From Trissonchulus latispiculum (lineage: Eukaryota > Nematoda > Enoplea > Enoplida > Ironidae), in contig JASAND010013532.1 in NCBI GenBank assembly GCA_030248195.1, positions 45,424-109,423 of the forward strand: a stretch of DNA of 64,000 nt, written 5' to 3'. The stretch's first letter is position 1, and each line of letters opens with the position of its first letter. Shown here in pieces: positions 1 through 64,000 of this stretch. A program made the position numbers and the translations under genes. The notes under the pieces were generated by a model, which saw only the letters and a program-made list of their open reading frames with translations, had not been told where the DNA came from and made no database searches.

Positions 1-2267
1 GGGAGAAAACAAAATATTGAAACAGTCTGGTGCACAATATATCAACCACAAATACTTAGTAGTGTTTTACTAATTCAAAAATTAAAATTTTTCAAATAAA
101 AAAGCATAAATTAGCTAATCTTATCAGGCCCCCTTCGGTTAAAAAAACGGAGCTGGACCCTATACTAGGCCTACGTTGAAGATAGGAGAAGTTTGAACTG
201 AGCAGCTGTTTATAGTGCAATTCCTATCTATTTTCCGTGTAAGTTGTTCTGCCTCCAGGCAGAACAAAAACCAGAAGTGCAAAATTTTGCACCTGCATCA
301 AAAATCTAGATCAAAATGTTTGGTTTTGAGCGAATCAATCTTTTTGATTTTTGATTTTTCTTTTCTAGCTGTGGCTTTCAGCATGCAAAACTGGCTAATG
401 TCTTTCTTAACCACACTGAAAGAAACTAGCAAATCTATTGAAACTTGGTTTGCTGATGTTTCTTCAGTTCTTATATATTTGTTTTTATATATAATACTAA
501 AAGCTGTTCATTGCGATGACACCACTACTGCTTATGCGTTCCTGGTGAATTAGTCCGTATACTCCGTATTTTTTTTGTTTTTGCTACGGACTCAACCACC
601 ACCAAGGCACTACATGAGGCCTATATGGTGTTGCTCTCCGCAGTCCTTTAAAAGTGGTGGACAAGAAGCGGAGAAGCGAAGACCACGGATAGAAAATGTG
701 ATCCCCAAGCCAAGTCGGTGTACGGTTATTGGCCAGTGGCCGCAGTCACACCCAAGGCAAACGACGTTGACTGTCTGCAACACCGTTTGCCCCCCGCATA
801 CCTCAAGTGACTAATATGGCTGAAACCTAGATAGGCCTACTCGGAAAGCCTGGGGACAAAAAAAGGAGGCTGCAGAAGCAAGGTTCGAGGGGTTAGAGCC
901 GAGTCTGAAGATAGGAAAGAAGGAAAGTCCACTTGTTTGATCTAAAATGTTTTGAGAACGGCCTAGATGCCTAGACATTTTCCACCCCCACCCCCATGCC
1001 TATTGTTGCACCTAAACAAACCGAAACTTGAAAGGGATAAATTTATTGTATTCATTAATTAATTAATTAATGCAGCAACTGAATAATAGTTTCCAGACTC
1101 GCTGGAAAATTCCTAAGTTTAAGGGAACTTATCTTTTTTGGAAGGAGAGGCTCTTTGCTTTCCTTTGGCTACAGATCCATTGTGATCCGTTGCAGCGGGC
1201 TTACAGAGCCCCAATGCTGTATTTTGATAATCCTCTCTCGTAATCCAGTGAAATGCAGGTGCCCAGCAAGCCATTCTTCCCCATATGCAGGGATGATTAT
1301 CTGAAACAAAAAAAAAACAAAATTAGTGAAATAATTCTAAATTAACTTTAGTGCAGCCGCTCGCTGCAAGCGCGCGATAGTATCTCGATTAATTCGTATA
1401 CTCCGTATATACTTGCGTGTAAAACTTGCAAAAGTTAACCAAATTAGCTTTATTTATGAATTTAGCACACATTTATGATCAATCTGCAGTAAAAGATATA
1501 AATTTTAAAAAATTTAGTTTTTTAAATTACGTAGTGATTTATTCTGGAGACATCAAGGTTGAAGGAACCCTTATTACTTATTCACTACTTGGAGTTAAGA
1601 AGCCATTATCATATCAAAATGCAGCTTAACATTATGTCCTTTTAATGAATACAGTGAAACTAATTTTGGTTTTTCCAAAAAGGTTTTAGTTTTACTGCGT
1701 TTTAGGAGTGTAATTTTCCAGATCCGTTGCATCATTCGATATCTCTATAAAAAGCTGGGTGTCCTTCTTTAATTATTGTGAAATAGCATTACATTGTGGA
1801 GTAATTAGCTAAAATGACTATGCAGCATGGATTTTGCTTGCTTTTCCCAACTTTGGCAAGCAACCACTTTAACTAGAAAGCATCAATCTGGGCAACTAAA
1901 ACGTGTGCCGGATTATTTTTGTGTAAAATACAAACTTTGGCAATTCTCGATCTAATTTTTTGATTTTGGATTTCTTCCTCTGCAACAAAAGCTGTCGAGA
2001 TACCAACACACTCCAAATGGCTCAACTCGTAGGAGGATCGGCCTTGTGTCAACAGGGCAAGGCCGTCATATTTGTTTTTCCACGCTGATCAGAAGATCGA
2101 CTTCAGAGGAACAATTATGCAGTCTGTCGATTATTTGATGGAGATGTGGTCTGTCTTTGAAGAGTAAGACAGTATCAAAGCACGGTCACCTTGTCAAAGT
2201 ATAAACCCAGCTTTATTAATAGAACACAAAGATTGCTGTTGTCGTGAACTCAACTTTTACATTTTAG
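1..2267. other. No gene recognised
   Basis: No exon, RNA gene or recognisable protein can be supported here. A short TTAA/TAAT simple repeat lies near 1052-1072. If the downstream channel gene extends this way, this stretch would be intron or would hold undetected small 5' exons. Open frames of 60-112 codons have no family resemblance and no start context. Confidence 0.5.
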
Positions 2268-2327
2268 ATGTCACTACTCCATCTTTGGCAGTTCCGCCCA
2301 CCGCAACGCAAAGTGTTCCTCTACCGG
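2268..2327 (+). CDS. Symmetric Pro/Thr microexon 1
   Basis: A 60-nt phase 1-1 exon between acceptor ttttacattttag and donor gtgagt. It reads DVTTPSLAVPPTATQSVPLP, a Pro/Thr-rich linker. It is clearly similar to the next exon in both length and wording, so one arose from the other by duplication. It is tentatively the ectodomain insert of the channel gene. Confidence 0.6.
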
Positions 2328-5300
2328 GTGAGTTATTGGTACTGTAGATTTAAAGACCAGTTTAAATACCAAATACCATAATACGTTGGAGTTACGTTCT
2401 GCCAATGGCTTGCTTTCTGTTTCTTTCTGAGCTTATTTGAAAAGAGACTAGAAACACTTCCGATGGACCGCAATGTTTGCGTTACGGCGCCAAGACAAGA
2501 CAGTACTCCAACTAAATCATCCAAAATAAAAACCTAGTTTCGAAAATCGTATATCAAATTGCAGCGATTTCATCAGTTCGCTTTCCACATTTAGATCTCA
2601 CTGCGCCCTCCGTGGCAGGTCCGCACATCACAACTCCAAAGGTGCCTCCACCGGGTGAGCTTTGTAGATGTTCTCTGTAAAGAGCTCTTTGGACTTTGTA
2701 TAACTTTGAAAAATGTAATAACAGTGTGACAAGACAACTGGCAGGCTTTGGTACCTTTTTTCGGCAGGGGAATAATTTAAGATGACAACCACACGCGGAA
2801 GTCTTCGGGATGCATTGTAAACTGTGAATTACCGTAAACTGAATATGTACGTAACGTAACATGAACTTAATTTTTCATTTCAGAGCTTAAAACATTATCT
2901 CCTGCTGATTCGCCTATCTCCGGGCCAAACGCGCCACAAGATATGCCGCGTGGGTTTGTTTGCATTGTTAAGATCACTAGAACTTAAAGGGTGCGCTTGC
3001 ATTATCGGGATTATAGATGTAAAATTTGGACAGATTGTTGAAATTTAAAGAAATCTGAAGTCTATATACTATCGTTGGCGGAGTATGTTTTAAAAAGTAG
3101 TTAAAATCACGTGATTGGATTTGATCACCATTATGGCTTACAAATAGAAATTTCATTTAAGGTTTAAATAATAAATTGCAATGCACTATCTGAAAGAGCA
3201 TAAAAAATCTTTAAAACGATGTACACGGTTTTTTCTTTACATGGTTTCTATCAGAAGTTAACAGGAAATATCAGATAAGGCTAAATTACGAAGGCCATTA
3301 CTCTAGTCCGTGGCAAATCAAATCATACGATATCAAATCTACAGTGTTTTAAATGGTGTTTTTGTGTTAGGTATGCGTTTATTCTATTAAACGTACTGCT
3401 AAACTGGTAGAAATCATAATAAACACTCAAAATAGAAGCGACTAGTGCCAAATTTTTCATTTTTATTTACTCTTGTATGCTACTACACAAACTTGCTAAA
3501 ATTTCGCATGCAAGTTTATTATGGAGGTACGCAAGGGAATTTTTATTCCTGCTGCAGCAGGAATGTATAAAAAGGGTTTTGTTATGTCCATTGCAGTATG
3601 AATCATTTCTCCATTAAGAAGCCTTATCTTCAACATAGGGGCTAGCTTAGGCTGAGTTTTTTGACAGACAATATGCTAATTAGGTTTGTTAGCTCCTATT
3701 TAAGCAGTCTTCGGCTGTCTTCAATCAACATGGTTGCACATTTTTGAGCATCAGTGTAGCTTGGGAGCTACACCTAGGTGCACTAGGATTAGGTAGATGG
3801 ATAGTTAGTATATATGTAGCCTTCTTGCATTTACGAGTAGTCTCGTATAGTTACCAGGCTTGCACTAGTCTACTCGGGATTTCACAAATCAGAAATCCCC
3901 AATCGAAAATTGCAACAAGACCTCACTTTTGAATAACAAATAAATTCAGTTGTGATTGAATCATAACAGGTCTACCAAGGAATACTGTCCCTTTTGGGGC
4001 CTACTTGTTAATTTATGATTAAAATGTATGTTCCGTGAAATATTAATTTTCAAAATTTTAAACATTCATGAAATTCTCAAATTGCATAAATCAAAAACTG
4101 AAAACATTGTCCCTGAATTAGACTTATCTACACATTTGAGCTATTTTTATTCAGCCGTTAATGAATGACACCATCTTAACAATTTGAAATTGTACCTATT
4201 GGATAAGTCGCAAGTCCAACACTGGATTTTTCAAATTCTGCACACGGTTAGTATTTAACTCCAGCTACCATTCCTGAAAGGTCGAAATGTATTCAGGAGA
4301 ATCGTTCCCGGTAATGCAGTGTTCTCTTAATCTATTTGCTGTTATAAACCATTGTTAAGTTTCACCTTCACAAGTTTTCTGCACTTACTTGCACTCGTTC
4401 TCCATTTTTGCCTTTTTAAAGGTGTTTTTATTAGTTGGAATAATGTTGACCGTCGAAAATTTATTTGGTGGCAGTGAAAATATTCATCACCACATGTTCG
4501 CGATCTGTTTTTTGGACTAGCCTGTTCCCGAACGTTCTAACACCACCCTCAAACTCGAAGCTTCAGCCATAAATTACCAACTATATGACATCGCTAACTT
4601 TTCAAAGCTATCGCAATAGTTTAAGCAGCAAAGATAACGTGCAATGTGCAATGCAATGTGTCAGTGATCTTCAAAATATCGTTTCAGCAATCAAAGCACC
4701 CTCATTGACATTTCCGGCAGTAGAAAACCCAGGAAGCATGCCTCGTAAGTCCTACAATTTAATATTGTATCCCATCGACAATAAATTTTGTGTGCCATGC
4801 AAAATCTTTACGCACGATTTAGAATTCCATGAGCACTTTTATATTGCATGGCTTAAGAATATATATGCTACGGACCATGTGTATAATTGTCCCATATGCA
4901 TATGGGGCAAGAGATTTTGCTCCATATACATATGGGGCAAGTTCTTTGCTGGCATTTCCATATGGGGCAAGAATTTCTGTCCCATATGCATATGGGCCAA
5001 CTTCTTTGCCCCATGTGCACATGGGACAAAGATCTTTTGCCCTATATGGAAATGCCAGCAATTTTGAATAATTTTTCTCATTTGAAAAGTTAGTTCGTGC
5101 AAAAATATTATTAAACCACGTCAATATTAAAATACAAGACTGGGATTGAAGGTCGAAAATTACAGAAGATGAAACTTCTCGATTTGAAATTCTTAACCTT
5201 TAAAATTTTGAAAGTGCAAATTTCGTTGATCAAAATATGAAAATTCAACTTCAATCGCAGAAATTATTATTATTAATTCAATTTAAGCCTAAATTATCAT

Positions 5301-8300
5301 CGCCAAAAATAGTAAACTTAGAAAATCTGAAAAATTCCTAATCAAAAAATGAAAATTAAACTTCAATCGCAGAAATTATTATTATAAATTCAATTTAAGC
5401 CTAAATTATCATCGCCAAAAATAGTAAACTTAGAAAATCTGAAAAATTCCTAATCAAAAATAGTCCGGCGCCAAGGCTTTTCAAATTTTAGGTTTAACTT
5501 TCTAAGTTTGCTATTTTTGGCGATGATAATTTAGGCTTGAATTGAATTAATAATAATTTCTGCGACAAAAATTGCTGGTATTTCCATATGGGGCAAAAGA
5601 TCTTTGTCCCATGTGCAGATGGGGCAAAGAAGTTGTCCCATATGCATATGGAACAGAAATTCTTGCCCCATATGCATATGGGGCAAAACTTGCCCCATAT
5701 GCATATGGAGCAAAATCTCTTGCCCCTATGCATATGGGGCAATTATACACGCGGTCAGTAACATATATAACTATTGCTTGAAGATTACAGCAACAAAAAG
5801 AATGATATAAAATTCTTGGAACATATATAAAGTCCGTGGTTTGTAGTCAATCGTCTGACCAACCAAAGAAGTTTGGAAAGTTTCAATTTTTCTTTTTCTA
5901 GAGCTTTTCGGAAATACCAGCACTCATAGTAGCAATATTTGAGAAGAAGTTACTCATGCATCTTAAATAGTCAGTTACAACGTGTACTGTACTTATTATT
6001 TGCATACGTCACAGAGTTTCATATTTTTCCGGCTACGCCTCAGCGTAGCCGGCTATTATACATTATTCTGCCTGTACTCAGTTCTGCACTGCATCTAAAA
6101 TTTTGCTGGAGCCAAGTTCTTATGTGATGAATATATGTGGGGGTTTCGGAAACTGGGTTCAGCAGTCGGCATCACACCTTTTTCTTTCTTCGCTTTGGAA
6201 GTTCACATGCCGAAAAAATGCACATAATGAAATGTGGATATTATGCTAATTCAGCTATATTCTATCAAGCGTACTGGTTCAAACGAGGTATATTGCATGT
6301 CACAGAATACAGATTGTGAACAAATAATTCGGAAGGGTTATTTTATAAGCCACTGTTAATAAAATAGTCCATCATATCTTAACATCCCAAAAGTTCCGGC
6401 TACGGATGTGATTCACCCATCTAGACTCAACCTTTCTCCATGCTGATTGCTACACATGAAGCCAACAGCTGTATCATCAGGGACAATTAAACCGTACTTT
6501 GTCCAAGTACAAACACATTTGACAATCGACCAGTAGTCTTCATCCTGCGAATAGACTCCTCCTGATCTCGCACCAGCAAGACTCTACCCAAGTTTCATCC
6601 GGTTAGTAACTATAACTGATTACGGTTCATACATCATAATCCCTAAGTGAATCATACTGCCTTCACAGTAACTATAATCCATGGCATTAAGGCAAATCTA
6701 TAACTCAACACATTTTCTAAGTCCACGAAGTCTCTGAACCAATCCCTCCTGCATGCCATATGTTGGGATGCACCAGACTGTCTGTATCAAGCACAATCCT
6801 TTTGGGACCAACTAGCGGAGAGAACGTTTTGACCTCCACTAGTTGCCAGGAAAGCGCCATTGGACGACTCGTAGGAGGAACTGTCACCAGATGCACAGGC
6901 GGCGCTTGCATTTTGTGACTTTCGATGACCTTTGTAGTTTCGATAGGAGTGCCATTCTTTCCTTAACTTGCACTCTTTTGCCTAGTGTCCTGGCTTGTTA
7001 CACTTGAAACAGTTACCTCTTTTGGCATATGAGCCTTGTATACTTTTGTGCTGACAAAGCCGTTTCTTGACTTTCAACGACTTCCTGACTTTCTTTCCTT
7101 TTAGCCTCCTGTTGAAGGAGACGACTTTGTACGAAGCTGAGCGTCAACTCACCATCTCGGGAATCTAACGCAGTGATTAGATTGTTGTAGGAATCTGGCA
7201 AACTTGACAGTAAAATCGTCACCAAATCTTCTTCGCTGGCCACGGCATTGATAGCCGCTAACTGATCCGCCAAATCTTTAATTTGGTTTGTATGCGTTAA
7301 CAACATATCCTAGCCTTCTGTCATCACAATGCGAAACAGTTCTTCGCAGAAACAATTTGTTCACCAACGTTCTGCGCTCGTAATGGGCCTTCAAGTTTTC
7401 CTACAGTTCCTGGGTAGTCTTGGCAGCCTTTACCATGAAAACCTGAGAGTCATCCAACCCTAGAACCAGAGTTGCTAAAGCTCTATTTGCCATTTTTCGG
7501 AAGACCCGGAGTAGCGCCAGAAGGTAAAGCTTCAGTTCCCTCGACAAATCCCCAAAGATCTCTTTCCATCAACAACATCTGCATTTTAAATTTCGACATA
7601 GGGTAATTAGTCCCGTCACATTTATCAATGGAGAGTCCCTTCGATTGCTCCGCCATCACCGGTTCTGCTGTAAGTGAGAAAAACGGCAGACAAACCAAAA
7701 AGGATCAGAACGTCATAAAAAGTCACTTTGATGAGGGTTACCAAGGACACCCTGGGCCCATAACCTAATGGGCAGAGTACTTAATGACAGGGCCAACTAC
7801 TGACATAAAGCAAACTTTAGTCTGCACATAACTATATCATCATGTGATGACTACTCTTGGAATAGTTTGTAAATAGTTGTTATAATGACGTTCAGTCAGT
7901 AGCAAAACTTAGGTGAAGATATTTGAGATCATAGGTTTAACTGTTTTAACAAAAGGTGGCTGAGCTCGAACCAAAAATGCTAGAAGGTGTCAATATTAGT
8001 CCGAACAAGCGATCTGCTTATATTACGCATTTAAATATTGTCTTCTGCGTTTTAAATGCTGCCCTTTAGCTCATATTACATCTTTACAAAGTTATCGTAG
8101 ACTGTAAGGAGCATTTTTGTTACTTGCTTATATAGTCATAGGCCGTAATGTACTGTCCCCCAACCGCTTAGCAACATTGTAATAGGACCGCTTAGCAACA
8201 TTGTAGTAGGTATATGAAACGTACCCATAATAATTTGCCATGTCCCAAACTATCTACATGCCGAATTTCAACTAACTGTGACTTATCAATAAATTGATAT

Positions 8301-11300
8301 GGACAGCACTTGTGCATGGCAAAAGTTAGAGAATGCGCAAACTAAATAATCTATAGCTGCTCCTACAACTGATACCATTTTACCAATTTTTATATGTTTA
8401 ACCGTCCACAGTAAGTCAACGGCCAGCGGGCTATGATTGCTCCATCAGTATACACAACGCGACAGAAGCAATGCACCACAGTGTGACTATGCGCAATGTG
8501 TTCAGCGACCCCGATAACATGTACACGCATCCGACTTAATGGACAAGTTCAGTGGACAAGCTACGTCTATTGTTGCTTTAGATTTTGCACTTTGGACTTT
8601 AGAATCATTACGATATTTAAATTTTTGAAAAATAATAATTATGTTGAAAAAGATTCGCAATTGTAGAGCACGCTCAAATTGTGGAATTTTAACGTTCTTA
8701 TTCATTTGCTAGAGGAGCTGAGAGTTAGCTATTCTTAACAGATATTGCTTTAGAGTTTCTACTTACCTATTTGTAATAAACTGTTAAATCGTTGGCGTTT
8801 CAAAATAGTCAAATTTTATGAAACTATTGTAACTTTGAAGAACTAAGGTTTGTTCTTTCAAGATCTGAAAGTTAGAGTATTTTGCTTGGACCTGAAAGAA
8901 AACAAAAGAGTTAGACATTTTCAGGTAGTGAATCGCTCCGTCATCAAAACTATAAAAATAATTTTCAGAACATTCCATATTTCTGCTGGAAATAGCGCCG
9001 CTAGTGCTTGGAAACTCGAAAAATTTTCCGGTGAACCAGAAGGATCTTCTTACTTACAATCTATATCCCGAAAACCACGGTTCCTGGTTTTGGTGTTAAT
9101 GATATATTGTTGTTAGCGTCATTTTTTAAAGTGAAGATTCACACTTAGAGCGCTCCTCAAATACAACATTTGGGAAATTTGACCTCTTCATTTATTTGCT
9201 AGGTGTGCTCGAGAGATCCCTCTCCATTATCCCTCTCCATTTACCTATTTGTAAAGGGTCGTTCAAATGCCATTTTCAAAAATGGTCAAATCGGATGAAA
9301 ATTGTTTAAGCTTGCACTCACATTTGTTCCTTCAAAAATTGAAATATTCTGGTGAAAGCGGAAAGGAACGAAAAAATATTTAATGTTTCAGGTGGCGGAG
9401 TTGATCGACTAAACTTTGATGTGTTGCAGAGATCAAAGATAATGGAGACTTTGAAGACTTTGGAAGCATTGGTGACAGTGGCAACTTAGGTGATGCCGAA
9501 AAACTTGGTGGCAACTTAGGTGATGCCGAAAAACTTGGTGGCAACTTAGGTGATGCCGAAAAACTTGGAGACAACGGAAACTTACGTGGCACTGGAAACC
9601 TTGGAGACAACGGAAGCTTAGGTGGCACTGGAAACCTTGGAGACAACGGAAGCTTAGGTGGCACTGGAAACCTTGGAGACAACGGAAGCTTAGGTGGCAC
9701 TGGAAACCTTGGAGACAACGGAAGCTTAGGTGGCACTGGAAACCTTGGAGACAACGGAAGCTTAGGTGGCACTGGAAAGCTTGGAGACAACGGAAGCTTA
9801 GGTGGCACTGGAAACCTTGGAGACAACGGAAGCTTAGGTGGCACTGGAAACCTTGGAGACAACGGAAACTTAGGTGGCGCTGGAAACCTTGGAAACAGTG
9901 GAAACTTAAATGGCACTGGAAACCTTGGAGACAACGGAAACTTAGGTGGCGCTGGAAACCTTGGAAATAGTGGAAACTTAGGTGGCACTGGAAACCTTGG
10001 AGACAACGGAACCTTAGGTGGCGCTGGAAACCTTGGAAACAGTGGAAACTTAGGTGGCACTGGAAACCTTGGAAACAGTGGAAACTTAGGTGTCACTGGA
10101 AATCTTGGAGACCATGGAAACGTAGTTGATGCTGGAGACCTTGCAGACAATGGGAACTTAGGTGAAGATGGGGAATTTGGAGACTCAGAAAATGAGGAAT
10201 TTCAAAAGGAAGTGGATGGTCTGATGAGCTTCATGGAGGATTTTATGGTAAGAAAGTATTTCGAAGTTTAATTTAAGGAATGCATTTGGTTAATTATCTT
10301 CAAATAAAAGCTCATTTCTTCTGGATTATTGCACATACGTTATCACTCTGCGGTAGGTGCAAAATTGGGTTCAGGCCTGGAGACGCTAATTTCCACCTAC
10401 TACTGCCTGAAGGGAGTCCTGCAGAGCTAGCTAGTGATCAGGACTGGATAGTAAGGATATAGGGCTAGGAAGTAGGGATATAGAGCTACGATCTAGGGAC
10501 ATAAGGACTAGTAGCGGCCAAGATAAATAGATAGGTTGGAATAAATACAGTCGCCCTCTGGATTTTATCATAAACGTCCTTTGGAGGCTTCTTGTCAATT
10601 GATAAGGTGGGATGGGTTTTGTATCCCAAATATTCTTTTGTGAGAGTATGATGTAGTATGTTTTATTATATAGTTATAGTAAGTAGTATGTTTTACACAC
10701 ATCAACACACAGACAACTTATTGTACAATATATATGTCTGGTAATGTGCAAGCAGTACAAAACATATTGACATTTGTACTATGTTACAATAACCAGCTAC
10801 TTACTACAGCCATCACTTAACAAATAAATGCACTGCGGCTAGTTTTGTTATCTATAGTACTGTAGACTCGCCACCGTAACTTCTGATAAAGTTCATGGCC
10901 TGCTCGCGCACGTCTCCAAAAAATGTATGTTAGTATAGGTATAGTATTTCACTAGCGACTACGTTCTTCTTAACCATCTTTGCATTGTTTTTAATCAAGG
11001 ATACTGTAGACTTTTTCTTTCAGTTTTGTGGTTGTTCACTGCATTGAAGTGGTCAAATATATAGTGTAGTACACGAAACAAACAGCTTAAGCTTGCCAAA
11101 CGTAATTTCTGGTACAAACAGTTTGCTGCTTCAAAAGTAGCAAGTTTGGGCTTTCCAACCCAACTATTTGCAGTTCAGTTTCTAGTACTGTTTTAGTCTC
11201 GAGGAATAAACTGAAGTTAGCCAATTTTTCTTCCTGGGAATTTGTTTTATCTGATCCAAAAGTTTATCCTAAATTTCTTGTTTGTACTTTGTAGCCCATG

Positions 11301-14300
11301 CTGTAAACCGTACACGCGTATTGCATTTCTGAATTGGCACAAACCAACCATCTTCACAAAATTTAAATAAAATAGGTTGGGTAAATATCTTGACTGTAAG
11401 TGTACATAAATTTGTTGTTGTTTACTCATTGTGCATAAAACTTGCTTCAGGGTGATCGGTTTCGCCATAACCCGCCAAATCCTCCGCCAAATCAGCTGTC
11501 ACTGGAAACCGCTTTTAGAGAAATGCTAGCAATTATAGCTGCCAACATGAGCCAGGAGGAATTAGCGAAAATGAGTTACAATCTCTCTGAGTTAGTCTCT
11601 TCTTGCAGCTGGAACGGTGTGGTGCAACCATGTGAAAAGTATGTTCACCAATATTGAATAGCAGTGCATATCATAATCATGTTGCTTTGTACTACAAAAT
11701 ACCGCAAGCAATGGTGTACTAACAAGGGCATCAATTTTTGAGTCATTATGTACTTGATTTAGTATAAATTAATCAGTCTTTGCGACTGGGCTGATTGCTG
11801 ACAGAGCCTTAAATTTACATTAAACAGCAAACAATCTTTGCAAATTTTAAAACAAAATCAGGGCTAAATTCGAAACTTTATTTTAAGAAATTATGGACAG
11901 TTATTTTAGTTTTTTCCAAATTTTTGCGTATTTAATTTAAAATCTGTGGGAATTCTCAGTCTAGAACGAATATATAGTACGACCTTTCTAAGTGGACTCT
12001 TGTCTCTTGGTCCTGTATTTGCTAATCCAGGGCAAACTTTCAATTTATGAGGGGTCCCATACCCACCTCCCATGTCGAGACAAAATGCTTCTGTCGAGAG
12101 CCATAATAAAGTCACAATGCGGTTCCAGCTAATTTAATAGAAATCTGAACATCATTATGTTGGCGATGATCAAGAAATGAAAAAGGCTACATATGTGTTA
12201 AGTGGTAGCAAATATAATTCGTGGCTTAAAGACATGTATTTTTCCTAATTTCAGTTTATTTGTCAGTAAAATGCTAAGCCCGATTTATGGTAGCTGTTTT
12301 ACGTTCAACAACGCATCGGAAGAAAATCGAAGTAGATCTGAACGGGCTGGAGAATACTACGGTTAGTAGGACTACACCATTGCTTATGTAGTCCATTTAA
12401 ATAAAAACTTTACACCACAACTGTGCACTATTTCCAACCTTACCCGCCAAAGAAATATTGCGTATATCATAAAAAATGCTAATTACATATATATGTAGAA
12501 GTTACATTTTTTATAGCTAGCACATTTTCATCAGGAGAAAAACCGTTGTTAGAATATATATACAGACTTTGCTAAATTCCATATAGTTTCTATTAAACTG
12601 CTTTAATTCACTTAAGATTTGTGTCATGCAAACCATTGGACTCCTTGAATTATAGTCAGTCAACAATTTTAGGTCTTCAAGCAACCATGAAACTGCATCC
12701 AGGATCCTACCTTCCATATGTGTCCACTGCGTCCATGAAAATCCTAATAACTTCTCCACGTCACTATCCAAGCTTAACGCTGAATCCTTATCCAGCTGTT
12801 GCCGGTCAAATAACAGCCTTCGCAATGATTATGGTGAGTTTCCTGTAATTTGTGCATTGTAAAGCTTAGAAATCACTTGCAGGAAACGCAATCACTCAAC
12901 CTGACTTTATGCGAATTTATATTTACCAACTCATATATAGTAGGGTTTAAGGCCCTACTGACAATATTCACGTGTCATGTATGTAATACTTCCTTGTCTA
13001 TGTTTTTCGTCAGGAAACTTGTATCTACTTTGCATAAACTAATTTGAATATTCTGAATTTTGGACTTTAAAAGGGGTACGCTTCTCACTGTTGGGGGTTC
13101 AAGCCGTCTCAGTTTACCTTATCCTTTGGGATCCCTGAGTGCTTCTTCTTCTCGAACTTCCGGGTAGACTAGTAGAAAGCCTCCAGTCTGGTGATAGAAT
13201 GGGCACGGATTCCCGAGGTTATTAAAGGTGGGCGTTTCCATTCAATTATGCCATATTTTCTGCTCTATGCTCCATTTACTTATTGGATTTCTTGTCAATG
13301 TAAGTCTGGTATATGTAAACCTTTACTGTTATCGTTTTATACACCTCTTCTTGTCTACAGTAAATTTATAATCGGCCATTTGGCCTTTGTTTTACCTGTA
13401 AATCTTAGTTTTCGGTTTGTTCAGTCGGTAATTTTTACAGAATTCAAATCTGGCAGTCCTGCTTGTGTTAGACAATAGGGCCACGTTAAGGCAAATCTCG
13501 CTGGCGAGACTTGTCGTTGGCTGGCCTGGACCTATCTCCAGTTCAGGTTGCGTATCCATGACTACTGCACAGCACCCCCGTAAAGTTGTCGGGTCCCACT
13601 AGCCCCGTGGACCAATTGCTTACACTTATGTTCATAATTCACATTGTCAGAAGTCCATGACATATTCCCACAAATTAAAAGATAAAAGAAAATTATCACG
13701 AAGTATTGTATACGCACAGAAAGTTTAATTGATCTGTTTGTAATGCATTTAAATACCATAGCCTTCTCTCTACACATTTGCATAGTGCACATTTGCCATT
13801 ATGCCGAAAAGACAAATTGTGGAATGCCAAGTGTTATCAAATATTGCAATCTGCCGCTCTGAAGTTCGGCGTTGGTACCAGCATTCCGCGAATTGCCCGT
13901 CTTCGTAACATGTCACTAACATATATTATCTACCCTCTAGAAATAAATATATTTGTAGACATCATTAGAAACTTTAACATGCGCAATTGTTAATAACTGT
14001 CATCTGATTTTAGACCACTGTTGTCCAGGTGAATCGAAGAAACGCTCCTTGCGCCAGTGATAACGCAATCTTAGAATTTGCTAATTTTCCAACTTCTAAA
14101 TGGAGCGCTGTGGTAAGTTAATAATATTTTAAAGTTGCGTTATCACTTAGAGTCATAATATTCGAGTTTTTAGATAACCAAATTCGGGAACAGTTAAATT
14201 AATTTGGTAGCATTCTAGTTGTTCAGTTGCTCAGATGTTATCCATAAGAAATCCCTAGTTCTTCTCTTAGTGGTATACCAGGGACACAAAGCTGCTTATA

Positions 14301-17300
14301 CATCCTACACCCTACGTTAACCTAAGCCCAAAAATGTTATCTTAAAGCAATTAGAAAACAATGTTAAAAACTAAATGGTGTTAATTTTGGCTTGTATTCA
14401 GCAAAAATTGCTCCCGAAAGGGTACCCACATTAGATCTTTACTCTAACTTAATCTTAACGAGTTTTCTCTCTAACTATAATTTGTACGCAGATTAGGTGA
14501 AACTTGAAAAGCAAGAGTGCCAGCATTGATCTGGGTATGTACTTTCTTGGAACTTAAGTACAACACGATTTTATGTTATCTATTTCTGAAATGTTACTTG
14601 GTAGGGTTGTGAAGTTTTATCAGTCCAACATGAGAAAATTAAGGCCTGTGGATGTGCCGACTCTACGAAGCCTCTCCCTGTCAACAGTACAGCCTGCACA
14701 AATCCCACTCAATGTAAAATTTTTTTCTGACGAGTATATAGTTTAGTTTATTTCTATTATTATTATTATTATTATTACGTCTACCATTATTTTTCCATTG
14801 TCTTAATACTTTTCACTTCAAAGAATAACTAAATGTTGTACGTCGACAAGTCATAACTTCAGTATCGCTGTGCAAATCCCCTCGCTACCTAAGCTCCTAT
14901 ACGACGGGGATGACATGACACCGCAGTCGCACCGACTCTTAGCTGCCTGTTATAATGTGTTTGTACACTGTTCTTTTGGTATTTCTTTATTTAGTGAAGT
15001 GTCTTCAAAACTATACTGATACTCATCCAGAAACAAACACTGACTGCATGCCGCCCTGCAGGTAACACTTTCCTGAAAGAACTTAGCTAAATGTATAAAC
15101 TAATGAACCTTATACATGTGCAGAAGATGTGTACAGATCAATCAATAAATAATAATTTTAATTTTTACTTTCAGTTAAGATCAGTATATGCAAATTAAAT
15201 ATTTTGGCTAGCGAATTTCTGTTTCCAGGCAAGAATATTTTCGAACAATCACTACAAGTTTGAAATGGCCTGCTATAAATGCAATTGTTTCGGTTAGTTA
15301 GATCCTATGTATATTGTATAACTCCTTAAAATCTGCTTCTTATGGATAAATTAGATTCTTGGACAGGGATTAAAACTGAAGGCTGTTTGTATACTGAAAA
15401 TCGTTAAGCAGGCAACGGCTGTCTTAGTAGTAATCAAACAGTTTCTTAATGTTAAACAGGAAACTGGTTTCTTTTCTAGTTTTGATCTTTGGCGGTTCTG
15501 GAAATTTAGTCGTGCCCATGGAAAGAATCCGCTAACCTCTTAAACGCTAAAAAGAGATTCGCTGTGGCATGGGGAAGTAGTCACCCGATCAAATATGTAC
15601 CAAGAATTTAAGATATTAATAACTACAAGGGGCTCTCTTCCGTTGTCTCTCACTCCCAAGATATATCAGAATAGAAACCTCCTTATTAACCCACTTTCCC
15701 ACTAATTGGGCAGAAAAATTTCGTACTCAATTAATTGACAGATACTGACTAACTTCCGGAGGACGCCCTTATTCTCCCTCAAGATTAATTCTCTAAACTT
15801 TGTTGCTCTAGCAAGACCAATGCCATAACAAAGCTGATCATTGTAATTCCACTAGTGATGAAGAAAGGTTGGTTTTCGCTTTTTGATGTTTTCATAAAGA
15901 TCTTCGCAGGACATAGGATGGGGTTGTACAGTATTAAAATTTCTAAACTTCGTTTGACAATCCCATGTAATCAGTAGTAATGTTTGAACTTAATTAATTA
16001 ACGGGAGAAGTTTTTCAACAAACATGTAATAATATGTAGGTACACATTCCGCTACGTAATGTCAAGTCAACTGCAACACGGTAATTGTGTAAAAACAATA
16101 TCGATAATATAACAAGATAAATACGTGTTGACAAAAGAAAATGTTTTATGATACATCACTAATTTTACTATTGTAAGCACCATACATGTGCTTGGGGGGT
16201 TTGGGGGTCTCACTCCCAGACCTGGAGCTCACCCCCCTCCAGAATCCGGATTTTTCCGTTTTCTTTGGCAAAAAACCGCAAAAATCTGGTTTTCCGGCTG
16301 CCTCCACCCCCCGGTTCACCCCCCCCCCCCAAGAAACTCCCCTCCTGCACATGTCTGATAAGCACTCTTTATCGCACGCATCTGATATCGTTATTCACTA
16401 TAGGAGACTGCTAAATATATACCTACATACCGTTTGTACTTTTAGTAACACCAGCGAAGCAAAGATAGTGATTTTCTTCAACGATTTAAAATGGTTCACT
16501 TTCAATGAAGTTCCCATGGAGACGGTATGGTAGTCTGTTTACGATTTTTTCAAACAGCACATTTCGAAAGCTGAGGTTTAAAAATGCGTTCTAATATGGC
16601 TGGAGACGAATTAAGCACACAACAACAACTTGCTCACACTTTTGATTTTTACCTTTGCTACGGGCAATTCCACTGTATATCCATCCATCCATCCATCCAT
16701 GTTCTCAAAATAAACATATTCTCGTATAAAGCCTATTGAGCCGTTCATTTGGAAACGATCAGTACATATGCTTGGTTTGATTGTGCCTAGTTGACCGCTC
16801 TTTGTGTAGCCAAACGAATGCCCCTCTGGCCAGAGGTTTTCAGTCGCTGTAGTGACATCTGTCTCTCTTCCTTTATTTGTCATCCCCCTTAATTAAATAT
16901 ATCTCGATAGCATAGGCTAATGCAGAAGGTCTGCCAGTCCATGCCCCCCCCAGTCCACACAAGGTAAAAGCCCTACCGCCATCGGACTTTGGGTAGGAAA
17001 AAAATTGCCAAAAGAATTTTTTGTTGCAGATTTTGTTAAAATATGAGAAAATCAAAAATTTTAACAAAATTAGCGTTAATATCTTCGAAAATTTGCTTGG
17101 GGAAAGCCCCCCTCCCCTAGGATTCGACCCTATGTTAAGGTATACTCGACAGTATTACTATTTAAAATTAACCCAACGTTACTTGGCTTTGCTAAGCCAG
17201 AAGCCTAATCATTGTTTTTATTTCAGATGGCCACGATGCTAAGTGATATTGGGTCCTCCTTGGGCGTATTTGTGGGGATGTCAGTAATTTCTGTCCTGGA

Positions 17301-17349
17301 ACTTTTTATAATTTCTGCTCAGCACATATCGTCAAAAATTGGGAAATAA
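2268..17349 (+). CDS. DEG/ENaC-family ion channel gene, 3' part (15 exons visible)
   Basis: The gene encodes a degenerin/epithelial sodium channel subunit, a family of trimeric plasma-membrane cation channels with two membrane helices and a large Cys-rich ectodomain. Fifteen exons are joined by GT-AG introns whose phases all agree: 2268-2327, 2595-2654, 2884-2949, 4688-4744, 9430-10247, 11451-11638, 12255-12361, 12673-12833, 14014-14112, 14605-14713, 14995-15061, 15229-15292, 15812-15867, 16446-16524, 17227-17349. Family landmarks in order are a CSWNGVxxPC motif, an IYGSCFTFN motif, a GLQxTMKL segment, a CGCAD motif, a CMPPC motif, SLKWP, a VIFFNDLKW strand, and a final helix with GMS followed by SVLELF. 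TM1 and the FPAVT region were not found, so the 5' end is missing or upstream. About 700 residues are visible. The first four exons are assigned by phase and proximity only and could belong to another gene. Confidence 0.8.
2595..2654 (+). CDS. Symmetric Pro/Thr microexon 2
   Basis: A 60-nt phase 1-1 exon (acceptor ccacatttag, donor gtgagc) reading DLTAPSVAGPHITTPKVPPP. It is a paralogue of exon 2268-2327, and the flanking splice signals are near-identical. Either can be skipped or included without changing the frame. Confidence 0.6.
2884..2949 (+). CDS. Symmetric Pro/Ser microexon 3
   Basis: A 66-nt phase 1-1 exon after acceptor tttttcatttcag, with donor gtgggt. It encodes a Ser/Pro-rich peptide starting ELKTLSPADSPISGP. 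Its similarity to microexons 1 and 2 is in composition, length and phase rather than residue by residue. Confidence 0.5.
2950..4687 (+). other. Intron, nothing recognised
   Basis: An AT-rich putative intron between microexons 3 and 4. I see no coding domain, RNA gene or clear transposon end. Confidence 0.4.
4688..4744 (+). CDS. Symmetric Pro-rich microexon 4
   Basis: A 57-nt phase 1-1 exon between acceptor atcgtttcag and a consensus donor gtaagt. It encodes a segment including IKAPSLTFPAVENPGSMP. If spliced directly to the exon at 9430, the single overhanging base plus AG completes a codon, which keeps the channel frame. Confidence 0.55.
4858..5772. mobile_element. Foldback-type element with palindromic subrepeats
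   Basis: A roughly 0.9-kb inverted-repeat structure lying in an intron. Each arm (about 4865-5062 and 5568-5755) consists of 5-7 iterations of a unit that is itself palindromic, CCCATATGCATATGGGGCAA, separated by short variable spacers. The outer ends, ATATATGcTACgGACC and its inverted partner at about 5750-5772, also match imperfectly. The centre (5062-5568) is AT-rich and contains a roughly 110-bp tandem duplication plus an inverted partial copy. It has no coding capacity. The class is unknown; the layout resembles foldback or MITE-like DNA elements. Confidence 0.7.
5237..5463 (+). repeat. Tandem duplication inside the foldback element
   Basis: Two consecutive, nearly identical copies of a roughly 113-bp AT-rich unit containing CTTCAATCGCAGAAATTATT and CATCGCCAAAAATAGTAAAC. 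A third, partial copy follows in inverse orientation at about 5495-5567. Confidence 0.75.
6029..6052. repeat. Short perfect hairpin
   Basis: A 10-bp perfect inverted repeat, CCGGCTACGC / GCGTAGCCGG, around a 4-nt loop. The half-site CCGGCTACG recurs at about 6395. Role unknown; possibly a remnant of a palindromic element. Confidence 0.5.
6720..7656 (-). pseudogene. copia-type gag/protease remnant
   Basis: The start ATG at 7656 opens MAEQSKGLSIDKCDGTNY, a typical copia gag N-terminus (DUF4219-like). Frame is lost near 7485. It resumes at about 7306 with a UBN2-like capsid segment (IKDLADQLAAI, then TILLSSLPDSYNNLITAL). A CCHC knuckle of the form CFKCNKPGH-x-AKEC lies at about 6975-7017 and is interrupted by a TAG. 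The protease start, recognisable by SGASQHMACRRDWFRDF, lies at about 6725-6800 in another frame. Multiple stops and frameshifts make it non-functional. Confidence 0.75.
7751..7765 (-). other. copia-type primer binding site (initiator tRNA-Met half)
   Basis: Read on the minus strand this is GGTTATGGGCCCAGG. It complements the anticodon stem-loop of initiator tRNA-Met (CTGGGCCCATAACC), the half-tRNA primer known for Drosophila copia. It lies directly after the candidate LTR and about 100 nt before the gag start. Confidence 0.75.
7769..8176 (-). repeat. Candidate copia LTR
   Basis: On the plus strand this segment begins TGGGCAG 3 nt from the primer binding site and ends in ...TTAGCAACA, giving TG...CA ends of about 408 bp. 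An alternative end lies 24 bp further on, at a second copy of CCGCTTAGCAACATTGTA. No partner LTR is present, so the far boundary is a guess. Confidence 0.3.
8640..9350 (+). repeat. Diverged intronic duplication
   Basis: The segments around 8675-8880 and 9155-9350 share order and wording (TCATTTGCTAG..., TTACCTATTTGTAA..., AATGGTCAAAT..., TTGTTC(T/C)TTCAA). This indicates an old tandem duplication of about 0.5 kb upstream of the repeat exon. No coding role is seen. Confidence 0.45.
9430..10247 (+). CDS. Gly/Asn/Leu repeat exon of the channel gene
   Basis: An 818-nt exon between acceptor gatgtgttgcag and donor gtaaga, open throughout in the frame that joins the DEG/ENaC exon at 11451 in phase 0. 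After an acidic lead (IKDNGDFEDFGSIGDSG) come three copies of the 10-residue unit GNLGDAEKLG. About fifteen copies of a 12-residue unit GDNGSLGGTGNL and variants (GNSGNLGGAGNL) follow, then an acidic tail with FQKEVDGLMSFMEDFM. It would enter the ectodomain between TM1 and the first conserved cysteine, where nematode degenerins carry a regulatory extension. Almost no synonymous drift between units suggests recent expansion. Confidence 0.65.
9480..10160 (+). repeat. Coding minisatellite, 30-bp then 36-bp units
   Basis: Three 30-bp units (GGCAACTTAGGTGATGCCGA...) are followed by about fifteen 36-bp units built on GGTGGCACTGGAAACCTTGG plus AGACAACGGAAGCTTA. The reverse strand is also open (Pro/Leu/Phe repeat), which is a by-product of codon periodicity. 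Confidence 0.85.
10248..11450 (+). other. Intron, nothing recognised
   Basis: Putative channel-gene intron. It is AT-rich with no recognisable element, RNA gene or coding domain. Confidence 0.4.
11451..11638 (+). CDS. DEG/ENaC exon: first conserved cysteine pair
   Basis: Acceptor cttgcttcag, donor gtatgt, phase 0 to 2. It encodes an amphipathic stretch (LSLETAFREMLAIIAANM) and then SCSWNGVVQPCEN, matching the CxFNGxxC element of the channel ectodomain. Confidence 0.8.
12255..12361 (+). CDS. DEG/ENaC exon: YGSCFTFN motif
   Basis: Acceptor cctaatttcag, donor gttagt, phase 2 to 1. It contains MLSPIYGSCFTFNN, the hallmark YGNCYTFN-type motif of the family. Confidence 0.88.
12673..12833 (+). CDS. 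DEG/ENaC exon: GLxxxM palm segment
   Basis: Acceptor caacaattttag, donor gtgagt, phase 1 to 0. It encodes GLQATMKLHPGSYLPY, followed by an ILITSPRHYPS stretch and an AVAGQIT segment. These correspond to the GLxLxL, IHxPxxxP and xPGxxT positions of DEG/ENaC ectodomains. Confidence 0.8.
12834..14013 (+). other. Intron, nothing recognised
   Basis: Putative channel-gene intron. A GGTTCAAGCC box near 13110 is the only tRNA-like feature, and no A box accompanies it. Confidence 0.4.
14014..14112 (+). CDS. DEG/ENaC exon
   Basis: A 33-codon phase 0-0 exon (acceptor tgattttag, donor gtaagt) beginning TTVVQVNRRNAPCASDN. It supplies the next ectodomain cysteine and ends in FPTSKWSAV. Confidence 0.7.
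14605..14713 (+). CDS. DEG/ENaC exon: CxC motif
   Basis: Acceptor acttggtag, donor gtaaaa, phase 0 to 1. It contains GCEVLSVQHEKIKACGCAD and four further residues before the next cysteine-bearing stretch. It matches the C...C.C.....P cysteine spacing of the thumb region. A (TTA)n microsatellite lies just downstream at 14753-14777. Confidence 0.78.
14995..15061 (+). CDS. DEG/ENaC exon: CxPC motif
   Basis: Acceptor tctttatttag, donor gtaaca, phase 1 to 2. It reads LKCLQNY... to TDCMPPC, the second conserved CxxPC cysteine cluster. Confidence 0.78.
15229..15292 (+). CDS. DEG/ENaC exon: Y...S...WP motif
   Basis: Acceptor ctgtttccag, donor gttagt, phase 2 to 0. It encodes QEYFRTITTSLKWPAINAIV, matching the CxxxxYxxxxSxxxWP signature. 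Confidence 0.78.
15812..15867 (+). CDS. DEG/ENaC small linking exon
   Basis: A 56-nt exon after acceptor ttgttgctctag, with donor gttggt. It reads QDQCHNKADHCNSTSDEE, phase 0 to 2. It is needed to reconcile the phases of its neighbours, which otherwise would splice into a TAA. The sequence itself has no family-specific motif. Confidence 0.5.
16186..16352. repeat. Dispersed GC-rich repeat, copy 1
   Basis: A roughly 170-bp segment with ACATGTGC-type ends and runs of G and C, sitting in the channel gene intron. A related copy lies at about 57690-57830 (shared GCAAAAAA, CCGGTTCACCCCC, CCCCTCCTGCACA). Class unknown. Confidence 0.5.
16446..16524 (+). CDS. DEG/ENaC exon: pre-TM2 strand
   Basis: Acceptor gtttgtacttttag, donor gtatgg, phase 2 to 0. 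It encodes NTSEAKIVIFFNDLKWFTFN and EVPMET, equivalent to the NxxxLxVYFxxLxY...E segment preceding TM2. Confidence 0.8.
16914..17144. mobile_element. Small retroposon with target duplication
   Basis: It begins AGGCTAATGC and ends ...GACCCTATGTTAAGGTATA, flanked by CTCGATAGCAT (16903-16913) and CTCGACAGTAT (17145-17155), a 9/11 target duplication. It is the same family as the element nested in the LINE at 45845-46258. It sits in the last intron of the channel gene. Confidence 0.6.
17227..17349 (+). CDS. DEG/ENaC terminal exon: TM2 and stop
   Basis: Acceptor ttatttcag, phase 0. It encodes MATMLSDIGSSLGVFVGMSV and ISVLELFIISAQHI, then stops at TAA 17347-17349. This is the second membrane helix with the family's GxS selectivity triad (GMS) and the SxxE motif after it. 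The cytoplasmic C-terminus is very short (about 6 residues). An AATAAA overlaps the stop (17344-17349). Confidence 0.88.
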   Translation: MATMLSDIGSSLGVFVGMSVISVLELFIISAQHISSKIGK

Positions 17350-17567
17350 ACGTACATGTCGCGATCATTCAAATACAAATTTTATTAAACTTTTTTATTA
17401 TCTTATTTTGGAAATCATTGTCAGTTTCTAATAAATTATATATCTTGTGTCTTGTCTCTGTTCCCATCCTAGATTAGATTGAACTATTATTATGGAAATT
17501 TGAGGAAAGTTATTCACATTTTTAAAATCGCAACTTAAAAATTCTGCCGTCTCTGGGTCACACATTT

Positions 17568-17842
17568 GTAGCGCTTCTACCAGGGCTGGCGGACCAAAAA
17601 GAAGATCGAGCACACACACAGGAAGCGTCAGGCACACTCGTACCACGAAACCAGAAACTAGAAGAGAGAAGGGAAGAAAAGGTTCAGCTTTTCACTCACC
17701 ACTGAAAGTAAAGAATTTGTCCCGCCCGAACCACGACCCTTCTGCGCCGGAGTCAGGCATGCTCGTCACCACACCACGGGACCATCAGCTGAACTCCCAT
17801 ATCAAGTTTACCAATCTTTTCCTATGCCTGCTTCCCTTACAT
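17568..17842 (-). mobile_element. tRNA-derived SINE, antisense copy 1
   Basis: On the minus strand a tRNA-like head (GGTCCCGTGGTGTGGTGACG-type A box region, GGTTCG-type B box, about 17783-17718) precedes a body ending GTAGAAGCGCTACA. It is about 85% similar by eye to copy 2, 490 bp downstream. Confidence 0.6.
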
Positions 17843-18057
17843 CTTTCCCGGGTTTTCTTTAAGACGCGTCCTGCGGCTTACTCAGCTCAGAATCGTACCG
17901 AGAGCGCATCCAGGGCATTCTGAGCCCAAGGGATCCGTGCTCCCCCACACACGTTCGAGACACCTTTAGATCCAACCAACCAGAAGCAACTACGGGGGAA
18001 CAGGAACCTGGATCTTTAGGACTTTCACTCTACCAGCCGTCCATCCTGGCAGCCTAA

Positions 18058-18339
18058 TGTAGCGCTTCTACTTGGCTGGAGGATCAAAAAGCAGACCGAG
18101 GACAAGCCCGAACGGGAGGCGTCAGGCACCCTCTTACCCACGAAGCCAGGACCTAAAGAAGAGAAGAAAGGAGGTTCAACTTTTCACGCACCACTGAAAG
18201 TAAAGAATTGTCTCGCCGGGGATCGAACCACGGCCCTTCTGCTCCGAGTCAGACATGCTCATCACTACACCACGGGACCATCAGCTGAACTCACATATCA
18301 GGCTTATCAATCTTTTCCTATGCCTGCTTCCATTACACA
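18058..18339 (-). mobile_element. tRNA-derived SINE, antisense copy 2
   Basis: The minus-strand head (18279-18210) reads GGTCCCGTGGTGTAGTGATG with B box GGTTCGATCCC, a recognisable tRNA-like promoter. The head is preceded by a 5' segment shared with copy 1 (GGAAGCAGGCATAGGAAAAG). It is better explained as a SINE than a tRNA gene because the anticodon arm is poor and the repeat extends well beyond a tRNA. Confidence 0.65.
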
Positions 18340-18732
18340 TTGCATTACTCTATCCTAATCTCCACAAGTTCTAGGGAGCATTTACACTTTTGAATTGGTT
18401 TTAACATCGGCCATTTCACTGAAAAGGTCCGCTTTGCGAAAACTTCTCTCAACGCTTGGAACGATGTTTAGTCAAAACGATCTGGAGCAAATTTGGTTCA
18501 ATTTCAAAAAAGCAGAGTTTGTGATTTCCAACCTAAGCCAGCCAAAAACAAAAAAAAGGATTTGATCTGGTATGTAAACTTTACGATCGCAAAACAAAAT
18601 TAAGTTAGCTATATATACTTCAAATAAGATATCCTTCCTGGGGAATTTACCAAGACTGTCAAGGGGTGTCCGCCTGTCTGGTGGCGCTAGCACAGCACCT
18701 CCATTGCGATGGATGTAATGGACTTACTGTTA

Positions 18733-19059
18733 AGCCTGGTTCACACTGGCGTCTTATGTCTTATGTCTTTTGTCTTATGTCTTATGTCTCATGTCTTATG
18801 TGTTATGTCTTAAGACAGAACCGTTCACACTGCTGTCTTATGTCTCTTGTCTTAGGCAGTACATTTGATCCATTCAACCAATCAACTTGACAATGGCTAA
18901 ATTAGCTACAATGTGATTGGTTTATCCCTTAAGACATAAGACAAAAGTTGAGCCTAGCCCAAGTCTGCCTTAAGACAAAAAGACATAAGACATAAGACAT
19001 AAAACACCAGTGTGAACGCCTTAAGACATAAGACATAAGACACCAGTGTGAACGAGGCT
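18733..19059. mobile_element. PIF/Harbinger-like MITE
   Basis: A 327-bp element with TIRs AGCCTGGTTCACACTGG and AGCCTCGTTCACACTGG (16/17), flanked by TTA on both sides (18730-18732 and 19060-19062), the 3-bp target typical of PIF/Harbinger. Both arms are filled with iterations of GTCTTAT / ATAAGAC in opposing orientation around a unique core. There is no coding capacity. Confidence 0.75.
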
Positions 19060-20005
19060 TTAGCCTTGTGGTAATTGCTATGGCAATTATTCAGAGTCAG
19101 CATCCTTCTTCCCTCAAAAATGCATACGTTCTAAGCTGGCACTACTCCTAACCGGAGCAGCGGCTGGTTTGAGGTGGCCCTAAAAAATTAATAATCCGAC
19201 AAAATTACAATGCAATTTGTTAATGCTCAACAAGCAGTGAAATATTCTAAATAAAGTATCCTTTAGATAATTTTACTAAAAATTTTAATTGCAGTATATA
19301 TGATCTACATGCTGGTTCGTTATTTTTGGATTGAGCAATTGAGCATTGAGTACTGACAGTACAGAAGCAAAATTTAATTTGGGATATATATATTTATCTT
19401 TTCTTTTCATAATTTTTAATGGAATCCAATGAAGTAGAAGCTGTCTGGCAGGACAGGTCTATGCTGGAATTCAAAGATAAATTATATATATACATTCGCG
19501 TATTAAGGCTTGAAAAAGTACTTGTGGCGTTCCGGTGATTTTACTGCTGTTTATATCCCAACCAAAAAGCACGCCTCAGATGAAAGCACCCGCAGGGGTA
19601 CTTGTGGGTGATTTCTCTAAAAAGTTAATTTTTTTGGCCAGAACAAATAAGTTTCCAGGTTTGTATTTTCAACGAAATCGCTAGATACTGTACGCCTTCA
19701 TTGTTATTAATAATCGTATTAATTTTTGTGCAGACGGACATACGTAGTACGTACGCATTTGTCAGTCTTACATGGTACGTGATCGATCTTGGTCGATTTG
19801 TGCTATTTGAAACCAGCGCTATCACTTATCCTAGGGCAGCTTCTAGGGTATATCGGAGTATTGGGCGGAAACGATGGCGAAATTACAATATATAACTCCC
19901 CATCTGCACAAGTATGTGCGTGCACCGCATGTGTTGCCATTTCATTCGTGGAAAATTTTCCCTATAAGCAGCTATTTATTTACGTAAACTATGTGCAGTA
20001 GACCT

Positions 20006-20390
20006 GGGGCCAGTTTCATAAAAATGTTCTCAAGTTCTCGAGTCTCTAGTGGCTAAACTACGCTGGAAGTTTTCGAGATCCGCACGTAGCATCGAAAGTC
20101 ACGCTGAAATAATTCTCGAGTTCTCGAGTTAAGTTCTCTGGTCGATTTCGACCAGAGAAAATTTCGCCAACTTGAGACCTACTCGAGAAATTTTTGAAAA
20201 TATAAATTTGTAAATTTTTTCTTCCTGCTGCAATAACTTGCATAGTTGACTGAATAAATCATAATAAAATTTCCCGTAGATACCTTTACATATAATTTTT
20301 AATACAGAAGAGGTTGTTGTCACTGAAAACAGACTACTCGAGAACTTGAGAACGCGAGAACTCGAGACGGTTTTTTATGAAACTGGCCCC
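20006..20390. mobile_element. Inverted-repeat element with CTCGAG arms, copy 1
   Basis: A 385-bp element with TIRs GGGGCCAGTTTCATAAAA and TTTTATGAAACTGGCCCC and repeated TTCTCGAG / CTCAAGTT words in the arms. It directly abuts a second, longer member. Confidence 0.7.
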
Positions 20391-20391
20391 T

Positions 20392-21401
20392 GGGGGCAGT
20401 TTCATAAAACTTCTCGAGTTGCGGAATCCGCAACTTGAGGCCTCAAGTACTCGAGACTTGAGGCCTCAAGTGTTTCATAAACATTCTCAAGTTCTCAAGT
20501 TGCAAGTTCTCGAGTTGCGAGTCCTCGAGTTCTCAAGTTGCGGAAAGATTTCTACACTAGATTCAAGTGCGTGTTTCATAAAAGTTCTCGAGTTCTCGAG
20601 TTGCAAGTCTCTAGTAGCCTGCAAGTTCTCTGGTCAAAATTGACCAGAGAACTTGCATCTCGAGTTCTCGAGTAGCTAATGAATGTCTGCTTAGTCAGCA
20701 AGCATTCATAGCTTCTTGACAAGTATTGATTTTTTAGGAGTATCCTGTCCTACACACGCTATTACCAAATTCTTCATTTTAATTTTCGTATTTATCCGCT
20801 TTTTTGCTTCATTGCTTAATTCAGTTGAAACTTTTTACGGTTAATTTAAGGGGAAAAGTTGAAGTAAAATAAAACTTGGTAGTTGGATATCTGGCAATGG
20901 TTATTTTAAAATGTGAATTGCTTCTCAGCTTTTTGGAAACGGTAATATTTTGCGCAACTTGTGATCGTTTATTACGATCGGTAAAACTTGTGTGTGATCG
21001 ATGATCGAATGAAAAGAATCCTTTATTTTTTAGAAGTTTAGATTCGCGGAGCTGCTATTTTTAAGAACTACAATATTATTACAACACAGCTGCAGGTATA
21101 GGAATAAGAGCGTATAATGCGTGCAAAGCAGAATGTGAATGTGAATGAACAGGGAAACGAGCATTCTCTGGTTTTCATTTAGCCTGCAAGCAAATTCTCG
21201 AGTCCTCAAGTTCTCTAAGTGCAAGTTCTCGAGTACTTGAACTTGAGACCTCAAGTTCTCTAGTAGCCTTGCAAGTTGGGCTAGTTTTCTCGAGTTAGCG
21301 GAAAATGTTTATGAAACACTTGAGATCCGCACTCGAGACTTGAGACTTGCAACTTGCAACTTGAGAACTCGAGAACTTGAGAACTTTTATGAAACTGCCC
21401 C
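20392..21401. mobile_element. Inverted-repeat element with CTCGAG arms, copy 2
   Basis: A 1,010-bp member of the same family, from GGGGGCAGTTTCATAAAA to TTTTATGAAACTGCCCC. Its arms (to about 20690 and from about 21190) are dense in ACTCGAGA/TCTCGAGT and CAAGTTCT words. The centre is unique AT-rich DNA without a coding domain. Superfamily not determined. Confidence 0.68.
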
Positions 21402-21582
21402 TGGAAGACTGTTGTATAATATACAACATTCGAAAAGGCATTCTGAACAAATTAAGCAAAATTTGGAAATTACGCTGAACAACTGAATTCAGCTAGTCCC
21501 ATAAAAACTCTCCCAACTTTAGAACATTAATTATGTTTTAGAATTATATTTTGTATTGGTTATTTAATTGCAATTGCATAAG

Positions 21583-21905
21583 ATGAGATTATTAGTGTTA
21601 ACTACGTTTTCTTGTTACATTTGTTTTTCCCTGACCGGAGGGCACATGGACCAGGAGACCTTGAATCTATGTAAAACAGCGTACTCAAATATTCCTTCCC
21701 AATGTGGAGTAGAATTGCCCAATCTTCTATCAGGAGATGATGTCAGTCTGATGTGTTCTCTCATTCCAAAGATTGAATCATGTATGGAAATCATGAAAAT
21801 TTGTCCTCAACTAAGCCATCTCAAACGATTGTGTACTGATCAGCAAGCAAGACTTAAGTTTCAAACAAATGCCGCCTGTATCGCTCGTGTAATGGCTAAT
21901 CCAAG
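21583..21905 (+). CDS. Secreted Cys-rich protein, first exon (partial)
   Basis: The ATG at 21583 opens a clear signal peptide (MRLLVLTTFSCYICFSLTGG). The mature part of about 85 residues has seven cysteines, the first pair spaced C-x10-C (CKTAYSNIPSQC) and the rest including MCSLIPKIESC and ICPQL. The frame reaches a donor AAG|gtaat at 21905 in phase 2, so more exons are expected. I could not find them: the 21-kb retroelement starts 550 bp downstream, probably in the first intron. The family is not recognised; secreted helical Cys-rich domains such as DUF19/T20D4.11-like are only a loose comparison. The extracellular location is inferred from the signal peptide. Confidence 0.55.
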
Positions 21906-22455
21906 GTAATATCGCTCTTAGTTTGAAGTTATATTAGTTTGAAGTTTGGAGGACGGATAAGTATAGAACATCAGAAACCCAACCCTTAGAATCTAATTAA
22001 AATATACTGAAGGTTTATATACTGAAATGTGTAATATACTGCAAAGAACGCAGGATTGTGCAAAACTCGCATCGGTCGGCCACATTGACGAAGATAATAT
22101 AACAACTGCCCTTAACTGATAATCATCATTACCAAGAGTACATAATGATAACTGTATGACACTAAGCCTAATCTCTGTTATCAAAGCAAAAACTATACTG
22201 TGCTTGCTAACGGCTGACCCCCCACAAATTGGACCCACCACTTCAAAGCAGGTCGCACGATATGGTTGTGTTTTAAAGCTCGCAACAGACGCATCTTGAA
22301 CCAACCAACCAATAGTTGAGTTACCGAGCTTCAGCTTGCAAGCGGGCAAATTTGTTTGAAATCATGGGTGTCAGTCGTTAGCTGAAATTTGTGGAGGGTG
22401 TCAGCCGTTAGCGAACAGAGCATACTATTGCTCTCAAAACAGAGACTAGACTCAG
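21906..22455. other. Interval between secreted-protein exon and retroelement
   Basis: No exon found. Words such as GTCAGCCGTTAGC occur repeatedly in both orientations (about 22204, 22366, 22399), suggesting a small inverted-repeat remnant next to the insertion site. Confidence 0.4.
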
Positions 22456-23025
22456 TGTGAACTATTTTCTGATATTCTCTTTGACTTTCACTTAAAATTA
22501 CCTAAAATGCAGTGCTACCTTTATGAACGATAAATGCAAAATTGTACTCTTATGTAGGAACCTCGGTTCCTTAGCTAAAATTGGTCCACCATTGAAATTG
22601 GGCGCAAATTCATTCTCACAGTTTCTTCTCTACTGGAAGGTTGGGTGTCCGCCATTGCTCTCTCTCTCTCTCTGTGTGTACTCCTTGGGGGAAGTGTTGT
22701 TGGTCTTGGGGCCCCCAATTTGGATAGATATTTGTCATTTTGGGTTTGTTAGTTTATGTTTTGGTACTATTACTTTGTATCACTTCCTCTTTTTTGAAAA
22801 AGTACTTGGTTTCAACTTGTTGTGTACATTTTGAGGTTTTGTATCGTTTTCGTAAATTTTACGAAAGTAAACTCACGGTACTTATTAGATTGCCGGCGCC
22901 TGCTGTAGTCGTTTAGGGAGTAAGCGAGTTTAGGGATGAGATTTGACATGCGCACACTCACGAATCTAGCAACTCTTCTTTTAATTTAAATTTATCGTTT
23001 ATTGGCAAACAACAAATTCTTTACA
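22456..23025 (+). repeat. 5' LTR
   Basis: A 570-bp LTR. The first roughly 160 bp (TGTGAACTATTTTC...) and the last roughly 160 bp (AGTAAACTCACGG... to TTCTTTACA) match the 3' LTR closely. The central roughly 250 bp (about 22616-22864, with a (TC)n tract) does not. Confidence 0.85.
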
Positions 23026-23027
23026 AC

Positions 23028-23037
23028 TGGCGACCGT
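23028..23037 (+). other. Primer binding site, tRNA-Arg type
   Basis: TGGCGACCGT begins two bases after the LTR. It complements the CCA-terminated 3' end of tRNA-Arg(UCG), the primer type of Drosophila 412/mdg1 elements. Complementarity stops after ten bases. Confidence 0.7.
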
Positions 23038-23054
23038 TCTTTCAGGAGAGTAGC

Positions 23055-25723
23055 ATGTCGGACTCGTCTCGCCCGCTTACTCGCTATTTGAAAAGACTTC
23101 GTGAAGAAACCGTTCGTCTTTTTTCGGAATTACCTCCAAATTCGCAGGCGCCAGAAGTTTCGGATAGTTTTTTGAACCGCCACTTTTTTCAAAAGTCTCC
23201 TGCAAATTTGGGGGGGCGACAGCATGGGAGGAAGGGGGGGATTGCCTCCCCCCAAAATTTACAAAATCCGACCCCTCCATACAGTTCAAATCCACCTCCC
23301 CCCCACCCCCACAAGTGGTGGTTTCTTCTCCACCTGGATCACAAAATTTAGGGGTACATTTTTCTGAACCTCCCCACCCCTAAATTTCTGAACCCCCCCA
23401 CCCCCAAATTTCTGAACCCCCACACCTACAAAATTCTGAACCTCCCCACCCCCAAATTTCTGAACCCCCCCCCACCCCCAAAATGCTGAACCCCCACACC
23501 TACAAAATTCTGAATCTTCCCACCCCCAAAATTTTGAACCTCCCCACCTCCAAAATTTTGAACCCCCCCATCCCCCAATTTTTCGTGGTGCTGTTCGACC
23601 CCCGACCCCTCCCCGGAATAGGCGCAGCCATTCCGCTTCTAGGGGACGGTCGTTAGGAGAAATGTCTCGGGGGGATATAAACTTTTCGGGGGCTTTAATG
23701 AATACGTGGGGTTCTCCAGCAGTTGGGGAACCAGTGGGACAAAATTTTGGGGGAGAATCATGTAGGGACCGGAGAGAAACCTCAGTGCAGGTGTTGAGGG
23801 GACCAATTTCCGGCCCATCCCAGATTGTGTCTCAGTTCGCTTCCCCTCTAAACGAAAATTTGGGTAATCTAGGGGCGGGTAAATTACCCACCCCCGCCCC
23901 CAAAAATCCAGTGGACCAAAATTCCGAAAATTCAAATTTTCGTCGGGATTTTGATAATTTTATTTCGCCTCGTTTTGACGTTGTTCAGAGTACCCAAAGT
24001 GTTCTTTCTGCTATGGGGTTGCAAAGCGGGGCGGCCCCTAATGGTGTATCTGGGCCGTTGTCCGGGCAAGCCAGAGAGGGACCCCCCTTCCCCAACAATC
24101 TCAAAATTTACTTCTACCCTCAAATACTTTGGGAAATGGGGCGGCCCCTAATGGTGCGTCTGGGCTGTTGTCCGGGCAAGCCGGAGAGGGACCCTCCCTT
24201 TCCCAACAAATTCAAAATTCACCCTTTCCTCCAAATTATTACCTCCCCCAAACTTCCCAAGGTGGGGCTGCAGCTCCTCCTCCCCAACGTACGTATTCTC
24301 TCCGGTCTCCTCAGGGTCCGCCCGGTGTTGACGGGACACTCTCCCGGCAGGTCGGAAACGGCTCCTGCCCCCCTCCATGGATTTAAATTTTTCACAAAAT
24401 TTTGGGCAAAATGTTTCGGGTCCGTCTGGCGTTGTCGGGACACTCTCCCGGCGGGTCGAAAACGGGATCCCTCCACCCCCTACTGGACCAAATTTTCAGC
24501 AAAATTTCGGGGAAAACGTTGCTCATTCAGAAAACGGGTCCGTCTATAATTCTGCGAACAGTCAAAATTCGGGTATTTTGTCTGAAGGGGGAGGTTCAAA
24601 CCATAACACCCCCGCATCATATATGGAGCAGAATTTTGGTGGGGGGTACCACCCCCCAGAGCCCAATTACCTACCCAATACCCAAATTCCATATAGCATT
24701 CCAGCGGCCTCGGTGGCAGATTTTCAGAAAAATACGTACGTACCGCCGGTAAATTCTCAAGCCCCTCAGTTGCCTCATTTGGGCGGGCATGTCATTCCCC
24801 GTGACAATACGGAAATCCCCTACCAAATCGAGCTACGGCTACTTCTCACATTTCGGTACATTGCACTCCAGTTTGCACCGGGAGTCCCTCCGCACCAAAA
24901 TTACATCATACACGGCCTCCCCCCCCCTTTACCAGTTCCCCACCCCAGTACTCAAAATCCCCCTCTGGCTTCTCCGAGTCGCTTAACTCAGCGTAGTTGC
25001 GTAAATGATCAGGACCCCAAATATTTTCCGATTCTCCCCCGTTCTTATGGACAACATTTGTATGAAGGTGCTCAACTTGCAGCCCCTGACCCGCATCAGC
25101 AGCAAATTCCTCAACTTTGTTATCAACCCCCCAATGAACAGTTTCCAGAGGGGCAATACTTTATACGTACACCCGCAAATTTTGAACATGACCGGTTGGA
25201 ACAGCAGGTTTTTCAGAATCCGGTCATTGCGGAACTAGACAGGAACCATTTGTGGGAGGGGTCCCAACCCAATCTTCCACCCCTCCGGGTACCGCCATAT
25301 TTACCTCAACAGGCTCCTGAAAATCCATATTACATGGCAGATATGGTTGCCTCCCATGCTTGTGCGACTGACTATGTATCTCAAAACCGCCCCTTTACCC
25401 CTAGCGAGACCTCCCAGCAGCGGGGACTACACTCGTCTGTGTCCTCCTTATGGGAAGGCAAGGACGCGGTGCCCCCCCTGCCGGACAGGAACCTCCGGGG
25501 GGCAACCCCCCCCCCCCAGAATTCGGCACCTACCACTCTTCCGCCAGTTTCTAGTTCACAACAGGTATGTACGTACATACCGCCACCTCTCCAACCATCA
25601 CTCTCTCCCCCTCCCCCGGGGCCTCCTCCTACCCCCTCATCTTTTTCGAATCAAAGTTCTCATACGGTGCATACCGTGGGGAAAGTCAAAAACGCCCAAA
25701 AATTCGCGTCACCCTACCCCTGA
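23055..25723 (+). CDS. Leader region: Pro-rich gag extension or separate upstream ORF (frame-disrupted)
   Basis: ATG at 23055 (MSDSSRPLTRYLKRLREETV) starts 18 nt after the primer binding site. The region stays open in shifting frames to TGA 25721-25723: 23055-23351, then 23662-24549, then 24377-25723. Composition is extreme in Pro, Gly, Asn and Gln. A peptide motif of the form VSGPLSGQAREGPPF is repeated (about 24040, 24150, 24320, 24430) and recurs in the pre-RT linker at about 29060-29150. The last frame ends four bases before the gag ATG at 25728 (TGAAACCATG), so it may be a separate ORF or an extension of gag interrupted by frameshifts. Function unknown; a disordered structural or RNA-binding region is plausible. 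Confidence 0.45.
23346..23580 (+). repeat. C-rich tandem repeat in the leader region
   Basis: About nine units of 24-29 bp built on CTGAACCCCCCCACCCCCAA plus ATTT. It interrupts the reading frame of the leader region. Length variation of C runs makes it prone to slippage. Confidence 0.75.
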
Positions 25724-25727
25724 AACC

Positions 25728-28187
25728 ATGCAACCAACGGACATTTCTGTCCCCAAATTTGATACTAGTCTTTTTCGGTATTATCTCGAAGTTTTAAGGG
25801 AGGTCCCTCGTTACGACCCAAAATAGGCTTATTTTGAGGATTGGCTTCCCCAATTCGAATCGGCCGTGGCGGTTCATGCGGTCACGGAGAGCCAGTGGGG
25901 GCGCCTTCTCTGGAACAAACTCTCCGGAAAAGCTCAAATTTTCGCCTCCCGTTGTGGCCCACAGGTCGTAGAGTCATATACCGGTTTTCTTGAATTGATA
26001 AAATCTCAATTTCCGAAACCTCAACTTTCTTTACGTGACAGATTTTCTGCTTTTGCTCATCGAAAACAGCTTCACAATGAATCTGTTCGTCACTATATAT
26101 CAGAATTGCAAGCTATGGCCCTTGACCTGTGGGACACCCAGGAGGAAAGGGAAGAACAGTGTGTTCAACAACTCTTCGCCGGAGTCCATGACAAATTCGC
26201 GCTTGCACTGGCCTCCCTCTACCAGAGTGAACGCCCGACCATGCAGGATGTGCGTCGCATCATTGACCGTCTGGAGTCTCGTAAAGCCAGGGCTCCGGAG
26301 GGCGACACCTTATCATATGATTTGCCTATTTACTATGTCGAAGAAGGCGGTTCTGATAATAGACCTCGGAACCAAAAAACTTCAGATTCAACCTCTTAGG
26401 CAAATCTGGAAGTAGCTGCCTCCCGCCTTGGTTTCCGAGAGATGAAGGACTGGTTTGAGCAACACATCCAAGAAGCTTTAGCTAAGTGGGAGGAAGAAAA
26501 ACGTAAGAAATTTTCCGCCCCTTGTAGATATTGTAAAAAGCGGGGTCACCCTCCCGAAAAATGTTGGGAAAGATATCCCTCCAAAGCCCCTCCTGACTAC
26601 AAACCTCGCCCCCTCCCGGAACGAATTGACCACGTTTCTTACAACCAGTCGCGTTATTCTCCTCAATATCAGGCACCAGCGAACCAACAACAGGCACCCC
26701 AAGCCTCGGTTCAAAATTTTCACCCCACTCCTGCTCAAACTCAAAATGTTTCTCCAACTCCGTATCAGCGTATTGTCATGGCAAATGCTGGTATTCCAGA
26801 GTTGTCACAAAATTTTGTACCTGCGTCGGATTCGGAAGAGGGAGCTCAAGCTGCCCCTCCCTCGGGCGGGTCAGCTCCCCCTTCCACCGGAGTCACCTTA
26901 CAGCAGGCAAATCAGATGTTTAGGCAATTTCAAGTTTCTATGGTGTCGGCCCGGCCAGGTGGCGGTCCTGCTCCGTGGGGGGAGGGGCCCCTCCAGTCTA
27001 GTCCAGAGGCACTTTCGATTTCCACTGAGCTTGATTCTCGACATCTTGATCTGTCAATGTCAGAAGCCCAATTGTCTAGTGTTTTCTCAAAAGTAGTTCA
27101 TAATTTGACTCATCTACAGGCAATTCATCGAGATACGTATAATTTTATGCAAGAATATCACCATGCTTTGTCTAATCAAATGCGTGAAATGGCTCTTTTA
27201 TTGAAACGTTTATGTCTTAACCAATTGGAATACGATTCGACCATGTTCGTCGAAAAACACCCACCTCCTACCTGGGCTGCGGGTTTTTCTCCGGTTCTCG
27301 GGGGGATGCCCCCTCCCCAGTCAGTACAGGCACAGAGTGTCTCAGTGGCCACGGAGACGGAACAGCCTACCGTTATTGACACCTTACAGGATAAGGAAAG
27401 CCCTGTTTCAGGTCATCTAGCTTCCGTAGCCGTGACTCCGGGGGCCTCCGCCGGAATTGAATCCGAACAGGTATTAGCGGCAGCGGACAATATGCCCGCT
27501 ATTTTAGTAACATCTGGGGCCGCAAGAATTTTGGCAATTATAGATTCCGGGGCCTCGATTTCTATCATTAGTCCCCGAACAGTACAAAGAATCTTGGCCA
27601 GTGGGGCGGAGGTTCGTTTTGACCACCATGATCCCATTACTGCCGTCACTTCAAACAATGCTCCCCTAAAAATTTCGGCCAAAGTTTTTGTTATTTTTAC
27701 AGTGGGGTGCAAAGAATATGGTTGGTCTTTTCATATGGCACCCGAATTCTATCGAGATATGTTAATTGGCACCGATTTTATGAAAATGTTTCAGTGGGAT
27801 TTATTGTTTTCTTCCAATGAGGTTAACATGCAAGGCATACGCCATCCCCTACTTTCAGCGGTTTATATTCGTTCCGAATTTTTAGCAAATTGGTGTGACG
27901 AAACTCCGGCAGTGATGGCAGTAGACGTGGTGGTACCTCCCACCTCGGAGGTTTGGGCTCAAGCTCGGACCTCCTCTGCTGTTCGGGGCCCATTGTGCTT
28001 TTTCGACCCTATGGAATCTTTATTGTCCGAACATAAAGTCCTGCCCTATGGTTCAAATTTTGGAAAACTTTTTCGAACTTTTAATGGTAAACCCAACCCC
28101 ATCTCCGATCACAATTCCACGGGCGACAGTACTCAGGTCGGTTACTCCCGTGCGGGATTATTCCACCCGGGAACCTGTTTTGTGTGA
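25728..28187 (+). pseudogene. gag (capsid, zinc knuckle) and protease, two in-frame TAG codons
   Basis: One frame runs from ATG 25728 to TGA 28187, interrupted only by TAG at 25824-25826 and 26397-26399. Between them lies a Retrotrans_gag-type capsid domain (WNKLSGKAQIF..., FSAFAHRKQLHNESVRHYIS). After the second TAG comes a CCHC knuckle, CRYCKKRGHPPEKC (CX2CX4HX4C), at about 26523. Then follow a long Pro/Gln linker and a retropepsin-like aspartic protease with active site IIDSGASISII at about 27538 and MLIGTDFM at about 27760. The protease C-terminus (NPTPSPITIPRATVL) is in the +1 frame from about 28048, so a frameshift lies between 28050 and 28180. Both stops have the form TAG-GC; each is one C-to-T change from CAG. 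Suppression cannot be excluded, but decay is simpler. Confidence 0.8.
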
Positions 28188-28254
28188 CCTCAATATTTTC
28201 ACTCCAGCTCAAGTCCATTTGGATGAATTTGCACGCGATTTGCATTTTGCGGTT

Positions 28255-28985
28255 GACGGACGTATGGGGGACCCTCCACTCCGGGAAGGTTCTCCATTCG
28301 ACCCATATCTACAGCAAAAGGCTCAAGACGATCAACAAATTGTGTTTCAGTGCCATGAAGAAAATATGGACTGGAGGGGTAAGCCACCCCTAGAAGAGGA
28401 AAATTCGGAACTAGAAATTGTGAAAGAAAATACCACCCTAGCAAAGGCATTGTCCACTCCCCCAGAACCTCAAAAAATTTCAAAAGAGGGGGTAGCCTCC
28501 CCCTCATCAAGCCAGACAATTGTTTTAAAACCTTCTTTAATTCCTCCAGAACAAGCAGCACCTTTACCTGAAAATTTGAAAAGACCTTTTCCGTTAGTTT
28601 CAGTTAGCTTTTCGCCGTTGATGCACGTATGGGGGACCCTCCACTCCGGGAAGGTTCTCCATTCGATCCGTATCTACGGCAAAAGGCTCAAGACGACCAG
28701 CAAATTGTGTTTCAATGTCATGAAGAAAACATGGATTCAAATATTTTTTCAAAAGAGGGGGTAGGCCACCCCCTAGAAGAAGAGAATTTGGAATTAGAAG
28801 TTGTCAAAGAAAATACCACCCTAGCAAAGGCTTTGTCGACTCCCCCAGAACCTCAAAAAATTTCAAAAGAGGGGGTAGCCTCCCCCTCATCAGGTCAGAC
28901 AGCTGTTTTGAAACCTTCTTTAATTCCTTCCGAACAATTAGCACCTTTACCTGAAAATTTGAAAAGACCTTTTCCGTTAGTTTCA
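28255..28985 (+). repeat. Tandem duplication in the pre-RT linker
   Basis: About 28255-28613 and 28620-28985 are direct copies offset by 365 bp (landmark ATGGGGGACCCTCCACTCCG at 28264 and 28629). Because 365 is not a multiple of three, the frame changes between copies. Each copy encodes MGDPPLREGSPFDPYL and an acidic Pro-rich tract. Confidence 0.9.
28478..28877 (+). repeat. Three internal copies of the polypurine tract
   Basis: Exact 17-base copies of the 3' polypurine tract at 28478-28494, 28747-28763 and 28861-28877. At 28478 and 28861 it is read as SKEGVA in the linker. Confidence 0.9.
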
Positions 28986-30227
28986 GTGGGGTTTTCTGAC
29001 CAGCTCCAGTACTGGGTTGAAGATTCCCCAAAATCGCAGGAGGACGTTTCTTCCGGGGGAGGTTGTCTGGGCCGTTGTCCGGGCGGCTCTCCTGGGGAAC
29101 CCCCTGGTGTGTCTGGGCTGTTGTCCGGGCAAGCCAGTGGGGAGTCCACCGTTCCTGCGTTTTCGGAGAATTTGGCGGAGGAAGAGGAGTGTGAAGCTTT
29201 TGAACCTGGGCCCCGGGTCCCGGTGAAATTTACAAGACAAATACATCCGGGCGATCCCGGATATACGTATTTTACACGCCAGCAATTACTTGAAATGTCA
29301 ACTCAGGAAAATTCTTCTTCTGGGGAGGCAGCCTCTCCGGAAAAGGGGGGCGCCTCCAATAATTTAACTGAAATTGTAAATTCTCCTGCTTTTGCGGAAG
29401 CAGAAAAAATCAAACTTGCCGATTGTTGCCTGACGCGGAGGAAGCAACGCAGGCTGAAACTTATGATTTTGAATTTTCCAAATATCTGGGACGCAGCCGG
29501 AGGCTGTGGAAAAACCGAAATCGATTATCACTATATTGAAATTGAACCCGGAAAACGTCCTATCAAAGCACGGTCGTATAATGTGAACCCTGCACAAAGG
29601 CAAATTATAGACGAGAAACTCGCGGCATGGTTGGAACAGGGACTCATACAGCCTTCCCGGAGCCCTTGGGCTTCTCCCATCATTCTGGTCGCCAAAAAGG
29701 ACGGGGACTGGAGATTATGTGTTGATTATCGGAAATTGAACGCAATCCCGAAAAAGGATTGCTACCCCATCCCCTACATTCACGGACTTTTCGAGGCAAT
29801 TTTGGGCCATTCTATTTTTTCTAAATTAGATCTGGCCTCCGGTTTCCACCAAATCCCTATTTACCCTCCGGACCGAGAAAAAACGGCCTTTATCACCCAT
29901 TCCGGGCTGTATGAGTTCAAGGTTATGCCGTTCGGTTTGTGCAATGCTCCGTCAACTTTTCAGCGCATTATAGATCGCATCATGGAAGGGTTCACGGTTT
30001 ATATTGATGACATTTTGATATCTAGTGCTTCTGAATTTGATCATTTAGATAAACTTCTTGAAATTTTCTTGCGTTGTTCAAGAGAGCGCGTCATTTTGAA
30101 ATTGTCAAAATGTGAATTTGCAAAATCTTCTATGCCCTTTTTGGTCATGTTTTGTCCGCCTCCGGGATCTCCACGGATCCGGAGAAAACTCGCGTTGTCA
30201 AGAATTTTTCTGTCCCACAAACTGTGA
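28629..30227 (+). pseudogene. pol: linker and reverse transcriptase
   Basis: A 532-residue frame. Its C-terminal half is a Ty3/gypsy RT with YRKLNAIPKKDCYPIP, FSKLDLASGFHQIPIYP, FKVMPFGLCNAPSTFQR and catalytic VYIDDILI. The N-terminal half contains the second copy of the linker duplication and a GLLSGQASGE peptide shared with the leader region. The frame breaks at about 30140 at a TTTTTGG run, where one base appears to be missing before the RNase H connection, and ends spuriously at 30227. The protein would make cDNA from the element RNA. The break makes this copy inactive unless it is an assembly error. Confidence 0.88.
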
Positions 30228-31975
30228 AAGATGTCCAAAGTTTTCTGGGTTTAGCGGGGTATTACAGGCGGTTCGTTCCAAACTTTTCCAAAATTGCTCA
30301 CCCCCTAAACTCTTTACTTAAAAAGGATGCAGAATTTGTCTGGTCTAGTGCCTGTCAAGCGGCATTTGAAACCCTAAAGGAAAAGTTGATCACGGCTCCT
30401 GTATTGGTGTATCCGGACTTTTCAAAGCGGTTCACCTTGGCCACGGATGCCAGCTTTTTAGGTATTGCAGCCGTCCTACAGCAAACTGATGACCAAGGTA
30501 AATTCCATCAGGTTGCATATGCCGCCCGGGCGCTGACCACAGCAGAAAAGAATTATCACGTAACTGAATTGGAAGCCCTGGCTATTTTCTTCGGGATCTC
30601 GTATTTTCAACATTATTTGATTTTATATGAATTTGACGTTATAACTGATCACAAAGCACTTGAATATATGTTGGGCGACCAAGTGGTACCAAAAACTGCC
30701 CTTGGTCGAATAGCCCGGTGGAGGGCCTTTCTACGCTCTTTTCGGTTTCGGGTAATTCAGCGCCCGGGTGTCACGAATGGTGCTCCGGATGCACTGTCTC
30801 GAAATCCTCCTGAGATACCTGGTTCTTTTGCGGACCACCCTAAAATTCCAGAATTTCTTTTCGCAATTACGAACATGGAGGACGAATATGAGGGCCCTGA
30901 GTACCCGCTGGCATCCGAGGCCGGAGTCGAAATTTGGAAACAAGCTCTGCAGTCGGACACCTTTACAGCCAATATGTTGAAATTTTTACAGGATAAAACC
31001 CTTCCACAAGATCCTGTGGAGGCATATGCTGTACGTAAAACTTCCTCGGACTATTATATTGAAAATGAAATTTTACACCGGAGGCTTAAGTTCAAACGCC
31101 GTGATCCCCTAAAATTGATAGTAGTCCCCCGGGATTGTCGCAAATATGTATTTGATGAATGTCACAATACACTGTTTGGTGGATGTCACAATGGGAGGGA
31201 CCGTACATTGGGAATGATCTCCGGAAAATATTTTTGGGAAACTTTAACTCAGGATGTAAACCGGTATTTGGATTTATGTCAAGTTTGTGCTGCATGTAAT
31301 CCCGGACCTCGCAAAAAGCAGGCCTGGATGCGTTTCTTCACTCCCGTAGAAGCCCCTTTTGAGAGGCTCTCCATGGATGTCATGCACGCCCCACCCACTT
31401 CCTCTGGAAATTCCAAGGTATTGGTTGTGGTCGATTTTCTGACGCGTTGGGGTTGGGCTTTTCCTATGCCAAATGAACAAACTCAAACGATTGCTAAAAC
31501 TTTTGCTGAAAATATTATCGCGGTTCACGGAGCTCCTAGAGAAATTCTAACGGACAAGGGTACTCCTTTTTGTTCTGCTTTAATGGAATCTTTGTGCAAA
31601 CTTTTGGGGACTAAAAAGGTACGTACTACCGCTTACCACCCTCAAACCAATGGGGCGTGCGAAAGACTGAATGGAACCTTAAAGAGACTTCTACGGAAAG
31701 CAATTTTAGGATTTAATAAGGAATGGGATGAGGTAATTCCGTGGGTTTTGTTTGCCTACCGCTCTACTCCCCATGCCTCTACCGGAGAATCCCCTTATTA
31801 TTTACTTTTTGGTCAAGATCCCCGGTTATTTTCTCAAAATTTACTCAGTCGCAAGGACCCACTTGTTAAAGAATTTACCCCTTCTTACGTAGAAGATTTA
31901 CGTGAAAAATTGCAGTATTCTCGTCAAATTCTCAAAGAATATACCTGGGAAGTTTTAAGAAAAACGTCGAGCTAG
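30152..31975 (+). pseudogene. pol: RNase H and integrase core
   Basis: Continues RT in a different frame. The connection segment is FLGLAGYYRRFVPNFSKIAH. RNase H shows LATDASFLGIAAVLQ, a TELEAL glutamate and the TDHKAL aspartate. An HHCC integrase zinc-binding region (CHNTLFGG..., DLCQVCAAC) and the DD35E core follow (LSMDVMHAPP, ILTDKGTPFC, HPQTNGACERLNG). All catalytic acidic residues are visible. The frame is lost at about 31950, and the ORF ends in TAG at 31975. Confidence 0.9.
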
Positions 31976-32210
31976 TTATGACGCAAAAACTAAAGTTGTC
32001 GAGTATAAAGAAAACATGTTGGTTTGGAAAGACGTTTCTCAGGCGAACATTCCCCGGGAAGCCAGTCGGAAATACCTCCCAATGTTTCAAGGTCCCTACC
32101 GTATCATAAAAGTGGTTTCTCCCACTAATGTTGAAATTTTGTCTACACATCGTTCGGATGCTACCCCGGAATTGATCAATGTAAACCGTTTAAAACCTTT
32201 CTATTCATAA
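31976..32210 (+). pseudogene. pol: integrase C-terminal GPY/F module
   Basis: The reading frame resumes as KVVEYKENMLVWKDVSQ and reaches FQGPYRIIKV, the GPY/F chromodomain-like module of Ty3/gypsy integrases, then INVNRLKPFYS and TAA at 32208-32210. No chromodomain follows. This marks the normal end of pol. Confidence 0.85.
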
Positions 32211-32604
32211 CTTATTCCATCTTTTGCCCGGTTAATTTTCCCTCTCCTTGAATTTTATTTTTCTAAATTCTTAGAAGTTCGTTTATTTCAAACGAATCAA
32301 ATCCTTTATAAATCTATTCCCTCTGATTTCGCAAAAAGCTAGTGTCAATCTCAGTACTATTGCTTAACGTTTTATCTACTTTACTTAATATTTTCTTTTA
32401 TTTTTATACCTTTCGTATTTCCCTTTTACCCTCCTTATTTGTATTTTACTAATCTATTGTGTATGTTATGTAATTGTCTAGTTATTTCAGTACACGCTTG
32501 TTTTGCTTCTGTTGCCCTCTAGTCAGTGCCTTTGGCCGACTTCTGGAGAACGCTTTGGTAGGTTTTCAATAAACTTTTCTAATTCTTTTCTTATTTTTAG
32601 TACT
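32211..32604 (+). other. pol - block A spacer with splice-acceptor-like end
   Basis: T-rich non-coding spacer. It contains TTACTAATC (about 32445) and ends in TTTTCTTATTTTTAG at 32600, a strong pyrimidine tract plus AG, four bases before the ATG of block A. Confidence 0.5.
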
Positions 32605-33191
32605 ATGCCGTACGGGACAGCAAAATTTGGTAAGTCTAAAAAGGCACAACCCACCAAACGAGTGACCTTTACCCCTTTACCACCCGTGTCAGAGGGACCG
32701 GAGTACGAAATTCCAGCTGACGTTTGGCATCTCATAAAATCCAGTCAATTTGATCCTACGTGGGACACTATGCCGTTCCCACCGACACCTGGGTATAGAG
32801 TAATGGCGGGGGGGCACCCTCTGTACGAGAATCAAAAACACTTTTTGCCTTTGCGGTTGAGGATAAAAATTACCTTTCTCCTCCAGAACCTGTACCCTCT
32901 TCTATCTATTATGCAAAAGAATCTTCTCGAATGCAAAAAGTAGCGGCTTTATTTAATTGTTATCCTACTCCAGCCACTTTTGATCCGCCTAAACATCTTT
33001 TAGACTTGGGGGCATTCCCTATAACTTTAACTGAACCGGGTTTAACTACTCCTCCGGGATTAGTTGCTTATACTGACGTTCGCCACGCGCGATTTCAACT
33101 TGTAGATCCGAAATTTATACTTGAATGCCACTATCATAACATTGGTAGATCGCTTAGGGGAGAATTTCCACATCCTCCGCCAACAGAGTAA
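32605..33191 (+). pseudogene. Extra block A, unknown protein (one frameshift)
   Basis: ATG 32605 opens MPYGTAKFGKSKKAQPTKRV, a basic N-terminus, followed by Pro-rich sequence. The first frame runs to 32943, but past about 32850 the coherent sequence (AFAVEDKNYLSPPEP) is in the next frame and continues to TAG at 33189-33191. The total is about 195 residues. Late features are DPPKHLLDLGAFPITL and FILECHYHNIGRSLRGEF. The final ECHYH...RGEF faintly resembles the CxxC...RGEF tail of blocks C and D. No known domain, signal peptide or membrane segment. Confidence 0.5.
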
Positions 33192-33419
33192 TACGTATAC
33201 GTATACAGGTATAGTTTTGGTTTCACAGTTTATGTTCTATATTTACTTCTATGTTTTGTGTTCTAGGATTCTATACGTTATTGCGGGTTGTGCTCTTTCT
33301 GTGTGTCTGCTAGAATCTACTTTTCCCGCAAAATTCGGAAAAATTTTGAGGTTAGCGTAAATTTTTTTCTCTCCCTTAGCTTGGTTTTTATATACGTATT
33401 TTAGCAGTTGCATGTTATA

Positions 33420-33965
33420 ATGTCAACTTCTCGGAGAGTATGTTTTGACCCACGTCCGTGTAGATACGACTTCTCAAATGCTGGTCAACCAATGTATGTG
33501 TCACTCTGGGGCAAGGTTGCTCCGGGAGAACATCTTCCTCCGGTATCGGTTCCTCTGTATCAGGAATTGGAATTAGGTCCAGCGGTACCTTACCGTGGGG
33601 GGTGGGTCACCCCTGCAGATTTGCGCTATAAACATATTGCGGCTATGATTTTTGATCCTTTGGAATTAGACTTGCCTTCCTGTAAGAAATTTATTGAATT
33701 AGCCGCTCAATTCGGATATTTCGTGTTCCCGGCTTATTTTCAGCCTCCCTTGTATTTACGTGAAAAAGGTGCTCCTACTTTGTATATGTCATGTCCTTCG
33801 GCTCCTCTATTGGTAAAAAATGAACACGAAGTTATTTTACAGAGAGTATCTCCTTTAGTTTTGCTCCAAAAATTTACGGATGCTATGTCGTCTCCAACTT
33901 CTCCTGCCTCACCACCTCCTGGGCCTTTACTATATAACCCTACTCCGGAGGAAGATTCTGGTTAG
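33420..33965 (+). CDS. Extra block B, unknown protein (intact, 181 aa)
   Basis: ATG 33420 (MSTSRRVCFDPRPCRYDF) to TAG 33965, uninterrupted. It follows a TATTTTAG acceptor-like signal (33404). It contains a compact middle region (YKHIAAMIFDPLELDLPSCK, FIELAAQFGYFVFPAYFQPP) and a Ser/Pro C-terminal tail. No signal peptide, zinc motif or membrane helix. I do not recognise the family. An open frame of this length in an otherwise broken element suggests past selection. A structural or accessory role in the particle or RNA is possible but unproven. Confidence 0.6.
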   Translation: MSTSRRVCFDPRPCRYDFSNAGQPMYVSLWGKVAPGEHLPPVSVPLYQELELGPAVPYRGGWVTPADLRYKHIAAMIFDPLELDLPSCKKFIELAAQFGYFVFPAYFQPPLYLREKGAPTLYMSCPSAPLLVKNEHEVILQRVSPLVLLQKFTDAMSSPTSPASPPPGPLLYNPTPEEDSG

Positions 33966-34135
33966 GTAGTAGGATGTTTTGTGTTTTGCACGTCTTGTTA
34001 TGTGTTGTTTTTGTCATATTTATTACATATTTTTATTCTAGAAAGGTTACGTGTGTCCGGAAATTCTCCTTCAAGCGGATCAAAAGGTTGTTCGGTGGGT
34101 TATATATTTTTGTATTTTTAAGGTGTTTATGTACA

Positions 34136-35185
34136 ATGTCTGATCGTTTGGTGTATTCACAACAGTTGGTAGCTGCTCGTCGAAATATGGTAGGGTATAC
34201 TCCTCCGCGTCCGGGGTTCCCTCCGATGAGATTTCCCATTCGTTCAGAGTTGCTTTCACCAAATTCAAGTTTTCCTAGATTTGTGTCAAACGTTGAATTT
34301 CCTAATTACTCCGGATACCCAGTCACGTCAGAATACCAGTCTATGCATCATTCGGAACCCGAATTGGGAGTTTATTCAATATTTGATCCTCCGTTCGGCA
34401 CTACCGGGCATGGGTCGGCCCCCTCTTTTTCAGTGACGCCTCCTCCCTCGTATGGGTCCTTGCAAAGTTTACCCACAACGACGACTCAAAATTTGTCAAA
34501 TTCTACTTCTGTTACTGTGACACGACCTCCTACTTCCACTTGGACATATGCTCCTTCCTCTGGATCCGCCTCTCCTCCCAGAACGCCAAATTATTACTAT
34601 GATTCAATTCCACCATGCTCTCCTCTCCAAATTCTACCTGGGACACTTTTTCCATAGATGGGCATGTGCAACCTCGTTATCCTACCGGGGCTGGGAGGTC
34701 CCCTACGCGTTATTCTTTACCATCAAATTTTCATCCCTTTTTACTTTCAAGAGAAGTTCAAACTTACGTTCCCTCGGTTTCGGTTCCCCTCGCCCCTCCT
34801 CCGCTCGCTTCCCGGGCCGGTGCACCCTCAGCTCCTAACACTATTCGTTTCCCTGCACTGATACCACCGGGAGGCTCCGTAAATGCTTGCACTGTTACTT
34901 TGTTTCAATTACCGTGGGGCCACCGGTTGGTTGCAAATTCTCCGCGTTATGCTCGTCCTGGTATTTGTTCTCAGTGTGGGCAACCGGCAGCACGTTCGTA
35001 TCAAAGAGGGGATATTTTCATGTCATCGCCCCCCTGGTCTTCTCGATGAAACTTTTACCGGGTCACCGTATTCGAACCCATCAGAAAATTCTCGTATTTT
35101 GGCCGAGGCCATAGTTTCGGATGTTTCGTTTTGGCGTTGGGACCCTGTTGATAGATGCCTTCGTCCTCAAAATCCTATCCCTTAA
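34136..35185 (+). pseudogene. Extra block C, CxxCGQ-tail protein (two frameshifts)
   Basis: ATG 34136 (MSDRLVYSQQLVAARRNMVG) after an ATTCTAG acceptor-like signal at 34041. The first frame runs to 34657. The coherent sequence moves to the next frame at about 34615 (WDTFSIDGHVQPRYPTGAGR) and again at about 35035. It ends at TAA 35185 with VSFWRWDPVDRCLRPQN. The centre is Ser/Thr/Pro-rich. The last roughly 110 residues (GICSQCGQPAARSYQRGDIF to the W-W-C-L-R-P tail) are homologous to block D. About 345 residues in total. The single CxxC plus a later Cys could bind zinc. Confidence 0.55.
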
Positions 35186-35472
35186 AAGGTTAAGATAATT
35201 TTGGTTTTGTAGTTTTGTTATGTGTAGTACGTACGTATTGTTTTCTTAGGTTGTGTTTTTATACTAATTAATTTGTATCATTTGTTTATTTCGCATGATC
35301 AGGGGTTTATTTTAAAAATTTATTTGAAAGAAAAAATTTAACATGTTCTCTAAGATTCCATGAAATTCTATTGAATCTATGTTTTGTTTAGATAATCCAT
35401 ATTGCCTTCCAGTGTTCCTCCGGTGTGCCCATCAGTGCCGTCCGTCTGTACGTTTTCAAGGAATCATTTCAA
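35186..35472 (+). other. Block C - block D spacer
   Basis: T-rich spacer with GTACGTACG, TACTAATTAA (about 35262) and acceptor-like CCTTCCAG at 35412. No coding content. Confidence 0.45.
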
Positions 35473-36209
35473 ATGTCAGATCAATCACCATCCGTTTCTC
35501 GAGCCATCGAGGTGGTCTCGGACCACGACTCCTCCATTGAAGTTGTAAATCAGAATTCGCAGCCTGCACTTCCCGTAGAAAAAATTTTGTTCCGGTGGTT
35601 ACCACAATTTCGGCGTCCTCTTCTTTGCCAAATTTGCCAATCTTGAAGAGGGCACCACATATGCGCCCTACTATTTCGCAGGAACATTCTTACCCTATCC
35701 CAATTCGCCCTAGACAACCGGTTGGGGACTTCACCCCCCCAGGACTTTTCATGCAAAATTTTTCTCCGCCTTTTGCTCCGCGGGTGGTTCGTCCGGGTGC
35801 GCCTCCTCAAGGGACCCCGGTCCATATTGTGGTCAGGTACCCATTGCCTGTCGGGCGCGTACACCCTTACTTGGTGTCTCGTCCCGTTATGCCACGACCG
35901 CCGCCCACACGGCCACCTCCCGGAGTTCCAAATATAATTGCGTTGCATCAAACCCCCCCGGGGTACGTTTCCGGACCCATTTCTCCGGAATTTGCCAGAA
36001 TAGATAATTGCCCAACGTGTGGTCAACGGGCTCCGCGTGTCTTTCACCGTGGAGAATTCACCATGATGTATCATGGTTCAGGAGTCACTACCAACACAAG
36101 ATTTGGAGTACCGGGAAATCCGCGCCCACTTCATCCAGCCTTCGGGGAAGAAACTTCTTATTGGTGGTGGGATTCTCTCCACCAGTGCTTGCGCCCTCGG
36201 TCCTGGTGA
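35473..36209 (+). pseudogene. Extra block D, CxxCGQ-tail protein (one frameshift)
   Basis: ATG 35473 (MSDQSPSVSRAIEVVSDHDS) with a frameshift at about 35590, then open to TGA 36207-36209. About 244 residues. The middle is Pro/Arg-rich (PIPIRPRQPVGDFTPPG). The C-terminal domain CPTCGQRAPRVFHRGEFTMM ... SYWWWDSLHQCLRPRSW aligns with that of block C in the order CxxCGQ, RGxF, W-W-D, CLRP. The name is unknown. The pair looks like a tandem gene duplication with fast-evolving N-termini. Confidence 0.6.
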
Positions 36210-36539
36210 GCCAGTATCGGAGGAACACTGGACGTTGAAACTTCGGTTTTGAATTGAATTTTATTTTCCTATAAATTTTGCTAATTTTGCTCTTTTATGC
36301 ATGTATACGTGTTACTAATGAATTTTTGTTTTGTGTTTAGGTAAAAATTTGGTTGTGTTCCTACGAGCCTATGTCATTCCTCCAGTGAATTTGGTATTTG
36401 TTTTTGTGTGTAGTTAGTTTTGTTTTGTTATTGCGGGTATATATGTAATTTTTATCATTTTTTCTCTTTCGTAGTGAATTTTTCAGTAATTTGCTGGCTT
36501 ATTTTAAAAAATCTTCAAAATTTTGTGAAAGGAAAACAA
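36210..36539 (+). other. Block D - block E spacer
   Basis: T-rich spacer with TTACTAATGAATTTTTGTTT and acceptor-like GTGTTTAG (about 36340), and again TTTTTCTCTTTCGTAG at 36474, 66 bases before the block E ATG. Confidence 0.45.
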
Positions 36540-39341
36540 ATGCAGCGGGAATCAGATCAGTCGGAGGAGCCTAGTGCTCCCGGAGGTGACGCTCAGCAAA
36601 CGGCTCAGGAGGAGGACGATCAGCCCTCCACAGTAGAAATTTACCTCGAAACCGAACCAGATGGGGCTAAGCCGTCAGCCTCGACTTCTCCGGGGTGCTC
36701 TACGTGGGGCCGTGCTGCCAGTGATGCTACTCTCAATCTGGCGCAGGCGTTTACCCCTAACCTGTCGAAGACCCAGCGTCTGCGCCGTTGTGCGGGTAAT
36801 GGTTCTTCGTCTGGTTCAGTGGCGGATCCTGTCCTGCGTCGTGCAGCAGAGGCAGCAGCCAGGTCCTCTAATGAGCCCAAGACTAACACGAATCCTCCTC
36901 TCACGAGGGATGATCTGGAGGAAATTCTAAGGCATAGGACGATTCACCCTGTGACAATTCCGGCCTTCATTGAATCCCAGCAACTCCGAAATTGGGAGGA
37001 ATCTGTGCAGAAATGGGCAAGGGAGCCGAGTAGCCTAAAGCCTCGAGATTCTCGTGATACCATTACTATAGTTACCAGTCTCCAACAGCTCTACGCAAAA
37101 GTTCAGAAAATCTATGAAAAAGCAGATAGCGCTCGTTTTTTGACTCTTTCGTATGTGAAGCATCAAGGCTCTTTTCCAGATTCGTCCACTGGACCAGCTC
37201 TTTCCATCTTGTTGATTGCAGTCCCGGAACATCCGCTTAAATTTTCCACTGAAATTGATGCACTCTGTTTCTATGCTCCTCGTCATTGCACGCACGACAC
37301 AAATTTTAAGGTTTTTATGTTTCTGATTTCTCGAATCTATATGGATACTCCCTCCTGGTCTCTCATCAGATATGGCCTGCAGCCTATCTTGTACAACACG
37401 CCTTTTCCAATCTTCGCTGTAGGTGCCGTTGACACGGTTCGAATTTTGTACACGACCTTGGGCATTGATGCCAGAAATTCCATTGTTGATTTGAATCAGC
37501 TCGTTGACTATATCGCTGAACGCCCTTTACCTTCAGGTCTCCGTCAAAGGAATCCTTCTCACCGAAAAGGTCCACACATTTGGAACACCAAGGGTGATCC
37601 CTCAAAGGGCATTTCTTCTTTTCCGACGAAGCCACCGTCCCCCGGTACACGGATGGATCGGCCCTTCAAGTGGTTTCAGGAGACTCTTCTACAGTATCCT
37701 CCGGATAAGATTCGTCGTGTCTATCTCTCAGATAATTCTGTCACCCCTCTCCAGGAGGAACCTGTTCTCGAATATGGGCTGGTCCAGATTCGGGATATCT
37801 ACATGTCTGTTCATCTGTTGAACCTCTATTCTCCTCTTCTCGAACAGGACTTTCTAGTGTTCCGAAAAACCCGAGCTTATGGTCAAAAGGGGCAGCTTAA
37901 AACACTACGTGAATTGTCTAGTTTAGCTATTGACCCAAAACCTGTTCCGGTTACGGATCCTCCCTTTGATTCTACTCAGATGATTTTTCTCAAGTACGAG
38001 CCTAATAAGGGTAGAAGTAAAGGTGACAAAATCTCGGCACACCTTCGCCCGGACCTTACGGTCCCTACTGCACAGAACCCTCGGATTCATGGGGTTGAAG
38101 TCCGGGATAAGGAAATTTTTGTTTCTGCGCCCCTACGGGTAAATCCGTCTGTGGTAGGCTCTAAGGCGGAAAAAGTTCCGGGTGCTGCGAAGCGTGCCAA
38201 GGAGGCACTGCAGGAGGAGCAGGATTTCCGGGCGGTTGAGGAGCACGAGGACCCGGAGGAACTACCAGTAGATCATCAGCCAAGTCAGCTGAATTTGGCC
38301 AGCTTTCCGACTTCTCCTCCGGGAACTCCTCCTCATTCTCCACCTTTGTCCATGGACACGTCTGTTGGGCGTTTGTTAATTGACGAACGTCCGCGTGCTC
38401 GCTCTAGGTCACCTCCACGGTCGGGTGTGGGTGCGGTCGGTTCTGGGCGGTCTCCTCACTCCAGGAATCGCTCCGTTCCTACACGCTCCGGTCTCACCCT
38501 ACACATGGATGACCTACTGGGTATGTATGCAGACATGCCTAGAAAACCGACTCTCCCGGAGGCCGCTGAGGCTTCACGTAAATACGATCAGCAGGTGGCC
38601 GCCCGGACTGCTGCCTCGGCCGCTGCTTCTGTTGCTTCGGCTGCTGCCGCTGCGTCTGTTGCTTCGGCTCCTACTGCTGGTTCGCCGCTCCCGGAGCAGC
38701 CTGCTCCAAACTTGCTACCGCCGGCCTCTGTCTCTATTCCGGTCAAGACCACCAAACTTCGCAAAACTGTGGTTCAGACTTCTACAGGGGAGGTTTCTAT
38801 TGCGCAGCCTGTTCCATCGACTTCAGGCCTAAGTGCATCGAGCAGCCAACAATCGCTCACCCACTGTCCGCCACATGTTCCTGGACAGTCTGAGTCTTCT
38901 ACCTTGGATTTTAGTCTTATTCCGGGTGGTGGTTATTACGTTGACCGTGGCCCCGGTATTCCTGGGGTCACGACCTCTAGTTTGTTCCCGACATCCACTC
39001 CGCCCGTGACGATTTCTCTTCCGAGTTCCACTCCGGTTAGAGCGAAGCTTCCACCGCAGCAGGCTCCTGTTTCTCAAACTTCGGTGCGGATGGCTCCGGT
39101 GGTCCAGTCCCCACTACTTCCTGTGTCTACAGCTCAGGCTCCGGTTCTCCGGCTCCGACAGGAGGGGTTGACTCCCCCCTTCCGCCCGTTTCTACTCCTC
39201 TTCCACCCTTGCGTTTCTCTACTCCCCACCGCCCTCCTCCAATTGGCCTTTCTCCGGCTTTGGATATGTCTATTGCAGTTTCCGGGCTTGATGACACTCT
39301 TCGTCGCCTTGCTCAAGATTCGTTTTTCAGCTTTTACCTAA
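36540..39341 (+). CDS. Extra block E, N-terminal part: large unknown protein
   Basis: ATG 36540 starts MQRESDQSEEPSAPGGDAQQ, an acidic disordered head. Upstream codons in frame belong to the T-rich spacer, so I start here. The frame is uninterrupted to about 39150 (roughly 870 residues). After that the coherent sequence shifts frame, and the ORF closes at 39341. It contains a long, probably folded region at about residues 120-430 (FIESQQLRNWEESVQKWARE, RFLTLSYVKHQGSFP, RIYMDTPSWSLIRYGLQPIL). An Arg/Ser tract near residue 616 (RARSRSPPRSG) and an Ala/Ser run near residues 690-715 follow, then Ser/Thr/Pro-rich sequence. No signal peptide, membrane span or known enzyme motif. Confidence 0.65.
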   Translation: MQRESDQSEEPSAPGGDAQQTAQEEDDQPSTVEIYLETEPDGAKPSASTSPGCSTWGRAASDATLNLAQAFTPNLSKTQRLRRCAGNGSSSGSVADPVLRRAAEAAARSSNEPKTNTNPPLTRDDLEEILRHRTIHPVTIPAFIESQQLRNWEESVQKWAREPSSLKPRDSRDTITIVTSLQQLYAKVQKIYEKADSARFLTLSYVKHQGSFPDSSTGPALSILLIAVPEHPLKFSTEIDALCFYAPRHCTHDTNFKVFMFLISRIYMDTPSWSLIRYGLQPILYNTPFPIFAVGAVDTVRILYTTLGIDARNSIVDLNQLVDYIAERPLPSGLRQRNPSHRKGPHIWNTKGDPSKGISSFPTKPPSPGTRMDRPFKWFQETLLQYPPDKIRRVYLSDNSVTPLQEEPVLEYGLVQIRDIYMSVHLLNLYSPLLEQDFLVFRKTRAYGQKGQLKTLRELSSLAIDPKPVPVTDPPFDSTQMIFLKYEPNKGRSKGDKISAHLRPDLTVPTAQNPRIHGVEVRDKEIFVSAPLRVNPSVVGSKAEKVPGAAKRAKEALQEEQDFRAVEEHEDPEELPVDHQPSQLNLASFPTSPPGTPPHSPPLSMDTSVGRLLIDERPRARSRSPPRSGVGAVGSGRSPHSRNRSVPTRSGLTLHMDDLLGMYADMPRKPTLPEAAEASRKYDQQVAARTAASAAASVASAAAAASVASAPTAGSPLPEQPAPNLLPPASVSIPVKTTKLRKTVVQTSTGEVSIAQPVPSTSGLSASSSQQSLTHCPPHVPGQSESSTLDFSLIPGGGYYVDRGPGIPGVTTSSLFPTSTPPVTISLPSSTPVRAKLPPQQAPVSQTSVRMAPVVQSPLLPVSTAQAPVLRLRQEGLTPPFRPFLLLFHPCVSLLPTALLQLAFLRLWICLLQFPGLMTLFVALLKIRFSAFT

Positions 39342-39357
39342 TATTTGTACGCCGCAA

Positions 39358-40884
39358 TTGCTTTTTGCTTTAGAACAGTATGGGTTGTCTCAACTCCAAA
39401 TTTTTAACAAATTGGGAATTCCACCTCCCTGGAAACCTTTGGCTTTTATTCACGCTGTTTTGCAGATTGATGCCGCTCACATGCCAAATTTATTCAAAAT
39501 CTTTTATCCGGAACCCCCGGTTAACCCCTTACTGGATACGTCGGCCGGAGGCCTGTCCTCTTTGTTGAATTTGAATCTGTTTGGACTGTCTGGTGGGTCG
39601 GACGCTGCGGCTCCGGGTTCGGGCCCTCTGCGGTCTACCCCCGGTTCCGAGCTCCCGTCTGCTCCAGTAGTGCAAGTCGTGGGTGTCTTGGATCAACCTG
39701 GGCCATCCCACCGCCCAGATATTCCTGCGGTTTTGGATGTTCCTATGCAGGAGGAGCCGGTGGTTCAGCTGCATGTACCGCCTCCACAGCCTCCGCCTCT
39801 TCAGGTTTCTCCATATGCAGTTCCGCCGTTTGCAGGTATTCCGGTGGACAGACAAGTTGTTTGGCCTGAGTCTCATTTTTTGTTTCCACCTAAATTAGTC
39901 TTGGATTTGACAGGCTTGGTGGCGGGCTCTCTTTCATCTGAGGCAGTTCCTACAATTATAGTCGATCAGCGACCACAGTACATTGTTCAACCTTTGGCAG
40001 GTCCGTACAAGGCTACCAAAATTATTCGCGAACGTGGCTTGGCTAAAATTCCTCCGGGATTGGAAAAGTTCAATGAATGCCCTCCCAACTTTGCGGATTC
40101 GGATAAGCAGTTGCCGTGTGGCACCCAGCCTTACACGGGGCCTCAAAAGGTTGACGAAGCCTTTTGGCCAGGTGTTCATTATCTGATCCACCATTACCCG
40201 AATATGGTTCCCTTTCGGATTTACTCGGAACCTTACTGGCAGATAGCTCACCTCCCGGACCTCCAGTCCAAGATCGATGGGTCCTCCTTGAACCCATATT
40301 TTATTGCCATCTATAACTTCTGGGACGACGTTTTTCGTCGCAATGACATGCCTTTTGCGGTGACGGATAATGTCTACGACAACTTTTTGCAGTGCATCAA
40401 AAATCTCTTTCCAGGGGCTGAGGTGCATTGCACCCCTACGGAACACAAGTTCGTCACTTCAGATGGGTCTCCCTATCCAACTTTGGACCGCTATCGTTGG
40501 ACAGTTCACCTGGACTTTCCTCCGATCTACCGTCGGGGTGTGTTAGAATTTGACTCTTTCCGACTGGTAGGGCAGGCTGGCAATCTGTGGGCCGCCACTG
40601 CGTCTGCTGCGGCTAAAATCTTTCCGTTCATCAATATCTATCCTACGTATCTCACGGCTCGCGGTCCGCCTTCTAAATATGTCAAATTTATCTCCAAGAT
40701 CACTAAAGACCTTGCTACTCTGGCGGAGGACACGGTCAACAAAGTTTGGGCCCACTCGCATAATCAGGCTCATAAAGCTGCGATGAATCGCCAGGTCATC
40801 TGGTTCAAAGGCCCTACTGCTATTGCTTCCAACATGTGGATCGTTCAACCTGATCCTCTTTCAAATTCACAGGATCTGGTCTAG
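39358..40884 (+). CDS. Extra block E, C-terminal part: unknown 508-aa frame
   Basis: The frame is open before its first start-like codon and reads continuously from about 39310 (NICTPQLLFALEQYGLSQLQ), so it is more likely the continuation of block E after two single-base frameshifts than a separate gene. A Pro/Val-rich linker (PPPQPPPLQVSPYAVPPFAG) is followed by a well-ordered C-terminal domain of about 330 residues (VDEAFWPGVHYLIHHYPNMV, YRWTVHLDFPPIYRRGVLEF, KDLATLAEDTVNKVWAHSHN) ending at TAG 40882-40884. No family recognised. Joined, block E would be about 1,440 residues, the largest product of the element. Confidence 0.65.
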   Translation: MLFALEQYGLSQLQIFNKLGIPPPWKPLAFIHAVLQIDAAHMPNLFKIFYPEPPVNPLLDTSAGGLSSLLNLNLFGLSGGSDAAAPGSGPLRSTPGSELPSAPVVQVVGVLDQPGPSHRPDIPAVLDVPMQEEPVVQLHVPPPQPPPLQVSPYAVPPFAGIPVDRQVVWPESHFLFPPKLVLDLTGLVAGSLSSEAVPTIIVDQRPQYIVQPLAGPYKATKIIRERGLAKIPPGLEKFNECPPNFADSDKQLPCGTQPYTGPQKVDEAFWPGVHYLIHHYPNMVPFRIYSEPYWQIAHLPDLQSKIDGSSLNPYFIAIYNFWDDVFRRNDMPFAVTDNVYDNFLQCIKNLFPGAEVHCTPTEHKFVTSDGSPYPTLDRYRWTVHLDFPPIYRRGVLEFDSFRLVGQAGNLWAATASAAAKIFPFINIYPTYLTARGPPSKYVKFISKITKDLATLAEDTVNKVWAHSHNQAHKAAMNRQVIWFKGPTAIASNMWIVQPDPLSNSQDLV

Positions 40885-42341
40885 GCTGAGGCTGAGCAAA
40901 ACCTCCGGGAGGCTGTTAGGTACCCTGCACCCGTGTAATTGTTTTCTGTGTATGTGGCGGGGTGGGATATTTGCATGGCCCGTATTAGGGGGGGTATTGT
41001 TGTTATGTATTAATTTTTGTTTCGGGGGATTTGTTCTCTGTTTCTTATATGTGGTCTAACATTTATTCTTCTGAAGCAAATTTGATTATTTCTTTTCGAA
41101 TACGATTTGCTTGCCTTTCATAGAAGTATTTTCTTATTTGAATTTTTATGTTCCCCACATTTCAATAAAAAGTGGAGTTCTTTTCAAAGCGACTTAAATT
41201 CGGCGAATTCTTACACATATTTTATTTTTATCTCGTATATGACTACTTACTCTATTTTATCAAAATTTTACCATTTAACTTTTTCATTTTAAATCTGCAA
41301 TAGTACTGGGGTTGTTCTACCGTCCCGTATCTCGGCGGGTCCGTGGTTGCTCGTCGCCTGTGTCTGGCTTATGGCCGGGCAAGGGTGGGCGGTCAACCAC
41401 GGACCGGCATCTTGGACTCCGTAGTTTATCTTTTCGCTTTCTTTGATTTTGGCGCAGTCTGCGGTCGCTGGTTGTCTGGATACTCTCCAGGCTGCAGTAG
41501 CCGTAGGCTCGCGCCCTCTCTTCCCTAAATTAATCGGGCCCTTATGCTGTACTGTATAGGCCTCTGTGCCGTATACTTGTGACTTGTGGCCTTTGTGCCT
41601 TATATTATGCTATGTTGTCTACTGTAGGCCCTTGTGCCGTATGTTATCCCTATATATTATGTCGTATTTACTCCCTTTTTGTTTGTCTTTGTTTACTGTA
41701 ACATTTTTCCCCTTCCCTCCCCCCCAGTCCCTATTTTGCGGCGAGTTCCCCTTTCTGATACTGTATATGCTGTGTAAAAATTTTATGTCCTTATGCTTAT
41801 GTTAGGACCCGGAGGATTCCGTGGTTGGTTCAGGGCCCGGAGGTACGGGTTGGCCCGGTAACTGGTGAGGGCCTGGTTAGTCTGTTGGCCGGTGATTGGT
41901 CTTGGGGCTGGAGCGGCTTGCGCCGTGGGGCGCCCGCTCCCCTTCCGGAGGTCGGTCCGTTGGTAGCTGTGGGGTCTACCCCCTACGGCGTGGTTCTTGG
42001 CGGCCTCCCTGGCCTGTTAACTCTGAACTTTTTATTATATCAGTCTGTATTTTGTGATTGTTGTGCATTCCGGTTCCCCCTACTCGTCCGCTCCCCCTCC
42101 TCCTTTCCCCTATTTTCTAATCGTGTTGTGTGTTTTCATTCCACTTTTCTGCTTTATTCTTGTCTAATAGCTTTAACCGGTTGGGGGGAAACTGATTCGG
42201 GTTTATATTTTATGGGGTTTCTTGCTTGATTATCACCTTCTAAAATTTTATTGACTCTTAAAAAACTTTCTACCTCTTTCTACAGTTCTTTCGAAATTTT
42301 TCTATTTGGGTGCCCCCTAGTTCGGCTAGTCCGTCCTATAT

Positions 42342-42626
42342 ATGTCGCACATTATTTTCCTTTTTCTAACTGTTTTTGTTTTTGTTTCTACTACTGTTTA
42401 CTGTACCGCGGGTTTACGCATAATTTTGTTACTGTCATCTATGCTTTCTATTTTGCCATTATTGTCGGTGCAGCTAAATTTCTATATGTGTGCTTTATTC
42501 TACGCAGCTTTATATTGGCATTTAATCAGATTCGCGCATAATATGCTTACTCCGGGGGAGGCTTCCCTGGAATGTGTCTGCGTATGTTTTCGCTCTTTTC
42601 GCGAAATTCCTCATAAATTTCTATAA
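42342..42626 (+). CDS. Candidate small membrane protein
   Basis: ATG 42342 to TAA, 94 residues. It has an N-terminal hydrophobic stretch (MSHIIFLFLTVFVFVSTTVY) and two more hydrophobic segments (RIILLLSSMLSILPLLSV; CALFYAALYWHL). The Cys-containing tail ECVCVCFRSFREIPHK follows. T-rich DNA readily yields such frames, so this may be chance. It is the only frame in the element with membrane character. Confidence 0.25.
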   Translation: MSHIIFLFLTVFVFVSTTVYCTAGLRIILLLSSMLSILPLLSVQLNFYMCALFYAALYWHLIRFAHNMLTPGEASLECVCVCFRSFREIPHKFL

Positions 42627-42660
42627 ATTTCCGTTGGAGTAGCCTCTCCCGGAGCACCTA

Positions 42661-42669
42661 CTATATATA

Positions 42670-42735
<66 letters not shown>
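42661..42735. repeat. (TA)n microsatellite
   Basis: About 70 bp of alternating TA in the 3' non-coding part of the retroelement. Confidence 0.95.
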
Positions 42736-42737
<2 letters not shown>

Positions 42738-43208
42738 TTCATATACAGCTGGGGTTTAACATTTTATTTCGTTGTTTAGTCATTTGTAGTATATTTTCTA
42801 CTGTAGTCGTTTAGTTCCTATAATGTCTAACTTTGAATTGTGCTATTGTAGTGTAGTATTTTCGAAAATAAGCTTCCCACCGTTCTGTTAAAATTTTTCG
42901 GGTTACTCTCCCTTTTGAGACCTGCACTCCCGCCGCGGCTGAAGGGTTCTATGTCTTCTGTGTTGAGTCAATGTACTCTATATATATATGTTGTGTGATT
43001 GTCCGGCACGTGCCGAAGTAGCTTTACCCGTGTCTCGAAAACAGACCCCTAACAATTTGGCAAAGCCAGGGGCTCGAGTGAGATACAATTTTAATTCTTT
43101 TCTGCTTTCTAAAACGACGTTTATCTTTACTAGTACCTAAGTTACCTAGGTTAACCCTCAATTTTTTTGGCTACTAATTTTGCCTGGAGGCCGCGGCGAG
43201 GGCGCGCG

Positions 43209-43225
43209 TTTCAAAAGAGGGGGTA
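43209..43225 (+). other. 3' polypurine tract
   Basis: TTTCAAAAGAGGGGGTA lies immediately upstream of the 3' LTR (first base 43229) and serves as the plus-strand primer site. The same 17-mer occurs three times inside pol. Confidence 0.85.
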
Positions 43226-43228
43226 ATC

Positions 43229-43773
43229 TGTGAAGTATTTTCAAATATTCTCTTTGATTTTCATCTAAATTTACTTAAAATGTAGCGCTATCTTTACGAA
43301 CGGTAAATCTAAATTGTACTATGTGTAGGAACCTCGGTTCCTTAGCTAAAATTGTTCCGCCATTAAAATTGAGCGCAAATTCATCTTCTCCATTTTTCCA
43401 CAGAATACGGTCGGGTTTTGGTAGTTGTCAGCCGACCATTCTTGGGGGATTTTCTGAGGGCCGACCCCTTTCTTCTTTATTTCGGTCTGCGTCTCGGGTT
43501 TGTCTTTTGTTTATTTTTTGTCAATGCTATTTGTAGTTCTGTAAAGTTTCATGTTTTTGAACTGAAAAGTTGATTTTGCTATTTTTGTAACTTTATAACT
43601 TTGTCTAAAAACCCAGTAAACTCACGGTATTTATTAGATTGCCGGCGCCTGCTGTAGTTGTTTAGGGAAGTAAGCAAGTTAGGGACGAGATTGACATGCG
43701 CACACTCACGAACCTAGTAATTCTTCTCTTTATTTAAATTTATCGTTCACTGGCAAACAAAAAATTCTTTACA
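43229..43773 (+). repeat. 3' LTR
   Basis: A 545-bp LTR, TGTGAAGTATTTTC... to ...ATTCTTTACA. Ends match the 5' LTR; the centre (about 43386-43611) is unrelated to the 5' copy. Confidence 0.85.
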
Positions 43774-43799
43774 ATAGTATGATCATAGTGTACGGTGAC

Positions 43800-43985
43800 G
43801 TTAGCTTTTGACTAAAGTTTCAACTCCCCGACATTTGCCGTCTCTGAGACAAAAGAATGGGAGTATGTTATTGCCATTTGCCATTGCTAATTGTGACACT
43901 AAAATTCTACCGGAAGAAGGATTCGATCTGTGACCGGACCAGCGCCAAGCGGACACCCTAGCGACTACACTACTCTGACTATAAC
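43800..43985 (-). mobile_element. tRNA-derived SINE-like repeat, antisense
   Basis: The minus strand reads a tRNA-like head from about 43985 (AGTAGTGTAGTCGCTAGGGT as A-box region, GATCGAATCC as B box) followed by a T-rich body. It lies just outside the 3' LTR. It belongs to a family different from the SINEs at 17.6-18.3 kb. Confidence 0.45.
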
Positions 43986-44440
43986 GTTTTTATTGAGTAA
44001 ACTGCGAGAGAGAAAATAATCATTTATCTATATATGTTTATTTTAAACAATTTATTTTATCTAAATTCTAAAGCAAAGCAAACACTAATGAAATAAATAC
44101 AGTGCAAGCTCAAACTCAGTCTTAGCACACGAAAATTGTAACAACAGGTTTAGCTATTTATTGATCTGTTAAACCCTGCCAATCAAGTGACAGGCAAATA
44201 ACGCCCGATTTTCGGTAGTATGAGAAAAGGCAGAGAGTGATCGTTTGCAAAACAATTTACAGGGCATTGAAAATGAACTAAATCGACTGTAATGATGCTC
44301 TGAAAATTGCAAAATCTTAGAAAAATTGTTGGACAAAAAACCTGCGTAACAGGGACATGAGTTGACGTTAGGACGGAAATCCTCCGCGCCAAGCAATTTA
44401 CATGCAAAACATATGAATTGAGATGGGTCAACCCATTACA
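43986..44440. other. No gene recognised
   Basis: AT-rich sequence with two overlapping minus-strand open frames of 75-82 codons and no recognisable protein. Confidence 0.4.
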
Positions 44441-45388
44441 AGTATACCGCCTCCGGCGGTATAAAAATTTTTATTTATCGAAAACATTGGAAAATCGTCA
44501 AAATTCAACGTTTTTTGCAGCTGAAAAGTGGGGTGTTCAGAAAGAATTGCAAATTACTCTAATTAAGAGGCCTAAATAAAAATTTTAACTCCAGGGTTCC
44601 GTAGTACTTGAATTGGCAGTTTCACTGATACCAATGGTTTCATTGTATGTTTTTCCAGTTTCGAGATCTTTTTGACGCAAAAATGGGCATTTTTAGCAAA
44701 ATTTTTAAAATTTCGGTTTTTTCGAATATATACTTGGCTAAATTCCGACAACAGTATGGTCCTAAATTGCCTATTTTCTATTCCAACTTGTGTATTCATG
44801 TCTTCGGCTCTATTTGCAGCATGAATTATGCTGATAGCTGCGTCCAGTACTTCTCAGCGTGCCAGACGGGACCCTCGAATCCCGAATTTCACAAAACAGC
44901 GATTTTTAAAATTTTTCAAAATATGGCATATTATACATCAATCGAAAGCGCTCATTGCAGGGATGAATTCTTCTCATAGAATTATGGGCCGGAAATGCTT
45001 CTATTTTAAGTTAACCGCTGTTAAATGTTTCATTCCATCAGGAGGAACAAGGGTCTTGTTTCTCCGAGAAATTCTTTATAGAATCTTCTGATCAAGCCCA
45101 TCCGGCTGGAAACCGTACGAAAACGCTTTTCTTAATAGTTTTTAAAGGTGTATAACAAAATAAGCTAAAAACATAGAGTTGATTTGCGAAAATTTGCCTC
45201 AGCTGGCTGCAGCACCCTTGTGCTCGCTCATATTAAAATTGCACACAGTTGATGGCTCGTAACTTACGGAGAACTGAACAAAACAACTAAAAATTTAAAC
45301 TTGATATGCACGACATATGTGGCTAACTTATGTGTGAAAACGAGCGATATCCGTCGCCTAAAAGTTTTTCATGATGGACCCCCCCCCC
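44441..45388. mobile_element. TTAA-ended non-autonomous element (family B relative)
   Basis: The right end reads GGACCCCCCCCCCC then TTAA (45389-45392). The subterminal sequence (ATGTGTGAAAACGAGCGATA) matches the ends of the 60.7-63.7 kb repeat. The left limit, near a TATACCGCC/GGCGGTATA hairpin at about 44441, is uncertain. No coding capacity. Confidence 0.45.
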
Positions 45389-45844
45389 CTTAAGTTCTTT
45401 CAGATAGTCATGTTCAACAGATTCCCACCGAAATGTAATGAGCTGACCCGAAAAAACCAAGCCGGCTTCCGACCAGGACTAGGGTGTGTGGATCAGATTT
45501 CCTCATTACGCCAAATCTTGCAGCGCCGGCATGAGTTTCGAAAACCGACGGTCGCCGCGTTTATCAATTTTAAAGCCGCTTTCGACTGCATCGATCGAGC
45601 TGCCCTTTTCTCAGCTATGAGTGCAGAAGGTGTTCCGGTAAAGTTTGTCAGGCTCATTGAAATGCTTTATACGGAAACCAACTGTAAGGCCCGAAGCAAC
45701 CGCCAGTTATCGGATTGTTTTGCCATCAAGACTGGGGCACGCCAAGGATCCGTGCTGTCCCAATCTTTGTTAAACTACGTGGTTGATTGGGTGATGTCCG
45801 CTGCTATAACTCCTGAAGACGGAGTGTCTATCTCAGACGAGCAT

Positions 45845-46258
45845 AGGCTAACGCGGGGCGGTCTGGGGGGGGTCCAAGCCCCCCCCCAAATCCGGGCAAG
45901 GTACAAACCCTATTGCCGTCGGGGACGAGGGGTAACAAAAAAATGGCCAAGGGGTATCCAAAAATAGCCAGAAAAATTAGGTTTTACAGTAAAATTTCAA
46001 AAATGTTTTAGCTAAAATGTTTAATTTTTCGGGAAAATCGGGCAAAGTTTTGAATTTTTTTCCACAAATTGAAGTGTTTTTGTAAATTTTGACAAAAGAT
46101 TAAAAATTTTTATAAAATTAGCGTTAATTTTTCGAAAAATTTTACAAATTTATTCTTGAGGTAAAAGCCCCCCTGAAAATTTTTGTTCAAGGTACAAGTC
46201 CCCTCAAAATTTTTTGGGGACAAGCCCCCCCCAGGACCCGACCCTATGTTAATGTATG
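45845..46258. mobile_element. Retroposon nested in the LINE, 11-bp target duplication
   Basis: A 414-bp insertion from AGGCTAACGCGGGGCGGTCT to ...GACCCTATGTTAATGTATG, flanked by perfect CAGACGAGCAT (45834-45844 and 46259-46269). It splits the RT frame just before the catalytic YADD. A relative lies at 16914-17144. Confidence 0.85.
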
Positions 46259-47093
46259 CAGACGAGCATGTTCGAATCGCTGATCTGTACTATGCAGATG
46301 ATATTGTTATCTTCGCCGAGTCGACCCTACAAATCCAAGAAATGATCTCGCGCACAGCAACTACTGCAGCCAAGGTGGGTATGATTATCAGCGCTGCATA
46401 GACTAAAATAATGTCCTGCTGTTGCAATGACCCTCCAACTGTCAATGAAGTTGTTAATGAATTTTCCTATCTGCCATTACAGTTGCTGGTGATACTGGCT
46501 CGGAGATAAGGAACAGAATTGCCAAGGCATCTCGCTCCTTTGCGTCCTTCTATAAAAGCCCTTGGGCAAAACCTAATGTCAGCCTGCAGACAAAACTTGT
46601 CGTTTTCAATGCGGCAATCATGCCCACCTTACTCTACAGATATGAGACGTGGGTTTTCAAGCATGTAGATGCTGTCGCTCTGAGAACGTTCGAAAACATG
46701 TGTTTGCGGCGACTTCTGGGTGTAAGCAAAAGGGACAGAATCTGAATCTTTATCATTCATCATTCCTGCCATCGTTCCCATCCTGCAGACGAGATTGTCA
46801 GAAGACGGAGATTGCAGTGGTTAGGGCATTTCCTACGGATGGGCCCGCAGCTCTTCCCGAAGATATGCCTGACATCTAACATTCCAGCTGACTGGAAACA
46901 GCCCTGAGGAAGAGCTTTTGATACGTGGGCCCGCGTTGTCGTCAAGGAAATGCAGCCTGCCTTCAGAGAACTTCCTTGGAAACGGCGGAAAAAAGATCCT
47001 GAGATGCAGCCGACTGCAGAAGATCGCGACTGATGACGAGAAAAAACTGCTATGGCAATGGCCCCCAGCATCCGCGGAGACAGGTGAATACAG

Positions 47094-47094
47094 G

Positions 47095-47157
<63 letters not shown>
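47094..47157. repeat. (TA)n microsatellite at the LINE end
   Basis: About 60 bp of alternating TA following two CAGGTGAATA units. It generates spurious Tyr-Ile frames on both strands. Confidence 0.9.
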
Positions 47158-47158
<1 letters not shown>

Positions 47159-48360
47159 ACATATAATATGTCCCCATATGTTCTCAAAAACATGCAAAGT
47201 TAGAGTTCCGCATCAAATTGTGGCCGAGCTATTCCGGTTCAAAGTTGGAAAACTTGAAAATTCCAGTGATGATCCCTGCAAGGTCTGGTGGAGACCGAAA
47301 GCCATCGAGATCAGGGCTGACCGATACACCAAAAAGGCTTTACTAAGATAACATTTTAGTGCAGAAGCGGCTCACAGGCAGGCTATCCAGGCATTCACAA
47401 TGCAGGCTTCAGTGGTGCACTGACCTAACTTTGGAGGACTGAACACTTATTTTAGCTTATTTTAACTTGCACAGGCAGCATCTTAGACCCATGGTTCTAT
47501 GAGAAAAGTTGCTCATCGTTCCACTAGCTATCTATTGAATTTGGCTTATCTTTATCATATTTGGCTGTATTTGGAAAAATCAAAAATTTGTACCTTTCAG
47601 CTGTAAAGATCAATGATGCCGCAACAGCAGACATGATCAATACTGACATATTTGTTTTGGCCACCTTAAGTGACAGACAAGGATATATTGATTTGCCAAG
47701 TTCGGTGATTTCTTATCACATAATGAGTGAGAAATTATCAAAATACTGTGAAATTAGGCAAAATGGCCGTTTTTAGCAAAATTTGCTGTTTTGTGGCAAG
47801 TTTTTTGAACTTACTATAAATGATAACCTTTTATAAGGTGTCTTTTATGCGTAGAGTGCAGCTGTCTTTACGGCATTTCTTTAACGTTGTCAATCTTTCA
47901 GGACAAGCAAACGAGTACTGTAGGTCCTGGTCCTGTTTTTCATGGTCCAAAAACGACTGATCTTCCAAAATTCTGATTTTAAGAATTCTCTCAACAGAAT
48001 TGCACCAAGTTGATGACTAAGCCCTGTGTCGTTAACTCGTGTGCAAAGTTGTAGCGCTGTATCTTTCATATATACAGCAGAACATTCTTCTGCCACAAAC
48101 TTTTTAATCTAGGTTTTTAATCTTCCTTGTGTGTTTAACCCTTGTCAAGGTCACCTTTGAAGGGGTCTGCAGAACGACAGAAGTAACACTATGGAAAACA
48201 CTCTTGTCTTGTTTTGAAGCCCACACTACAAAATAACTATAAGAAGTAACATTATGCGAAACGCTCTTGTCTTGTTTTGAAGCCCCACACTACAAAATAC
48301 ATGTGAATGAACAAATCGGAGATGGTAGAAAAATCGGCCAAAAAGCGACCCCCTAAATTT
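47158..48360 (-). mobile_element. Family B repeat, inverted copy
   Basis: Collinear (reverse complement) with 60.7-61.9 kb and 62.5-63.7 kb. Shared landmarks include the CCCCATATGTTCTC end, GACCCATGGTTCTATGAGAA, AGAGTGCAGCT, CAGGACAAGCAAACGAGTAC and CTCTTGTCTTGTTTTGAAGC. It starts flush with the LINE's (TA)n. No coding capacity. Confidence 0.7.
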
Positions 48361-49745
48361 AGAAAACATTCATACATGGGCAATGGATGCGACCGTGGCC
48401 TATACAGCCAACGAAAATTTTGCGCGGGGGTCAAAAATTTCAAATTAGACTTGTTTATTGTAATTTTGCAAACATCAACTTTGTCAAGCGATTACTTTAG
48501 CTAAAAATCAGTATTCGGGGCAACTAAAAAGGCTCTCGGGGTATTCTTGTGCAAAACATATCTGTTAAAGGGCAATTCTACAGCGTGTGTATATTAAATG
48601 CCCCACAATCGCTGGAAAAACATCGGTCGAATTTTCGCAAAAACTGCATTTTTAATCATTACAGACAAAGAAATAACTGTTGGGTAGTGATCACGCCTCG
48701 AATAGCTGGCCTTACCAAATAATCGACAAATTTAGTTTAATTTTACGGCCTGCGTAGCTCGAGAAGTGGTGGATTATTTGATTTCTGCAAAAAATGACAA
48801 GTTTTTGAAGCTAAAATATGAGAGTTTGTTGGCTATATCTCACAATAGAGAAAAGCTAGAAAGTTGCTTCAGAAAGCAAAACTGTAGGGCATAAAGAGAT
48901 CTTTCGAATGAATATAGGTGTAACTATGCAGCTGCTAGCCAGCTGTCAGAAATCTGCTAAATCCACCCCGAACGGAAACGCCCACTTTTCGAAGCGGGGC
49001 TACGTCGTGGGTGCTATAACACTAAAAAGAAGTAATTTTGGAAAGATTCATCAAAGTTGAACGGGATTTGGGCCATGTATATTAGGCCAAGAACCCCAAG
49101 AACCCCCAACAAAAATTTAAAACTGGACATATATGGAGTTACAGAACAAATTTCATCAAACAGTTGAAAACCCAAGAAGCCCCAGTACCCCAAAAACCCC
49201 CATCGAAGAAATTGCAACAATGTAGTTGTGGATCAAATCTCTTAGTAAAATTAAGAACCCAGAGCGGCTAGAACCACTACGAAAAAAAGCTTCAGGAAAA
49301 CAATTAGTGGATCTGAACGTAGCATAAAGTGACTTTTATCTTGACATGGGCCGTAATGATTTTGAAAATTTCCTGACAGATCGAAGCAAAATGTCGGTGC
49401 GCCGAAGGCGCAAAATTTTTCTAAAAGGATTTCTGTAGCTCAAAACCTTTACAAAGCAATCCATTAAAGTTTGCATCTGAGTATCAACAGCTGAACCTTT
49501 TTGTTATCTAGGTGAGTTTAAAAATATTGTTGGAAGAAATATAACTGGAAGAAAATATATTCAAAACTGTACAAAAACCAAACGCAAACTGTTAGCATTA
49601 AATGTTGATGAAGGTTTTGAATTTTGAAAAAATATAATAATGAAAACCTTTGAAAAAGATTAATCTGTTGGAAGTATTAGTCCTGTTGTAAATTAGCATG
49701 TTTTACAGAGAATTAATCTGATGCGGTAAAGCAAATCAAAATTGA
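48361..49745. other. Non-coding, repeat-like sequence
   Basis: No gene recognised. AT-rich sequence whose style resembles the non-coding interiors of the TTAA-ended elements, but I could not define ends. Confidence 0.4.
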
Positions 49746-49749
49746 AATC

Positions 49750-50011
49750 TAATTCCAACAGTGCTGATCCCCGCGCAGGGACGCCGCGAGGGTTCCAACA
49801 GTACTGACCCCCGCGCAGAGACCTGTTAATCTGCGCGAAGGTTCCAACAGTGCTGACCCCTGCGCAGAGACACGCTGCTCTGCGCGAGGGTTCCAAAAAT
49901 GCTGAACCCCGCACAGGGTCTTCTGCGCAGCGCTTTGCGCTGCGCGGGGGTCACAAATTTTGCTGCGCACTGCGCGGGGGTTTCGGATTCTGGCCTATAC
50001 ATGTATAGGCC
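49750..50011. repeat. GC-rich tandem repeat and palindrome
   Basis: About five diverged units of roughly 55 bp containing GCTGACCCCCGCGCAG and TCTGCGCGAGGGTTCCAACA (49755-49980). A perfect 20-bp palindrome, GGCCTATACATGTATAGGCC, follows at 49992-50011. All frames through it are repeat artefacts. Confidence 0.75.
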
Positions 50012-50233
50012 CAGTATAGGCATTGCGCATGTGTGAAAACATTACCATTCTTTGCTCGGTACTCACATTCATATTCATCACCGCGTAGTAGTACATACCT
50101 ATTCCTATTGCTTGTGTAATAGAATTAAGAAAATTATAGAAAACAATGTGTGAAAACAAAGTAATTTTGGAAAATCAGAAAAATAGAAGAAAACAAACGA
50201 TTACAGAAAACACAAGCATTTTACTCCACGTAC

Positions 50234-50908
50234 CTTAACAACATGCTGAGGTCCCAGATACAAATACTGGAGGAAATCTCTGACAGATTCACCGGCGAAA
50301 TCGTCAAACTGAATCTGGCCAGTTTTGGCTTCAGAAAACTGGGATTCCAAATTACTTTTGAGGATCGAGCTTCTCCTTAGAATGAAACGATGGCAATAGA
50401 AGATGACGTCATCAGAGCATCTGATTTGCATATCACTGTAGGGATTATCAGGACTGTCGATGCCATTCCATAGTTCCACGAAATGTGGATTAGGTTGACC
50501 GTAACTCTGCTGCAGAAACTTGTTCATGTGGAATTGGGTGGAAGGGGGTTTTTCCTTAATTCGGAGTTTGATTCGTGAAGTGCTATTTATAGTTACACCA
50601 TAATGAGCACGATTTTGAAGGAAGACGGGGTCTGTCCTGCTTAGACTCCAAATGAAGCATCCACAGAACGTATCATCAAGTATCGGATACCAAGTCTTCA
50701 AAGTTTCGATCCAAATTTTGATGCAGAACCTAGAACCATCATCAGCCTCTGTTGTTGTAAAGATGAGTTCCCAGATTTGCGTACGCAGGTTCAAAACAAG
50801 CGTAATCCTCACGCTTTCGCTAAGACGCTTATACAGCACCAATTCCTCACTATCACCAGCCATTGATTTTGGCTTGGCCATGTCCCACTCGAACGTACAA
50901 TCTATCAT
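50234..50908 (-). CDS. BTB/POZ-domain protein, exon 1 (gene 1)
   Basis: ATG at 50908 (MIDCTFEWDMAKPKSMAGDS) and open to a donor AAG|gtacgt at 50234, phase 0, 225 codons. Residues about 1-135 form a beta-rich region without a name (possibly MATH-like). The signature NPHFVELWNGIDSPDNPYSD leads into a BTB fold (DMQIRCSDDVIFYCHRFILR, then FLQYLYLG). BTB proteins dimerise and often act as substrate adaptors for Cullin-3 ubiquitin ligases. Exon 1 of gene 2 has the same layout and the same splice point. The expected second exon (BTB end plus BACK helices) was not found down to the transposon-filled region, so this gene may be truncated. Confidence 0.75.
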
Positions 50909-50939
50909 AGTGAATCAGTGATTGGCACAAATACACAGA

Positions 50940-53900
50940 TTTAAGGACAGTGTTAATCCTGAAACATTACTACTGTTGCGATCAATGCCTTATTTGAAGC
51001 AAAGTGACTATAAACTTAGAAATATCTTAGTCTATGATTTGTGCCTCCCATGTATAATTGTCAGTTTTGCATAGTAATCATCCCATGTTAGCAGCTCGCT
51101 TTCACATTTTTCACGGATTAGCTGTCAAGTCCGCGTTTATTTAATTTCTTGTTGCAAAGATTGAAACAGCTACCAACTTCAGAGCTTATGCTACTGGGTG
51201 GAGGAAGTTAATAACCACCAAAAATCCCTGCAGAATAAATTAATAAAGACACGACGTCACTTTTGAAGTTCGTTGAAAGGTGTTGGTGTGTATTTTTGGA
51301 CTTTAAAAGCGCAACCGTTATTGAAATTCATTCAAATTTGCTACAACTACATTATTTTGCCTATAAACATTTTAGAAAAGTTGCCGCATGAAAATTTGAG
51401 TTTTGGAGAAACTAGCTTCTATACGCCATAACTTGCACTGTGGCCTCCCTGCACAGACAAATTTATAGTCATTCGAATTCTCTCACCAAGACCTACAACT
51501 TTGCTCTCGAGCGTATTTTTCGATTTCTTGCGGTTCAAGAGATAGGAAGGAAAATTCATTTTCGTGGTCCAAAAATTTTTGAAAAGTCAAATATTACAAG
51601 TTTTTGACAACATCAACAGCTCTGGTCCGTTAGTCAGGTATTGGAAAAATTTTTGGAAATAATGTCGGATCGCTGGATCAGCCAGGATCCAACAATCTTG
51701 GAATCAGTTTGAAAAAGTTTTATCTGCCAAACCGATCCTATCTACATCATACAGTGCAGACAATGTGCCAACCTACTATGTACACAGGATATTACGATTT
51801 TGGTACGTAGGGCAGACTGTCTTACATAAGCAAAAACGTTTGCCGAATATACACAAAAATCTATCAAGGGCTTACGGTAAACGCAAACATCCACTTAATG
51901 CGCACGATTATTGGAAGTAAAAATAAATACTATTCAGCAAAACTGGATGTTAATGTCTATACAGGTTTGAACTCATAAAAACAGGCAAAGTCGGCAAATT
52001 CCAAGGAACCAGCAGAACAATAAATGGAACTCCAAAATTTTGCAATTATTACTTTTTCCAATTAGAATTTCTTTGTTGCCAACACTGTAGGGAAGGCAAT
52101 AAATCTTTCTAATCTACGACAAATTCAAGGAAAATAAAACTGTTTTCAATTGCCAAAGAAGCACAACTCTGTCAGACCCCAAATTTGTAGTTTTATCGTT
52201 TAGTCGTTAATTTCAAAATTTCTAAACTTTGATAATTTAGATCAAGCTTCACCTAAATTTGGAATGAATAACAAAGACTGCGGATACTGTAAATAGGCAC
52301 TGTATCAAAGCCACAGCAGCGAGCAAAGACCATTCATTCCAGCTGGCAGTCACGCTTGACGTCAGTGTTATATTCTAAGCACTAATTACATAGTTCTGGT
52401 AAAGGTGACGTTTAGTGTCTACGAAAGTCGCCCGACACGCAGCAAAATGCCAGGATTATCTACTTCCAATTTCCCACAATTTCCCTTGAAAACTATTGAA
52501 TCTGCTTTTACTCATTTAACAATAGCGCATGCATACATATAACAGGGTTAACAGAAAATCTCAAATAGATAAATTAATTCTTGTTAGGGTATGCCTTGTT
52601 CTGTCGATCAGTTAGTTCACTAGCTGTGGGCACCAAGTTCGGGATTCCTTAAATGCTGGAGATGAAGATGACTCAGAGTTTTCCGGCTCGGTTCGGCTCG
52701 CGAGAAAATGAGGTTCGGCTCGGCTTGGGAAAATTTTGAAATTGGGTCTGCTCGACTAGGCTCGGCTCGCAAAGCCTGAAATTTGACATTTCTTCGACAG
52801 CATAGAATTTTTTCTTGCGACTGCATCGAATTTTGTTTATTTCCATGTTGTCTTGGTCAAATTTCTTGAAAACAGCGTCTAGCCTTTGTGTACTATAGAA
52901 AGACCAAAAAATGTGTGTACCAACAATGTACATATATATATTTTTAAAATTGTCAGAAACTCGAGATTTTGAAAATTCGGAAAAATCTGGATTTCAGGGC
53001 TTCATTCATGGAAAATATAAAATTTTTAGTTTTTCGCCCAATTTTCATCGCAATCAAAATTTTGTTTCCACGATCAAACAGAGCTGGTACCATTGCCCAT
53101 TTTTGCTGTTACAAGCTTTTCACGAAAATGCACCCAGTTTCCGGAAAATATTGTGGACGGATCACCATTATGCAATACCAAGAAGAGAAGCCCTCTAGTG
53201 CCTTACCCTTCTTCTATGACATAAGGGGAAAATATTACTCTTGATATTACTGAATCAGATCGGCAGATTTTTTATACCTATCCGATCCTCCACAATCCAC
53301 ATCACTAGCAAGAATCTAGAAGGTGTGTACTGTGTACTGTTTAATAAGCATAACAGCACAAATATGGCTCAAGACGGGCGGGCAGGACTGCGTCAGCCAA
53401 TATCAACCAAGTGTCAAAAGCCGTCAAGTGTTGCCCTTTAGACGGTCTCAAGACAATCTGCTGCCAAATAGAATAAAAGTTTGATCTCAAATTTGACTTC
53501 GAATGCATTCATTCGTCTGATCAGCCAATAAATTTAATCATTAACTTAAAAATTGTGCATTTATTAGTTTTTCAATTTAAATTTTTTGTTGCAAACACTG
53601 TAAATCTTACTGAACTGTTCCAGATCCAGAGAAATTTTTATTTTCTACAGTAGCAAGAGACACATAATGCTGTCAAACTATAAATTTGTAGTTTTATCCT
53701 GTTTATTAGTTGATTAAAGGATTTGCAAGCATTGGTGACTTATAACTAGGAATTCACTTAATTAGTTTATTTGAATACAAATTGAAGCTGACAGATTAAA
53801 CAACGAATACTGTATATACCGGGGCAAAGCCACTGAAGCGAGGCAGCCAGCGTTTCCGTTGGAAAAAACATAAGACTTTATATTCTAAATATTTGCACGG

Positions 53901-54118
53901 ATTTAATTTCAGGGGGCAAACTGGACTAGCTCAGAGTTTTTGCAGCAGCAATCATGAGAAGCGACCAAAAGTTTTCTCTCACGTTTCGTTCACGACTATC
54001 TACCCCAATGAGGTCCGGAAACGAGCAAAGGTATCCCGCGACTGTGGGAAGGTTAAGGATATAACAAGTTACAAGCGACGTTAAAAGTTATGTTCACATT
54101 GTTTTACATTCATATATA
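50940..54118. other. Intergenic region with a diverged duplication
   Basis: No gene recognised. Segments at about 52060-52370 and 53560-53870 are related in order (TTTGTAGTTTTATC, then AAACTTGG-type and GGCAAAGCCAC words), about 1.5 kb apart, suggesting an old duplication alongside the BTB gene pair. A GGCTCGG/CTCGGCTCG-rich tract lies at 52680-52770. Confidence 0.4.
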
Positions 54119-54126
54119 GTTTCACA

Positions 54127-54587
54127 TAGTGATGTTTCAGTCACTGAAACTGAAACTGAAACTAGGTTTCAGTTTGTACAGGTTTCAGTTTCAGTCACTG
54201 AAACTGAAACTGAAACTATTTTGATAAGAGACCTGAAACTGAAACTGAAACATTTTTAGGCAGCCGACTGAAACTGAAACTGAAACTGAAACTAAATTGG
54301 GTAAAAGACTGAAACTCGGACTGAAACTAGTTTCAGTCCTTCCCTAAATCTTGAAATTTTTAAGGTTTTGAGCTTCGATTCTGTTAACATTGCTGTAAGA
54401 GAGGCTGAAAAAACAATAAATTCTGCTTTATATTAACTCAGAGAGCTTTAAACCGTTGTTTTTAAAGCGAACTGAAACTGAAACTGAAACTCCGACTGAA
54501 ACTAAAACTGAAACTGAAATTATTTCGAACCACCGACTGAAACTGAAACTGAAACTGAAACTAAAATCGGCTACTGAAACAACACTA
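54127..54587. mobile_element. hAT-like MITE with CTGAAA arms
   Basis: A 461-bp element with TIRs TAGTGATGTTTCAG and TAGTGTTGTTTCAG and a perfect 8-bp target duplication GTTTCACA (54119-54126, 54588-54595). Its arms are long runs of ACTGAA/TTTCAG hexamers in both orientations. The distal target copy contains the stop codon of BTB gene 2. Confidence 0.85.
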
Positions 54588-54590
54588 GTT

Positions 54591-56789
54591 TCACATCTTA
54601 ATCAGTTCCATTGGTAACTTGGGTCGCTTGGCCACAACTTCTTCAAACTCAGACGATTTCCCATATTCGTGCAAATTTGACTTCATGAATTCCAAGCACT
54701 GTGTCCTCAGACTTTTCAAATCCAACAGATCCGACAGCAACAAGTATTCGCCAGCCGTTTTCTGTTCCACTCTTTGAATCAGCAGTAGCTCAGCAAAGGC
54801 GAGCAGATCAGGCAACTCATAACGATGACCCATCAGAGCCAAGTCCTTGGGATTAGATGAGGTCTAAAATACTCAGCTTTAATAAATAGACTCTTGAGTA
54901 ATTAATTAGCCGGTGACCGGCAGGGGTAATATCTTACCAAGGTTTTTGTAAGATGTCCCGCGGTTTCCCTCTGAACTCGGAATCCGAGAGCGCATCCTGA
55001 GGAGGCGCATTATGAGCCCAAGAGGTCCCTTCTCCTTCGACGCACATTGAACAGCCTACCTACCTTTCCATCCGAGAATGCAATACACGCAATCTTTCGT
55101 GTGCCTGCTTGCATTACGCCTCAACAAGGGCTTTTGAGTGATAGGTGAATAACCCGACTTTCGATTTTCGCCTTACCCATAATCACCTTCCTTGTTTCCT
55201 TGCAACTTAGGAACTGATCCGCCGGTCGGATGAGGCGTTAAATTGGTGAGCCCGTGTGCTTCCTTGCTGGGGGTAGTGCACGCTAAAGAACCCTTAATCC
55301 ACTTATCGTCAAGAGTAGGGCGTGGAGTGTGTTCCGCCTACCTCCTGCGAGGAAGTGTTGGGAGCAAACGGTACTTACTAACAGAATTGGAAGTGGGTCG
55401 CGGGTACCCGCGGGTCGTGGGTACCCGCGTGTCGACTTTCAGGTAAGTGGGTACCCGCGGGTCAGAGCGGTGCTTGCTCAGAACTACCGAAAACGAAGAC
55501 GAAATCTAATCGAGTTAGCTTTGAACTTGTCAAATTTTTGTTTGAAAGTTTTAATACTTCACTATGTTCATGTTTAAAAGGTTAATTTTGCTCGTTGCAT
55601 GCTATGGAGTACTTAAATATGCGGAAATGTCCAAATTAAAGAAGTGGGTCAAGTGGGTCGCCAAAACCTCAGTGGGTCGCGGGTCGCGGGTCAGGGGTCC
55701 GCGGGTCGCGGGTACCCGCGGGTCACGAAATTTCGACCCACTTCCAACTCTGCTTACTACTTATTACTTATTACTCAAAATGGACACACATACTGGTTTG
55801 CTGCTGATCCCGCCTCATCTACTCTTGAGGCTTGGAACGTCGAAAGACGTTGTGCTCTGTGAGCATGAGCAGTTAATGGTCTTACTACCGCAGCCGAAAG
55901 GCCAAGATGGTGTCTGCTCCAACTTCCTACTGTGGTGACAGCTTCCAGGCGACGTAGCGAGAGTCACACTAGCTATGACTGATGGGGAGAACCAAAGAAA
56001 CGCATATAATGGGAAAGCCATTGACGCGCCCGGAGAGTAGAAAAAGAAGAGAAGAAGACTCTCCACTTTGAACTGCAACTGAATGCATCTACATACCTTA
56101 AGCAATTGTAGTTTGCCAAGATAGAAATACTGGAGCAATGCTTTAACAGACTGACTGGACAAATCAATCAGTCCAAGACGACGAGTTTCAGCTTCCCGAA
56201 AACGAGAATCCAAATTCCTTCGAAAAACGGTACTTCTCCTTAGAATAAATTGATGACAGTAAAAGATCACACCATCAGAGCATTTAATTTGCATATCGCA
56301 GTACGGATTTTGAGGGTTCTCAATTCCATTCCACAATTCCACAAAATGTGGATTAGGTTGAGTATCCTTTTCACCAACAAAATGATTCAACTGATCCATA
56401 ATTTTGTCAAATCTGTTTGCGATTGCGGGAGGTTTTTCCTTAAATCTGAACTTCAATTTTTCCACATAATTTGGAGGGATAGACAGAGGACAGTCGTGGT
56501 AAAACCATGTCCTGTCGTTGTGTGTGTATGTTGTGTTATGAAGCTTGCACCAGCCACCATCAAGCCAAAACCAGATGTTGACGTCAAGACACAGCGGATG
56601 TCCGTTAAACCAATCCCAACACTCTACCCGAAAGGAAACCTTGAATTCTCCATCGGGTGGGTAGAGCTGAGACAACTTCAAGCGTGAAAATGCATTTACA
56701 GCCAAACGCTTAAGTAGTTGCTTCTCCCCGCTGTGTTTACTCGTAGGTTTTGTTTGGACCAAGTCCCATTCAAAGGTGCAATCGATCAT
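54591..56789 (-). CDS. BTB/POZ-domain protein, complete two-exon gene (gene 2)
   Basis: Exon 1 56789-56097 (231 codons, ATG MIDCTFEWDLVQTKPTSKHS, donor AAG|gtatgt). Exon 2 54863-54591 (acceptor gagtattttag, then TSSNPKDLALMGHRYELPDL, stop TGA). Both junctions are in phase 0, giving 321 residues. Residues 1-140 are a probable beta-sandwich (VNIWFWLDGGWCKL) of MATH-like position but without clear MATH signature. Residues about 165-255 are BTB (DMQIKCSDGVIFYCHQFILR, ALLQYFYLGKLQLLK). Residues 255-310 are a BACK-like helical tail (AFAELLLIQRVEQKTAGEYL, LRTQCLEFMKSNL). The likely role is a Cullin-3 adaptor or scaffold. The 1.2-kb intron holds SINE-like DNA and a MITE. Confidence 0.85.
54940..55345. 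mobile_element. SINE-like repeats in the BTB gene 2 intron
   Basis: 54960-55100 shares GAGAGCGCATCC...GAGCCCAAG and CTGCTTGCATTAC words with the SINE region at 17.9 kb. 55205-55330 has GATGAGGCGTTAAAT...GTGCACGCTAAAGAACCC, a wording typical of conserved SINE cores in invertebrates. Boundaries not resolved. Confidence 0.4.
55382..55752. mobile_element. hAT-like MITE with GGGTACCCGC arms
   Basis: A 371-bp element with TIRs CAGAATTGGAAGTGGGTCG and CAGAGTTGGAAGTGGGTCG, and an 8-bp target duplication CTTACTAA / CTTACTAC (7/8). Its arms are built of GGGTCGCGGGTACCCGC units. It sits in the intron of BTB gene 2. Confidence 0.8.
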
Positions 56790-56929
56790 CCTTTGCTTCT
56801 GATTTCAGGCAAATCGTTCAAATATTGAACAGGTATACATTGGCTTCTGAAACACGCATGTGTTTACAAATTAGACGGTATTTGACGCTAATGTTTCCAT
56901 CTGCTAAAGTTCGGTGGTCGCATAGCAAG

Positions 56930-57608
56930 TAGGGTTGTTCCGTTAAGTGAATTACCCGTGCCCGGGCCTACTTCAACGACAGTGACCGTGACCCGAGCCG
57001 TGCCCGCGCCCGATACAAGGCCCGAAGGCCCGGGCCCGTCAGAAGGCCTGGGTTCGATTCTCGGTGCTGGGGTTCGATTGTTACAAAGCCCGTGCCTTTA
57101 GATTCAGGCCTAGACGTGCCATTTTCGGCAGAATTTTACGTCACTTAATATTGTACTGTCTTATTAGTTGAAAAACCACCACTTTAAGACAGGCGTTTGC
57201 AATATATATAACATACTTATTCTTCTGAGCCTTTGGGTAGCGCTGCGATCTCATAATGCTAACTAGCCAATCACATTCATATTATTTTATTTATTAGGCA
57301 AAATTAGTTTATGAAATGTCTCATTTCTTGCTGTCTATATCACAAAACATCCTCAGAAGACATCACATACGCAATGGCCATAGTAAATTCAACACTGCCA
57401 AACATAGAGACAACACAGAATTCCGGCTTAGAAGGCCCAACATCACGCGGGCTTGACCGGGCCCGGGCCGGTCCGGGAGGCCCGGTGGTCATGAATCGGA
57501 CCGTGATGGTGATGAATCGGATCTCTCATAAAAAGAGGCCCGGGGTCCTGACCGTGACCGGCCCTGCCCGCAGCCCGGGGCCCGATACAAGACTCCGGCA
57601 CAACTCTA
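56930..57608. mobile_element. hAT-like MITE with GGCCCG arms
   Basis: A 679-bp element with TIRs TAGGGTTGTTCCG and TAGAGTTGTGCCG (11/13), and an 8-bp target duplication ATAGCAAG / GTAGCAAG (7/8). It is rich in GCCCGGGCCC words in both arms, with a unique AT-rich centre. It lies 141 bp upstream of the BTB gene 2 start codon. Confidence 0.78.
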
Positions 57609-57689
57609 GTAGCAAGAAGAGGTCCGCACAATTCTTCTACGCACGGTACTGAATAATGCCTAAGTCCATTGCAACCCTTGGGAAGGTTC

Positions 57690-57830
57690 AAGATGTCTAC
57701 ACCCACCCAGAATCCCGATTTGCACGGCTATTCGGCAAAAAAATCGGAACAATCCGGCCATCCGGTGGCCTGTGGCCGCCGGTTCACCCCCCCCCCCCCC
57801 CTCCAAATTGCCCCTCCTGCACACGTCTGA
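57690..57830. repeat. Dispersed GC-rich repeat, copy 2
   Basis: A relative of 16186-16352 (GGCAAAAAAATCGG, GCCGGTTCACCCCC, CCCCTCCTGCACA). Class unknown. Confidence 0.45.
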
Positions 57831-59682
57831 CCTGAACTCGAGATTTGGGTGTGCCACCAAGGTACACAGGGAACCAGCCCGACTGTTTGGTTCGTCATCT
57901 GTTTCTACCGGTCTGTCCGATCCAGACTTTCACTAATTTTAACTCTAACCTTATTCGATTATCCACTAATCAGTTTATTCACGTTTATTAGCCTACAGGA
58001 ATTAGACAATGAAATTAGAAACTGCCAAAAGTTAAACTGTCACCTAGTTCACCAAACTGTAAAACAATATTGTGCATACAAAATAACGCCTATCAATTCC
58101 GATTATGAAATGTATCCAACGTAATGTCAGTTTTCGCCGAATAACATTACGTAACATTACAGGCGCCAAGACTTTTGGCATTAATGCATTCAATATTTTT
58201 CTACACCATACTGAAGTCTGCTTATCATTACGCACAATACTGCAAACACAAAAGACACAGAAAATCTCCTGAAACTAAAAACAACGTCTGAGTCATATTC
58301 AATCAAAAATTGTTCTGCTACAGACAGACGGACTTTTCACAACGAAAACTAAAACATTTACGGATTGGAAACGATGAATTCAAATTTATCGCATACATAT
58401 AACGAAACTGCGGGACTCCACGATATTAGCTTCTTTAGATTTGAAATAGCGGTAGAAACAGAAATTTTAACATCGGTTTTGCTGACAATGTGCATAAAGG
58501 ATGATCATTGGGACAGGGATCTGAAATCCGTTTCTCTGCTAGTCGATATCTCCAAATAAGCTAGTTTTTCGTTTTATTTGCAAAATGTATTCTTTCTGAG
58601 CAAATCAAAGAAGTACGGAGTCCATAACGGATTCCAGATGCGGGTTGGTTTCGGTTCCGTGGTTTTACAAACTAAATCAGGATTAAAATAAACCGTTCTT
58701 TTGAAAGAAGCGTTCGCTGACTGAAAGTTAAACACCCTATCAGGCTTTTCCAGGACGCACACACTCTCACAATGTTTTCCGCTTTCAGGGCGTTTTATGC
58801 ATTTGTAATGGAAAAGGCAAAATGAACCCTAAAAATGTACAGGGAAAAGCTTAGCTTGTGGGAGGCTGTGACTCTTGATGGAAATGATTTGAGCTCTTAA
58901 TGAATGGCGTGCTTGTGAAATTTTGATGTGAACTGTGAAACGTCCGAGCATTGTATAAAGTAACTGTTCTGCAGTTACCAGAGTTGCCAGTCAGTGTGAA
59001 ACCCCCCAGAAACTTATTATTAGGGACATAGGTTCTAGTGTAAATAGGAAGAATAAGACATAAAATAGTACTACGCGCACGCAAACGACACGAAAATGGA
59101 ATAGAATCTCAGTGGAACGTAGTTTAAGGAAACTTAGGTAGGTTATTAGCCAATAACGGAGGGGTCGTTACCCTTCCCGGGCCCGCAATAGGCCCTAATA
59201 CGGTTTTCCGTATAATGGAGGAGTCGTTACTCTTCCCAGGCCACGAATAAGGCCTCACATTATCAAGAAACCACTCAGAAACTGTTTAAAATAGCTAAAC
59301 ATCATCAAGGGAAATGAGTTCGACGAAGGAAGTTGTTTAATAACCAGCAAGTTAACAAGAAACCACGAGTTTAAAACGTTTTACGCGGCTAATAAGTGCG
59401 AATATTGGAAGATGGGTCAAAATAAGGCCACAATTCACCCATCAGGGGCATGAAATAGTATTAAGTAGTGTTCATAGGTACTAATTAGGTATAATCTGCA
59501 TTAATTAGGCAATAATTAGTCAAATTGTGTAAATTTTGGTCAAAATATAAGTTGGTCTTATCTGAAAGGCAATTCTCTGCTGATTCTAAAACTCCAAACC
59601 CGGTCACCTAACTCCCAATATTGCGAAAGTTATAAGTAAAAGAAGTTTTGAATGGTTACATTTTAATTTTGTAATATTGGCC
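57831..59682. other. No gene recognised
   Basis: AT-rich. The only structure is a pair of roughly 40-bp direct repeats, GGAGGGGTCGTTACCCTTCC...GGCC (about 59158 and 59217). Confidence 0.4.
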
Positions 59683-59686
59683 TTAA

Positions 59687-60694
59687 GGTGCTGGTATCCT
59701 TTTGTGCAGTGCTTTTGTCGTGACTTTTCGAAACGCCATAACTTTCGCAATTTTGGGAGTTGGAAAGAGCTGTATACATCGTTTTAAAGCTTATAATCTG
59801 TACATTAACATGAGCTTAAGAAACTAGCATAACTGGCAAAAAAATAGCAAAACATTGCCGACATGCTGACATCTGACATACTGAATATAGACCAAAAATT
59901 TTTGAACATCGATTTCTCAAAACTGTAGAATCGGCCAAAATTTCTTCTTGTGCCATGATATGAAGGACATGTGGGCCGAGGGACATTTTTTTGGATTTGG
60001 CTCAGCAAGTCTCAATACTCCAGAAAATCCGGCAAATGCGCGATGACACGAAATTTCGCAACTTTCTATTCAGTTTTCTCACAACTGGAGCTGTTTTAGC
60101 TCAAACCAAGAAAAATGTCCCTCCGCAATAGGGCGAATTTTCATTCAGCCAAAAATCACGCGAATCCATTGGGTAGCTTTTGAGAAATCAATGTTCAAAA
60201 CAAAATAATCGCAATTTTGCCAAAATGGTTTTTCGGCGAATTCTCCAGCTTAAAGCAACGAACTCCAGCGAATAGGTATTGATAAAATGCGCAATTGGAC
60301 GGTGTATCGATTGAGTATAAATCATCCAAAATTGTCTGTAAGAGTTGGCAGTAATTTTGAAAAAACCGATTTCTTCAAAAATGGCCATTTTTTGACCCTA
60401 AAAGTAGTTTTTGGCTTGTACTGTCTTAACCACTAGAGGCAGCTCAAAAGTTGTAAAAGCAAAAATGTTCATTTTGGTGCCCTCTTTCCAGCCATAACAA
60501 CCAATCCGGTGTAGCGATTATGTACTGAGAGAATAAGGGCGAAAACCAAAACTTTCTTATCTTTGCACCTAAAAATCCGGGACTGGTCCTAGAATGATAA
60601 AGAGCACGAAAATAATGTATTTGGAAAGTTTCATCCACTTTCATGAAGAATTGAAACTTGTAGGGTCGAATTTACACAAAGCGATACCAGCACC
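59687..60694. mobile_element. piggyBac-like non-autonomous element A
   Basis: A 1,008-bp element with TIRs GGTGCTGGTATCCTTTTGTG and GGTGCTGGTATCGCTTTGTG (18/20), flanked by TTAA at 59683-59686 and 60695-60698, the target of piggyBac transposases. No coding capacity. Confidence 0.75.
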
Positions 60695-60698
60695 TTAA

Positions 60699-63693
60699 GG
60701 GGGGGGGGGGGGTCACTTTTTTGCCGATTTTTCGACCATCTCCGATTTTGCTCATTTTCACATATTTTGTAGTCCCCATGGGTCCGCGAAACAAGACAAG
60801 AGCGTTTTGCGAAATATTGCTTCTATCGTTCTGTACAGGCCCTCAAAGGAGACCTCGACATGTGTTAAACATAGGAAAATTAAAAAGTTAGGTTAAAAAG
60901 TTTGTGGCAGAAAATTTTTATATGTATAAGAGTCAGAACTCTGAAACCTTTTCAGAACCATTAAGGACATACTGTAGAGTGCAGCTATCTCCTCTGAAGC
61001 GATTCTGTTCAGTATTGGATTTTTGGCGAATTTTTAAAGTCAGAATTTTGGAAAATCGGTCATTTTTGGACGATGAAAAACAGGACCTACGGTACTCCTT
61101 TGCTTGTCCTGAACGATTGGCAAAAGCTACGGAAACGGCCAATAGATAGCTGCACTCTACGCATAAAACCACGTCTTATGAAAGTACTTGCATGTTTCTA
61201 TCATCTACGGTAAGCTCAAAAAACTTGCCACAAAAACAGCATATTTTGCTAAAAATGGCCATTTTTCATAATTTTCACATTCTTTTGATAATTTCTCACT
61301 CATTATGTAGTAAAAAATCACCAAACTTGGCAGACTAATTAATATATCTATGTCTGTCACATAATGTGGCCAAAACAAATGCGTCAATATTGAACATGCT
61401 GCTGTGGCGGCACCTTTGATCTTTAAAGGTGAAAAATGTCAAATTTAAAATTTTTCCAAATATAGACAAAATGGGTATCAATCGATAGCTAATGGAGCGA
61501 GGAGCAATTTTTCTCATACAACCATGGGTCTAGAATGTTGTCTGTGCAAGATAAAGCGAGTTAAAGTTATACTGGGCAGTCCTGCAAGGTTAGGTCAGTG
61601 CAGCACTCAAGCATGCATTATGAACGCCTGGATAGCTGGCCTTGAGCCACGTCTGCACTTAAATATTACCTTAGTAAAGGCTTTAATTTGGTGTATCGGT
61701 TAGCCCTGTTTTCGGTGACGTTTGGTCTCCACCTGACCTTGCAAGGCTCATCACCGGAATTTTCAAGTTTTCCGGCTTTGAACCTGAATAACTCCGTCAC
61801 AGTTTGATTTCGAACGCTAATATTCTAAGTTATTTTTGAGAACATATGGGGGCATATTATGTGTGAAAATGAGCGAAATCCGTGACTATCGATTTTTGAC
61901 CAATCACCACCTTGAACTATAACACTATTAAGTTCAATAGGAAGTAGGATTATCCTTCAAAAGCTTTATTTTTGAATTATGCGAAAGATTAAAATAATTT
62001 TGTCTTTTAAACACTTTTAGTAACCTAGGCTTTTGGCCGTCATAATTGCCGAACACATAATTACAGAACAATGTGAGTTGTGAGTTGCACAGAAGAATTG
62101 TGGTCGGCGATTCTGTCTTCTTTTGAGTATGTTGTACCGATAAGTCACCCGACTTTGGCTTAGGTGGTAAGGAACGTCTTCCCTTCCAACCAAACGATCC
62201 CCAACTTTGCTTTACTGTCAACGTGTAAAAGGATCCAGCTCAACGGTGAGAAGAGCTTGGTCGTCAATAAAAAGGTTGACATTAGCGTTTAACAAGTTTA
62301 TTTAACGTGTTCTCGGTAGTATTATGGTGACGATCAAATCATCTATCGTTTTCTTAAAACAGATATTCGTTAATCCTTTTAAATGTGAAGGGCAGGGTAG
62401 GGTTAGAGTTTAGGAGTTCAGTGGGACTGATAGTTGATCGAGATCTGGGATTTGCTTTGCTTTCACTTTTTTGCCGATTTTTCGACCATCTCCGATTTTG
62501 CTCATTTTCACATATTTTGTAGTCCCCATGGGTCTGGAAACAAGACAAGAGCGTTTTGCGAAATATTGCTTCTATCGTTCTGTACAGGGCCTCAAAGGTG
62601 ACCTCGACATGTGTTAAACATGGAAAATTAAAAAGTTAAGTTTAGAAGGTTTGTGGCAGAAAAATTTTTCGCTGTGTATAAGAGTCAGAACTCTGAAACC
62701 TTTTCAGAAAAATTAGGGACATGTTGCAGAGTGCAGCTATCAACTCTGAAGCGATTCTGTGCCGGTATTGGATTTTTGGCGGATTTTTAAGGAGTCAGAA
62801 TTTTGGAAAATCTCGTAGACTTTTGAACCATGAAAAACAGGACCTACGGTACTCTTTTAGATATCCTGAACGATTGGCAAAAACTACAGAAACGGCCAAT
62901 AGATAGCTGTACTCTATGCATGAAACCACGTCATTGAAGTATATAACATTTTTCTATCATCTACAGTAAGCTCAAAAAACTTTTTACAAAACAGCGAATT
63001 TTGCTGAAAATGGCCATTTTTCATAATTTTTGCATTCTTTTTTTAATTAATCACTCATCATGTGGTAAAAAATAACCAAACTTGGCAGATTAATTAATAT
63101 ATCTGTGCTGTATCCATATAAATGTGGCCAAAACAAATGCGTCAATATTGAACATACTACTGTTCGGGCACCTTTGGTCTTTATAGGTGAAAAATGTCAA
63201 TTTTAAAATTTTTTCAAAAATATAAACATTAAATTGGGTATCAATCGATGGCTCAACTGGAACGAGGAGCAACTTTTCTCATACAACCATGGGTCTAAAA
63301 TGTGATCTGTACAAGATAAAACGAGTTAAAGTTATACTGTGTGGAGTCCTGCCAGAGTTAGGTCAGTGCAGCACTCAAGCTTTTCATTATGAACGCCTGG
63401 ATAGCTGGCCATGAGCCTTCCTCACACTTAAATATTACCTTAGTAAAGGCTTTAATTTAGTGTATCGGTTAACCTGTTCTCGTATTACAAAATTTGGTCT
63501 TTTTACGACATACCAGGGTTCATCACCGAATTTTCTAATTTTCCGGCTTTGAACCTGAATAACTCTGTCACAGTTTGATTTCGAACGCTAATGTTCTGAG
63601 TTACTTTTGAGAACATGTGGGGAGCATATTAATAATGTATGAAAATGGGCAAGAAATCAGTGACTGTGGATTTTTGACCCAGTGACCCTCCCC
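60699..63693. mobile_element. TTAA-bounded element B with an internal 1.2-kb direct repeat
   Basis: Its ends are GGGGGGGGGGGGGTCACTTT (left) and AGTGACCCTCCCC (right), each next to TTAA (60695-60698, 63694-63697). Inside, 60710-61910 and 62465-63690 are collinear direct copies (for example TTGCCGATTTTTCGACCATC at both starts). They are separated by about 550 bp of unrelated sequence. Family B pieces also occur at 44.4-45.4 kb and, inverted, at 47.2-48.4 kb. No coding capacity. Confidence 0.65.
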
Positions 63694-63697
63694 TTAA

Positions 63698-64000
63698 GTG
63701 CTGATATAATGCTTGGTTTTTCGGCTGTCTCTCGTTTTCTTTATCGTATTAGTTTCCCCCATTTCTCTTATGGCTTTTAAATTATTTTTTGTATGTTTTG
63801 ACAATTTTGTAAACTGCACTGTCGAGTACACAGAACCAACTAATGTTACTGTAGTTACACTGGTTTGCTTCTGTATGTTTTGACAAGTTTAACATCCTGC
63901 ACCGACAATTTTTGTATTCTGCATGGCTAACTATTGGTTTGGTTTTAACAAGTGTTTGTAATGGAATGAATGTGAAATGTTAGGGTCTTATCTCGATTAC
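63698..64000. other. Start of a possible further element
   Basis: Directly after TTAA (63694-63697) the sequence GTGCTGATATAATGC resembles the TIR of element A. This may be the left end of another member running out of the window. Nothing else recognised. Confidence 0.3.

What the first reader, a model, noticed from the sequence alone, without database searches (positions are those of the whole stretch)
22456..43773. 21-kb Ty3/gypsy element carrying about 8 kb of unrecognised extra genes
The sequence shows LTRs, PBS, gag, PR, RT, RNase H, integrase and PPT in normal order, then 11 kb between integrase and the 3' LTR. That region holds five coding blocks (A-E) with ATG starts, coding-like composition and no resemblance to env, chromodomain, ORF1 or other known cargo. 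Typical Ty3/gypsy elements are 5-8 kb. Inference: a distinct giant retroelement lineage with its own accessory or structural proteins.
Basis: partly seen in the sequence, partly recalled or inferred. Interest (0 to 1): 0.92.

Follow-up and report, generated by a model that had tools for sequence, protein, structure and literature searches.

The report
Giant retrotransposon with conserved extra genes
This is a worn-out copy of a 21-22.6-kb jumping-gene family that carries, besides its normal copying machinery, a set of extra genes preserved by selection, the largest of which ends in an enzyme domain that in other organisms removes ADP-ribose tags.

Summary
Window 22456-43773 is an LTR element with gag, PR, RT, RNase H and integrase, then 11.3 kb before the 3' LTR. 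In the same 734-Mb genome block E has 95 scored matches; E follows integrase on the same strand in 34 of 35 contigs tallied. Another copy (C17411, 22.6 kb) has 98.9% identical LTRs and, by eye, a 4-bp target duplication. The blocks recur in divergent subfamilies (integrase about 84% and 79% identical) and are under purifying selection (E: 435 pairs, median dN/dS 0.095; out-of-frame control 1.88).

The window copy lost it by a 0.5-kb deletion. There is a further gene A0, related to A; the end of B is related to C. One locus of a fourth subfamily shows only D/E. The window copy is broken, lacks a TSD and has two unlike LTRs, so it is probably a recombinant relic.

New: the 3' polypurine tract recurs as an internal doublet. 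A counter-defence role for NADAR is inferred.

The parts
22456..23025 (+). 5' LTR (570 bp)
   Evidence: aligned with 3' LTR at both ends; matched by 43 other places or pieces in the genome
23028..23045 (+). primer binding site, TGGCGACCG...; resembles the 3' end of an animal tRNA-Arg (recalled, not tested)
   Evidence: read from sequence; same start in copy C17411
23662..25723 (+). proline-rich open frames before gag (295 and 448 aa, overlapping in different frames)
   Evidence: no Pfam match
25827..28187 (+). gag and protease; in-frame stop at 26397-26399
   Evidence: Retrotrans_gag 0.012 and gag-asp_proteas 0.0017, both below cut-off
28239..28996 (+). tandem duplication in the protease-RT linker (two copies, about 86-90% identical)
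   Evidence: mismatches by codon position 8/8/22
28478..28877 (+). three internal copies of the 17-nt 3' PPT at 28478, 28747 and 28861; the last two form a 114-bp doublet
   Evidence: doublet seen in nine other contigs
29691..31975 (+). RT, RNase H and integrase; RT frameshifted near 30.1-30.2 kb
   Evidence: Pfam; frames
32602..33191 (+). gene A0 (frame broken here)
   Evidence: intact 199-aa homologue in L039; dN/dS 0.07-0.12
33420..33965 (+). gene A, 181 aa, distant relative of A0
   Evidence: dN/dS 0.10-0.24
33974..35185 (+). gene B/B2 (one 336-aa ORF in L039; broken here); its end is related to C
   Evidence: dN/dS B 0.28-0.49, B2 0.07-0.32
35541..36209 (+). gene C, CxxCGQ-type motif
   Evidence: dN/dS 0.08-0.17
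36540..40884 (+). gene D/E, one ORF of 1,599-1,671 aa in several other copies; frames broken here at about 39.1-39.4 kb
   Evidence: dN/dS of E median 0.095, of a D part 0.26
40863..40886 (+). site of a deletion of about 0.5 kb that removed the NADAR domain of D/E
   Evidence: alignment with L036; residual last 16 residues follow
43209..43225 (+). 3' polypurine tract
   Evidence: same place in C17411
43229..43773 (+). 3' LTR (545 bp), middle unlike the 5' LTR

Best explanation
A decayed, probably recombinant copy of a multi-copy family of 21-22.6-kb Ty3/gypsy LTR retrotransposons. SHOWN: between integrase and the 3' LTR the family carries separate ATG genes: A0 and A (distant relatives), B/B2 and C (related ends), and a 1.6-1.7-kaa D/E gene whose C-terminus is a NADAR domain; these are kept by purifying selection and recur in divergent subfamilies. 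SHOWN: the PPT sequence recurs as an internal doublet upstream of RT in other contigs. INFERRED: D/E came first and A- and C-type genes were added and duplicated (or lost in subfamily 4); the element copies itself by ordinary LTR retrotransposition; the internal PPTs give extra plus-strand starts that help finish a very long cDNA (about 0.5 likely); the cassette is expressed from spliced or subgenomic RNA, in the place where env usually lies; the NADAR domain removes ADP-ribose from nucleic acid or protein, or destroys an ADP-ribose-derived signal, so countering host ADP-ribosylation defence (about 0.4 likely).
For: E: 95 scored matches. Integrase then E on the same strand in 34 of 35 contigs, gap 6-10 kb in 30 of 35. 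C17411: LTRs 555/561 identical, PBS, PPT, 4-bp duplication, 22.6 kb. Gene order in L039, L061, L041-L044. Selection: E 435 pairs median 0.095, range 0.056-0.182, out-of-frame control 1.88; NADAR part 0.076; integrase 0.018-0.045 for comparison. NADAR above Pfam cut-off in three of three subfamily-1 copies scanned; profile finds NADAR 8bau and YbiA 2b3w; signature motifs in 23 of 25 copies each. PPT pattern 958 exact matches in the genome, 0 for the reversed pattern.
Against: No expression data. The function of A0, A, B, C and most of D/E is unknown, and no fold was obtained. The subfamily-4 NADAR match is below cut-off and rests on one locus. NADAR continuation in subfamilies 2 and 3 was seen as open frame or first residues only, not scanned. 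The A0-A likeness is not significant within the window itself. Loci used for selection were the best-scoring ones, not a random sample. The catalytic activity is untested, and other NADARs act in riboflavin metabolism (PMC11543638, passages).
Confidence: 0.8

Rival explanations
1. NADAR and D/E act on the element's own RNA or cDNA (processing or repair) and not against host immunity.
For: The authors of PMC12477816 propose RNA processing for NADAR in Ectocarpus Gypsy elements (passages).
Against: No direct evidence either way; PMC9503650 argues that NADAR of animal RNA viruses mainly targets host ADP-ribosylation (passages).
Confidence: 0.3
2. D/E is a virion structural protein, a second capsid- or tegument-like component, with NADAR packaged as a passenger.
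For: D/E is large, lies in the env position, has no membrane-spanning stretch in the subfamily 2-4 sequences examined, and has conserved regions joined by proline-rich linkers.
Against: No likeness of D or E to the element's gag in profile comparison; no Pfam or PDB match; no structure.
Confidence: 0.2
3. The cassette is a set of captured host genes, or a one-off insertion or assembly artefact.
For: In the window: no TSD, two unlike LTRs, no database relatives of D or E.
Against: The same arrangement in 30 or more contigs and in divergent subfamilies, under selection. Recombination explains only this copy's LTRs.
Confidence: 0.03

Closest known systems
Ectocarpus Gypsy lineage with a YbiA-family NADAR domain (PMC12477816; passages read)
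   Same: Ty3/gypsy element carrying a NADAR domain.
   Different: [quoted passage not shown] here it ends a separate 1.6-kaa gene after integrase, beside four further genes, in an animal-type element.
Burro giant Gypsy elements of planarians (PMC6431247; passages read)
   Same: Giant Ty3/gypsy elements with much extra coding sequence.
   Different: Burro has a 4,873-aa ORF1 with BIR, ankyrin, MATH, BCL2-like and env-like parts before protease, and about 30 kb in all; here the extra genes lie after integrase and none of those domains was found.
Ogre and Retand elements of plants (PMC6431247 passages; PMC11963269 seen only as a search listing)
   Same: Long Ty3/gypsy elements; Retand has a long stretch from pol to the 3' LTR.
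   Different: Ogre's size comes largely from long LTRs and 1-2 extra ORFs; here the LTRs are about 0.56 kb and the cassette is about 8 kb.
NADAR proteins of viruses (PMC9503650; passages read)
   Same: Mobile elements using a NADAR domain, there proposed to undo host ADP-ribosylation.
   Different: In animal RNA viruses it sits in replicase polyproteins; the words retrotransposon and LTR do not occur in that paper.

Membership tests
Ty3/gypsy (Metaviridae) LTR retrotransposons | LTR pair with PBS and PPT | tested here: met
   intact pair in C17411
Ty3/gypsy (Metaviridae) LTR retrotransposons | order RT - RNase H - integrase | tested here: met
   Pfam
Ty3/gypsy (Metaviridae) LTR retrotransposons | short target-site duplication | tested here: met
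   ACAG in C17411, read by eye; not met in the window copy (TCAG/ATAG)
Ty3/gypsy (Metaviridae) LTR retrotransposons | RT-integrase clusters with known Ty3/gypsy sequences | tested here: met
   458 hits, best 38% identity over 96%; tree of 110 rows places it as a long branch among rows without chromodomain, no well-supported set smaller than half of the rows holds it
Errantivirus/env-bearing Ty3/gypsy | env gene with signal peptide and transmembrane stretch after integrase | tested here: not met
   no env match among the proteins scanned; no KD-19 value above 1.6 in D/E of subfamilies 2-4. B has one hydrophobic N-terminal stretch, not examined further
Burro elements | BIR, ankyrin, BCL2-like or MATH domains | tested here: not met
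   none in window ORFs scanned or relatives' cassette genes
Ogre | extra ORF upstream of gag and long LTRs | tested here: inconclusive
   proline-rich open frames before gag, not tested for selection; LTRs only about 0.56 kb
NADAR domain | Pfam PF08719 above curated cut-off | tested here: met
   53.3, 52.0 and 47.9 bits against 35.1 in L036, L024, L013; subfamily 4 31.3 bits, not met; absent from the window copy
NADAR domain | active-site Glu, Lys and second Glu/Asp-Trp signature | tested here: met
   SEQLYHW.K and LVEA...D.YW each in 23 of 25 copies; spacing fits E43/K50 and E125/D130/W133 of the P. nicotianae enzyme (by eye; PMC11543638 passages)
NADAR domain | ADP-ribosyl hydrolase activity | not testable with these tools
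   needs an enzyme assay

The most novel reading that the evidence does not exclude
A distinct lineage of giant, gene-accreting animal-type retroelements that went, within one genome, from a D/E-only form to a five- or six-gene form by gain and duplication, uses a NADAR enzyme as a counter-defence against ADP-ribosylation, and uses paired central polypurine tracts to complete a 22-kb cDNA: a retroelement with the genetic complexity of a complex virus.
Probability: 0.3. Interest if true: 0.88.

Novelty: new variant of a known kind. Interest (0 to 1): 0.74.

Why it matters
Ty3/gypsy elements are usually 5-10 kb. This family keeps about 8 kb of extra genes under purifying selection, so the genes most likely serve the element. 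It offers a testable case for how retroelements gain genes, for whether ADP-ribosylation defends animal genomes against retroelements, and for whether extra polypurine tracts make very long cDNAs possible.

Tried and rejected
Protein-database searches with the window's D (E <= 0.01) and E (E <= 0.1) gave nothing among 7,992 and 7,996 scored candidates; three scans of viral contigs gave no relatives. AlphaFold2 on part of window E without an alignment gave pLDDT 36 and was not used; no fold search was made. D and E profiles show no likeness to the element's gag. Host-gene capture of the whole cassette, chance ORFs and assembly artefact were rejected. In one search minus-strand loci were not turned round, so its numbers were dropped and redone. 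In one search the window's B was read in a wrong frame; redone. The short D1-95 stretch gave one high ratio (0.92, 11 differences). A locus chosen for subfamily 4 ended too early (L062) and was replaced by L063. Exact PPT matches in the fetched loci were only 2 of 65; most of these pieces do not reach the PPT positions.

A genome-wide search for NADAR domains (PF08719) was asked several times and never answered. No subfamily-4 E search was run. The host was not identified. In the held library, searches for NADAR with retrotransposon, transposable elements, or gypsy/DUF1768/YbiA listed one relevant paper, PMC12477816; most subscription papers are not held.
Full report
What is there. The element spans 22456-43773 with LTRs of 570 and 545 bp. 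Both LTR ends align (136/156 and 147/159 identical), but the middle 230-250 bp do not, and the flanks show no target duplication (TCAG before, ATAG after, by eye). Elsewhere some LTRs match the window's 5' LTR only at about positions 1-157 and 411-571, as the window's own 3' LTR does (C18190, C12649). I infer two LTR types and a copy made by recombination between two insertions. The gag frame has a stop and RT is frameshifted, D/E changes frame between about 39.1 and 39.4 kb, and about 0.5 kb is missing near 40.87 kb. It is a relic.

Is it a family? The genome (733.8 Mb, 21,732 contigs, unnamed) was searched piece by piece; only the best candidates are scored, so counts are lower bounds. Block E gave 95 matches (91 of 915 candidates scored). 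Integrase gave 99 matches (97 of 6,329 scored) in classes of about 90-97%, 81-85%, 76-80% and 62-70% identity. E of the second class gave 102 matches (98 of 898 scored) and uncovered a third class. In 34 of 35 contigs that hold both integrase and E in these lists, E lies downstream on the same strand, and in 30 of 35 the gap is 6-10 kb. The exception, C18518, has a subfamily-1 E and a subfamily-2 integrase on opposite strands, presumably two elements. Three LTR pairs with E between them span 22.6 (C17411), 22.5 (C8040) and 19.3 kb (C13428). C17411 has 555/561 identical LTR bases (K2P 0.011), PBS, PPT and, by eye, a 4-bp duplication ACAG, so this design moved more recently than the window copy.

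Genes. In subfamily 2 (L039) the order after integrase is A0 (199 aa), a second A0 (186), A (184), B/B2 (336), C (231), then D/E, each with an ATG; the D/E open frame is 1,599 aa. Subfamily 3 (L061) has A0, A, one B/C-type gene and D/E. The single subfamily-4 locus read (L063) has a D/E homologue (24-39% identity), broken in this copy, about 1 kb after integrase, and no hit to A, B or C. B2 and C are related within the window; A0 and A are related when subfamilies are compared (3.7e-4, 2.4e-6), but not significantly within the window. The simplest history is D/E first, then gain and duplication of A- and C-type genes; loss in subfamily 4 is not excluded.

Selection. E: 30 loci, 435 pairs, median dN 0.066, dS 0.710, ratio 0.095, range 0.056-0.182. 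Read one base out of frame the ratio is 1.88; mismatch by codon position is 0.088/0.060/0.318. NADAR part: 25 copies, 300 pairs, median 0.076, up to 0.36. A0 0.07-0.12, A 0.10-0.24, C 0.08-0.17, B2 0.07-0.32 (4-5 loci), B 0.28-0.49 (4 loci), a C-terminal part of D 0.26 (23 loci, 253 pairs). Integrase for comparison 0.018-0.045 (4 loci). The 30 loci are the best-scoring of 95 E matches, not a random sample.

What D/E is. The window's E ends where a domain begins that the deletion removed. In other copies the frame goes on for about 186 codons, and Pfam calls NADAR at 5e-14, 1.2e-13 and 2.4e-12 in three of three subfamily-1 copies scanned, and at 3e-7, below cut-off, in subfamily 4. A profile finds the solved NADAR 8bau and YbiA 2b3w at E 0.003-0.004. 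Of 30 loci, 28 keep at least 118 of 189 residues in one or two pieces; the window and L011 keep 16. In subfamily 3 the first residues of the domain are seen at the end of the fetched piece; in subfamily 2 only the open-frame length suggests it. The rest of D/E and the genes A0, A, B and C match nothing convincing in Pfam; E and D were also negative in the PDB by sequence. Gag likeness was tested and not found.

Internal polypurine tracts. The 17-nt 3' PPT occurs three more times in the window, all in the protease-RT linker (no shuffle of 100 reached four matches). Genome-wide it occurs 958 times exactly, against 0 for the reversed pattern. In the part of the list shown (contigs C18 to C2444) nine contigs have a doublet 114-116 bp apart (C143, C268, C336, C556, C1154, C1316, C1584, C1750, C2238); in the five that also appear (C143, C336, C556, C1154, C1316) it lies 1.9-2.0 kb before the integrase match, as in the window (28747 and 28861, 1.9 kb before). 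C336 and C1316 also have the PPT just before a 3' LTR. Many listed contigs show single matches. Central PPTs are known in lentiviruses and Ty1 (recalled); function here is inferred.

Novelty. NADAR in retrotransposons is in print: a Gypsy lineage of Ectocarpus, in Pol, and Tx1 LINEs of oyster (PMC12477816, passages). A separate NADAR-bearing gene after integrase, the A/C gene set and paired internal PPTs did not turn up in the papers listed by my searches (listings and a few passages only, none aimed at PPTs). Hence a new variant of a known kind.

Noticed in passing
23321-23612: Array of about 24-26-bp C-rich repeats (CTGAACCCCCCCACCCCCAAATTT) in the leader before gag.
   Followed up: no
24019-24234 and 29105-29155: A short repeated motif of the pre-gag frames recurs between protease and RT.
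   Followed up: partly
50204-50908 and 55818-56789, minus strand: Two related BTB/POZ-domain ORFs (Pfam 4.5e-7 and 4.2e-9), probably host genes or their relics; they recall arthropod TDPOZ-type proteins (recalled, not tested).
   Followed up: partly
45371-45967: A separate reverse transcriptase fragment (RVT_1 5.5e-11) just downstream of the element.
   Followed up: no
41164-41169: AATAAA shortly after the end of D/E.
   Followed up: no
9437-10184; 47154-48353 and 60713-63679: A tandem array with unit near 72 bp, and a dispersed repeat of about 1.1 kb in three copies, one inverted.
   Followed up: no
G000:C16405 and G000:C18190: LTR pairs 4.8 and 10.9 kb long in all with no E hit listed: possibly short or deleted derivatives.
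   Followed up: no
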